Assembly: GCF_016463645.1 (NCBI RefSeq)
Contig: NZ_JAEMQX010000023.1
Location: forward strand, 1-43,617
Direction of reading: 5' to 3'
Source of the DNA: Sphingopyxis sp.
GTDB taxonomy: Bacteria; Pseudomonadota; Alphaproteobacteria; Sphingomonadales; Sphingomonadaceae
Length of the DNA: 43,617 nt
A model generated the notes under the pieces. It ran no database searches and had not been told where the DNA came from. It saw only the letters and a list, made by a program, of their open reading frames with translations. Numbering within the stretch: position 1 is the first letter of the stretch; each line of letters opens with the position of its first letter. A program made the position numbers and the translations under genes. Below are positions 1 through 43,617 of this stretch, piece by piece.

Positions 1-884
1 CGGATCGCTTCTATCCCGAGGAACAGCCGCTGCGCCGCGTCAAGGTCGACAGCTTCTGGATCGACGAGACGCCGGTGACCAACCGCGCTTTCGCCGAATT
101 CGTCACGGCGACGGGCTATCGCACCCTTGCCGAACTGCCGCCCGATCCGAAGCTGTATCCGGGCGCCGATCTGGAGGGGGTCGAGCCCGGATCGCTGCTC
201 TTCCGGAAAGCCGACGGCCTGATCCCGCTCGACGACCCGTCAGGATGGTGGGCCTTCGTCCCCGGCGTCGACTGGCGGCATCCGACCGGCCCCGAAAGCA
301 CGATCGAGGGGCTCGAGGATCATCCCGTCGTCCATGTCGCGCACTGCGATGCCGAGGCCTATGCGAAGTGGGCCGGAAAGTCGCTGCCGACCGAGGCCGA
401 ATGGGAATATGCCGCGCGCGGAGGCGTCGATGGACAGGATTATGCCTGGGGCGACGAGCTGGCGCCGGATGGCGCGATCCTCGCCAATTACTGGCTCGGC
501 CTTTTTCCGATTTCGACGACCAAAGCCGATGGGCAGTATCGCACGACGCCGGTCGGCAGTTTTCCGGCGAACGGCCATGGCCTCTTCGACATGATCGGCA
601 ACGTATGGGAATGGACGCGCGACTGGTACGCGGCGCCGCAGGCGGCGAAGAGCAAGTCGCCCTGCTGCGCGATCGCCAATCCGCGCGGCGCGACACTCGC
701 GCAAAGCTATGATGCCGCCGCCCCCGGCGCGCGCATCGGCCGCAAGGTCCTGAAGGGTGGCTCGCACCTTTGCGCAGTCAACTATTGCCAGCGCTACCGC
801 CCGGCGGCGCGGCATCCGCAACATGTCGACAGCGCGACAAGCCATATCGGCTTTCGCTGCGTGTCGCGACGAAAGGGAGAATGA
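1..884 (+). CDS. Formylglycine-generating enzyme (sulfatase-modifying factor), 5' end missing
   Basis: Converts the active-site Cys of sulfatases (CxPSR motif) to formylglycine with O2. The gene runs in from the left edge; the frame is open from base 3 and gives 293 residues, starting in the family's N-terminal strand (DSFWIDETPVTN). The C-terminus carries GGSHLCAVNYCQRYR, whose two cysteines (codons 771-773 and 786-788) match the catalytic pair of aerobic FGEs, and it ends in the family's GFRC motif. EAEWEYAARGG and DMIGNVWEW are further FGE-sulfatase domain signatures. The stop lies two bases before the start of sulfatase 1, so the two are probably cotranscribed. All five sulfatases of the window are Cys-type and would depend on this enzyme. 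Whether it is cytoplasmic or exported cannot be told because the N-terminus is missing. The GTG at 75 is an internal Val codon, not a start. Confidence 0.95.
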   Translation, partial: DRFYPEEQPLRRVKVDSFWIDETPVTNRAFAEFVTATGYRTLAELPPDPKLYPGADLEGVEPGSLLFRKADGLIPLDDPSGWWAFVPGVDWRHPTGPESTIEGLEDHPVVHVAHCDAEAYAKWAGKSLPTEAEWEYAARGGVDGQDYAWGDELAPDGAILANYWLGLFPISTTKADGQYRTTPVGSFPANGHGLFDMIGNVWEWTRDWYAAPQAAKSKSPCCAIANPRGATLAQSYDAAAPGARIGRKVLKGGSHLCAVNYCQRYRPAARHPQHVDSATSHIGFRCVSRRKGE

Positions 885-886
885 AC

Positions 887-2452
887 ATGTCACGTACCGC
901 GCACTGGACCCGCAGGGCCATGCTGGCCTTGCTGATCACGGCGACGTCGGCATGCTCGCAGGCACCTGCGCCGCGCGCAGCGCTGAACCCTGCGCCGGCA
1001 CCCGCAACGGCGCAGCGTCCCAACGTGCTGTTGATCCTCGTCGATGACCTCAAGCCCGCGCTCGGCACCTACGGCGATCGCACCGCGATCACCCCCAACA
1101 TGGATCGCCTCGCCCAGCGCGGCGTGCGCTTCGACCTCGCCTATGCCAACGAAGCGGTCTGTGCACCCAGCCGCATCAACCTGATGAGCGGCGCGCGCTC
1201 GACGAGCAGTGGTATCTATAATTTCGGGATGAACCTGCGCGACTATATGCCCGATGCGGTGACGCTCCCCGACTATTTCATGCGCGCCGGCTATCACACC
1301 GAAAGCATGGGCAAGGTCTATCACATCGGCCACGGCACCGTCGGCGACACCGCCGGCTGGTCGGTCCCGCACCACAAGGACAAGGTGATCGAATATGTCG
1401 ATCCCGCGAGTACCGGCGGAAAGCCCACGCAGGAAGAGGCGCTGTTCGAGGAAATTCCGGTCCCCGAGGGCAATCCCTTCGCCTATGCGCGCACGCTCGC
1501 GCGCGGCGCGGCATGGGAAATGCCCGATGTCGCCGACGACGCCTATGCCGACGGCCGCACCGCCAAGCGCGCGGAGGAACGGCTGAAGGCGCTGAAGCAG
1601 GGCAACCAGCCCTTCTTCCTCGCCGTCGGCTTCGCGCGGCCGCACCTGCCCTTCTCGGTCCCCAAACGCTATTGGGACATGTACGACCCGGCGAAGCTGC
1701 CGATGCCGAGCTTCGAAAAGCTGCCCGAGGGTGCACCCGCCTATACCGACAAGCAGGGCGGCGAGATCAACGCCTATCGCGAGCCGCCGCGCGATATCCG
1801 TGGTGACCAGTTCCCGCCGGAGATCAAGCGACAGTTGCTCCACGGCTATTATGCCGGCGTTTCCTATGTCGACGTCCAGATCGGCAAGGTGCTGAGGGCG
1901 CTCGAACGCGAAGGGCTCGCCGACAACACCATCGTCGTCCTGTGGGGCGACCATGGCTATCATCTCGGCGATCATGGCATCTGGACCAAGCACACCAACA
2001 TGGAACAGGCGACGCGCATCCCGCTGATCTTTGCGGGGCCCGGGATCGTCAGGGGACGCGAAACCCGCCAGCTCGCCGAAACCGTCGACATCTATCCGAC
2101 GCTCGCCGCCCTCGCCGCCCTGCCTGCGCCCAAGGGTCCGCAGCCGATCGACGGCACGTCGCTCGCGCCGGTGCTGCACGACCCGGCGGCGCGCGTACGC
2201 GGCTATGCCTATCACGCCTATCCGCGCCCCGGACGGCTCGGCCAGGCGATCCGTACCGACCGCTACCGCCTCGTCCGCTGGACGCAGGAAAAGACCGGCG
2301 CGCGCGATTATGAACTCTATGACCTCGTCGCCGATCCCGAAGAGACGCGCAACCAGGCGAACACGCTGCCCAAGGTTCGCGCCGAGCTCGACGCGATCCT
2401 CGACAGCCAGCCCGCGGCGCAGCCGATCAATGGCAAGCCTCGCAGAAACTGA
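887..2452 (+). CDS. Sulfatase 1, iduronate-2-sulfatase-like (S1_7-type), lipoprotein
   Basis: Exported sulfatase of 521 residues, probably removing sulfate from a sugar ring of the galactan. Residues 1-23 look like a lipoprotein signal with a twin-Arg start (TRRAMLALL) and a lipobox ending at Cys23. The catalytic domain has Asp53-Asp54 as calcium ligands and the CAPSR motif with the formylglycine Cys at residue 92. A GDHGYHLGDHGIWTK block resembles the second metal site of iduronate-2-sulfatases, which is why I favour S1_7; the subfamily is inferred. Start: ATG 887 is 7 bases after AGGGAGA, whereas the in-frame ATG 881 abuts it. The gene follows the FGE after two bases and ends before a strong terminator shared with the convergent GH43 gene. 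Confidence 0.9.
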   Translation: MSRTAHWTRRAMLALLITATSACSQAPAPRAALNPAPAPATAQRPNVLLILVDDLKPALGTYGDRTAITPNMDRLAQRGVRFDLAYANEAVCAPSRINLMSGARSTSSGIYNFGMNLRDYMPDAVTLPDYFMRAGYHTESMGKVYHIGHGTVGDTAGWSVPHHKDKVIEYVDPASTGGKPTQEEALFEEIPVPEGNPFAYARTLARGAAWEMPDVADDAYADGRTAKRAEERLKALKQGNQPFFLAVGFARPHLPFSVPKRYWDMYDPAKLPMPSFEKLPEGAPAYTDKQGGEINAYREPPRDIRGDQFPPEIKRQLLHGYYAGVSYVDVQIGKVLRALEREGLADNTIVVLWGDHGYHLGDHGIWTKHTNMEQATRIPLIFAGPGIVRGRETRQLAETVDIYPTLAALAALPAPKGPQPIDGTSLAPVLHDPAARVRGYAYHAYPRPGRLGQAIRTDRYRLVRWTQEKTGARDYELYDLVADPEETRNQANTLPKVRAELDAILDSQPAAQPINGKPRRN

Positions 2453-2471
2453 GGCGGGTCCGGAGGCAAAG

Positions 2472-2501
2472 AAAAGGCCGCGGTAACCCCGCGGCCTTTT
2501 T
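2472..2501. terminator. Bidirectional intrinsic terminator
   Basis: An 8-bp GC stem (2476-2483 with 2489-2496, loop TAACC) is flanked by AAAA on the left and TTTTT on the right. It can end both sulfatase 1 (+) and the TonB receptor 1-GH43 unit (-), which converge here. Confidence 0.9.
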
Positions 2502-2523
2502 GTTTGTCACGATGACCGAATGC

Positions 2524-3612
2524 TCAGCGACCGCGCGACGGCACCGGCATCGGTGTGGCGCTGGCGACGGGTTCGCCAAACTCCGGCCACCCCGCCTCGC
2601 TCCATCCGAAACGCTGGATATGCGGCGCCCGAGCGGGCGTGCATTTCATGCCCGGCCCGGGATTGGCGTGATAGATGATCCAGCTTTCCTTGCCGTCGGG
2701 CGAAGTGAAAAAGCCGTTGTGCCCCGTTGCATAGACACCGTTCGCGCTCTTGAAGACGGGCTGGGCGGTCTTCGTCCAGACCTTGGGGTCGAGTACGTCC
2801 GATCCCGCGGGCGCGTGCAGCAGACCGAGCGAATAATCGTCGGACCAGCAGGCGCTCGCCGAATAGGTGAGGAACAGGTCGCCCTTCGGCCCCAGCAGGA
2901 ACTCCGGACCTTCGAGAATCTGGCGCCCGCCCTGCTTTTCCCAAGGCTTGTCGGGCATCGCGATCACGCTTTCGGGCCCGGTGAGCGTCCAGGGATTGGC
3001 CATTTCCGCGATCGCCAAACCGCTGTCGGCACCGATATAGGGTGAGTAGGCGAAATAGCGTTTGCCGCCATGCTCGAAGACGGTGCCGTCGATCCCGGCC
3101 CGCGCGGTGTTCACGCGTCCGCGGTCGATCCACTCGCCCCGCATCGGATCGGCGCCGCTGTTCTCGAGCACGAAGACCGCGCGATGCTTGTCGTCCTTGA
3201 AGCCGCTCGCGGTGGCCGAATAGTAGAGATACCATTTTCCGTCGAGGCGATGCAGTTCGGGCGCCCAGATGCTGTGCGCGTTCGCCCCCTTGGCGGGCGG
3301 CGTCCACACGACGCGCTTCTCCGCTTTCGCAAGGTCGGCGATATTGTCGGTCCGCCACAGCATGAGGCGGTTGCCCAGCGTGTGCGTGTAATAATAGACG
3401 CCGTCCACCTGCATGATCCACGGATCGGGACCCGAGGGGAGCAGCGGGTTGCTGAAGGTCGCCGGCGACGCTTCGGCCCCGCCCGCCGGGGCGACCATGC
3501 CGGCCAGAAGCGCCGCGGCGAGCAGCGCCGCCGATCGGCGGGTGCGTCCGTCATATGACTTGTCGAGGCGGCGGGTCGAACCCGCCGCCCCCTTCCTGCA
3601 GGCAAGCTTCAT
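2524..3612 (-). CDS. Glycoside hydrolase family 43 protein, exported
   Basis: Five-bladed beta-propeller glycosidase of 362 residues. The GH43 triad can be placed: base Asp63 in GPDPWI, pKa-modulating Asp175 in AGIDGTVF, and acid Glu234 in LEGPEF; WAPELH around 117-121 is also typical. An unusually long basic N-terminus (about 27 residues) precedes the hydrophobic signal core, and cleavage is likely after GGAEA. The start at 3612 is supported by AAGGAA six bases upstream. It lies 17 bases behind TonB receptor 1 in the same direction, so it probably acts in the periplasm on oligosaccharides imported by that receptor. GH43 enzymes usually release arabinofuranose, xylose or beta-1,3-linked galactose. 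The sulfatase and galactose context favours a galactan side, but the substrate is not readable from sequence. A perfect hairpin lies inside codons 8-15. Confidence 0.88.
   Translation of the reverse strand: MKLACRKGAAGSTRRLDKSYDGRTRRSAALLAAALLAGMVAPAGGAEASPATFSNPLLPSGPDPWIMQVDGVYYYTHTLGNRLMLWRTDNIADLAKAEKRVVWTPPAKGANAHSIWAPELHRLDGKWYLYYSATASGFKDDKHRAVFVLENSGADPMRGEWIDRGRVNTARAGIDGTVFEHGGKRYFAYSPYIGADSGLAIAEMANPWTLTGPESVIAMPDKPWEKQGGRQILEGPEFLLGPKGDLFLTYSASACWSDDYSLGLLHAPAGSDVLDPKVWTKTAQPVFKSANGVYATGHNGFFTSPDGKESWIIYHANPGPGMKCTPARAPHIQRFGWSEAGWPEFGEPVASATPMPVPSRGR
3567..3589 (-). repeat. Perfect 10-bp hairpin at the receptor 1-GH43 junction
   Basis: Arms 3567-3576 and 3580-3589 pair perfectly around a three-base loop. 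The structure lies 23 bases inside the GH43 coding region, just after the receptor stop. There is no U tract, so it is not a classical terminator. It could protect the receptor mRNA or damp GH43 translation. Confidence 0.6.
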
Positions 3613-3629
3613 GCGATTTCCTTGTCCGT

Positions 3630-6443
3630 TCAGAATTTTACCCGGGCACCGATGCTATAGACCGTCTCGTCGCCCTGCAGCGCAAAGACGACCCGCTTGT
3701 CGCCCCAATAGGTCGACGTCTTGTTGCGCAGGATGTTCGTACCGCCCACGTCGAGCCGCAAAGCGTCGGTCACATCATAGCCGATGCTGAAGTCGAGACG
3801 GCCGGCGGGCCGGACATAGGACAGGAACACCGGGATATAGGGATCGTTGACCGGCCGGCTTTCGTCGTAGGGCCGTACCGCGACGCCGCCCGTGTTGTCG
3901 CCGTTGATATATTTGGAGCGGAAGGTCCAGATCAGGCGCCCGCTCAGGCCCTTTTTGTCATAGAGGAGGCCGGCGGTGTAATTATATTTGGACACCCCGA
4001 CCAGCGGGTTGCCCGCGAGCGGATCGTCGCCCTTGATCTTCGAATCCGCCAGGGTGAACGCACCCTGCACGCCGAAACCCGACAGCGCCCCCGGCAGGAA
4101 GTCGAAGAAATATTGCGCGCTGACCTCGATGCCCTTGAGGTCGACCGACCCGACGTTGCGCGGGGTGGAGATCAGGTAATTTTCGCCGCCGATCTCCTCC
4201 TGCCGGTTCGCGGTGACGACGCGGTCCTTGATCGAGCGATAATAGCCGGCGACCGCAACATAGCCGCTGTCGAAATAATATTCGGCGGTCAGGTCGATGC
4301 TGTCCGATTGTTGCGGACGCAGGTCGGGGTTGCCGCGCGTGCCGTTGTTGATCAGGAACACATTGCCGACGACGGTGAGCGATTCCGCAGGGTTGAGCGA
4401 GCCGAAATCGGGACGCCGCATCGACCGCGAATAGGTAAGGCGTGTCTGGAACGAGCCCGGGAATTTCAGCCGCGCGGTGGCCGATGGCAGGATATCGACG
4501 TCGGACCGCTTGGCGACGATCGGGCTGAAGACATTGCTGTCCTCGACGCGCTCGAAGCCCGAGATGGTGCGATCGGTCTTGACGACGCGCGTACCGACCA
4601 CGCCATCGAGCGTCAACGCGCCGATCGGGATTTCATAGCTGCCCTCGAGATAGGCGGCCAAGGTTTCCTCGCTGGCGTTGAATTCCTTCGTCGGATCGTA
4701 GGGCGGCGCCTCGAGGGGGAGGCCGAACAGATCGCGCAGTTCGTTCCGGCCGCGTTCGGAGCGCAGGTAGGCCGGATTCACGCCAAGGAACGCCTGACCA
4801 CCGTTGAGCCGCGGGGCAACGCCGATGACGCCCAGGAAATCGGGCGACAGCGGCAGGCTGGAAATCAGCCGCGCATTGGCTTCCGACGGCGTGCCGATAT
4901 TGCCGAAACCGATCGACTGGACGGTGTTGGTCTGGCGCACTTCCTGGAACCGCGCCTCACGCTTCGCATAGCGCAGGCCGCCCCGAAGCTTGGTCAGGAT
5001 GCCGTCGAATTCATATTCGCTGTCCATGCGTGCCTGGAACAGGCTGCCCTTGCCAGTCGAGAAATTCTGGTTGATCGAATTGCGGAGCGAGACATTCTCG
5101 GAGCTGAGCGGGATCGAGGGATCGATCGTGAAGGACGGACCGTCATTGTCGTCGAATTCGACGAAGATGGTCGGCACGCGCTGCCCCACCTCGGCGTTGA
5201 AATTCTCGGTCACCGAGCGCGATGTCTGATAGGCGACGTCGACCTTGAGCACGCCGCGATCCTGTTCGAAAATCAGGCCGCCGGCGATCATCTTGTTCCG
5301 CTGCGTCACTTCCTCGGACGAGCTGTTCTGGTTGATCACGACATTGTTGAAGCGCGCGCTCGTGGGCTCGCACATCGTTTTGACGGTCGCCGGCTGAAGC
5401 GTTGGCGTCACTTCCCCGGTATCCGGATCCACATTGTTCACGATCTGGGGGTTCGTCCCGGCACCGTTGACGCGCGCGTCGATGCAATAATCGCTGAGGG
5501 TGACCTCGGCGATCTGCGAACCATTGGTGAACGGTTGGGGGTTGAAACCGGCGAAGCCCGTGGTGCTGTTGAAATAGGTATAGAGGCCGTCGGCATAGAA
5601 TTGCAGCGACGGAGTCGCCTGCCATTGCAGCGCGGCATTGGCCTGAAAGCGCTTGATGTCCCCGACGTCGGGCATGTTGCGCAGCACCTGCGGCATCAGG
5701 ATGTCGGCGGTGCCGAACGGCGCCCCCGACACGAAACGACGCTCGCCCAGGTTGGTGACGCTGCGGATATTCTCGGCCTGCGAATAGGTCACATTGACCA
5801 GCGCGCCGATCTCGCCGATCGACGAATCGGTCTTGGCGGCGGCGAGAGCGCCGAATTGCGGATTGCTCGCGTCGGCGGTCGTCGCGTAATTCTGGCGCGC
5901 GGTCAGGACGAAGGTCGGGTCGCGAAAGTCGAAGGGGCGATTGAGCCGCAGGTCGAGCGCGCCGGCAACGCCGCCTTCGATCTGATCCGCGGTTTGCGAT
6001 TTGAATGCATCGATCCGCGCGAGCGCCTCTGCCGGGACGTCCTGCAGGTCGAAACCGCGCCCCGTGGTGGTCACCACCTCGCGGCCGTTCACCGTTGTCA
6101 AAATGTCGGTGAGGCCGCGGATGCGGACCGTCGACAGCTCGTTGTTGCGGTCGTTCTGGACCTGGATACCGGGTACGCGCTGCAGCGCGGCGGCGACGGT
6201 CGGGTCGGGCAATTTGCCGATGTCGGTCGCGACGATGGAATCGACGACCTGTGTTGCGTTGCGCTTTACCTCGGCCGCGCGTTCGAGCGACTGGCGCACG
6301 CCGGTGACGACGATATCGCCGTCGGCGCTTTCCGCTTGCTGGTCCGGATCCTGCGCGACCGGCGCCGCCGTATCCTGAGCAACCGCCGGCATCGAAACGA
6401 ATACGGCCGTTGCCGACACCGCACCCAACAAAGCCTTACGCAT
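3630..6443 (-). CDS. TonB-dependent receptor 1 (Xanthomonas/Caulobacter type)
   Basis: Outer-membrane active transporter of 937 residues, probably importing sulfated galactan oligosaccharides with TonB-ExbBD energy. It has a Sec signal (cleavage near residue 22, AVA-Q), a short acidic linker, and the plug domain starting DIVVTGVRQSLERAAEVKR with IGKLPD and PGIQV motifs typical of the TIGR01782-type group. A large beta-barrel follows and ends in an aromatic residue (ARVKF), the outer-membrane assembly signal. The start is preceded by GGGAGAGG. No SusD homologue is next to it, as expected for proteobacteria. It heads a two-gene unit with the GH43 gene. The AT-rich stretch around 6505-6530 is probably its promoter. 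A long open frame on the opposite strand is a GC-skew shadow. Confidence 0.95.
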   Translation of the reverse strand: MRKALLGAVSATAVFVSMPAVAQDTAAPVAQDPDQQAESADGDIVVTGVRQSLERAAEVKRNATQVVDSIVATDIGKLPDPTVAAALQRVPGIQVQNDRNNELSTVRIRGLTDILTTVNGREVVTTTGRGFDLQDVPAEALARIDAFKSQTADQIEGGVAGALDLRLNRPFDFRDPTFVLTARQNYATTADASNPQFGALAAAKTDSSIGEIGALVNVTYSQAENIRSVTNLGERRFVSGAPFGTADILMPQVLRNMPDVGDIKRFQANAALQWQATPSLQFYADGLYTYFNSTTGFAGFNPQPFTNGSQIAEVTLSDYCIDARVNGAGTNPQIVNNVDPDTGEVTPTLQPATVKTMCEPTSARFNNVVINQNSSSEEVTQRNKMIAGGLIFEQDRGVLKVDVAYQTSRSVTENFNAEVGQRVPTIFVEFDDNDGPSFTIDPSIPLSSENVSLRNSINQNFSTGKGSLFQARMDSEYEFDGILTKLRGGLRYAKREARFQEVRQTNTVQSIGFGNIGTPSEANARLISSLPLSPDFLGVIGVAPRLNGGQAFLGVNPAYLRSERGRNELRDLFGLPLEAPPYDPTKEFNASEETLAAYLEGSYEIPIGALTLDGVVGTRVVKTDRTISGFERVEDSNVFSPIVAKRSDVDILPSATARLKFPGSFQTRLTYSRSMRRPDFGSLNPAESLTVVGNVFLINNGTRGNPDLRPQQSDSIDLTAEYYFDSGYVAVAGYYRSIKDRVVTANRQEEIGGENYLISTPRNVGSVDLKGIEVSAQYFFDFLPGALSGFGVQGAFTLADSKIKGDDPLAGNPLVGVSKYNYTAGLLYDKKGLSGRLIWTFRSKYINGDNTGGVAVRPYDESRPVNDPYIPVFLSYVRPAGRLDFSIGYDVTDALRLDVGGTNILRNKTSTYWGDKRVVFALQGDETVYSIGARVKF

Positions 6444-6568
6444 AATCCTCTCCCTGTCTGACGCGTTTCGCGCGCTCGTACCACCCCGATATCGAGGCCT
6501 TGGAACGATAAATAATATAAAACGGAGAATATGGCAACGCGCGATGGCAACGAAACAGGGGCCGACCG

Positions 6569-6600
6569 AAAAAAATGCGCCGGAGGCGGGCTCCGGCGCA
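6569..6600 (-). terminator. Intrinsic terminator of the symporter-dgoKA-sulfatase 2 unit
   Basis: Read on the minus strand, a perfect 10-bp stem (6600-6591 with 6585-6576, five-base loop) is followed by seven U (A's at 6569-6575). It lies 30 bases beyond the sulfatase 2 stop. Confidence 0.92.
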
Positions 6601-6629
6601 TCATCACGTCGATTGGCCGGCAGCCGCCG

Positions 6630-8051
6630 TCAGTCGCTCTCACCGCTCATCGCCCCGCGTTCGAAGCGGGGCTTGACCGGGACCGACCCGCTGTCGCCCT
6701 GCGCCTTGCGCCAGGCTGCGAGGCGGCCGCGGAGGTCGGCCAACTGCTTGGCATAGCGCGGATCGCCCGCGAGGTTCACCTTCTCGTCGGGGTCCGCTGC
6801 CAGGTCATAGAGCTCCTCGGCGGGGCGCTTGTAATAGCTGTCGACGACCGCCTTCGCGGCCGGATCCTTGTCGGCCGCCTCGCGCCACGAGGGGAAATAG
6901 GCGCCCGAGTCCGTGCGCATCACCTTCAGGTCGATGTGCGTCGTATAGGTCCAGTCGGGATGCAGATTCTCGATATATTTCCAGCGGTCGGTGCGAATGC
7001 TGCGCATCGGATAGACATTGACGCGGCCGTCATTGTTGTGAGTCGTGAAAATCTCCTTGCGGCCCGCCGCCGCCTGTCCGCCACCGAAGAGGCCGGCGAA
7101 GGAAAGCCCGTCGATGCCTTCCGGCTTCTTGCCGCCGGCGAGCTCGACCAGCGTCGGCAGGACGTCCACCCAGCTGACCATCGCGTCGGTCCGGGTGCCC
7201 GCCTTCACATGACCGTTCCAGCGCACGACCATCGGCACGCGCGTGCCGGTGTCGTAGAGGTTCCACTTGCCGAAGGGCCACTGCGTGCCATGATCGGTCG
7301 AATAGAGGACGAAGGTATCCTTGCCGAGCACCGCATCGACCGCGTCCATCGTCGATGCGAGGTCCTGATCCATGCGCGTGACCGCCGCATAGAAACGCGC
7401 GCGCGCGTCGCGGGTGATCGGCGTATCGACCGTCTTGGGCGGCAGTTTCATCGCGGCCGGGTCATAGCCCTCGGTCGTCCGCGGCCACGGAACATGCGGC
7501 CAGTTGGTGCCGACGAACAGCGCGAGCGGGCGCTTGTCCTTGCGCGCCTTCAGCCATTCGGCGGCCGCCGGGATACCCTTGTGATCGTGGAAAGTGTCGT
7601 TCGCATAATAATCGAAACCATAGGTTCCCGTGTGCTGGTAATGCGCGACCTTGCCGAAGGCGACGACCTCATAGCCCTGTTCCTGGAGATAGGAGGGCAG
7701 CTTGCGGATCGCCGCATTGGCGCGGTCGTGGTTCGCCTCCGCGCCGTTGCGCGCGGGCATCATCCCGGTGAGCAGCGCGGCGCGGCTCGGCGCGCAGGCC
7801 GGCGAGGCGACGAAGGCACGATCGAACGACATGCCTTCGGAAGCGAGACGTTGCAGCGCCGGGGTGCGGACATTCGCATCGCCGCCGAGCGGAACGTCGG
7901 CATAGCTCAGGTCATCGGCGAGGAAGATCACGATATTGGGCTTCGCCGGCGACTTGGCGGCGCCCTGCGCATGGCCGGGCGCGGCAGAAGCGAAGGAAAA
8001 GGCGAGGGCGCTCGATACGAGCACCAGGTTACGCCGGCTGAATTTGGACAT
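6630..8051 (-). CDS. Sulfatase 2, heparan N-sulfatase-like (S1_8-type)
   Basis: Exported sulfatase of 473 residues. The N-terminus MSKFSRRNLVLVSS looks like a twin-arginine signal, with a cleavage site near GHAQ (26-29). Asp46-Asp47 are calcium ligands and Cys86 in ACAPSR is the formylglycine precursor. The compact fold with PHVPWP and the short C-terminus resemble N-sulfoglucosamine sulfohydrolase-like proteins (S1_8), so an O-sulfated sugar is only the likely substrate here. ATG 8051 follows GGGAGA by seven bases; a longer in-frame extension has no ribosome binding site and overlaps dgoA. It sits 26 bases behind dgoA in an otherwise cytoplasmic galactonate operon and is followed by a terminator, so desulfation and galactose breakdown appear to be co-ordered. 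Confidence 0.9.
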   Translation of the reverse strand: MSKFSRRNLVLVSSALAFSFASAAPGHAQGAAKSPAKPNIVIFLADDLSYADVPLGGDANVRTPALQRLASEGMSFDRAFVASPACAPSRAALLTGMMPARNGAEANHDRANAAIRKLPSYLQEQGYEVVAFGKVAHYQHTGTYGFDYYANDTFHDHKGIPAAAEWLKARKDKRPLALFVGTNWPHVPWPRTTEGYDPAAMKLPPKTVDTPITRDARARFYAAVTRMDQDLASTMDAVDAVLGKDTFVLYSTDHGTQWPFGKWNLYDTGTRVPMVVRWNGHVKAGTRTDAMVSWVDVLPTLVELAGGKKPEGIDGLSFAGLFGGGQAAAGRKEIFTTHNNDGRVNVYPMRSIRTDRWKYIENLHPDWTYTTHIDLKVMRTDSGAYFPSWREAADKDPAAKAVVDSYYKRPAEELYDLAADPDEKVNLAGDPRYAKQLADLRGRLAAWRKAQGDSGSVPVKPRFERGAMSGESD

Positions 8052-8077
8052 CGGATATCTCCCGGATTGTAGAGTTT

Positions 8078-8707
8078 TTATCGGCCGAGCGCCGCGATGA
8101 AGGCGCGCGCGCGGTCGCCGACGTCGCTCGCACCCATGCCGGGCTTGTAGAGCGCCGACCCGAGGCCGAAGCCCGCTGCCCCCGCCGCGAGCCACGGTTC
8201 CATATTGTCGGGCGCGATCCCGCCGACGGGCAGCAGCCGCGTCCCCGCGGGGACCACCGCTCCCAGCGCCTTGAGAACCGCCGGGCTCGCCGCCTCGGCC
8301 GGAAAGAGCTTCAGCGCCGCCGCGCCTGCCGCCAGCGCGGCGAAGGCCTCGCTGGGCGTCGCGAAGCCAGGCAATGACACGAGGCCCGCGCCGGCGGCTG
8401 CGGCGACGACGTCGACATCGGTGTTGGGCGAAATGATCATCGTCCCGCCGGCGTCGGCGACAGCGGCGACATCGGCGGTCGTCAGCACCGTGCCGGCGCC
8501 GATGACCGCGCGGCCCTTCATCCGGCCGGCAAGGCGGCCGATGCTATCCAGCGGGTCGGGCGAATTCAGCGGGACCTCGATCAGCGTGAAACCGGCCTCG
8601 ACCAGTGCTTCGCCGATCGCTTCGACCTCGTCCGGCTTCACGCCGCGCAGGATCGCGATCAGCGGACAGCGCGCGAAGGCGGCGTCGAAGGCGGCAACAT
8701 GGGTCAT
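8078..8707 (-). CDS. dgoA: 2-dehydro-3-deoxy-6-phosphogalactonate aldolase
   Basis: Splits KDPGal into pyruvate and glyceraldehyde 3-phosphate, the last step of the De Ley-Doudoroff pathway; cytoplasmic. The 209-residue length and motifs fit the KDPG/KDPGal aldolase family. LIAILRG opens the first strand, Glu44 in IEVPLNSP is the general acid/base, Lys133 in ALKLFPAEA forms the Schiff base, and VGGIAPDN binds phosphate. IPLNSP/VPLNSP and GLGSALY favour the galactonate type over Eda. ATG 8707 overlaps the dgoK stop in an ATGA, so the two are translationally coupled. Confidence 0.93.
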   Translation of the reverse strand: MTHVAAFDAAFARCPLIAILRGVKPDEVEAIGEALVEAGFTLIEVPLNSPDPLDSIGRLAGRMKGRAVIGAGTVLTTADVAAVADAGGTMIISPNTDVDVVAAAAGAGLVSLPGFATPSEAFAALAAGAAALKLFPAEAASPAVLKALGAVVPAGTRLLPVGGIAPDNMEPWLAAGAAGFGLGSALYKPGMGASDVGDRARAFIAALGR

Positions 8708-9579
8708 AGGGCTTTGTCTCCGATGGCGAGGATACCGCGCGCAAAGGCGCTATGGCTGTCGACGATCACCGGCTCGCGGCCGGTCGCCGCGACAGCGGTG
8801 GCGTAAAGATCGCCGAGCTGGGCATCGGCGAGAATATGAATCTGCTCGAACGCGCAATCGTCCATGCGCGCGGCGACATCGCTGCCGATCAGCACGCCGC
8901 TGGCGAAGGACGCCGCGTCGGCATCATCGCGAAGTCCGAGCACGGACGCCGCGCGGATGGCGAACAGCGACGCCGCAAGGTCGCGCCGCGCGCCTTCGGC
9001 CAGCCCCGCGCGAAACGCGTCGCCGTCAGTAACCTCGGCGGTCAGCGCCCCCGCGAGCAGGCTGTGTCCGCGAAGCAGCGCGAACAGCTCGCCCGTCATC
9101 GCGGTGGTGAAACCGCTGATCCGCCCGTCCGTCATCGTCGCCCATTTGCAGTGGGTCCCCGGCTGCGCGAGCAGCGCGTCGGGCGGCACCATCCAGCCCG
9201 CGACCGCACCGAGCAACTGGACTTCCTCGCCGCGCATCACGTCGGCGCGCCCACGCGCCGAACAGGAAACGCCCGGCACGATCGCCGTACGGTCGTCGAC
9301 CCGATCGAGCCCGGCCACCAGCTCGTCGAGCCCCGCCGGCGCCGCGACATAGGGCACGACGCGCCAGCCGACGGTCGAACCGACCATCCCCGCGAGCAGC
9401 ATCGGCAGGTCGCCGAACCGCTCGCGAATCGCCGCGACCTCGCCCGCGAAGTCGGTGACCGACGCGGCGCCGCGATCGTCGCGCTCGGTATGCGCGACCG
9501 CGCCGTCCTCGAACCGGAACACGCGCCGGTTGGTCGTGCCCCAGTCGACGGCGAGAAAGGCGGACGGCTTGCTCACCAC
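8704..9579 (-). CDS. dgoK: 2-dehydro-3-deoxygalactonokinase
   Basis: Phosphorylates 2-keto-3-deoxygalactonate with ATP; cytoplasmic. The 291 residues match the DgoK family: the N-terminal ATP-binding motif AVDWGTTNRR, MLLAGMVGSTVGW, and the central PGTHCKW and MTGELFALLRGHSLL blocks. It lies between the symporter and dgoA in a chain of overlapping genes. Two adjacent GTG codons (9579 and 9576) are possible starts; the second would give the usual GTGA overlap with the symporter stop, and the ribosome binding site does not decide between them. Confidence 0.93.
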   Translation of the reverse strand: MVSKPSAFLAVDWGTTNRRVFRFEDGAVAHTERDDRGAASVTDFAGEVAAIRERFGDLPMLLAGMVGSTVGWRVVPYVAAPAGLDELVAGLDRVDDRTAIVPGVSCSARGRADVMRGEEVQLLGAVAGWMVPPDALLAQPGTHCKWATMTDGRISGFTTAMTGELFALLRGHSLLAGALTAEVTDGDAFRAGLAEGARRDLAASLFAIRAASVLGLRDDADAASFASGVLIGSDVAARMDDCAFEQIHILADAQLGDLYATAVAATGREPVIVDSHSAFARGILAIGDKAL

Positions 9580-11168
9580 CAGGTCGCGTAGAGCGCGATG
9601 AGGACCAGGATGACGCCGATGCCCGCGACGTTGAACGTTGTCGGGGTCGCGAAGCTGACGCCCTGCATCGTGATGCGGTTCGCATCGCCGCGCCCCTTGA
9701 ACATCAGACTGATCCCGACCGCGAGTACGAGGCTGATCAGGAAGACAAGCCCCATGCGATTCATGAAGGGGAAGTCGGGCATGCCGATCTTGAACGCGTA
9801 AGACAGGGCCACCGACGCGATGGCGGCGGCGATCGCCCCCGCTTCGCTTGCTTTTTTCCAGAACAGGCCGAGCAGGAAGATCACCGTGATACCCGGCGTG
9901 AAGAAGCCCGAGAATTCCTGGATGAACTGGAAGGCCTGATCCGAATTGCCGAGCAGCGGGCGTGCGGTGAGCAGTGCGATCACGACCGCCAGAGCGGCGG
10001 CGATGCGGCCGACCAGCACCAGATGCCTCTCGCGCCCGCCGCGCTGTCCGTCCTCAGCTTCGTTCGAAAGGCCGCGGGCCTTGGCATAGAGGTCGAGCGT
10101 GAAGATCGTCGCGATCGAATTGATCTTGCTTGCGGTCGACGCGATGATCGCGGCGATCAGCGCGGCGAAGACGAGGCCGAGCAGCCCGGGAGGCAGCAGG
10201 CGCATCATCGTCGGATAGGCTTCGTCGGGCTTGGCGAGATCGGGCGCCAGCACGACGGCGGCGATACCCGGCAGGACGATGATCACCGGCATCAGCAGCT
10301 TCAGGAATGCCGCGAAGATCACGCCCTTCTGCGCTTCGCCCAGATCCTTCGCGGCGAGCGCGCGCTGGATGATATACTGGTTGAATCCCCAATAGCTGAG
10401 GTTCGCGATCCACATGCCGCCGACGAGTACGGCAATACCAGGCAGGTCCTTGTAGAAGGGGTGATCGGGCGCGAGGATCATGTCGAAATGCCCCGGGACG
10501 CGCTCGGTCAGGATCGAGAAGCCCGCGATCACGCCCTGTCCGTCGCTGATCTCGTTGAGCGTCAGATAGGAGATGATCAGGCCGCCCATGACGAGCAGGG
10601 TCACCTGTACGATGTCGGTGAGCGCAACGGCCTTCAAACCGCCATAGAGCTGATAGAGCAGCGCAAAGGCGCCGAGTACGATCAGCGCGACATTCTGGTC
10701 GACGCCCGCGACCTTGTTCACCGCGATCGACCCGAGCCAGATGATCGAGGTCAGGTTCACGAAAACGTAGAGCGCGAGCCAGAAGACCGCCATGATCACC
10801 GGCAGCGTCCTGCCATACCGCTGCTCGAGGAACTGCGGCATCGTGTAAATTTCATTCTTGAGGAAGATCGGCAGGAAATATTTGCCGACGATCAGCAGCG
10901 TCAGTGCCGCCATCCATTCATAGGAAGCGATCGCAAGGCCGAGCGCATAGCCCGATCCAGACATGCCGACGATCTGTTCGGCCGAGATGTTCGCGGCGAT
11001 CAGCGATGCGCCGATCGCCCACCAGGGCAGCGATTTAGAGGCAAGAAAATAGTCGGACGTATCCTTCGCATGCCCGGCCTTTTCGCGGCTCACCCATTGC
11101 GCGAGGCCGAAAATGCCGATGGCATATATGACGATGACGATGATATCGATTTGCGACAGGCCCGACAT
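9573..11168 (-). CDS. Sodium/galactose symporter, vSGLT-like (SSS family)
   Basis: Na+-driven sugar uptake across the inner membrane, 531 residues with about 14 membrane spans. The sequence follows Vibrio vSGLT closely: SLPWWAIGASLIAANISAEQ, SYEWM, IANLSYWGFNQYIIQR, FAAFLK and QAFQFIQEFSG. From memory of vSGLT, these blocks contain its galactose-contacting Gln, Glu, Asn, Lys and Gln residues and the gating Tyr. They all appear conserved, so galactose is a well-supported substrate. It heads the unit with dgoK, dgoA and sulfatase 2. A near-palindromic 20-bp site lies 28-47 bases upstream of its start, between it and the divergent gntR gene, and probably controls it. Confidence 0.94.
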   Translation of the reverse strand: MSGLSQIDIIVIVIYAIGIFGLAQWVSREKAGHAKDTSDYFLASKSLPWWAIGASLIAANISAEQIVGMSGSGYALGLAIASYEWMAALTLLIVGKYFLPIFLKNEIYTMPQFLEQRYGRTLPVIMAVFWLALYVFVNLTSIIWLGSIAVNKVAGVDQNVALIVLGAFALLYQLYGGLKAVALTDIVQVTLLVMGGLIISYLTLNEISDGQGVIAGFSILTERVPGHFDMILAPDHPFYKDLPGIAVLVGGMWIANLSYWGFNQYIIQRALAAKDLGEAQKGVIFAAFLKLLMPVIIVLPGIAAVVLAPDLAKPDEAYPTMMRLLPPGLLGLVFAALIAAIIASTASKINSIATIFTLDLYAKARGLSNEAEDGQRGGRERHLVLVGRIAAALAVVIALLTARPLLGNSDQAFQFIQEFSGFFTPGITVIFLLGLFWKKASEAGAIAAAIASVALSYAFKIGMPDFPFMNRMGLVFLISLVLAVGISLMFKGRGDANRITMQGVSFATPTTFNVAGIGVILVLIALYATWW

Positions 11169-11195
11169 ACGGACTCTCCCCTTGGCTGATTATTG

Positions 11196-11215
11196 AAATC
11201 ACATTTATCTGATTT
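11196..11215. promoter_or_regulatory. Near-perfect palindrome, candidate GntR operator
   Basis: AAATCA and TGATTT arms are separated by eight bases whose inner positions are partly symmetrical too; 16 of 20 positions agree with the reverse complement. It lies in the gap between the symporter and the divergent gntR gene, which is where an autoregulating local repressor would bind. Its right half shares the motif found at three other promoters of the locus. Confidence 0.6.
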
Positions 11216-11259
11216 AAATTGCTTGTCTAGCTTCCTGTGCGGAATCAGTGATAAGGCCG

Positions 11260-11279
11260 GTCAAAATAAGTCAAAATAA
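11260..11279 (+). repeat. Tandem direct repeat, two 10-bp copies of GTCAAAATAA
   Basis: Two perfect adjacent copies end 15 bases before the preferred gntR start. The spacing of one helical turn suggests a second regulatory site, perhaps for autoregulation. Confidence 0.5.
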
Positions 11280-11294
11280 CGCGTGGAGACGAAC

Positions 11295-12038
11295 GTGGCG
11301 AACATGTCGGGACTGGGTATCGAGGATGCGGGGCCGCAGCTGGGGCGCAATCTGACCTATGGCATGCTCGATGCGATCGGGCGCGCGATCGTCGTCGGCG
11401 ATTATGACGGCGCGACCTTCCCGACCGAAGCCGAACTCGCCAAGCAGCATGGCGTCAGCCGGTCGGTGACGCGCGAAGCCGTAAAGATGCTGACCGCGAA
11501 GGGGCTGCTCAGCGCGCGCCCGCGCCAAGGGACGACCGTCCAGCCGACGACCTCCTGGAACCTCTTCGACACCGATGTCCTTCGCTGGCTGCTGGAGCGG
11601 CAATTCTCGATCGACCTGCTGCGACAGTTCAACGAACTGCGCGTCGCGATCGAACCCGAAGCGGCGGCGCTCGCAGCCCGCGTCGCGACGGCGGACGATA
11701 TCGAGCGGGTGAATGCCGGCCTCAAACGGATGGAACGGGCCGAACGCGGCGAGGACGACACGCTGGAAAGCGACATCGCCTTTCATATCGCGGTGCTGCG
11801 CGCATCACGGAACCCGTTTTACGCGCAGTTCCGCGACGTCGTCAGCACCGCGCTGCGCACCTCGATCCGATTCACCAATCGCGTCAAGGGGCGCACCGCG
11901 AATGTCGCCGACCATGCGGCGGTGCGCGATGCGATCGCCGGCGGCAATCCCGACAAGGCGCGCAAGGCGATGCGATCGCTGATCAGCGACGTGCTCGATC
12001 TCATCGACACCGCGAAGCCCGACGGCGCCGCCGGATAA
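11295..12038 (+). CDS. GntR/FadR-family transcriptional regulator
   Basis: Probable local repressor of the galactose genes. The N-terminal winged helix-turn-helix contains FPTEAELAKQHGVSRSVTRE, and the C-terminal FCD ligand-binding domain begins around ELRVAIEPEAAALAA and carries the usual His/Asp metal-site region (SDIAFHIAVL). By position next to the symporter and dgoKA it resembles DgoR-type regulators that respond to galactonate or KDGal, but the ligand is inferred. Start choice: GTG 11295 lies five bases after GGAGA; GTG 11283 (four codons longer) has no binding site, and ATG 11304 is also possible. It is transcribed away from the symporter across a gap holding a palindrome and a tandem repeat. 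Confidence 0.9.
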   Translation: MANMSGLGIEDAGPQLGRNLTYGMLDAIGRAIVVGDYDGATFPTEAELAKQHGVSRSVTREAVKMLTAKGLLSARPRQGTTVQPTTSWNLFDTDVLRWLLERQFSIDLLRQFNELRVAIEPEAAALAARVATADDIERVNAGLKRMERAERGEDDTLESDIAFHIAVLRASRNPFYAQFRDVVSTALRTSIRFTNRVKGRTANVADHAAVRDAIAGGNPDKARKAMRSLISDVLDLIDTAKPDGAAG

Positions 12039-12045
12039 GGCGGCG
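12026..12045. terminator. Hairpin between convergent gntR and mutarotase genes
   Basis: A 7-bp stem (12026-12032 with 12039-12045, loop GGATAA) overlaps the gntR stop. There is no U tract, so termination is only possible. Confidence 0.35.
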
Positions 12046-12057
12046 ACGCCCGGCTCG

Positions 12058-13197
12058 CTATCGCTTCGCCCCCGTGGTCAGGCGGTAGGTCATCACGTTG
12101 CGATAGGTTTCGCCCGGCGCGAGGCGGGCGACGGGAAAATTCTTCTGGTTCGGCGCATCGGGGAAAATCTGCGGCTCCATGACGAGCGCGTCGCCCATGC
12201 GATAGATTTTCCTGCTCTTGCCGTGGCTCGTCGCGTCGAAGAAGTTACCCGAATACATCTGGAGCCCCGGCTGGTTCGACCAGAGTTCAAACCCGCGGCC
12301 CGACGCCGGATCCTCGACGCGCGCCATCAGATGCTGGTCGGCGGTGACCTTGCGGCCGATCACCCAATTATGATCGTAGCCGCGGCCGAAGACGATCTGT
12401 TCGTCACCGGCGTCGCGGACGCGGTCACCGATCGCAGTGGGCTTGCGGAAATCGAACACGGTGCCGGCGACCGGACGATATTCGCCCGTCGGGATCGCAC
12501 CCGAGTCGGTGGGCAGATAGCTTTCCGCCGGGATCGTCACGACATGGCCCATCGCCCCGTTCGCCGAACCCTCGCCCGACAGGTTCCAATAGGCATGATT
12601 GGTGATGTTCGCGATCGTCGGGCGGTCGGTCGTCGCGACATATTCGATCCGGAGGTCGTTCTTCTCGTCGAGCGAATAGATCGCATCGACCGTCATCGTG
12701 CCCGGATAGCCCTGGTCGCCGTCGGGGCTGACATAGCGTAGCGTGACCGATGCGGTCGGCCCGCTCTTGACCGAGGTCACTTCCCACAAGACCTTGTCGA
12801 AACCGAGCGTACCGCCGTGCAGCGCGTTCGCGCCGTTGTTGACCGGCGTCTGCCACGTCTTGCCGTCGAGTTTGAAACGCCCGCCCGCAAGCCGGTTGGC
12901 GAAGCGTCCGACGGTCGAGCCGAAATATTGCGGCTTGTCGATATAGTCGGAGAGATTGTCGTAGCCGAGCGCGACATCGGCTTTCTTGCCATCGCGGTCG
13001 GGCATCACCACCGACTGCAGCGTCGCGCCAAGCGCGATGACCGTTGCCGAAATCCCGTTGCCATTGGTCAGCGTCACCGCAGGCACGCTACGCCCGTCGG
13101 GCATTTTGCCGAAGCTCGATTGCGTTGCTTCCGCGCCAAGTGCAGGCGTCGCTGCGACCAATGCCGCCGCCGCAGCGCCCCAAGCCAGTTTCGTCAT
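12058..13197 (-). CDS. Aldose 1-epimerase (mutarotase), exported
   Basis: Interconverts alpha- and beta-galactose. The 379-residue protein belongs to the GalM family: GSTVGRFANR, NALHGG with one catalytic His, NHAYWNL with the second, and VMEPQIFPDAPNQ with the catalytic Glu. An Ala-rich N-terminal signal (MTKLAWGAAAAALVAATPALGAE) places it in the periplasm, where it would feed the anomer used by the symporter. ATG 13197 lies eight bases after AGGAG; the in-frame GTG 13206 touches that site and is unlikely. It is the last gene of the dehydratase-lactonase-mutarotase unit, 13 bases after the lactonase stop. Confidence 0.92.
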   Translation of the reverse strand: MTKLAWGAAAAALVAATPALGAEATQSSFGKMPDGRSVPAVTLTNGNGISATVIALGATLQSVVMPDRDGKKADVALGYDNLSDYIDKPQYFGSTVGRFANRLAGGRFKLDGKTWQTPVNNGANALHGGTLGFDKVLWEVTSVKSGPTASVTLRYVSPDGDQGYPGTMTVDAIYSLDEKNDLRIEYVATTDRPTIANITNHAYWNLSGEGSANGAMGHVVTIPAESYLPTDSGAIPTGEYRPVAGTVFDFRKPTAIGDRVRDAGDEQIVFGRGYDHNWVIGRKVTADQHLMARVEDPASGRGFELWSNQPGLQMYSGNFFDATSHGKSRKIYRMGDALVMEPQIFPDAPNQKNFPVARLAPGETYRNVMTYRLTTGAKR

Positions 13198-13210
13198 TTT
13201 CTTCACTCCT

Positions 13211-14064
13211 CTAACCCCTGTATTTCATTGTCGGCAGGCCGCGGCACCCCGGATCGACCTCGAACAGCGCGCCACCATGTTCCTCCACCACGCCGTCGGA
13301 CGCCGAGGTGACGAACATCCGGTCGAGGTCGGCGCCCGCAAAGGTGCAGCTGGTGATTTGCGACGCCGGCAGCCCGATATGGCGGTCGAGCGTCCCGTCG
13401 GGGGCGAAGCGCATGACTCGCGACGCCCCCCAGCAAGCCACCCAGAGGCCGCCCTCGGCATCGAAGGTCATCCCGTCGGGATTGCCCCAATCCTTCTCGA
13501 AGACAATGAACGGCGCAGCTTCGCCGAGCGATCCGTCGTCGTGGATATCGAAGCGAAAGATCGTCCCGCGCGCGGTGTCGGTGTGGAGCAGGAAACGCCC
13601 CTCTGGATCGATCGCGGGACCGTTGGCAATCGTATAGGGGCCGTCGACCTGCGTCAGCGCGCCGTCGGGATCGAGCCGGTAGAAGGCGCCCGAGGGGCGG
13701 TCACAGGTAACGGGCATCGTCCCGGCCCATATCCGCCCCTTGGCATCGGCCTTGGCATCGTTCAGCCGGTTTGCGGCATTGCGCGGGTCGACCGACGCAA
13801 TCGGTTCGCGGGCATCGCCATCGAGATCGATGCGAACGATATCGCGGCCGATACCTGCGACGAAGCCGGCCTCCTCGCGCTCGATGATCCACGCCGCATA
13901 ATGCGGCTGCTCGAAGCTCTCCACGCACTCGCCCGCCAGCGCCATACGGTTGATGCGGCGACCGAGGATATCGACCCAGAACAGCGCGTCGTGCCGCGCG
14001 GACCACAAGGGCCCCTCGCCCAGCCGGTCGCGCCGGTCGCGCGCAATCACCCGCACGTCCGGCA

Positions 14065-14065
<1 letters not shown>
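13211..14065 (-). CDS. SMP-30/gluconolactonase family sugar lactonase (probable galactonolactonase)
   Basis: Opens the sugar lactone made by the galactose dehydrogenase, giving galactonate; no signal peptide, so cytoplasmic. The 284-residue beta-propeller carries the family metal ligands: Glu17 in LGEGPLW, Asn102 in NRLNDAK, Asn148 in YTIANGPAID and Asp197 in NPDGMTFD. The start ATG 14065 overlaps the dehydratase stop as TGATG, and upstream in-frame codons belong to the dehydratase region. Substrate is inferred from the neighbours; arabinolactone is the main alternative for this family. Confidence 0.9.
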
Positions 14066-15876
<1,811 letters not shown>

Positions 15877-15916
15877 ATATATCCTTCTCGATGATCATTT
15901 CAGGCCATGGCCAGAA

Positions 15917-15937
15917 GCGGTTGATAACCTGAACCGC
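15917..15937. promoter_or_regulatory. Inverted repeat in the dehydratase/galactose dehydrogenase gap
   Basis: GCGGTT (15917-15922) and AACCGC (15932-15937) face each other, and GGTTGATAACC (15919-15929) forms an inner palindrome. It is centred in a 111-base divergent promoter gap, a plausible regulator site. Confidence 0.4.
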
Positions 15938-15955
15938 GCCGGATAGGAAGCATAT

Positions 15956-15969
15956 ATATCAGACAAATA
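15956..15969 (+). promoter_or_regulatory. Copy of the recurring ATCAGA motif upstream of galactose dehydrogenase
   Basis: ATATCAGACAAATA ends 18 bases before the galactose dehydrogenase ATG. It aligns with the right half of the 11196-11215 palindrome and with sites at 22511 and 23727. Confidence 0.5.
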
Positions 15970-15987
15970 AAAATGGGATGAAGAATA

Positions 15988-16905
15988 ATGATTCGCTTGG
16001 GATTGGTCGGCATCGGAAAAATCGCGCGGGACCAGCATCTTCCCGCCATTGAAGCCGACGACCGGTACGAACTCGTCGCGACCGCCAGCCGCCATGCACA
16101 GATCGACGGCGTGCCCGGGCATGCCGATATTGCAGCGATGATCGCGGGGAATCACGGACTCGATGCCGTTTCGATCTGTACCCCGCCGGTGGGTCGCCAT
16201 GCGATCGCGGCGGCGGCAATCGATGCGGGGCTGCACGTCATGCTCGAAAAGCCGCCCGCCGCGACGACCACCGAAATCACCGCGCTGGCCGATCTGGCGC
16301 GGGAGCGCGGCGTCACCCTGTTCGCCACCTGGCATTCGCGCGAAGCCGCTGGCGTCGCGGACGCGCGCGCCTGGCTCAGCGACAAACATATCCGCACTGC
16401 GCATATCCGGTGGAAGGAAGATATCCGCCGCTGGCACCCGGGTCAGGAATGGATTCTCGAGGCTGGTGGTTTCGGCGTCTTCGACCCCGGCATCAATGCC
16501 TTGTCGATCATGACCGCGATCCTACCCGCGCCGCTGTTGCTCGACGCGGCGCGAATCGACATTCCCGAGGGGCGCAGCTCGCCGATCGCCGCGACGATGG
16601 CGATGCGAAGCGGCGACGCCGCGGTCACCGCCGACCTCGATTTCCTGCAGACCGGGCCGCAAAGCTGGGACATCGAGGTCGAAACCGACGCGGGCACCTT
16701 GCGTCTGTCGCTGGGCGGCAGCGTGCTCGAACTGCCGGGCGCCGAACCGATTACCCGCAAAGACGCTGAATATCCGCGCCTCTATGCGCGTTTCGCCGAC
16801 CTTGTCCAAGCCGGCGAAAGCGACGTCGACATCCGCCCGCTCCAGCTTGTCGCCGATGCCTTCCTCGTCGCCGAGCGGCGCACGGTCGCGCCGTTCCGGT
16901 TCTGA
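15988..16905 (+). CDS. gal: D-galactose 1-dehydrogenase (Gfo/Idh/MocA family)
   Basis: Oxidises D-galactose to galactonolactone with NAD(P)+, the entry step of the oxidative route; cytoplasmic. The 305 residues begin with a Rossmann fold (LGLVGIGKIARDQHLPAI) and carry the EKPP motif with Lys88, plus FATWHSREAAGV. This N-terminal pattern is the one I know from the Pseudomonas fluorescens galactose dehydrogenase, which is why I name galactose rather than a generic oxidoreductase. ATG 15988 follows a purine-rich GGGATGAAG. It is divergent from the dehydratase operon and leads into the SASA esterase gene 16 bases later. Confidence 0.9.
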   Translation: MIRLGLVGIGKIARDQHLPAIEADDRYELVATASRHAQIDGVPGHADIAAMIAGNHGLDAVSICTPPVGRHAIAAAAIDAGLHVMLEKPPAATTTEITALADLARERGVTLFATWHSREAAGVADARAWLSDKHIRTAHIRWKEDIRRWHPGQEWILEAGGFGVFDPGINALSIMTAILPAPLLLDAARIDIPEGRSSPIAATMAMRSGDAAVTADLDFLQTGPQSWDIEVETDAGTLRLSLGGSVLELPGAEPITRKDAEYPRLYARFADLVQAGESDVDIRPLQLVADAFLVAERRTVAPFRF

Positions 16906-16921
16906 CCTCGGACGAGAGATC

Positions 16922-17788
16922 ATGATGCGCATCGCAAGCAAAGCTTTGGCCTTCGTCCTCGCTGCGTCGGCCGGCATGTCGCTCGCCAACGCGGCGGATA
17001 CGCAATCTGCTCCGACGGAGAAATACCGCAAGGACGAGATCGGCCGCATCGTCGAAGTCGCCGGGCGCGAGGCGACCGCCTGCCCCCGCCAGACCGGGCG
17101 CACCGCCGTCCTGCTGATCGCGGGACAGAGCAATTCGGCCAATCATGGCGCCGAGCAGTTTTCGAGCGCGCATCCGGGCAAAACCTTCAACTATTTCGCA
17201 GGCCACTGCTACCCTTCAGCCTCGCCGTTGCTCGGCGCAACCGGGATGCGCGGCGAAAGCTGGACCCCGCTCGCCGACCGGCTGATCGACGCGGGCCTGT
17301 TCGATCGCGTGATCATCGTGACGACCGGAATCGGCGGCACCAGGATCGCGCGCTGGCAGGAGGGCGGCGACCTCAACCGCATGATGCTTGGCGTCGTCGC
17401 CGACCTGCAGCGTCATTACCGTATCACCCATTTCCTCTGGCACCAGGGCGAACGTGATCTCAATCTCGGTACGACCGGCGCCGCCTATGCCGCGAGCTTC
17501 CGATCGCTCGCCGCGAGTCTTCGCGCAGCCAAGGTCGATGCGCCGATCTTCATCTCGGTGGGCAGCCGGTGCGGCCAGCCCGGCGACTGGAAGGACGAGG
17601 ACGCCATCACGACCGCGCAGCGCGGTCTGGTCGATCCTGCGAAAGGCCTGTTCGCAGGTCCCGAGACGAACCTGCTCGTCCCCCCGGAAAATCGTTATGA
17701 CCGCTGCCATTTCGCGGGCGTCGGCCAGCGCGCCTTCGCCGACGCATGGGTGCGCATCCTCACCGATCAGGCACGCCGCGCCCGCTGA
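16922..17788 (+). CDS. SASA-domain carbohydrate esterase (SGNH hydrolase), exported
   Basis: A 288-residue SGNH-type hydrolase with a Sec signal (cleavage near SLANA-A). The sialate O-acetylesterase-like domain has the nucleophile Ser70 in IAGQSNSANHG, an HQGERDLN block, and the Asp-x-x-His pair in YDRCHFAG near the C-terminus. It probably removes O-acetyl (or another ester) from the polysaccharide so the glycosidases can act. ATG 16922 (or the next codon, ATG 16925) opens the signal peptide. It lies 16 bases after galactose dehydrogenase and meets the tandem GH43 gene head-on at a terminator. Its exact ester is unknown. Confidence 0.82.
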   Translation: MMRIASKALAFVLAASAGMSLANAADTQSAPTEKYRKDEIGRIVEVAGREATACPRQTGRTAVLLIAGQSNSANHGAEQFSSAHPGKTFNYFAGHCYPSASPLLGATGMRGESWTPLADRLIDAGLFDRVIIVTTGIGGTRIARWQEGGDLNRMMLGVVADLQRHYRITHFLWHQGERDLNLGTTGAAYAASFRSLAASLRAAKVDAPIFISVGSRCGQPGDWKDEDAITTAQRGLVDPAKGLFAGPETNLLVPPENRYDRCHFAGVGQRAFADAWVRILTDQARRAR

Positions 17789-17791
17789 CCC

Positions 17792-17825
17792 AAAAAAGCC
17801 CGCCACCCCGGACGGGATGGCGGGC
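17792..17825 (-). terminator. Intrinsic terminator of the sulfatase 3-GH-A-GH43 unit
   Basis: On the minus strand the stem GCCCGCCA/TGGCGGGC (17825-17818 with 17805-17798) is extended by an inner G/C stem and followed by six U (A's at 17792-17797). It lies 35 bases past the tandem GH43 stop. Confidence 0.92.
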
Positions 17826-17859
17826 ATGTGGGAGAGCAGAGAAAAGGGGCCTCGGCGAC

Positions 17860-19767
17860 CTAGTCGCCCGCGGCGTCGATCCGCGGCACGCCGATCGATC
17901 CGGCGTCGCCGATGTCGATCGGGACCAATCCGAAGTGCATGCGCCACGGCGCGGTCGGGTCATTGCCGAACATCGTGTACCAGTAACGCCCCTCCTTATC
18001 GCGGAACGCGGTGCCGTGGCCGCCGTGCGGCGCCCCCATGCGGCGCTGCGTATAGGGGCCGAACAGGCTCTTGGAGGTGCCGTACATCATGTCATAGGTG
18101 CCGTGTGTGCGCAGCGGGCCGTGCCATTCGGCGCCGGTCAGGAAATAGACGCCGTTCGCCTTGATCAGCCCGTTGCCTTCATAGCCGACATGATCGCCAT
18201 CGACGTCGACGAGCTGGCGCACCGGCCCCTCGAAACCGCTGCGCGCGGCGTTGAGCTTGGCGATGCTGCCGCCGCCCCACAGAAAATAGAGGCCGTCGTC
18301 GTCCTCGAACGGAAAGCCGTCGATTCCCTTGACGAAGAAGCTCTTGGTCACATTCTCGTAAGGCCCCTCGGCCTTGCCGGTCCTGGAACGATAGAGCCAG
18401 GTCTTGCCACCGACGCCCTTCTCCATCACCGAGAAGGCGAGATAATAGGTCTTGTCGCGCGCCGACCACATGATCTCGGGGGCCCAGAGCTCGGCGATAT
18501 TCTTGCCGAAATCATAGCCCATCCCTTCCCACTTCCAGATGAAGCCGACCTCGTCCCATTGCTTGAGGTCGGAGGAGCGCCACAGCTTCACCCCGCCGTC
18601 GGGCTTGTGATAGCCATAGCCGTCGAGCGTCCCGACGAGATAATAAGTGCCGTCGCCACCGAGCGCGACCGACGGGTCGCGCATCGTCTCGCTGGTGACG
18701 AGCGCCTTGCGCGTGGCAACCGCGCTGTCCTCGGTGATCACCGACGCAGCCTGCCGCAACCGCCCGTCGGGCGCGCGTTCGAGCGGCACCAGCCCGACCT
18801 GCTCGCAGAACATCGCGAAGCCGTCGTCGCATTTGGGATTATAGACCGCCGCGATTTTGCCGTCGTCGGTACGGACAACCGAGCCGCGCCCCGCGTGCGG
18901 GACCGCGAGCGCGCGCATCGTGAACGGGCCGTAAGGCGTCGGCGCCTCGGCCATGAACAGATCCTCGGTCGCGGTGCGCATCCGCCCCGTCACTTCGCTC
19001 GCGGCGAGGATATAGCGGTCGCCGTCGCGGACCATCGTCGCGCCGCGCGTGCCAACGCGCGTACGCACCGGCCAGTCCTTGCCGACCGGCGGATGCTTGG
19101 CGAACAGCGCCTGATCGGGCTTCAGGAAGCGCGGCGCTTCGGCGAGCGTGGCGAAGCCCGGCGCCAGCTTCGCGATCATGCCGCCACCCCAGATCAGGTA
19201 GCCGGTTCCGTCACGGTCGACGAAAAGCGACACATCCGGCGCGTTCTCGACGAGGCAGGGCGAAGCCTTGAACGCGCCGCCGGGCTGCGCAGCCAGCCCC
19301 GTCGCGATGTGCGCGCAGCCCGTCTTGTCGGAGAAAGCGAGATCGAGCTTGTCGCCCGCAACCGTCACCGACGGCGCCAGATAGCGTTCGGACACGTCTC
19401 CGGGATCGATACCCTCGCCGGAAATCTTCGCCGGCCCCACGCGCGTCCATTTGATCGCGTCGGGCGAGGTCCACAGTTCGACGCCGTGGCGCGCGCCGCT
19501 GCGCAAGCTCGTACCGGTGAGGATCCAGCCGCCGTTCGGCAGCCGCGCAACCGACGCGTCGCCGATGGGCCGCTCGGAAAAGATCGGCGCCACGGGCTTC
19601 GCGTCGGATGCGGGCATAACCGTCGCATTCCTGTCCATCGACGGATGGTCGGCGAATATATCGTCGGCCACCGCGGTCTTCATCTTCTGCTGCGCGTCCG
19701 CTGACGGCGCCAGGGACAGCGCCGCCAGTGTCAGGCCGGTGATCCAGGTCTTCATCTGCACGGTCAT
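17860..19767 (-). CDS. Tandem GH43-like protein; N-terminal propeller apparently inactive
   Basis: A 635-residue exported protein made of two GH43-like beta-propellers. The signal ends near APSADA-Q. The second module (about 350-620) has an intact-looking set: Asp364 in MRDPSVAL, WAPEI at 428-432, Asp483 in GIDGFPF and Glu530 in YEGNGLI. The first module (about 60-340) mirrors these blocks as GDASVARL (Asp70) and APDVSLF (Asp178), but the acid-Glu position reads TRGATMV, with Arg241 near where Glu is expected. I infer that the first copy has lost catalysis and may bind sugar. ATG 19767 overlaps the stop of GH-A paralogue A as ATGA and follows AAGGG. Substrate is not readable; beta-galactoside or anhydrogalactoside cleavage would suit the locus. 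Confidence 0.8.
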   Translation of the reverse strand: MTVQMKTWITGLTLAALSLAPSADAQQKMKTAVADDIFADHPSMDRNATVMPASDAKPVAPIFSERPIGDASVARLPNGGWILTGTSLRSGARHGVELWTSPDAIKWTRVGPAKISGEGIDPGDVSERYLAPSVTVAGDKLDLAFSDKTGCAHIATGLAAQPGGAFKASPCLVENAPDVSLFVDRDGTGYLIWGGGMIAKLAPGFATLAEAPRFLKPDQALFAKHPPVGKDWPVRTRVGTRGATMVRDGDRYILAASEVTGRMRTATEDLFMAEAPTPYGPFTMRALAVPHAGRGSVVRTDDGKIAAVYNPKCDDGFAMFCEQVGLVPLERAPDGRLRQAASVITEDSAVATRKALVTSETMRDPSVALGGDGTYYLVGTLDGYGYHKPDGGVKLWRSSDLKQWDEVGFIWKWEGMGYDFGKNIAELWAPEIMWSARDKTYYLAFSVMEKGVGGKTWLYRSRTGKAEGPYENVTKSFFVKGIDGFPFEDDDGLYFLWGGGSIAKLNAARSGFEGPVRQLVDVDGDHVGYEGNGLIKANGVYFLTGAEWHGPLRTHGTYDMMYGTSKSLFGPYTQRRMGAPHGGHGTAFRDKEGRYWYTMFGNDPTAPWRMHFGLVPIDIGDAGSIGVPRIDAAGD

Positions 19768-20891
19768 TTACCCTTCTGGAGCGCCTTGAAGTCGTCGAAT
19801 ATCGTATAGTTGGGCGCCGCGCTGCCGTCCGCATTCTTGCGGACCGTCGCCGGCACGAACACGCTGTTGATCAGCCACGGCGTCTTGTCGGGACCGAAAT
19901 TGTTCGACATCGAGCGCCCCTGCTTGAAACCATAGGTCGCAACCGCCAGCCGTCCGGTGTCGCGGAACATCTTCATCTGGTTCGCGACATAATGTTTGCG
20001 GCTTTCGAACCACGGGCTCATCCGCAGGAAGTCGTCCCACTGCTCCCTGGGGAAAGGCGTCTCGAGCGCCGCCTTGATGATCTGCCAGTTCTGCGCGGTG
20101 CGCGGCGCCTGATATTTGTCGGCGAAGGCGGGGTTCACCACGCCCTTCATATTCTGCTGCCACCACCAGACGAGCGAGAATTCGGTGACGATGAACGTCT
20201 GCTCGGGGCGCATCCGCGGCAGGATATAGTCGAGGAAGGGCTTCGACGCCTGGATCGCCGGGATATGCGGGTGGATGTTGACCCCGTCGAGTTCGGGCGT
20301 CGCCTTGACGAACGCCATCCAGCGCTCGGTCGATGCCGTCCGGTTCTTCTTGAGATCCATGCGGTTGAGCGCGCCCATATAGAGGCGCGTCTTGCAGGTC
20401 CCCGGGCACGCCTTGGCCCGATAGTCGATCACGCGCTTCGCCATCGCCTCGTAAAAGGCATTGAGGTCGAGGTCGCGGTCCTTCTCGCGGCTTTCGATAT
20501 AGGGCTCGTTGCCGATAACGAGGATATCGACCTTGCCGATCACAAGCGGCAGCACCGCATCGACACGCGCGAGTTCGCGCTCGAACGCCGGCGTGCCCGC
20601 CTTCGGAAAATCGCCGCGATTATAGGGGAATTTCAGCGTCAGGATCGTCTTGTAACCGCGGCCATGCGCATCGAGGATCGCCTTGACCGCGCCATGTTCG
20701 GCGGCGCCGCGGTCGAGCTGCGGCATCGGCACGAACAGCCGGACCCAGCTTGCATCGGCCTTTTCGAGGTCGCGGTAATCGACGTCCTCATAATGCTCGT
20801 TGAAATTCGCGCCGAGCGCGCCCTGCGCCTGCGCAATGCCCGGCAGGCAGGCAATCGCCGCAACGGCGGCCAACAATCCCCGCATCCTCAT
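19764..20891 (-). CDS. Exported TIM-barrel-like putative glycosidase, paralogue A
   Basis: I cannot assign a known GH family. The 375 residues start with a Sec signal (cleavage near AQA-Q23). The layout suggests a clan GH-A (beta/alpha)8 enzyme. KVDILVIGNEP puts an Asn-Glu pair at 128-129, where the acid/base sits at the end of strand 4. FIVTEFSL puts Glu237 where the nucleophile sits at the end of strand 7. Their 108-residue separation is normal for the clan. GVNIHPHIP (203-211) lies between. Cys162 and Cys166 are shared with paralogue B and could form a disulfide. It sits 16 bases after sulfatase 3 and overlaps the tandem GH43 gene by ATGA. Start ATG 20891 or ATG 20885; the AGGAG spacing fits the second slightly better. 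Confidence 0.7.
   Translation of the reverse strand: MRMRGLLAAVAAIACLPGIAQAQGALGANFNEHYEDVDYRDLEKADASWVRLFVPMPQLDRGAAEHGAVKAILDAHGRGYKTILTLKFPYNRGDFPKAGTPAFERELARVDAVLPLVIGKVDILVIGNEPYIESREKDRDLDLNAFYEAMAKRVIDYRAKACPGTCKTRLYMGALNRMDLKKNRTASTERWMAFVKATPELDGVNIHPHIPAIQASKPFLDYILPRMRPEQTFIVTEFSLVWWWQQNMKGVVNPAFADKYQAPRTAQNWQIIKAALETPFPREQWDDFLRMSPWFESRKHYVANQMKMFRDTGRLAVATYGFKQGRSMSNNFGPDKTPWLINSVFVPATVRKNADGSAAPNYTIFDDFKALQKGK
20048..20109 (-). repeat. 62-bp block identical to 22831-22892
   Basis: Inside GH-A paralogue A; every base matches the corresponding block of paralogue B, including third codon positions. This points to a recent duplication or gene conversion. Confidence 0.9.
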
Positions 20892-20907
20892 CTTCTCCTG
20901 ATCCTGA

Positions 20908-22485
20908 TCACGGCCGGCTGCGGCCGTCCTTTTCGATTTTGTCGAGCCGCGCCGCGAGCCGGGCGGTGAGTTCGGGCATCTTCGCGGACAGATCGTCACG
21001 CTCGCCCGGGTCGCTAGCCAGATTGTAGAGCTGATGCCGCGGCAGCGTGCCGATCGCGTTGCCGTGAAACTCGTGCGGCTCCACGCTGCCGCGAATGAAT
21101 TTCCAATCGCCGGCGCGCAGCGCGAGAATACGCGCACCGCTGCTCGCGACGGTCGATCCCGTCGTCACCATCAGCTTGGTGTCCTCGACCACATGCTCGC
21201 GCCCGCGTTCGCTGCGCCCCATCAGCGGCACCAGCATGTCGAAGCTGTCGACTGCGACGTCCTGCGGCAGCGCCTGCCCCACCAGCGCGGCGAGCGAGGC
21301 GAGCATGTCGACATGGTCGACCAATGCCTCCGACACATGGCCTTCGCGTACATGCCCCGGCCAGCGGACGATCATCGGCACGCGCGTGCCGCCCTCATAG
21401 ATGCTGTACTTGCCGCTGCTATACGGCCCCGACGGCTTGTGATCGCCTGCGAGTTCGACCGCCTGGTCCGCATAACCGTCGAACAGGATCGGGCCATTGT
21501 CGCTGCTGAGGATGACGAGCGTGTCGTCGGCGATTCCGAGCTCGGCAAGCTTGTCCATCAGCGCGCCGACGGTCCAGTCGAACTGGACGATCGTATCGCC
21601 GCGCGGCCCCATGCCCGATGCCCCGACGAAGCGCGGATGCGGCGCGCGCGGGACGTGCGGCTCGTTCATCGCGAAATAGAGGAAGAAGGGATTGTCCCTG
21701 CGCGCACTTACGAAATCGATCGCCTTGCCGAGGAGCCGGTCGGTCAGCTCCTCGTCGGTCCAGCGCGCCGACTGGCCGCCGGTCATATAGCCGATGCGGC
21801 TGATGCCGTTGACGATCGTGTTCGAATGTTCGGGATCGCCCCTGAATTTCAGCCGCTCGGGATGTTCGGCTCCGGTCGGCTCGTCACCGACCTTTGCCTT
21901 GTAATCGACGCGGATCGGATCGGCGGGATCGAGGTTCACGACGCGCCGGTTCTCGATCAGCACCGTCGGCACGCGGTCGAGCGTTGCGGGCATGAAATAA
22001 CCATAGTCGAAGCCGACATCGAGCGGGCCGGGCGCGATCTCGCCGTTCCAGTCGACCTTGCCGTCGCCGAGCCCCAGATGCCATTTGCCGACGACGCCGG
22101 TCGCATAGCCTGCCTGTTTCAGCATGTGCGGCAAAGTGAACTGGCCGGGGCGGATCAGCGCGGGCGCGTCGCCCGGCAATATCTGCGTTCCCGAGGCGCG
22201 CCAAGCATAATCGCCGGTCAGCAGCGCGTAACGCGATGGCGTGCAGGTCGCCGAGGGTGAATGCGCGTTGACGAAGCGCGTCCCGTGCGCCGCGAGCCGG
22301 TCGACATTGGGCGTCTTCAGCGCCTTTGCGCCATAGCAGGAGAGGTCGCCATAGCCGAGATCGTCGGCATAGATGACGATGATATTGGGCCTCGTGCGCG
22401 GCGCGGCCGCCAAGGCGATACGCGGCACCGCGGCCAGTCCCGCGCCAGCCAGCAGCAGCGCCCGACGCGACAATATGGACTTCAA
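20908..22485 (-). CDS. Sulfatase 3, arylsulfatase A-like
   Basis: Exported sulfatase of 525 residues. The N-terminus LKSILSRRALLLAGAG is a twin-arginine-like signal ending near IALAAA. Asp41-Asp42 are calcium ligands and Cys81 in TCTPSR is the formylglycine precursor; GKWHLG and SSDNGP with a distal YEGGTRVPMIVRWPG are family motifs. No ATG fits: TTG 22485 follows GGGAGAGG by a few bases and opens the signal, whereas the ATG-initiated extension begins inside GH-A paralogue B. Upstream, at 22511-22524, lies the recurring ATCAGA motif, so this gene probably has its own promoter although paralogue B ends only 64 bases before it. Numbering assumes the TTG start. Sulfate position and sugar are unknown. 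Confidence 0.9.
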   Translation of the reverse strand: MKSILSRRALLLAGAGLAAVPRIALAAAPRTRPNIIVIYADDLGYGDLSCYGAKALKTPNVDRLAAHGTRFVNAHSPSATCTPSRYALLTGDYAWRASGTQILPGDAPALIRPGQFTLPHMLKQAGYATGVVGKWHLGLGDGKVDWNGEIAPGPLDVGFDYGYFMPATLDRVPTVLIENRRVVNLDPADPIRVDYKAKVGDEPTGAEHPERLKFRGDPEHSNTIVNGISRIGYMTGGQSARWTDEELTDRLLGKAIDFVSARRDNPFFLYFAMNEPHVPRAPHPRFVGASGMGPRGDTIVQFDWTVGALMDKLAELGIADDTLVILSSDNGPILFDGYADQAVELAGDHKPSGPYSSGKYSIYEGGTRVPMIVRWPGHVREGHVSEALVDHVDMLASLAALVGQALPQDVAVDSFDMLVPLMGRSERGREHVVEDTKLMVTTGSTVASSGARILALRAGDWKFIRGSVEPHEFHGNAIGTLPRHQLYNLASDPGERDDLSAKMPELTARLAARLDKIEKDGRSRP

Positions 22486-22510
22486 GACCCTCTCCCGTTC
22501 GCTTGAGTAG

Positions 22511-22524
22511 GATATATCTGATTT
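22511..22524 (-). promoter_or_regulatory. Copy of the recurring ATCAGA motif upstream of sulfatase 3
   Basis: On the minus strand it reads AAATCAGATATATC and lies 26-39 bases upstream of the TTG start. The inner GATATATC is itself a palindrome. Confidence 0.5.
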
Positions 22525-22549
22525 ATTTGAGGCGCGCAACGCGGCTGGG

Positions 22550-23674
22550 CTATTTCGCCTGCATTCGCCGGAAATCGTCGATCCAGGCATAGTTGAACGC
22601 CGCGGTGCCATCCGCATTCGGACGGATCGTGCGGCCCGCATAGACGCTGTTGAGCAGCCACGGCGTCTTCTTCGGGCCGAAATTGTTCGACATCGAACTG
22701 CCCTGCTTGAAACCGTATGTCGCGACCGCCAGCCGGCCGGTATCGCGGAATATCTTCATCTGGTTGGCAAGATAATGTTTCCGCCCCTCGAACCACGGAC
22801 TCATCCGCAGGAAATCGTCCCACTGCTCCTTGGGGAAAGGCGTCTCGAGCGCCGCCTTGATGATCTGCCAGTTCTGCGCGGTGCGCGGCGCCCGATATTT
22901 GTCGGCAAAGGCGGGCGCGACCGGCTTTTCCAGATTCTGCTGCCACCAGCCGACGAGCGAGAATTCGGTGACGATGAAGGTCTGCTCGGGCCGCATCCGC
23001 GGCAGGATATAATCGAGAAACGCCTTCGACAGCTCGATCCGGGGCACATGCGGATGGATGTTGACGCCGTCGATCTCCGGCGTCGCCTTGACGAACGCGA
23101 GCCAGCGTTCTGTCGACGGCGTGATATTCTTCCTGAGGTCGAGCCGGTTGAGCGCGCCCATATAGAGTTTCGTCTTGCAGTCGCCGCCGCAATTGGCCTT
23201 GCGATAGGCGATGATGCGGCCCGCCATCGCTTCGTAAAAGGCGTTGAGGTCGAGATCGCGGTCCTGCTCGCGCGTTTCGAAATAGGGCTCGTTGCCGATC
23301 ACCAAAATATCGACCTTGCCCATCACGAGGGGTAACACCGCGTCAAGCCGGGCCACCTCGCGCGCGAACTCCGCACTTCCCGCCTTCGGAAAGTCGCTGT
23401 GGTTTTGCGGCCATTTCAGCGTGAAGATCGTCCTGTATCCCCGCGCGCCGGCTTCCAGCGTCGTGCGGATCGCGCCATGCTCGGCCGCCCCGCGATCGAC
23501 CTGCGGCATCGGCAGAAACAGACGTATCCATTCCGCCCCGGCGCGATCGAGTTCGCCATAATCGACATCCTCATAATGCTCGTTGAAATTCGCGCCGAGC
23601 ACGCCCTGCGCCGAAACACTGCCCGGCTGTAGCGCCAGCGCAGCCCCGGCCGCGAGAATCCAGCTCTTCGACAT
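22550..23674 (-). CDS. Exported TIM-barrel-like putative glycosidase, paralogue B
   Basis: A 374-residue sister of paralogue A, aligned without gaps over most of its length and with the same candidate acid/base Glu129 (IGNEP) and nucleophile Glu237 (TEFSL), the same GVNIHPHVP block and the same Cys162/Cys166 pair. It has a Sec signal ending near SVSA-Q. ATG 23674 follows GGGAGGAG at a good distance; the longer frame from 23701 does not. It is divergent from sulfatase 4 across a 97-base gap and precedes sulfatase 3. Main differences from A lie around residues 86-95 and in the C-terminal 30 residues, which might change subsite preference. No family assigned; function inferred from motif geometry and context. 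Confidence 0.72.
   Translation of the reverse strand: MSKSWILAAGAALALQPGSVSAQGVLGANFNEHYEDVDYGELDRAGAEWIRLFLPMPQVDRGAAEHGAIRTTLEAGARGYRTIFTLKWPQNHSDFPKAGSAEFAREVARLDAVLPLVMGKVDILVIGNEPYFETREQDRDLDLNAFYEAMAGRIIAYRKANCGGDCKTKLYMGALNRLDLRKNITPSTERWLAFVKATPEIDGVNIHPHVPRIELSKAFLDYILPRMRPEQTFIVTEFSLVGWWQQNLEKPVAPAFADKYRAPRTAQNWQIIKAALETPFPKEQWDDFLRMSPWFEGRKHYLANQMKIFRDTGRLAVATYGFKQGSSMSNNFGPKKTPWLLNSVYAGRTIRPNADGTAAFNYAWIDDFRRMQAK
22831..22892 (-). repeat. 62-bp block identical to 20048-20109
   Basis: Inside GH-A paralogue B. It encodes the stretch from the PFP(K/R)EQW region back to GAPRTAQNW-like residues, with no synonymous change between copies. Confidence 0.9.
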
Positions 23675-23726
23675 ATCGCTCCTCCCCATATCAAGCCGCA
23701 ATCTTGACTCATCTTAATTATACGAT

Positions 23727-23740
23727 AATACAGATATAAC
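23727..23740 (+). promoter_or_regulatory. Weaker copy of the ATCAGA motif in the sulfatase 4/GH-A paralogue B gap
   Basis: AATACAGATATAAC differs from the other copies at two or three positions. It lies 31 bases before the sulfatase 4 start and 52 before paralogue B, in an AT-rich divergent promoter gap. Confidence 0.4.
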
Positions 23741-23771
23741 GATGACGTAAGACTGGGCAAGGGAGGAAGGG

Positions 23772-25229
23772 ATGAAATCGTCACGGCGCACGCGTCGATG
23801 GGCGATCGGGGCGGCAGGAGCCGCCCTTTTCGCGATGCTCGGCGCCGGCATTACCTCCGCCCCCGGTTTCGCCCAGACCCGCCCGCCGGTGAAATCGGAC
23901 CGGCAAGCTCCGGCGAAACGGCCGAACATCCTGTTCATCCTGATCGACGACATGGGCTATGCCGATCTGTCGCTGACCGGCAACAAGCTCGTCGCGACCC
24001 CGAACATCGACGCGCTCGCCCGCGACGGCATGGTGATGACGCAATTCTATGACGCGGCGCCGATCTGCTCGCCATCGCGCGCCGGTTTCATGACCGGCCG
24101 CTTCCCGGCTCGCGACCGCTTCGGCACCTACATTCACGACCGCAAGCGCAACCGCGAGTTCGGCCAGGCCGACTGGCTCGACCCCGCGCTGCCGGTCCTG
24201 CCGCGCCTGATGCGGCAGGCGGGCTATACCACCGGTCATTTCGGCAAATGGCACCTCGGCGGCGGGCGCGACATCGGCGACGCGCCGCTTCCCTCGGCCT
24301 ATGGCTTCGACGAAAGCTATACCCAGTGGGAAGGCCTCGGGCCGCGCGTCTTGCCGACCGATCTCACCAACCGGCTCGGGCAGCAAAGCGCCGAGCTTGG
24401 TCAGGGACCGGTCGAATGGCTCCCCCGCGCGGAGATCACCGGCCGCTTCGTCGACAAGACGCTCGATTTCGTCGGGCGCAGTAAGGACCGCCCATGGTTC
24501 GCGCAGCTCTGGCTCACCGACATGCACACGCCGTGGGTTCCCAGCGCCGGGCAGCTCGCCGCAACAAAAGGCAAGGGCGCCACACCGCGCGAGGACGAGT
24601 TCCTCGCGGTCCTCGTCGCGATGGACGCCGAGATCGGCCGGCTCGTCGACGGCCTGCGACGGGCGGGCGAACTCGACGACACGCTGATCGTCTTCACCTC
24701 GGACAATGGCCCCACCATCGGCGCCAACACACCGGGTTCGGCGGCGCCCTATCGCGGCCGGAAGGCGAGCTTGTACGAGGGCGGCATGCGCCAGCCGCTG
24801 ATCGTCCGCTGGCCCGGCCATATAGCAGGCGGCGGACGCGACGCGCGGAGTGTCGCGCAGGCGGTTGACCTGCTTCCGACGCTCGCCGCGATCTCCGGCG
24901 CGACCAAGCCGGCGGGGATCGACGGCATCGACATTTCCGCTGCCTGGCGCGGACGGCCCATCACCGCGCGTCCCGATATCTACAGTCATATCGCCCGGCC
25001 CGGCGGCGAAGCCTTCGGTCCGCTCTATTCGATCCGCTCGGGTCCCTGGAAACTATTGATGAATGCCGACGGCAGCGGAGCCGAACTCTACAATATCGAA
25101 GAGGATCCGCAGGAACAGCGTGATCGCAAGGCCGAGGCTCCCGCGATCACGACAAGGCTGTCGGCGCAGCTCTCGAAATGGATCGCCGGCCTGCCGCCGC
25201 CAGCCTTGCCGCGACGCCGCGCGATGTAG
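23772..25229 (+). CDS. Sulfatase 4, arylsulfatase A-like
   Basis: Exported sulfatase of 485 residues with an Arg-rich N-terminus (RRTRRWAIGAAGAALF) and cleavage near GFAQ. Asp59-Asp60 are calcium ligands and Cys99 in ICSPSR is the formylglycine precursor; GKWHLGGG and TSDNGP are further active-site motifs, and YEGGMRQPLIVRWPG is the C-terminal family block. An AGFMTGRFPARDRFG stretch after the Cys is close to what I recall of sulfatases from red-algal galactan loci, but I do not assign a subfamily. A very strong GGGAGGAAGGG precedes ATG 23772. The gene is divergent from GH-A paralogue B and lies 87 bases before TonB receptor 2 in the same direction. Confidence 0.9.
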   Translation: MKSSRRTRRWAIGAAGAALFAMLGAGITSAPGFAQTRPPVKSDRQAPAKRPNILFILIDDMGYADLSLTGNKLVATPNIDALARDGMVMTQFYDAAPICSPSRAGFMTGRFPARDRFGTYIHDRKRNREFGQADWLDPALPVLPRLMRQAGYTTGHFGKWHLGGGRDIGDAPLPSAYGFDESYTQWEGLGPRVLPTDLTNRLGQQSAELGQGPVEWLPRAEITGRFVDKTLDFVGRSKDRPWFAQLWLTDMHTPWVPSAGQLAATKGKGATPREDEFLAVLVAMDAEIGRLVDGLRRAGELDDTLIVFTSDNGPTIGANTPGSAAPYRGRKASLYEGGMRQPLIVRWPGHIAGGGRDARSVAQAVDLLPTLAAISGATKPAGIDGIDISAAWRGRPITARPDIYSHIARPGGEAFGPLYSIRSGPWKLLMNADGSGAELYNIEEDPQEQRDRKAEAPAITTRLSAQLSKWIAGLPPPALPRRRAM

Positions 25230-25316
25230 TGCGCGGCCAAGGTGCCGGCCGAGGCTTCCTGCTTTATTTTATCATATTAATTCCATAAGTGACCGACAAC
25301 CAAGGGGGAGAGTTAA

Positions 25317-28055
25317 ATGCGAAACCGAATAATCCTGGCGTGCACGACGTCGGCTCTGGGGCTTCTGGCCATGCCGTCGGCTGCGCTGGCGCAGGATCAG
25401 GACGCGCAGATTACGGTCGATTCGGCGCCGGACGATCCGACGGCCGACGACGCGATCGTCGTCACCGCGATCCAGCGCAGCCTCGAAACGTCGCAGGCGA
25501 TCAAGGAGGATTCGGACCAGATCGTCGATTCGATCGTCGCAGAGGACATCGGCAAGCTGCCCGACGTGACCGCGACCGAATCGCTCGCCCGCATCACCGG
25601 CGTCCAGGTCGACTATGCCAATGGCACCGCCGCCGGCACCCGCGTGCGCGGCCTGCCGAACATCACGACGACCTATAACGGACGCGAACTCTTCACCGGT
25701 CAGGGCCGCGCCGTCGCACTGCAGGATTTCCCGTCGAGCAGCATCGCACGCCTCGACGTCTACAAGTCGGGGAGCGCCAATCTCCTCGAACCCGGCGTCG
25801 CCGGCCTGATCGACGTGCGCGCCCGCAAGCCGCTCGACTTCAAGGGCGACCGCATCGCCGGCGGCATCAGCGGCGTGCACTGGAAGCAGTCGCAAAAGCT
25901 CGGCGTCGACGCGAACCTTTTGCTCAGCAAGCGCTGGGAGACGGGCATCGGCGACATCGGCTTCCTGATCGAGGGATCCTACACCGACCTCAAATTCCTC
26001 GATTCCGCGCGCAACGTCGCGCAGGCGATTCTCAGCCGCGACGTCGCCGGCCTTGGAACCATCCGCTATCCGTCGTTCGTCAACATCAACTATAACACGG
26101 CCGACCGCTACCGCCCGTCGGTGGCGACCGCGCTGCAATGGCGCCCGAGCAACGAGCTCGAATTCTACGCCGACTTCCTGTTCCAAGGCTATCGCAGCGA
26201 CGGCTATGGCAGCAACCTCCAGATCAACTCGGGCGTCCAGGCCAATCTGACCGATATCGAGCTGTTTCCCGGCACCAACAAGGTCAAGAGCATGACCGCG
26301 ACCGCCGGCGGCATCCCGACGGGCAACCAGAATATCGTCACCGGCAAGACCGACACCTATCAGGCCGGCACCGGTTTCATCTGGAAGCGCGACGGTCTGA
26401 AGATCACCGGCGACGTGGCCTTCACCGATTCGACCTTCACGCGGCGGACGACGCAGTTCAACTATTCGCTCGTCGTACCGCAGCCGACGCGCACCTTCGA
26501 TTTCGAAACCGACGTCGGCGCGGGCGGCGGCTCCGTCGTTGTCGACAATTTCCCCGTCAACGATCCCGCCCGCTACCGCATGGTGGGGCTCGGCGAAAAT
26601 GGCGAGCGCAATCATGGCCGCGACTGGCAGGGTCGGCTCGACCTCGACTACCGGATGGGTCCGACGGGCATCACCAACATCCAGGCCGGTGTCCGTTTCA
26701 ACAGCCGTGACTTCGATTTCGCCAATTATTCGGAAAGCGGCACCGCGGCGGCGGGACGCTTTTATTCGCTGCTGCCGCTCGAATACAGCACCGTCGCGCC
26801 CGGTTTCCGCGGCGACAAGGTGCCGGTCACGCGCGTCTTCCTGACGCCGACAGCCGACAGCATCATGGAAAATCTCGACTTCCTGCGCTCGATCAGCGGC
26901 GGGCGCACCGAGGTTCCGCCACTCGAGCAAGTCTATTTCGGGAATGAAAAGGGATATGCCGGCTATGTCCAGGGCCGTTACGCCTTCGACCTCGGCAGCA
27001 TGACCGTCGACGGCCTGGTCGGTCTGCGCGCCGTGCGCACCGAAACCGATATCAACGGGTTCGACCGTGTGACCGAGGGCGGCGAGACGATCCTCCGGCC
27101 GGTATCGCGCAGCAAATCCTATAATGATTTCCTGCCCAACGTCAGCGCGCGTCTGCGTCTGACGCCCAAGCTGCAGCTTCGCCTCGCCTTCACCGAAACG
27201 CGGACGCGTCCGGGCTTTGGCGACCTCAACCCGTCGCTCACGATCGGCGCGCCGGCGACGATCTGCACGCCCAGCCCGGACAATCCGGAGGCGGGGCCGA
27301 ACAATCCCAATTGCGTCCGCACCTCGAACGGCGGCAATGCCGACCTCGACCCGATCAAGTCGCAAAACTATGACGCGTCGCTCGAATGGTATTTCTCGCG
27401 CGGCGGCTCGCTGACGCTCGGTGTGTTCCACCGCGACGTGACCGGCTTCATCTCCGACTTCACGACCGATGTCGAAGACGCCGAATTCGGCCGGCTGCGC
27501 GTGACGCGGCCGTTCAACGGTGGTGAAGGGCGACTGCGCGGCATCGAGGCGGCTTTCCGTACCTTCCTTCGCTTCCCGCAACTGCCCGAATGGCTGCAGA
27601 ATTTCGGCGTGCTCGCAAATTACACATATATCGACCACGGGACCGAATTGCCCGAGGCACTGGCCGCAACCCTTCCGGGCAAGCAACGGATCGCAGGCGT
27701 GTCGAACCATATCGCCAACGCGTCGGTCTTCTACGAGAACCGGTCTTTCTCGGCCCGCCTCTCGTACAACTATCGCTCGGACTTTGTGGTCGAATATAAC
27801 CGCGTGAACGATCCGACGCTCGGCGCGGCGGTGCTGGGCCCGACGCTGCCGGTGGTCGAGGACGGCCGTGGCAGCCTCGATTTCAACGCCACGCTCGATC
27901 CGACCGAGAATGTCACCATCTCGTTCAGCGCCACCAATTTGCTGGGCGCAGCGGCGACGAACCACCGGCAATATGACGCCGACGGCAACACCTATCCGTG
28001 GCAGACTCGTTTCCTCGAGACGATCTACCGCGTGGGCGTCCGCTTCCGCTTCTGA
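25317..28055 (+). CDS. TonB-dependent receptor 2 (Xanthomonas/Caulobacter type)
   Basis: Outer-membrane importer of 912 residues. It has a Sec signal (cleavage near AALA-Q), an acidic linker, and a plug domain with AIVVTAIQRSLETSQAIKE, IVAEDIGKLPDVTATESLARITGVQV and TTYNGREL. The barrel ends in VRFRF. It is clearly divergent from receptor 1, so the two may take up different sizes or sulfation forms of the glycan. GGGGGAGAG lies before ATG 25317. The upstream gap (25230-25316) is AT-rich with TTTATTTTATCATATTAATT, suggesting its own promoter in addition to read-through from sulfatase 4. It ends in a strong terminator. Confidence 0.95.
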   Translation: MRNRIILACTTSALGLLAMPSAALAQDQDAQITVDSAPDDPTADDAIVVTAIQRSLETSQAIKEDSDQIVDSIVAEDIGKLPDVTATESLARITGVQVDYANGTAAGTRVRGLPNITTTYNGRELFTGQGRAVALQDFPSSSIARLDVYKSGSANLLEPGVAGLIDVRARKPLDFKGDRIAGGISGVHWKQSQKLGVDANLLLSKRWETGIGDIGFLIEGSYTDLKFLDSARNVAQAILSRDVAGLGTIRYPSFVNINYNTADRYRPSVATALQWRPSNELEFYADFLFQGYRSDGYGSNLQINSGVQANLTDIELFPGTNKVKSMTATAGGIPTGNQNIVTGKTDTYQAGTGFIWKRDGLKITGDVAFTDSTFTRRTTQFNYSLVVPQPTRTFDFETDVGAGGGSVVVDNFPVNDPARYRMVGLGENGERNHGRDWQGRLDLDYRMGPTGITNIQAGVRFNSRDFDFANYSESGTAAAGRFYSLLPLEYSTVAPGFRGDKVPVTRVFLTPTADSIMENLDFLRSISGGRTEVPPLEQVYFGNEKGYAGYVQGRYAFDLGSMTVDGLVGLRAVRTETDINGFDRVTEGGETILRPVSRSKSYNDFLPNVSARLRLTPKLQLRLAFTETRTRPGFGDLNPSLTIGAPATICTPSPDNPEAGPNNPNCVRTSNGGNADLDPIKSQNYDASLEWYFSRGGSLTLGVFHRDVTGFISDFTTDVEDAEFGRLRVTRPFNGGEGRLRGIEAAFRTFLRFPQLPEWLQNFGVLANYTYIDHGTELPEALAATLPGKQRIAGVSNHIANASVFYENRSFSARLSYNYRSDFVVEYNRVNDPTLGAAVLGPTLPVVEDGRGSLDFNATLDPTENVTISFSATNLLGAAATNHRQYDADGNTYPWQTRFLETIYRVGVRFRF

Positions 28056-28078
28056 TCCCCTACTCCTCGGGATCCATC

Positions 28079-28116
28079 GGCCCGCAATCGCCACCGGCGA
28101 TTGCGGGCCTTCTTTT
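28079..28116 (+). terminator. Intrinsic terminator after TonB receptor 2
   Basis: A perfect 14-bp stem (28079-28092 with 28096-28109, loop ACC) followed by TTCTTTT. On the other strand no U tract follows, so it serves the receptor only. Confidence 0.93.
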
Positions 28117-28143
28117 CCGGATGCACGGCGCGGGCTCACCGCT

Positions 28144-29922
28144 TCATTCTTCGCCAGCCGCTTGCGCCGCCCGCTTGCGCTTGCCTTTCGCGCGCTTGCC
28201 CTTGCCCGGCCCCGGCGCGGCGCCGCCTTCGAGGCGCCCCTTCACCACCCCGCCGTCGACCTTCTTCGTCCAGGGATCGACGAAGCTGCTCGCCGCCCAA
28301 TCCTCCCATTGCTTCGCCATGCGCGCAGCGATGTCGGGGTGCTTTGCCGCTAGGTCGCGCGTTTCGGTGCGATCGGCGTTCATGTCATAGAGCCGCCAGG
28401 GCGCGCCGAGCTGCGCGACGAGCTTCCACCGGCCGTCGCGAACCGCCTTGTTGCCCTCATGCTCCCAAAAGATCGGGACGTTGCGGGCCAGCGGTTCGCC
28501 CTCGAACGCACCGGCAAAGCTGCGGCCGGACATGGGGCGAATGTCGTGTCCATCGAAGCGCGCGGGATATTTTGCCCCCGCCAGCTCCGCCAGCGTCGGC
28601 ATGACGTCGACGAGATGACCGGGCTCGCGCACCAGCGTGCCCCGAACCTTCGCGTCGATACCCGCGGGCCACGATGCGATCATCGGCGTCGCGATCCCGC
28701 CTTCTTCGGCATAATGCTTGAAAAAGCTGAACGGGGTGTTCTGGAGCGTCGCCCAGTTGAGCCCGACCCAGACATTCGAATCCTTGCCGCCCCACGGCGC
28801 CGCACCGGTCCGCCCGTCGGGGCCGCTTTCGGCATTGCCGCCGTTGTCCGACATGAACAGGATCAGCGTATTGTCGAACTCGCCGCGTGCCTTGAGGTCG
28901 GCGACCAGCGTCCCGATCGCCTTGTCCATGCGCGAGATGGCGGCGGCATAAACCGCCATGATCTCGTCGAACCGCTGTTTGTCGGCGGCCGACATGCTGT
29001 TCCAGTCATAAGCCTCGGGAAGCACGTCGGGCAGCGTTGCGTCCGCCGCGACAAGTCCCATCTTTTTCTGGCGTTCGAAACGGTCGCGGCGCAGCTGTTC
29101 CCAGCCGACCATATATTTGCCCTTGAACTTCGCGATGTCTTCGGCGGGTGCCATCACCGGAAAATGAACCGCGGTCAGGGGCAGGTAGAGGAAGAAAGGT
29201 TTGCCGGCCGCCTTTGCCTCGTCGACGAAGCGCACGGTCCAGTCGACCAGCATGTCCGATGCGTACCATTCGCCTTTTCCGACTTCGGGCGAATCGGTCG
29301 GCACCTGCCTGCCGTCGATCGTCACCGATGCCCGTCCCGGGCCGGGCTGCCCGGGAAAATAGGTTCCGCCCTTCTGGAACATCGACCGGTCGAATCCGAC
29401 CGCCTTTGGCGGCGTGCCATGCTGCGCGCCGACATGCCATTTGCCCGCCATGCCGGTGAAATAGCCGGCGGGTTTCAGCACCTCGGCGATGGTGACCGCG
29501 CGATCGGCGATCCGCCCCTGAAACCCTCCGAGGCCCGGACGGACGACATTGTCGAGCCCGCCGACGCCCGCTTCGTGCGGATAAAGACCCGTCAGCAGCG
29601 AGGCGCGCGACGGGCTGCACCGCGCGCTGTTATAGAATTGCGTGAAACGGACGCCGCTCGCGGCAAGCGCGTCGAGATTGGGCGTCGGGATTTCGCTGCC
29701 ATAGGGGCCGATGTCCGAAAACCCCATATCGTCGACCAGGATGACGATCACATTGGGGCGCTTGGCCGCCTGGGCTTTCGTCGATGCAGCCGCATGGACG
29801 GGTGCCTGTACCGTTGCCGCGATCGCATTGGGTCCGGCAAGCAGCGCCAGCGCACTCACGCCGGTGATCGTACCGAGAACGCCGCTTTTTACGAACTTCA
29901 TCATTTTCGCGCATATCCTCAT
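28144..29922 (-). CDS. Sulfatase 5, arylsulfatase (S1_4-type) with basic C-terminal tail
   Basis: Exported sulfatase of 592 residues. The Sec signal has its core at about 13-30. Asp64-Asp65 are calcium ligands and Cys102 in RCSPSR is the formylglycine precursor; LLTGLYPHEAGVG after it is a hallmark of S1_4 arylsulfatases. GKWHVG and MSDNGGNAESG complete the active site. After the family C-terminus (KQWEDWA) comes a tail of roughly 45 residues ending in a lysine/arginine-rich run (GKGKRAKGKRKRAA), which is not normal for the family and could bind an anionic glycan. ATG 29922 is the first candidate; ATG 29904 or 29901 would give a tidier signal, and no ribosome binding site decides. It converges with TonB receptor 2. 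Confidence 0.88.
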   Translation of the reverse strand: MRICAKMMKFVKSGVLGTITGVSALALLAGPNAIAATVQAPVHAAASTKAQAAKRPNVIVILVDDMGFSDIGPYGSEIPTPNLDALAASGVRFTQFYNSARCSPSRASLLTGLYPHEAGVGGLDNVVRPGLGGFQGRIADRAVTIAEVLKPAGYFTGMAGKWHVGAQHGTPPKAVGFDRSMFQKGGTYFPGQPGPGRASVTIDGRQVPTDSPEVGKGEWYASDMLVDWTVRFVDEAKAAGKPFFLYLPLTAVHFPVMAPAEDIAKFKGKYMVGWEQLRRDRFERQKKMGLVAADATLPDVLPEAYDWNSMSAADKQRFDEIMAVYAAAISRMDKAIGTLVADLKARGEFDNTLILFMSDNGGNAESGPDGRTGAAPWGGKDSNVWVGLNWATLQNTPFSFFKHYAEEGGIATPMIASWPAGIDAKVRGTLVREPGHLVDVMPTLAELAGAKYPARFDGHDIRPMSGRSFAGAFEGEPLARNVPIFWEHEGNKAVRDGRWKLVAQLGAPWRLYDMNADRTETRDLAAKHPDIAARMAKQWEDWAASSFVDPWTKKVDGGVVKGRLEGGAAPGPGKGKRAKGKRKRAAQAAGEE

Positions 29923-30197
29923 CCAGGCCCGAAGGCGTAAATCCGCCTATTAATCTTATAAAAATATGTCGCAGAATTATGTTATGCCGCGAGCCAACGC
30001 CGATTGCCGGTCTTGCTCGTCGGCACGAGCTGTTGCGGCAGGCGGCCGGCACCGTCGATAGGGCAACCCGCCGGACGCACGGGCTGACCCGGATCGGGGT
30101 CGGACCGCTGCCATGGCGCGGATGATCGCTCCGGATCGGCGCCGAAACCGGGCGGATCGCGCTGGGCTTCGGCGCCAGCCCGCGGCAGCCTTGGCGG
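29923..30197. other. Gap upstream of sulfatase 5 and the FixJ-type regulator
   Basis: Bases 29945-29985 are AT-rich and probably hold the sulfatase 5 promoter. The rest is GC-rich. One frame from ATG 29979 is open for 48 codons to a TGA at 30123 and then continues in frame with the regulator; it is Arg-rich and I recognise nothing in it. No RNA gene was seen. Confidence 0.5.
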
Positions 30198-30851
30198 GTG
30201 ACCGAAACGGGGGGCCATATCCATCTGATCCTGCCGGACCCGACCGAGCGCGCGGCCTGTTTTCGCACGCTGGCAGCGGGAACCGAACGGATCGTTCGCA
30301 GCTTTGCGAACGCCGACGCGTGGATCGAGGCGGCCGGCGACGAAACATGCGCGATCCTGCTTTTCCGCTGGGAACAACCGGGCCGGACCGACGGCGCGGC
30401 GTTGCTCGAACGGATCGCGGGGCGCGCCGGCATCATCGCCTTCGTCGCGGCCGAGCGGCTGAGTATCGCCGAATCGCGCACGATCCTGCGCGGCGGCGCA
30501 CAGGACCTGCTCCCCGCGCCGCTCGATCCGCGGCTCGTCCGCCGCACGATCGACGCGGCGCTCGCCGACTGGCACGCACGGAGGCGCGCGCTCGACCGGC
30601 ATCGCGAGGCCGAAACCCGGCTCGCAGCGCTGACCCCGCGCGAGCGCGATATCCTCGAGGCCATCGCGGCGGGGCTCGGCAACAAGGCCATCGCGCGTCA
30701 GCTCGCGCTCAGCCCCCGCACCGTCGAGGTTCACCGCGCCAACATCATGCGCCGCGCGGGCGCGGGCAATGTCGCCGAGCTGCTGCGGCTGCAGTTCACC
30801 GCCGAATATGCACGCGGGGTGGCGGCCGATCCGGTCCGTTTCGGTGCATGA
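30198..30851 (+). CDS. FixJ/NarL-type LuxR-family regulator with degenerate receiver domain
   Basis: Transcription factor of 217 residues. The C-terminal LuxR helix-turn-helix is intact (LTPRERDILEAIAAGLGNKA ... LSPRTVEVHRANIMRR, about 149-195). The N-terminal half lines up with response-regulator receivers (HIHLILPD ... ILLFRWEQPG ... GGAQDLLPAPL), but the acidic pocket is reduced and the phospho-acceptor Asp position reads Phe/Arg in LLFRW. The switch Lys near LLPAPLDP is also absent. It should therefore act without phosphorylation by a histidine kinase, and none is adjacent. GTG 30198 is the only sensible start, matching the usual FixJ N-terminus; the binding site is weak. It lies at the edge of the sulfatase locus and could control it, but no direct link is visible. 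Confidence 0.82.
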   Translation: MTETGGHIHLILPDPTERAACFRTLAAGTERIVRSFANADAWIEAAGDETCAILLFRWEQPGRTDGAALLERIAGRAGIIAFVAAERLSIAESRTILRGGAQDLLPAPLDPRLVRRTIDAALADWHARRRALDRHREAETRLAALTPRERDILEAIAAGLGNKAIARQLALSPRTVEVHRANIMRRAGAGNVAELLRLQFTAEYARGVAADPVRFGA

Positions 30852-30973
30852 TCGCGAAGGGAACCCGGCCGGACGCGATGCGTAGCGCCTATAAGGAAAT
30901 GGAACGGCGTACCGCCCCTGAGTTGGTCCCCACGGGCGCCGCCGTTCATGAGCACAAGGTCAACCCCACCTGA
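30848..30973 (+). CDS. Possible 41-residue small protein, unknown
   Basis: An ATG overlaps the regulator stop as ATGA and opens 41 codons (MIAKGTRPDAMRSAYKEMER...). It has no membrane segment and no recognisable motif. Coupling to the regulator is the only argument for it; codon usage is less GC-biased than in the neighbours, so it may be non-coding. Confidence 0.25.
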   Translation: MIAKGTRPDAMRSAYKEMERRTAPELVPTGAAVHEHKVNPT

Positions 30974-30988
30974 CCGCGTGCGAACGAC

Positions 30989-31022
30989 AGGGCCGGCAGG
31001 GATGTTCCTTCCTGCCGGCCCT
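30989..31022 (-). terminator. Strong hairpin at the acyltransferase stop, probable terminator
   Basis: A perfect 12-bp stem (30989-31000 with 31011-31022) around a ten-base loop overlaps the acyltransferase stop codon. No U tract follows, so it may act as an mRNA 3' end or a Rho-dependent pause. Confidence 0.6.
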
Positions 31023-32073
31023 ATTGCTGTCCGGCCACGAGCGCGCGCTGTTCGGCCCGGCCCATCGAGAGCAGGATCGGGTCGGTCGCCTGCCGCGCCA
31101 TGAAATCCGCCTTGCTCGCGATCCCCTGCCATCCGATGCCGATCAGCGACTGGCCGATCGCGCCGCCCAGCGTGTCGCCCGGCCCCGGGAGGATGACGAC
31201 GTCGGGCGCGAACTCCCTGACCGCGACCTGCACCGACAGCGCGAAATCATAGGGCGCGAGTATCTGATGGCCGAAGGTATAATCCCGAACGGCATGCGGA
31301 TCGGAGGCGAAACGCCGCCAGATATGGCCGCGGCCGTCGACCATGGGGATCGCGGGCGCGCCAAAGAGCGAGGCGGGCAGTTCGGCCTTCGCCTTGTCCG
31401 AGCTGCCGAACATCAAGGGCGTGTGAAAGGGACCGTGGCCCGCGAGCCGGAGCGGGTCGCGGCCGGGCATCGGCGGCGTTTCCGCGAGAAGCGCGGCAAG
31501 GCCTTCCTCGTTGCCGGCGAGGACGAGCATGCCGCCGAGGTCGATCGACAGGGCGAGGTCGTGACCGGCGCGCGCGGCGATGGAAGCGACGAGCGCCAGA
31601 AGCTGGTCGCGCAGGCCCGGAACGGGGCGCCAGTCCTCGTCGACCACTTGCAGGAGAATCTGCCCGCCGGGGCCGTGCGTCTGGCTGTTGAGCCCCATCG
31701 CGTTCGAAATGCGGAAACCGTCTTCGACCGACACCGCGCCGCCCAGTGCGAGCGCGCTGTACCAGCCCATCGAATTGCCCGCGACGGCGACGATGTCATA
31801 CCGGTCGCGGTCGATCGAGAGATAGTCGAGAGCGGTCGCGGTATAGATCAATGGTGCGGCGACATCGCCGCGCATATGCGTCGCGACGCTGAAGCGGTCG
31901 GCGCCGTCGAGTTCGGTGACCGTCGGCTGGCCGCGCTCGCGACGCTGCGCATCGAAATTCGCGATCAGCTCGCCGAAGCGCGCGCCGTGGAGCCGCGCGA
32001 TGCTGCCGAGCTCGCCCTTCCCATAAGTGCCGCGGCCGGGGGCGACGACAAGCGCGGTCTTGCGCGCGCTCAT
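31021..32073 (-). CDS. FabD-like acyltransferase, stand-alone
   Basis: A 350-residue protein with the malonyl/acyl transferase fold. The nucleophile elbow is VAGNSMGWYSALALGG (Ser in GNSMG, where FabD has GHSLG), and the partner His is in GHGPFHTPLM. No signal peptide. ATG 32073 overlaps the stop of the fused E1 gene as ATGA, so the proteins are coupled and likely work together. Canonical FabD genes sit with fab genes and are near 310 residues; this one is longer, has an atypical elbow and keeps other company. Inference: it transfers an acyl group produced by, or related to, the 2-oxoacid dehydrogenase. The acyl donor and acceptor are unknown. Confidence 0.75.
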   Translation of the reverse strand: MSARKTALVVAPGRGTYGKGELGSIARLHGARFGELIANFDAQRRERGQPTVTELDGADRFSVATHMRGDVAAPLIYTATALDYLSIDRDRYDIVAVAGNSMGWYSALALGGAVSVEDGFRISNAMGLNSQTHGPGGQILLQVVDEDWRPVPGLRDQLLALVASIAARAGHDLALSIDLGGMLVLAGNEEGLAALLAETPPMPGRDPLRLAGHGPFHTPLMFGSSDKAKAELPASLFGAPAIPMVDGRGHIWRRFASDPHAVRDYTFGHQILAPYDFALSVQVAVREFAPDVVILPGPGDTLGGAIGQSLIGIGWQGIASKADFMARQATDPILLSMGRAEQRALVAGQQ

Positions 32074-34271
32074 GCGAGCAGCTCCTTCGCGGCGGCATGG
32101 ATGCTGTCGCGGCTCGGCAGCGTCAGCGTCGCCGCCTTGCCGAGCGGGATGAAGCTGTCGTCGGCAGCGATGCGCGCGAGCTTCTTGCCCGGGGTGCGTT
32201 CGACGAAGGTCTCCATCAGCGCCTCGCTCTGCGATCCGGTAATGCGGCATTCGTCGACGATCAGGATGCGGCTGGCGTCGCCGACCGCGGCAACGAGCTT
32301 TTCCTCGTCGACCGGACCAAGCCAGCGCAGGTCGATCACGCGCGCCTTGATGCCGTCGGCGGCGAGCAATTTTTCGGCTTGCCGCGACAGGTAATAGCCA
32401 TTGCCATAGGTGACGATCGCCAGGTCGGTTCCGTCGCCGTGCACGCCGACATCGCCAAAGCGGATCGGCGCGCCTTCGCCGGGGGCTTCGTAGACGCTTG
32501 TCCACAAGCCATCGCCCTCCTCGTGAAGGTCGCGGGTCATGTAGAGTGCGATCGGTTCGACGAAGACGACGACGCGCTGTTCCTCGCGCGCGAGGCGGAC
32601 GCATTCGCGGAGCATCGCGACGGCATCGCGGCCGTTCGACGGCACCGCGAGAATGACGCCCGGAATGTCGCGGAAGACCGCGAGGCTGTTGTCGTTGTGG
32701 AAATGGCCGCCGAAGCCCTTCTGATAGCCGAGCCCGGCGATGCGGATGACCATCGGGTTGGTGTATTGTCCGTTCGAGAAGAAGCTCAATGTCGCCGCCT
32801 CACCGCGAATCTGGTCCTCGGCATTGTGGACATAGGCGAGGAACTGGATCTCGGGCATCGGAACGAAACCGTTATGCGCCATGCCGATCGCGAGCCCGAG
32901 GATCGCCTGCTCGTCGAGCAGGGTGTTGACGACGCGCGCCGAGCCGAAGCGCTGATGCAGTTTCGCGGTGACGTTGTAGACGCCACCCTTGGGCCCGACA
33001 TCCTCGCCCGCCACGATGATCTCCTCATGCGCGAGCATCAGGTCGGCGAGTGCCCAGCTCAGAAGCCGCGCCATATGCATCGGCTTGTCCATCTGGCCCG
33101 CATCGCTGCCGAACATCGCCTTGCGGTCCTCGTCCGAAGGGGTATTCGGCCGGACCACGTCGCGTTTGGGCGGGATCAGGCTGTCCATCACGTGGGCGGG
33201 CGTGGTGATCTTGGGGCGAAGGATCGCCGCCTCGGCCTGCCGCGCGAGCGTCGCGCCGATTTCCTCATAGGTCTCGGCGATTTCGGCGGGGCTCATCCAG
33301 CCATGTTCGGCCATCAGCGCAGCGCCGGCGAGCAGCGGATCGCGCGCCTCGTCGGCCTCGATCAGGGCCTTCGGCAGATAGGCGCCCTGCACGTCCGACC
33401 CCGCGTGACCGTAAAGACGCACAGTCGCCATGTGGAGGAAGACGGGCTTGCGATATCGCCGCGCATGGTCGGCGGCTTCGCACGCGCCGGCATAGGCCGA
33501 GACGAGGTCGGTGCCGTCGCATTTGATGTAATGGAGACCGGCGCGGTGGCGGAACTGCGCCTCGATCCACCCGGTCGGGGTGCGCGTCGAGATGCCGATG
33601 CCATTATCCTCGCACAGGAAGATCAGCGGCATCGGCGACCCCTGGAACGCCGCCCAGCCCGCAGTGTTGAACGCGCCCTGCGCGGTCGAATGGTTCGCCG
33701 AGGCATCCCCGAAGCTCGTCAGCACCACGGCGTCGTCGGGGAGCGGCAGTCCCGTCATGCCGAGGCGGCGCGCGATGCCGATCGAGAAGGCGGCGCCGAC
33801 CGCCTTCGGCAGGTGCGAGGCGATCGTCGAGGTTTGCGGCGGGATCGCGAGCGGTTTCGAGCCGATCACCTTGTGCCGCCCGCCCGAAATCGGATCCTCG
33901 CTCGACGCCGCGAAGCTCAGCAGCATGTCCCATGTCGGCGTCCCGCCCGGAAGCTGGCGCGACCGGTGGAGCTGGAAGGCGTTCGAGCGATAATGAAGGA
34001 AGGCCATGTCGGTGACGCGCAACGCCGCGGCGACCGCGGCGTTGCCTTCGTGCCCCGACGATCCGATCGTATAGAAACCCTCGCCGCGTGCCTGCAGGTG
34101 GCGCGACAGCCGGTCCATCTGGCGGCTGGTCAGCTGCGACAGGAAGATGTCGGTGGCATCGGCGCGCGACAGCCCGACCGCGACGGGATCGGGCAGGTCG
34201 GCGCGGCCGGGCAAGCGCCCTTTCGCCAACGCGCCAAGGAATTTCTCATGTACCGCCTGCGCCGCGTCCAC
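32070..34271 (-). CDS. 2-oxoacid dehydrogenase E1, fused alpha and beta subunits
   Basis: Thiamine-diphosphate decarboxylase component of 733 residues. The alpha half (about 1-340) has the ThDP site GDASANHSTAQGAFN ... CEDN and a phosphorylation-loop-like YGHAGSD. The beta half (about 385-733) has GEDVGPKGGVYNVT, TLLDEQAILGLAIGMA and PEIQFLAYVHNAEDQI. This pattern is closest to branched-chain or acetoin-type E1 proteins. No E2 or E3 gene is nearby, so it either shares the cell's E2/E3 or works differently. GTG 34271 follows AGGAG by seven bases; the ATG 13 codons upstream lacks a site. It is coupled by ATGA to a FabD-like acyltransferase and is divergent from the DUF4129 operon. Confidence 0.88.
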   Translation of the reverse strand: MDAAQAVHEKFLGALAKGRLPGRADLPDPVAVGLSRADATDIFLSQLTSRQMDRLSRHLQARGEGFYTIGSSGHEGNAAVAAALRVTDMAFLHYRSNAFQLHRSRQLPGGTPTWDMLLSFAASSEDPISGGRHKVIGSKPLAIPPQTSTIASHLPKAVGAAFSIGIARRLGMTGLPLPDDAVVLTSFGDASANHSTAQGAFNTAGWAAFQGSPMPLIFLCEDNGIGISTRTPTGWIEAQFRHRAGLHYIKCDGTDLVSAYAGACEAADHARRYRKPVFLHMATVRLYGHAGSDVQGAYLPKALIEADEARDPLLAGAALMAEHGWMSPAEIAETYEEIGATLARQAEAAILRPKITTPAHVMDSLIPPKRDVVRPNTPSDEDRKAMFGSDAGQMDKPMHMARLLSWALADLMLAHEEIIVAGEDVGPKGGVYNVTAKLHQRFGSARVVNTLLDEQAILGLAIGMAHNGFVPMPEIQFLAYVHNAEDQIRGEAATLSFFSNGQYTNPMVIRIAGLGYQKGFGGHFHNDNSLAVFRDIPGVILAVPSNGRDAVAMLRECVRLAREEQRVVVFVEPIALYMTRDLHEEGDGLWTSVYEAPGEGAPIRFGDVGVHGDGTDLAIVTYGNGYYLSRQAEKLLAADGIKARVIDLRWLGPVDEEKLVAAVGDASRILIVDECRITGSQSEALMETFVERTPGKKLARIAADDSFIPLGKAATLTLPSRDSIHAAAKELLA

Positions 34272-34437
34272 CTGTCTCTCCTGTCGCGCGGCCCATGGTT
34301 GCAAACGCAACGATCAGGCCGATTTTGCCGCGCGCTAGAACGGGGCGGTTTCGCGCGCAAGCATCTCTTGCCTTGCCGCGCCCGCTCGCGCTACCACCAT
34401 ATTCGATGCACGATCGGGGCGGGGCCATCTTTTCAAC

Positions 34438-35136
34438 ATGATATCCTTGTGGATCGCCCAGGCATCGGCCGCGTCCGAACCGCCCAGCCAGGGTTGGCTG
34501 CTCGATCCCGAGCTCGTCGACCCGGGTTATAGCCAGACAATCGCGGGCGGCGAGATCCAGACCGCCTTTCCGCCGCCCCCGCCTCCGCCGTCGCCCACAC
34601 CCGAATGGCTGAAGTCGCTGCTTCAGGGGATCGGCGATTTTTTCGAATGGAGCGCACCCGCGGCCAAGCCACTGATGTGGATAGCGGTTGCGCTGATCCT
34701 CCTCTTCCTTCTCTATCACTTCGTCCCCGCCTTTGCGCGCTGGGTCGACAATATGCGTTTCGGACGGAAAGGCGACGGCGGCGAAGCCGACGATCATATC
34801 GGACAGGCCGAAGCGGGCGCGGCGCGGGCGCTGCTCGCTGAAGCCGACGCACTCGCCGCCGAAGGCCGCTTTGCCGAAGCCGTGCACCTGCTCCTCTATC
34901 GCAGCGTCGAGGATATCGAAGGGCGCCGCCCCGGCCTCGTCAAACCCGCGATGACCTCGCGCGACCTTGCCGAAGCGCATGATCTGCCGTCGGTCGCGCG
35001 CGGCGCGTTCAGCCGCATCGCGCGCGCGGTCGAGATCAGCCTGTTCGGCGGACGCTCGATCGACGCCGGGGCGTGGGAGCAATGCCGCAGCGCCTATGCC
35101 GAGCTGACGGTGCCGAAGAACTGGGCACGCGCATGA
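34438..35136 (+). CDS. DUF4129-like membrane protein
   Basis: A 232-residue protein with a Pro-rich stretch (about 43-54), one strong membrane span (about 77-98, LMWIAVALILLFLLYHFV) and a cytoplasmic C-terminal domain with HLLLYRSVEDIEGRR and the conserved Arg/Tyr features of DUF4129. DUF4129 proteins commonly accompany MoxR ATPases and DUF58 proteins; their molecular role is not established. It is the first gene of the operon, with the upstream gap (34272-34437) shared with the divergent E1 gene. No clear ribosome binding site precedes ATG 34438. It overlaps the next gene by ATGA. Confidence 0.75.
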   Translation: MISLWIAQASAASEPPSQGWLLDPELVDPGYSQTIAGGEIQTAFPPPPPPPSPTPEWLKSLLQGIGDFFEWSAPAAKPLMWIAVALILLFLLYHFVPAFARWVDNMRFGRKGDGGEADDHIGQAEAGAARALLAEADALAAEGRFAEAVHLLLYRSVEDIEGRRPGLVKPAMTSRDLAEAHDLPSVARGAFSRIARAVEISLFGGRSIDAGAWEQCRSAYAELTVPKNWARA

Positions 35137-36368
35137 ACGATGCCGCCGCCAACGACCATGGCTTCAACCCGCGGCTGATCGCGGCAGTGGTGGCGATCGG
35201 CCTGATCGCCTTCGTCGCGCTCTGGGCGCTGATCGCACTCGGCCCGCAGATCAGCAGCGGCAACGACGGCGGCGGCCATGCGCTGTCGAAGGCGGCGCCG
35301 GGCTATGCCGGCATCGTCGACCTCGCCGAGCGTGCCGGCGCCGATGTCGAGCTTCGCCGCAGGGTCGAGACGACGAAATATGAGGAGTATGAGCCGCTGC
35401 TCGTCCTCACGCCGACGCATCGCACCCGCGCACCCGAGATCGCCGAACTGCTCGACGCCGGGCGCAGCGGCCCCGTGCTGATCGTGCTACCCAAATGGCA
35501 GACGATAGCGATCCCGGGACAGACGCCGAAACCTGGCTGGGTCAGCGCGGGATTGCCGGTGCGGCCCCCCGCGAGGATGCTGCCACCGGCCCATTTCGGT
35601 ACGGTCGAGATCAAGGCGGCGTCGAGCAAGGCGCAAGAGGTCCCGGCACGTCTCGCGGGCCGCAGCTTCACCGCCCGGCTGCCGCGCGACGTCCAGACGA
35701 TCACGGGCGAAAATCTCGAAACGCTGATCGCGGGCCCCGGCGGCGGCGCGGTACTCGCGCAGGTCGGCGCGCGCGACCTCTACATCCTTGCCGATCCCGA
35801 CCTCATCAACAATTTCGCGTTTGCCACACGCGAACGGGCAGTCGCAGGGGCGGCGCTGATCGACGCGATCGCCGAATATGCCGACGCCGACGGTTTTGCG
35901 TTCGACGTGACGCTCAACGGCTTCGGCGGTCAGCGCTCGCTGCTCCGCTTCGCTTTCGTTCCGCCTTTCATCGGCATCACGCTCTGCCTGCTGGCAGCGG
36001 GGCTGCTTGCGCTGTGGCAGGCGTGGATGCGCTTCGGCCCCGCCCTGAGGCCCGGGCGCGCAATTCCGGTGTCGAAAGCGGCGCTGATCGCGAACAGCGC
36101 CGACCTGATCCGGCAGGCGCGGCGCGAACTCGACGGCGCCGACGCCTATGTGAAGAGCCAGCGCACCGCGATCGCGCGGCGGCTGCACGCCCCCGGCGGG
36201 CTCGACGATGCCGAGACCGACGCGTGGATCGACCGGCATCTGAAGAAGGGCAGCGATCTCTTCTCCGCGCTCGCGCGGCGCCTGCCGCTCGCGCGCAACA
36301 CGCATGAATTCCTCGCAGACGCACAGGCGCTGCACGATATCAGGAAGGATCTACTCCGTGACAGCTAA
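35133..36368 (+). CDS. DUF4350-like membrane protein
   Basis: A 411-residue protein with an N-terminal membrane anchor (about 13-35), a periplasmic-looking central domain resembling DUF4350 ([21 protein letters not shown]), and a second span near 273-300 ([20 protein letters not shown]), followed by a cytoplasmic tail. The family sits with MoxR/DUF58 genes and its role is unknown. ATG 35133 overlaps the previous stop as ATGA. Confidence 0.75.
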
Positions 36369-37323
36369 TCCCGTGGAAAGCGTCCAGGCGCTCGGTGCCG
36401 CGATCGAGGGCGAAGTCGCCAAGGTCGTGTTCGGGCAGGGGCCGCTGACGCGCATGGTGACGATCGCCCTCCTCGCGGGCGGCCACGTCCTGCTCGAAGG
36501 CCCGCCGGGGACGGCGAAGACCTTGCTCGCACAGGCGTTCGCCCGCGCCACCGGCCTCGACTTCGGGCGCATCCAGTTCACCCCCGACCTGATGCCCGGC
36601 GACATTCTGGGGTCGAACCTGTTCAACTTCCAGACGTCGAGCTTCACCCTGACCAAGGGGCCGATCTTCACCGAGCTGCTGCTCGCCGACGAAATCAACC
36701 GCACCCCGCCGAAGACGCAGGCCGCGCTGCTCGAGGCGATGCAGGAACGGCGGGTGACGATCAACGGCGAGCCGCACGCGATGAGCCCGCGCTTCACCGT
36801 GCTCGCGACCCAGAATCCGATCGAGCAGCAGGGCGTCTATCCGCTGCCCGAGGCGCAGCTCGACCGTTTCCTGTTCAAGCTGGTCGTCGATTATCCCGAC
36901 GCCGCCGAGGAGCGGCGCATCGTCGCCGATCATGGCGGGCGCTTCAAAAGCCCCGCGGTTGCCGATTTCGGCGTGACGCAGGTCGCCGACGCCAAGGCGA
37001 TCGGCGGTGCGATCGACATCATCGCGACGGTGCGGCTCGCGGAGGAAATCGTCGATTATATCGTCCGTCTCGTCCGCGCGACCCGCGAGAGCGCCGACCT
37101 CGAATGCGGCGCGTCGCCGCGCGCCGCGACCCTGCTCGCGCGTGCCGCCTGCGCGGCGGCGGCGCTCGACGGACGCGACTATGTGATCCCCGACGATATC
37201 CAGCGCCTCGCCGCGGGGGTGCTCCGCCATCGCGTCATCCTGTCGGCGGCGGCCGAGATCGAGGGGCGCAATGTCGAGCAGGTCGTCGCGACGCTGCTCG
37301 AACGCGAAGAGGTGCCGCGTTGA
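36358..37323 (+). CDS. MoxR-type AAA+ ATPase
   Basis: A cytoplasmic AAA+ chaperone-like ATPase of 321 residues. Walker A is GPPGTAKT (48-55), Walker [10 protein letters not shown] near 107-115, sensor 1 [10 protein letters not shown], and the arginine-finger/lid region follows. The [10 protein letters not shown] and [16 protein letters not shown] blocks are standard for the MoxR branch. MoxR proteins work with vWA-domain partners, here the DUF58 protein. GTG 36358 lies eight bases after AGGAAGGA and overlaps the previous gene by 11 bases; a longer ATG frame would run far into it. Confidence 0.93.
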
Positions 37324-38636
37324 TCTATCCGACCCGCCGCGCGATCTATCTGCTGCTCGCGGGCGCTCCGATGGCGCTCGCGCTCGGGCTGATCCGGCCC
37401 GAGCTGTGGCTGGTCGCGCCCGGCTGGATCGGGGTGATCATCGCCTGCCTGATCCTCGACACGATTGCGGGGGCGAACCCGCGCCACCTGAACCTCGACG
37501 CGCGCTTCCCGCATCAGGTCGGCGTCGGCGACCCGTTCGACCTGTCGCTGACCGCGAGCGGCCGCGGCGTCCCGCCAAGCGCCGGGATCGCGCTCGCACT
37601 CGACGAACGGCTTGCCGAAGGGGGACGTCTCGCCGGCGACATGCGACGTGCCGGCACGGGCGAGACGCTCGTCCGCACGCTTGCGCTCACCGCCTCGCGG
37701 CGCGGGCAGGCGCGCGTCGAGGCGCTGTGGGTGCGCTGGGCGGGGCCGCTCGGACTGGTGTGGAAGCAGCGCAAATTCGATATCGGCGGCGCGATCCATG
37801 TCGTCCCCAGCCTGCGCGCGGTCACCGACGAGGGCAGCCGGCTGTTCCAGCGCAACAGCTGGTTCGGCCTGCGCCAGCAGCGCTTCCGCGGCGAAGGCAC
37901 CGAGTATGAAGCGCTCGCCGAATATCAGCCGGGGATGGACCGGCGCGCGATCGACTGGAACGCGTCGGCACGCCACGTCAAACTGCTCGCCAAGGAATAT
38001 CGCGTCGAACGCGACAATCGCGTGGTGCTGGCGATCGACAGCGGGCGGACGATGGCCGAGCCCGTCGGCGGCATGCCGCGCGTCGACCGCGCGGTGTCGG
38101 CGGCGCTGCTGCTCGCCTATGTCGGGCTGAAGATGAACGACCGGGTCAGCCTCTTCTCCTTTGCCGCAAAGCCGCACGCGTTGACCCCCGCCTATATGCA
38201 CACGCAGGATTTCCCGGCGCTGCAGCGCGCCGCGAGCCTGATCGACTATGCGCATGTCGAAAGCAATTTCACCCTCGCGCTGACCACGCTGTCGGCGCAG
38301 CTCAACCGCCGTTCGCTGATCATCCTGTTCACCGAATTCACCGACGCGACCAGCGCCGACCTGATGATACGCGCCGCCGGGCGGCTGGTGCAGAAGCACC
38401 GCCTGCTGTTCGTCGTGATCCGCGACGAGGAAGTCGAAAGCGAGGAACGGCGGCGACCCGAGACCGGCGCCGACGTCACGCGGTCGAACGTCGCCGCGGC
38501 TATGCTGCGCGACCGCCAACTGGTGATCGCGCGGCTCCAGCGCCTCGGCGCCGATGTCATAGAGGTGCCCGCCGACGCGATGGGCGCGAGCGCGGTCGAG
38601 GCCTATCTCGGCATCAAGAGACAGGGCAGCCTGTGA
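37320..38636 (+). CDS. DUF58 protein with vWA-like domain
   Basis: A 438-residue protein with two N-terminal membrane spans (about 8-45) and the DUF58 core [20 protein letters not shown], followed by a vWA-like fold with [13 protein letters not shown] as a metal-site variant. It is the expected partner of MoxR. The first codon is TTG 37320, overlapping the MoxR stop (TTGA) in the same style as the other junctions; ATG 37371 is the alternative but would cut into the first span. Confidence 0.88.
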
Positions 38637-39673
38637 TCCCGCCTGCCGCCCCTGCACGGGCCGTCGACGCCCCGAGCTTCTCGACGAGCCGTTTCCGCGC
38701 CGAGCGCGAGGCCGACTGGATCGCCTTCGACCTGTTGCTGACCAAATTGGAGAAAAAGGGCGCGAAAGCACTGGCCAGCGACGAGCTGCTGCAACTGCCC
38801 CTGCTCTATCGAGCCACGCTGTCGTCGCTGTCGATCGCGCGCGCGACGAGCCTCGACAAGGCGCTGCTGGATCATCTCGAAGCGCTGTCGATCCGCGGCT
38901 ATTTCCTCGTCTATGGCGTTCGGGAGAGCCGCTGGAACCGCCTCCGCCGCTTCTTCCTCTATGACTGGCCCGCTGCGGTACGGTCGGTGTGGAAGGAGAC
39001 GCTGGTCATTTCGCTGATCATCCTGCTCGGCGCACTGACCAGCTATTCGCTCGTATCGAGCAACCCCGAATGGTATTTCAACTTCGTCGACGAGGAGATG
39101 TCCGGCGGACGCGATCCGCGCGCCACCGCCGAATTCCTGCAAACGACGCTGGGGCATGGCAAGGCGGCGGCGGAAAAGGACGAAAGCGGGCTGCACGTCT
39201 TCGCAACCTATCTGTTCACCCACAACAGCCAGGTATCGATCCTGTCCTTCGCGCTGGGTTTCGCTTTCGGCATCCCGACCATGATGCTCGAATATTATCA
39301 GGGCATCGGGCTCGGTGCGATGATGGCGGTGTTTTCCGCCAAGGGGCTGGGGTTCGATTTCGGCGGCTGGCTGTTCATCCACGGCACCACCGAACTGTTC
39401 GCTGCTGCCCTGTCTGGCGCGGCGGGCCTTCGGATCGGGACCGCAGTTGTCTTTCCCGGCGCGCGCGGGCGATTGCAGGCCGCGGCACAGGCGGGGCGCA
39501 CCGCGGGCAAGGTCATGGTCGGCGTGATCCTGATGCTGTTCGCGGCGGGGCTGCTCGAAGGCTTCGGGCGCCAGCTGATCACCGACACGATGCTGCGCTA
39601 TGCGATCGGTACGCTGATGCTGCTCTTCTGGCTCGGCTATTATTACATTCCGCGTCGCGAGGATGTGACATGA
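38633..39673 (+). CDS. SpoIIM-like (stage II sporulation protein M/DUF95) membrane protein
   Basis: A 346-residue membrane protein with a soluble N-terminal 115 residues and about five spans afterwards (LVISLIILLGALTSYSLVS onward, then FIHGTTELFAAALSGAAG). Despite the family name, such proteins are common in MoxR-DUF58-RDD operons of non-sporulating bacteria. GTG 38633 overlaps the DUF58 stop as GTGA. Confidence 0.85.
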   Translation: MIPPAAPARAVDAPSFSTSRFRAEREADWIAFDLLLTKLEKKGAKALASDELLQLPLLYRATLSSLSIARATSLDKALLDHLEALSIRGYFLVYGVRESRWNRLRRFFLYDWPAAVRSVWKETLVISLIILLGALTSYSLVSSNPEWYFNFVDEEMSGGRDPRATAEFLQTTLGHGKAAAEKDESGLHVFATYLFTHNSQVSILSFALGFAFGIPTMMLEYYQGIGLGAMMAVFSAKGLGFDFGGWLFIHGTTELFAAALSGAAGLRIGTAVVFPGARGRLQAAAQAGRTAGKVMVGVILMLFAAGLLEGFGRQLITDTMLRYAIGTLMLLFWLGYYYIPRREDVT

Positions 39674-40539
39674 CCGCGGCGGCCGCCAACGCGAAGCAGC
39701 GTGCCGCAAAGGCAAAGAAAATCCGTCAGTTCGTGACGCCCGAGGGCGTCGATCTCGAGCTCAGGATCGCGAGCGCGGGGCTGCGCTTCGGCGCGCTGCT
39801 CGTCGACATGATATTGATCCAGCTTGCGCTGCTGCTTTTCTGGTTGCTGATGCAGTGGATCGGCTTTGCCTCGCGATCCGACGTTACCGAGGTCGTATGG
39901 ATGCTCGGAGCGTTTCTGCTTCGCACCTTCTGGTTCATCGGCTTCGAGCTTGGTTCGCGCGCCGCGACACCGGGCAAAAGGCTGATGGGCATTCGCGTCG
40001 TCGCGCGCGATGGCGGGCGCCTGACCGCAGACGCGGTGGTGGCGCGCAATCTGATCCGCGAGCTCGAACTGTTCCTGCCGCTGATGATGCTCGGCGCGGG
40101 CGCCGCCGGGGACATGGTGTCGGGATGGACCATGCTCGCCGGCCTGCTCTGGGCACTGACCCTGAGCCTCTTTCTGCTGTTCAACCGCGACCGCATGCGC
40201 ATGGGCGATTTGATCGCGGGCACCTGGGTCGTGATGGCCGAGCGTGCGAAGCTCGACGCCGATATCGCGACCGACGCAGCAGGCACCGCGATGACGTTCA
40301 CCGAGACCGAACTCGCCGTCTACGGCATTTTCGAGCTGCAGGAGCTCGAGCGTGTCCTGCGCGGTCGCGATCCGCGCGCGATGCGCGAGGTCGCCGACGC
40401 GATCCGGGCGAAGATCGGCCGCCCCGTCGCCGAAGAGGATGACGTCTTCCTCCTTTCCTATTACCGCCAGCTGAAAGCCCGGCTCGAACGCAAATTGCTG
40501 TTCGGCAAGCGTCGAGAGGATAAATATGCCAGCGACTGA
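39670..40539 (+). CDS. RDD-family membrane protein
   Basis: A 289-residue protein with the RDD domain: LRFGALLVDMILI with the Arg-Asp pair, a second span, TPGKRLMGIRVV, and a further segment ending MRMGDLIAGTWVV. The C-terminal 90 residues are soluble. ATG 39670 overlaps the SpoIIM-like stop as ATGA. The role in the operon is not known; RDD proteins have been linked to ion or small-molecule transport. Confidence 0.87.
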   Translation: MTAAAANAKQRAAKAKKIRQFVTPEGVDLELRIASAGLRFGALLVDMILIQLALLLFWLLMQWIGFASRSDVTEVVWMLGAFLLRTFWFIGFELGSRAATPGKRLMGIRVVARDGGRLTADAVVARNLIRELELFLPLMMLGAGAAGDMVSGWTMLAGLLWALTLSLFLLFNRDRMRMGDLIAGTWVVMAERAKLDADIATDAAGTAMTFTETELAVYGIFELQELERVLRGRDPRAMREVADAIRAKIGRPVAEEDDVFLLSYYRQLKARLERKLLFGKRREDKYASD

Positions 40540-41212
40540 TATCGGCGTTACCGACGCGCTCCACGCGCGCCGCTCGGTGCGCGCCTTTACCGACAAGCCC
40601 GTCGATCCCGCGCTGCTCAGGGAGATTTTCACCGCGGCGCAGCGCGCGCCATCGGGCGGCAATCTCCAGCCGTGGCAGGCGACGGTGCTCACCGGCGAAC
40701 CGTGGGCGGCGGTCAAGGACGCGGTCGCGGCGCGCATCGCGATGGGGCGCGACGGGCAGGAGCCCGAATATGATATCTATCCCCGCGCGCTCACCGCGCC
40801 CTGGACCGACCGGCGCTTCGGGGTCGGCGAGGCGCTCTATGCATCGCTTGGGATCCCTCGCGAGGACAAGGCGGGGCGGCTCGCTCGGTTCATGGACAAT
40901 TACCGGGGCTTCGGCGCACCGGTGATGCTTTTCCTCCATTGCTCGCGCATCATGGGGCCACCGCAATGGTCGGACATGGGCATGTGGCTGCAATCGGTGA
41001 TGCTGCTGCTCGTCGAACATGGCCTCGCCAGCTGCCCGCAGGAATGCTGGGCCATGTACGGCGCGACGATCCGCCGCACGCTCGGGCTGGACGACGGGCA
41101 GATTTTGTTCACCGGGCTCGCGATCGGCTATGCCGATACCGACGCGGCAGTGAACCGGTGGCCGGTGCCGCGCGCGCCGCTGGGCGAAGTGATTGATTGG
41201 CAGGGATTTTGA
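40526..41212 (+). CDS. Nitroreductase-family flavoprotein
   Basis: A 228-residue FMN-dependent oxidoreductase; cytoplasmic. ALHARRSVRAFTDKPVD and RAPSGGNLQPWQ are the FMN-binding N-terminal motifs, and GLASCPQECW ... LFTGLAIGYADTDAAVNRWP is the C-terminal block. ATG 40526 lies six bases after GAGAGGA and overlaps the RDD gene by 14 bases, so it is read from the same mRNA although it is not a usual member of this cluster. Substrate unknown. Confidence 0.9.
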   Translation: MPATDIGVTDALHARRSVRAFTDKPVDPALLREIFTAAQRAPSGGNLQPWQATVLTGEPWAAVKDAVAARIAMGRDGQEPEYDIYPRALTAPWTDRRFGVGEALYASLGIPREDKAGRLARFMDNYRGFGAPVMLFLHCSRIMGPPQWSDMGMWLQSVMLLLVEHGLASCPQECWAMYGATIRRTLGLDDGQILFTGLAIGYADTDAAVNRWPVPRAPLGEVIDWQGF

Positions 41213-41214
41213 CG

Positions 41215-41721
41215 ATGATCAGCAAGCAGTCGGGTTTTCGCTACGCCATCGCGGGCGCGCTGATGCTTGTCGTCGCGGGCTGCACCGCGATCCCCCAGCC
41301 CGCAGCACCGCCGCCCGCACCACAACCGGTCGCGCCGGCCCCGACGCCCGCACCCCTGCCGACTCCGAGCGCCGGTTGGGAGGATCGCACGGTCGACGCC
41401 GGCGCATGGCGTTACGACAGCGGCAGCCGCACCGCGGCGTTCCTTCCGGCGGACGGCGCCAGCCCGCTGCTCAGTATGACGTGCGTCGGGAACGGCATTC
41501 GCATGACCTCGACGCTCGCGGGCAATGTCAGCTTGCGCACCAGCGCCGGGACCGACCAGATCCGCTTCGACGGCGGTAGCGCCAACCTCGGCAGTCGTGA
41601 TCCCCGGCTCGACCGCATCGCCTTCAGCCGCGGCCGCTTCGCGCTCGAAACACCGGGCGGTGGCGCGCTGACGCTGCCGGTGCAATCGGAGATCGGGCGG
41701 GTAATCGAGGATTGCCGCTAA
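41215..41721 (+). CDS. Small lipoprotein, Pro-rich linker, unknown domain
   Basis: A 168-residue lipoprotein: signal with lipobox VAGC (Cys near residue 21), a Pro/Ala linker of about 30 residues, then a beta-rich domain (AGWEDRTVDAGAWRYDSG...). No family recognised. It follows the nitroreductase stop by two bases, with AGGGA upstream of ATG 41215. Confidence 0.72.
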   Translation: MISKQSGFRYAIAGALMLVVAGCTAIPQPAAPPPAPQPVAPAPTPAPLPTPSAGWEDRTVDAGAWRYDSGSRTAAFLPADGASPLLSMTCVGNGIRMTSTLAGNVSLRTSAGTDQIRFDGGSANLGSRDPRLDRIAFSRGRFALETPGGGALTLPVQSEIGRVIEDCR

Positions 41722-41853
41722 ACTCCTCCCTGTCTCGCAGGCACGGGGAGGATCCGAAAGATCGCTTTCCTACATTATCCGGCTGTGTCAGCCTGACCGC
41801 TGGCTCTTTGGATCGTCGATCATCACTCGCGCGCCCATCCATCTTTTGTCGCC

Positions 41854-41910
41854 TTAAGGCCACAAAGGACACAAATCCGATGCGCGCATGCGGGGCTTTT
41901 GTGGCTTTAA
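41854..41910. repeat. Long inverted repeat between convergent lipoprotein genes
   Basis: Arms 41854-41866 and 41898-41910 (GCCACAAA/TTTGTGGC with matching TTAA ends, one mismatch) enclose a palindrome ATGCGCGCAT at 41879-41888. The right arm covers the stop of the minus-strand lipoprotein. It probably serves as a two-way terminator. The rest of 41722-41906 shows no gene. Confidence 0.55.
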
Positions 41911-42341
41911 CCGCCGAGCTGCACCGTTCCGCCCCTGATCCAGCCCCAGCGGCAAGGCCCCTGATATTCGCGGGCGTTCTGCACCGATTTGCCGACGCCG
42001 CACATGTCGGCATCGGTGCCGGGCGCGGCGAACACGATGCCGAACCAGCTGTCATTCTCCGCCGCCTCGCACAGCGAGACATTCGCGCCGCCGGCGAGCT
42101 TCGCCTTGACCGCGCGCGTCTCGTCCGGCGCCCAATAGACGTCGGTGCCACCCGCCTTGACGCGGCTGATGCTCGAACAGGCGGGCAGGCTCGGCCCCTC
42201 GGTCCCGATCATCACGGCGCGCGTCGCGAGCGGTTCACCCGCAACGACAGGGGCGTTTTCGGCTGGCGGCGCCGGCTGGCTGCACGCGGCGAGCGAAAGG
42301 GTGAGGACGGCGGCGAGGGGTGAGGCGAGACGTTGTTTCAT
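41907..42341 (-). CDS. Small lipoprotein, unknown
   Basis: A 144-residue lipoprotein with signal MKQRLASPLAAVLTLSLAAC (lipobox LAAC) and a domain with several Cys (ACSSIS, SLCEAAEN, DMCGVG, GPCRWGWI) that may form disulfides. No family recognised with confidence. ATG 42341 opens the signal peptide; the longer frame to 42377 adds 12 residues that would spoil it. It is convergent with the upstream lipoprotein and divergent from gyrB. Confidence 0.7.
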   Translation of the reverse strand: MKQRLASPLAAVLTLSLAACSQPAPPAENAPVVAGEPLATRAVMIGTEGPSLPACSSISRVKAGGTDVYWAPDETRAVKAKLAGGANVSLCEAAENDSWFGIVFAAPGTDADMCGVGKSVQNAREYQGPCRWGWIRGGTVQLGG

Positions 42342-42438
42342 GAATGCGAAACTAGCCGTCGCGGCGCCCCCGCGCAACGCTCGTCACCACAGGTGCAAGA
42401 GCCGCATTTTCGCTTGGGTTTTACCGCCTCCGACCCTA

Positions 42439-42444
42439 TATAAT
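42439..42444 (+). promoter_or_regulatory. TATAAT box just before the gyrB start
   Basis: A consensus -10 hexamer ends four bases before the gyrB ATG. A poor TTGGGT (42414-42419) lies 19 bases upstream of it. If used, the transcript would start at or just after the ATG. Confidence 0.35.
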
Positions 42445-42448
42445 CGCT

Positions 42449-43617
42449 ATGACAGACACCCCCGAGAACAGCGCGCCCGAAAGCGCCCCGAAACAACCCA
42501 ACGCAAATGCCTATGGCGCCGATTCGATCAAGGTTCTGAAGGGCCTCGACGCCGTGCGCAAACGGCCGGGCATGTATATCGGCGACACCGACGACGGGTC
42601 GGGCCTGCATCACATGGTATTCGAGGTTTCGGACAATGCGATCGACGAGGCGCTCGCGGGACATTGCGACCTCGTCCTGATCACGCTGAACAGCGACGGA
42701 TCGGTCAGCGTCGAGGACAATGGCCGCGGCATCCCGACGGGCATCCATGCCGAGGAAGGGATTTCGGCGGCCGAGGTCATCATGACCCAGCTCCACGCGG
42801 GTGGTAAGTTCGAGAACACCAGCGACGACAATGCATACAAGGTATCGGGCGGCCTGCACGGCGTCGGCGTCTCGGTCGTCAACGCGCTCAGTGAATGGCT
42901 CGAACTGACGATCTGGCGCGATGGCGAAGAGCATTGGATGCGCTTCGAACATGGCGATTCGGTCGCGCCGCTGAAGGTCAACGGCCCCGCGCCTGCGGGC
43001 AAGAAGGGCACGCGCGTGACCTTCCAGGCGTCGACCGAGACGTTCAAGAACGTCACCGAATTCGATTTCGAGAAGCTTGAGCATCGTTACCGCGAGCTCG
43101 CCTTCCTCAATTCGGGCGTGCGCATCAAGCTCGTCGATGCGCGCCACGCCGAACATGAGACGCACGACCTCTTCTACGAAGGAGGAATCGCGGCGTTCGT
43201 CAAATATCTCGACCGCAACAAGAATGCGCTGCTGCCCGATCCGATCGCGATCAGCAGCGAGCGCGACGGCATCGGCATCGACGTCGCGCTCGAGTGGAAC
43301 GACAGCTATTATGAAAATGTCCTCTGCTTCACGAACAACATCCCGCAGCGCGACGGCGGCACCCATCTTGCGGCGTTCCGCGCCGCGCTGACGCGCACAT
43401 TGAACGGCTATGGCGAAAAGTCGGGGATGCTGAAAAAGGAAAAGGTGTCGCTGACCGGCGAGGACATGCGCGAAGGCCTGACCGCGATCGTCTCGGTCAA
43501 GCTGCCCGATCCCAAGTTCAGCTCGCAGACCAAGGACAAGCTCGTCTCCTCCGAAGTGCGCCAGCCGCTCGAAAGCCTGATGGCCGACCGGATGACCGAA
43601 TGGCTCGAGGAAAATCC
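42449..43617 (+). CDS. gyrB: DNA gyrase subunit B, 3' end beyond the window
   Basis: ATPase subunit of DNA gyrase, first 389 residues only. The GHKL site is complete: [20 protein letters not shown] and [37 protein letters not shown] and QLHAGGKF are typical GyrB, not ParE. The transducer domain begins at about 230. An N-terminal extension ([21 protein letters not shown]) is of the kind seen in sphingomonads. ATG 42449 has no ribosome binding site, and a TATAAT ends four bases before it. The gene is unrelated to the polysaccharide locus and marks ordinary chromosome. Confidence 0.96.

What the first reader, a model, noticed from the sequence alone, without database searches (positions are those of the whole stretch)
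1..29922. A sulfated-galactan utilisation locus in a sphingomonad
One continuous block holds FGE, five Cys-type sulfatases, two TonB receptors, GH43-type enzymes, two unassigned glycosidase-like proteins, an esterase and a full galactose catabolic route. The combination predicts growth on a sulfated galactan (carrageenan-like), yet no known carrageenase, agarase or porphyranase is present in the window. The depolymerising step must then be outside the window, supplied by other microbes, or done by the unassigned proteins. The catabolic assignment rests on known families; the glycan identity is inferred.
Basis: partly seen in the sequence, partly recalled or inferred. Interest (0 to 1): 0.85.

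Follow-up and report, generated by a model that had tools for sequence, protein, structure and literature searches.

The report
Sulfated-galactan locus with unclassified glycosidase pair
A Sphingopyxis-like bacterium carries a large gene cluster that probably lets it eat a sulfated, galactose-rich polysaccharide, and the cluster's two "unknown" proteins look like a sugar-cutting enzyme of no family we could name that is often found near one kind of sulfate-removing enzyme, even in distant bacteria.

Summary
Window 1-29922 is a TonB-type polysaccharide utilisation locus (PUL) of a Sphingopyxis-like genome: FGE, five Cys-type sulfatases, two TonB receptors, two GH43 proteins, a SASA esterase and all five De Ley-Doudoroff families. 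It does not end at position 1: by synteny with two Sphingopyxis genomes, contig C106 abuts it across about 50 bp and adds three sulfatases, a GH2, a GH5-like protein, a GH43, a third receptor and a second GntR. The two "unassigned" proteins are 76% identical paralogues with an AlphaFold (beta/alpha)8 barrel (pLDDT 89.5) and the clan GH-A pair E138/E246, invariant in 32 of 32 relatives; no Pfam, NCBIfam or PDB family was found. They are the best candidates for the missing backbone cleavage. An S1_15 (6-sulfo-galactose type) sulfatase lies near them in 17 of 20 sphingomonad loci and in Steroidobacter, Catenovulum and Bacteroides; copies without it occur in Pantoea, Rhizobium and actinomycetes. 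"Carrageenan-like" is not favoured: no GH127 was detected in the genome, no known carrageenase was recognised in the locus, and one GH43 resembles arabinofuranosidases. A sulfated arabinogalactan is my best guess, a lambda-carrageenan-type galactan the main rival. The substrate is inferred, not shown.

The parts
1..29922 (.). portion of the PUL held in the window; it continues leftwards on contig C106 of the same genome
   Evidence: the left continuation by synteny with S. italica and Sphingopyxis sp. JAI108
3..884 (+). formylglycine-generating enzyme (FGE), 5' end cut off by the contig end
   Evidence: PF03781, 260 bits; first codons lie at the end of C106
770..2452 (+). SulfA, Cys-type S1 sulfatase, nearest PDB chain 6hhm (303 bits), next iduronate-2-sulfatase (211); subfamily S1_7 recalled
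2524..3612 (-). GH43a, nearest PDB chains 3akf (arabinofuranosidase, 211 bits), 9nxg, 9nxj, 3k1u; subfamily GH43_26 recalled
3630..6443 (-). TonB-dependent receptor 1 (TIGR01782)
6630..8195 (-). SulfB, Cys-type sulfatase, weakly nearest to S1_8A (137 bits); N-sulphoglucosamine sulphohydrolase (121) ranks between S1_8A and S1_8B (114)
8078..8707 (-). 2-dehydro-3-deoxy-6-phosphogalactonate aldolase (DgoA type)
8704..9579 (-). 2-keto-3-deoxy-galactonokinase (DgoK)
   Evidence: PF05035, 264 bits
9573..11168 (-). sodium:solute symporter (probable inner-membrane uptake)
11283..12038 (+). GntR/FCD regulator
12058..13206 (-). aldose/galactose 1-epimerase
13211..14182 (-). SMP-30/gluconolactonase family, probable galactonolactonase
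   Evidence: PF08450, 246 bits
14065..15876 (-). IlvD/EDD dehydratase, probable galactonate dehydratase
15988..16905 (+). Gfo/Idh/MocA dehydrogenase, probable galactose 1-dehydrogenase
16784..17788 (+). SASA-type acetylesterase, accessory (no relative in 30 related loci)
17860..19767 (-). GH43b, tandem-domain GH43-like protein, frequent neighbour of GHA
19764..21137 (-). GHA2, unclassified clan GH-A-type glycosidase; likely start Met83 of the ORF (about 20891); E211 and E319 of the ORF
20908..22641 (-). SulfC, S1_15 (6-sulfo-galactose type) sulfatase; likely start about 22488, from the 525-526 aa alignments of relatives
22550..23701 (-). GHA1, unclassified clan GH-A-type glycosidase; likely start Met10 of the ORF (about 23674); E138 and E246
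23772..25229 (+). SulfD, Cys-type S1 sulfatase, subfamily unresolved (7stt 190.5, S1_16 190, 6bia 177 bits)
25317..28055 (+). TonB-dependent receptor 2 (TIGR01782)
28144..29922 (-). SulfE, Cys-type S1 sulfatase, nearest 7all (320 bits) and Pseudomonas-type arylsulfatase 1hdh (308); subfamily S1_4 recalled

Best explanation
This is a TonB-type PUL of a Sphingopyxis-like bacterium for a sulfated, galactose-rich polysaccharide that carries arabinofuranose, most likely a sulfated arabinogalactan of algal or plant origin. Proposed working: TonB receptors import the polymer or large fragments; FGE converts the active-site Cys of the sulfatases; the sulfatases strip sulfate (SulfC from O6 of galactose, the others probably from other positions); GH43a trims arabinofuranose; the paired GHA1/GHA2 proteins, an uncharacterised family of clan GH-A retaining glycosidases, cut galactosidic bonds once SulfC has removed 6-sulfate, or recognise the 6-sulfated unit; GH43b and, from the left arm on C106, GH2, the GH5-like protein and GH43c finish to monosaccharides; galactose goes through mutarotase, symporter and De Ley-Doudoroff steps to pyruvate and glyceraldehyde-3-phosphate. 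Shown here: gene content, sulfatase Cys motifs, the S1_15 relationship, predicted fold and catalytic pair of GHA, GHA-SulfC linkage, locus continuation. Inferred: substrate, bond cleaved, order of steps, cell location.
Against: GHA occurs without a SulfC relative in 12 of 30 named loci and in Rhizobium: Pantoea, six actinomycetes, two Verrucomicrobiota and three second loci of Sphingomonas; so its substrate need not be sulfated. Steroidobacter agaridevorans, holder of a 72-75% identical GHA, degrades agar as well as larch arabinogalactan (PMC7966939 passages). SulfC (S1_15), the weak S1_8 likeness of SulfB and the GH2 resemble the lambda-carrageenan cascade. No arabinose-catabolism gene was recognised among the locus proteins scanned (the genome was not searched for one), and no clear exo-beta-1,3-galactanase: GH43b matches one (5flw) only at 23 bits. 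The GH43a activity rests on sequence similarity. The co-occurrence test does not correct for shared ancestry, and the named loci come from a scan seeded with sphingomonad patterns.
Confidence: 0.5

Rival explanations
1. The target is a lambda-carrageenan-type galactan (sulfated alpha/beta-D-galactan without anhydrogalactose); GHA takes the place of GH150 or GH110 in an S1_8/S1_15/GH2 cascade.
For: In PMC12549532 (sections 10 and 13) the lambda-carrageenan cascade uses S1_8, S1_15, GH110, GH150 and GH2. Here SulfC is S1_15, SulfB is weakly nearest S1_8 and a GH2 lies on C106. No anhydrogalactose enzyme is needed for it.
Against: The arabinofuranosidase-type GH43a and two further GH43 proteins have no place in the cascade described; no GH110- or GH150-like protein was recognised among the locus proteins scanned; the named relatives are mostly non-marine genera (habitats recalled).
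Confidence: 0.2
2. A kappa/iota-carrageenan, agar or porphyran locus, with the endo-enzyme elsewhere in the genome.
For: Two GH16 proteins lie elsewhere in the genome, contigs C40 and C113. Steroidobacter agaridevorans, with a close GHA, degrades agar and has three GH127 matches; S. italica, with the same locus, has one GH127 match outside the locus.
Against: No GH127 match in the window's own genome or in two of the three Sphingopyxis relatives; no GH16 among the locus proteins scanned; the sulfatases are not closest to carrageenan-specific ones, except ambiguous SulfD; an arabinofuranosidase-type GH43 is present.
Confidence: 0.12
3. The sulfatases act on another sulfated glycan (for example sulfated heteroxylan, pectic or mucin-like chains), and the galactose route merely serves its galactose side chains.
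For: SulfA is nearest to 6hhm (its ulvan-sulfatase label recalled); GH43c is nearest to xylosidase/arabinofuranosidase-type GH43 structures; an S1 subfamily does not fix the polymer.
Against: The galactose route is inside the block and lies beside GHA/SulfC in several other sphingomonads; SulfC belongs with galacto-configured 6-sulfatases; no xylose, uronate or rhamnose genes were recognised among the window proteins scanned.
Confidence: 0.15
4. GHA1/GHA2 are not hydrolases but binding proteins or pseudoenzymes of TIM-barrel fold.
For: No characterised relative found; two tandem paralogues elsewhere have both catalytic Glu changed to Asp (L023, L024).
Against: Both Glu invariant in 32 of 32 members of A2, placed at the ends of beta-4 and beta-7 as in clan GH-A; signal-peptide-like N-termini (read by eye); PUL context.
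Confidence: 0.08

Closest known systems
Bacteroides plebeius sulfated-AGP PULs (PMC8406133; abstract and section 6 part 1 of 2 read)
   Same: sulfatase plus GH43 and GH2 enzymes and TonB-linked import for a sulfated arabinogalactan
   Different: SusC type, sulfatases S1_8 and S1_14; no GHA mentioned in the part read; here S1_15 with GHA and a De Ley-Doudoroff route
Pseudoalteromonas distincta lambda-CarPUL (PMC12549532; abstract, sections 4, 10, 13 read)
   Same: S1_15, S1_8 and GH2 enzymes releasing galactose from a sulfated galactan
   Different: uses GH150 and GH110, not recognised here; no GH43 in the cascade described
Catenovulum adriaticum plasmid locus (NZ_CP109966.1) and Bacteroides finegoldii locus (NZ_OY725927.1)
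   Same: S1_15-type sulfatase (47-48% to SulfC), a GHA relative (25%) and GH43 proteins in one neighbourhood
   Different: another class and another phylum; GHA copies annotated as hypothetical proteins, with extra stretches; no description found in the searches made here
Clan GH-A glycoside hydrolases (GH53, GH164, GH5, GH1)
   Same: barrel fold and Glu pair after beta-4 and beta-7
   Different: sequence identity 9-16% in the structural alignments; no family profile matches

Membership tests
Clan GH-A glycoside hydrolase (GHA1/GHA2) | (beta/alpha)8 barrel | tested here: met
Clan GH-A glycoside hydrolase (GHA1/GHA2) | acid/base Glu preceded by Asn at the end of beta-4 | tested here: met
   N137-E138-P139 after strand 132-135; invariant in 32 of 32
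Clan GH-A glycoside hydrolase (GHA1/GHA2) | nucleophile Glu at the end of beta-7 | tested here: met
   E246 after strand 241-245; invariant in 32 of 32
Clan GH-A glycoside hydrolase (GHA1/GHA2) | hydrolysis with retention of configuration | not testable with these tools
   needs enzyme assay
GH53 (best Foldseek rank) | match to a GH53 sequence profile | tested here: not met
   no glycosidase model matched any of 32 members at E up to 10 within HMMER's filters
GH53 (best Foldseek rank) | GH53 clearly ahead of other families by structure | tested here: inconclusive
   Foldseek E 1e-5 but similar for GH164, GH10, GH26; GH1/GH164/GH5 lead by Z
S1_15 sulfatase (SulfC) | S1 family with Cys-type C-x-P-x-R motif | tested here: met
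   PF00884 182 bits, CTPSR at ORF residue 133
S1_15 sulfatase (SulfC) | closest to S1_15 members rather than other subfamilies | tested here: met
   eight best chains at 448-558 bits include 9bas and 9bau (named S1_15) and 6s20; next 191; subfamily of the other best chains recalled; SulfAtlas not available
S1_15 sulfatase (SulfC) | His and Asp/Arg triad reading O3/O4 of galactose | not tested
   described in PMC10154612; not mapped on SulfC
kappa/iota-carrageenan PUL | GH16 or GH82 endo-enzyme in the locus | tested here: not met
   no GH16 match in the window or in the C106-arm proteins scanned; GHA1 has no PDB sequence match, 0 at E up to 10; no dedicated GH82 model was searched
kappa/iota-carrageenan PUL | anhydrogalactose-releasing enzyme such as GH127 | tested here: not met
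   no PF07944 match in G000, which is 94.8% complete; GH129 and GH167 not searched genome-wide
lambda-carrageenan PUL | GH150 and GH110 enzymes | tested here: inconclusive
   none recognised by Pfam in the locus proteins scanned; no dedicated search of the genome
De Ley-Doudoroff galactose pathway | dehydrogenase, lactonase, dehydratase, KDGal kinase, KDPGal aldolase | tested here: met
   all five by family; substrate specificity not testable
Sulfated arabinogalactan PUL | sulfatases plus arabinofuranosidase and galactanase or galactosidase | tested here: inconclusive
   sulfatases and GH43a-type met; galactanase activity of GHA unproven

The most novel reading that the evidence does not exclude
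GHA is the founding member of an unclassified clan GH-A glycosidase family that cleaves the backbone of 6-sulfated galactans and forms, with an S1_15 sulfatase and a GH43 protein, a transferable three-gene module shared by Alphaproteobacteria, Gammaproteobacteria and Bacteroidota in algal, soil and gut settings; in some sphingomonads it has a tandem copy with both catalytic Glu replaced by Asp.
Probability: 0.4. Interest if true: 0.72.

Novelty: new variant of a known kind. Interest (0 to 1): 0.55.

Why it matters
Sulfated galactans are abundant and hard to degrade, and most enzymes known for them come from marine bacteria (recalled). A sphingomonad PUL with a GH-A protein outside the searched families gives a compact hypothesis: one sulfatase and one glycosidase, often found together, do the key step. 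Cloning two genes would test it, could found a glycosidase family, and would name a polymer that sphingomonads, a soil gammaproteobacterium and a gut Bacteroides may share.

Tried and rejected
Carrageenan-like target: rejected as first choice (see rivals). Placing GHA in a known family: Pfam on 32 members, NCBIfam on 13, phmmer of GHA1 against the PDB, Foldseek and VIA-align did not single one out. VIA rows do not exclude families that are not listed. CAZy, dbCAN and SulfAtlas are not available here, so "unclassified" means only "not in the libraries searched".

GH43b: the AlphaFold model was poor (mean pLDDT 69.9) and its Foldseek list only says GH43-like, so no activity was assigned. SulfB and SulfD could not be placed in a subfamily with confidence.

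Breadth: 8 of 396 genomes in the order match P0002 at E 0.001 or better, one of them (G158) a weak 107-residue match at E 8e-4 that I set aside, leaving 7, the window's own included. 2 of 398 in a phylum sample, one being the own genome and one from the same family. 1 of 385 in a class sample, the own genome. These samples are thin for other groups. both searched 396 genomes and the handles shown agree; the unlisted ones I take to be the same set. Three of the ten S1_15-bearing genomes without GHA were looked at around the sulfatase: no GHA and no window-gene relative other than sulfatases. The counts over 30 named loci (BLAST 200 bits or more) lean towards close relatives because the scan was seeded with sphingomonad patterns, and some flanks are cut by contig ends. 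Of the neighbours of the copies without SulfC, ten proteins were run on Pfam.

Literature: of nine searches, seven were aimed at this enzyme family or at a locus of this kind; the listings and the passages I read showed neither. The library holds CC-licensed PMC papers only. PMC11036162 and PMC13168452 were seen as passages, PMC7966939 and PMC10154612 likewise; other listed papers as search listing only.

Full report
WHAT IS THERE. The window is the whole of contig C144 of a 270-contig, 4.55-Mb genome (94.8% complete). Its GyrB-type protein is 96-98% identical to three Sphingopyxis genomes and 78-90% to Pacificimonas, Sphingomonas and Novosphingobium. The PUL genes are mostly 83-97% identical to those of Sphingopyxis sp. 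LC363, S. italica and Sphingopyxis sp. JAI108 (the symporter is lower, 76% to S. italica). So "sphingomonad" is right, and the genus is Sphingopyxis or very near it. Five of five sulfatases carry C-x-P-x-R. Genes from 30198 rightwards (LuxR-type regulator, E1-type dehydrogenase, DUF4129, DUF4350, MoxR-type AAA, DUF58, SpoIIM, GyrB) do not look like part of the PUL.

THE LEFT END. In S. italica and in Sphingopyxis sp. JAI108 the last 3 kb of contig C106 and the first 1.7-2.1 kb of the window align back to back, with gaps of 50 and 51 bases. C106 ends within the first codons of the FGE gene. The left arm on C106 (locus L026) holds an S1 sulfatase like SulfE (1585-3297 -), a third TonB receptor (3512-6361 +), a SulfD-like sulfatase (6406-7884 -), a GH2 protein (7900-9903 -), an MFS transporter (9936-11240 -), a GH5-like protein (11416-12567 +; a weak Pfam Cellulase match on its S. 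italica ortholog, no PDB match), a third GH43 (12564-13502 +), a second GntR (13504-14235 -) and another SulfD-like sulfatase (14373-15896 +). So the locus has at least eight sulfatases and more glycosidases than the window shows.

WHO HAS IT. In the order, 8 of 396 sampled genomes match, 7 of them solidly, the own genome included; in the class 1 of 385, the own genome. Named relatives (30 loci) are 20 loci of Sphingopyxis, Sphingomonas and other sphingomonads, plus Steroidobacter agaridevorans, Pantoea, six actinomycetes and two Verrucomicrobiota assemblies; plasmid records add Rhizobium, Catenovulum adriaticum and Bacteroides finegoldii at 25-30% identity.

WHAT IT TRAVELS WITH. Within the fetched flanks a SulfC relative lies in 18 of 30 loci (17 of the 20 sphingomonad loci, and Steroidobacter), GH43b in 16, TonB receptor 2 in 17, and the galactose dehydrogenase in 9. 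In the order sample, 6 of 7 solid GHA genomes also have a strong SulfC relative against 10 of 389 others (Fisher p about 1e-8, not corrected for ancestry). Beyond the Alphaproteobacteria, an S1_15-type sulfatase, GHA and GH43 proteins also lie together in Catenovulum (sulfatase about 8 kb from GHA) and in the B. finegoldii record (sulfatase next to GHA). Against a strict link: copies in Pantoea, Rhizobium, the actinomycetes and the Verrucomicrobiota have no SulfC relative nearby. One of them (Streptomyces sp. GESEQ-4, L070) has an FGE-like (43%) and a SulfA-like (30%) gene 6-8 kb away, and one (Saccharopolyspora, L073) has a GH65 neighbour. Steroidobacter has a second, 35% identical GHA copy and a GH97 gene nearby.

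WHAT THE SULFATASES SAY. SulfC belongs with S1_15, whose characterised members remove 6-sulfate from galactose or GalNAc (PMC12549532 section 10; PMC10154612 passages). SulfE is nearest to 7all and Pseudomonas-type arylsulfatase, SulfA to 6hhm, SulfB weakly to S1_8, SulfD to none clearly. Together with the galactose route this points to 6-sulfated and otherwise sulfated galactose units.

WHICH POLYMER. GH43a is nearest to exo-arabinofuranosidase 3akf (211 bits), which fits arabinofuranose side chains. No GH127 match was found in the genome, though S. italica has one outside the locus and Steroidobacter three; the only two GH16 matches lie on other contigs. So kappa/iota-carrageenan or agar is not favoured. 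Sulfated arabinogalactan (for example from Codium, or the sulfated wine AGP of PMC8406133) explains galactose, sulfate and arabinose together; a lambda-carrageenan-type galactan explains the S1_15, S1_8-like and GH2 set (PMC12549532 section 13) but not GH43a. Steroidobacter agaridevorans degrades both agar and larch arabinogalactan (PMC7966939 passages), so it does not decide. The polymer remains inferred.

HOW IT PROBABLY WORKS. Import by TonB receptors, FGly maturation by FGE, desulfation, arabinose trimming, backbone cleavage by the GHA pair, finishing by GH43b and the C106 enzymes, then galactose oxidation to KDGal, phosphorylation and aldol cleavage. Gene content, predicted fold, catalytic pair and genomic linkage are shown; bonds, order, location and polymer are inferred.

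NOVELTY. The PUL is of a known kind. The part that is not ordinary is a clan GH-A protein outside every family library I could search, linked with one sulfatase subfamily in three bacterial groups. I could not check CAZy, so this is a lead and not a claim of a new CAZy family.

Noticed in passing
L023 and L024 (Sphingomonas genomes G278 and G350): A tandem GHA paralogue has both catalytic Glu replaced by Asp (GND and TDF) and sits next to an intact copy: a possible pseudoenzyme or altered activity.
   Followed up: partly
L026:6406-7884 - and 14373-15896 + (contig C106): Two SulfD-like sulfatases have CSASR and CSSSR where the window sulfatases have C-x-P-x-R; the second departs from the usual Pro/Ala at the third place (the usual motif recalled).
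   Followed up: partly
window 16784-17788: The SASA esterase has no relative in the 30 related loci; in S. italica the two neighbouring genes lie about 110 bp apart, so it looks like an insertion here or a loss there.
   Followed up: partly
window 20908-22641, 6630-8195, 770-2452 (N-termini): SulfC and SulfB begin with SRR-plus-hydrophobic stretches that look like Tat signals, and SulfA with RR plus a lipobox-like Cys (sequences; motif reading recalled, no predictor run). Tat export would fit FGly formation by FGE before export.
   Followed up: no
L071:6427-8856 -: An 809-residue protein beside the Streptomyces GHA gene matches no Pfam family; an 83% identical protein occurs near GHA in a second Streptomyces locus, L072.
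   Followed up: no
G021, G032, G045, G048, G051, G060, G066, G084, G086, G101: Ten genomes of one other genus in the order carry S1_15-type sulfatases at 49-55% identity to SulfC but have no GHA match; three neighbourhoods were examined.
   Followed up: partly
NZ_OY725927.1 (L045): The B. finegoldii record labelled a plasmid carries mutS, lgt and ychF, so it looks more like a chromosome piece than a plasmid.
   Followed up: no
G000 contigs C56 (about 55.8-59.5 kb) and C108 (about 30.3-31.1 kb): Three more PF00884 matches (11 in the genome in all) lie outside the C106-C144 locus.
   Followed up: no
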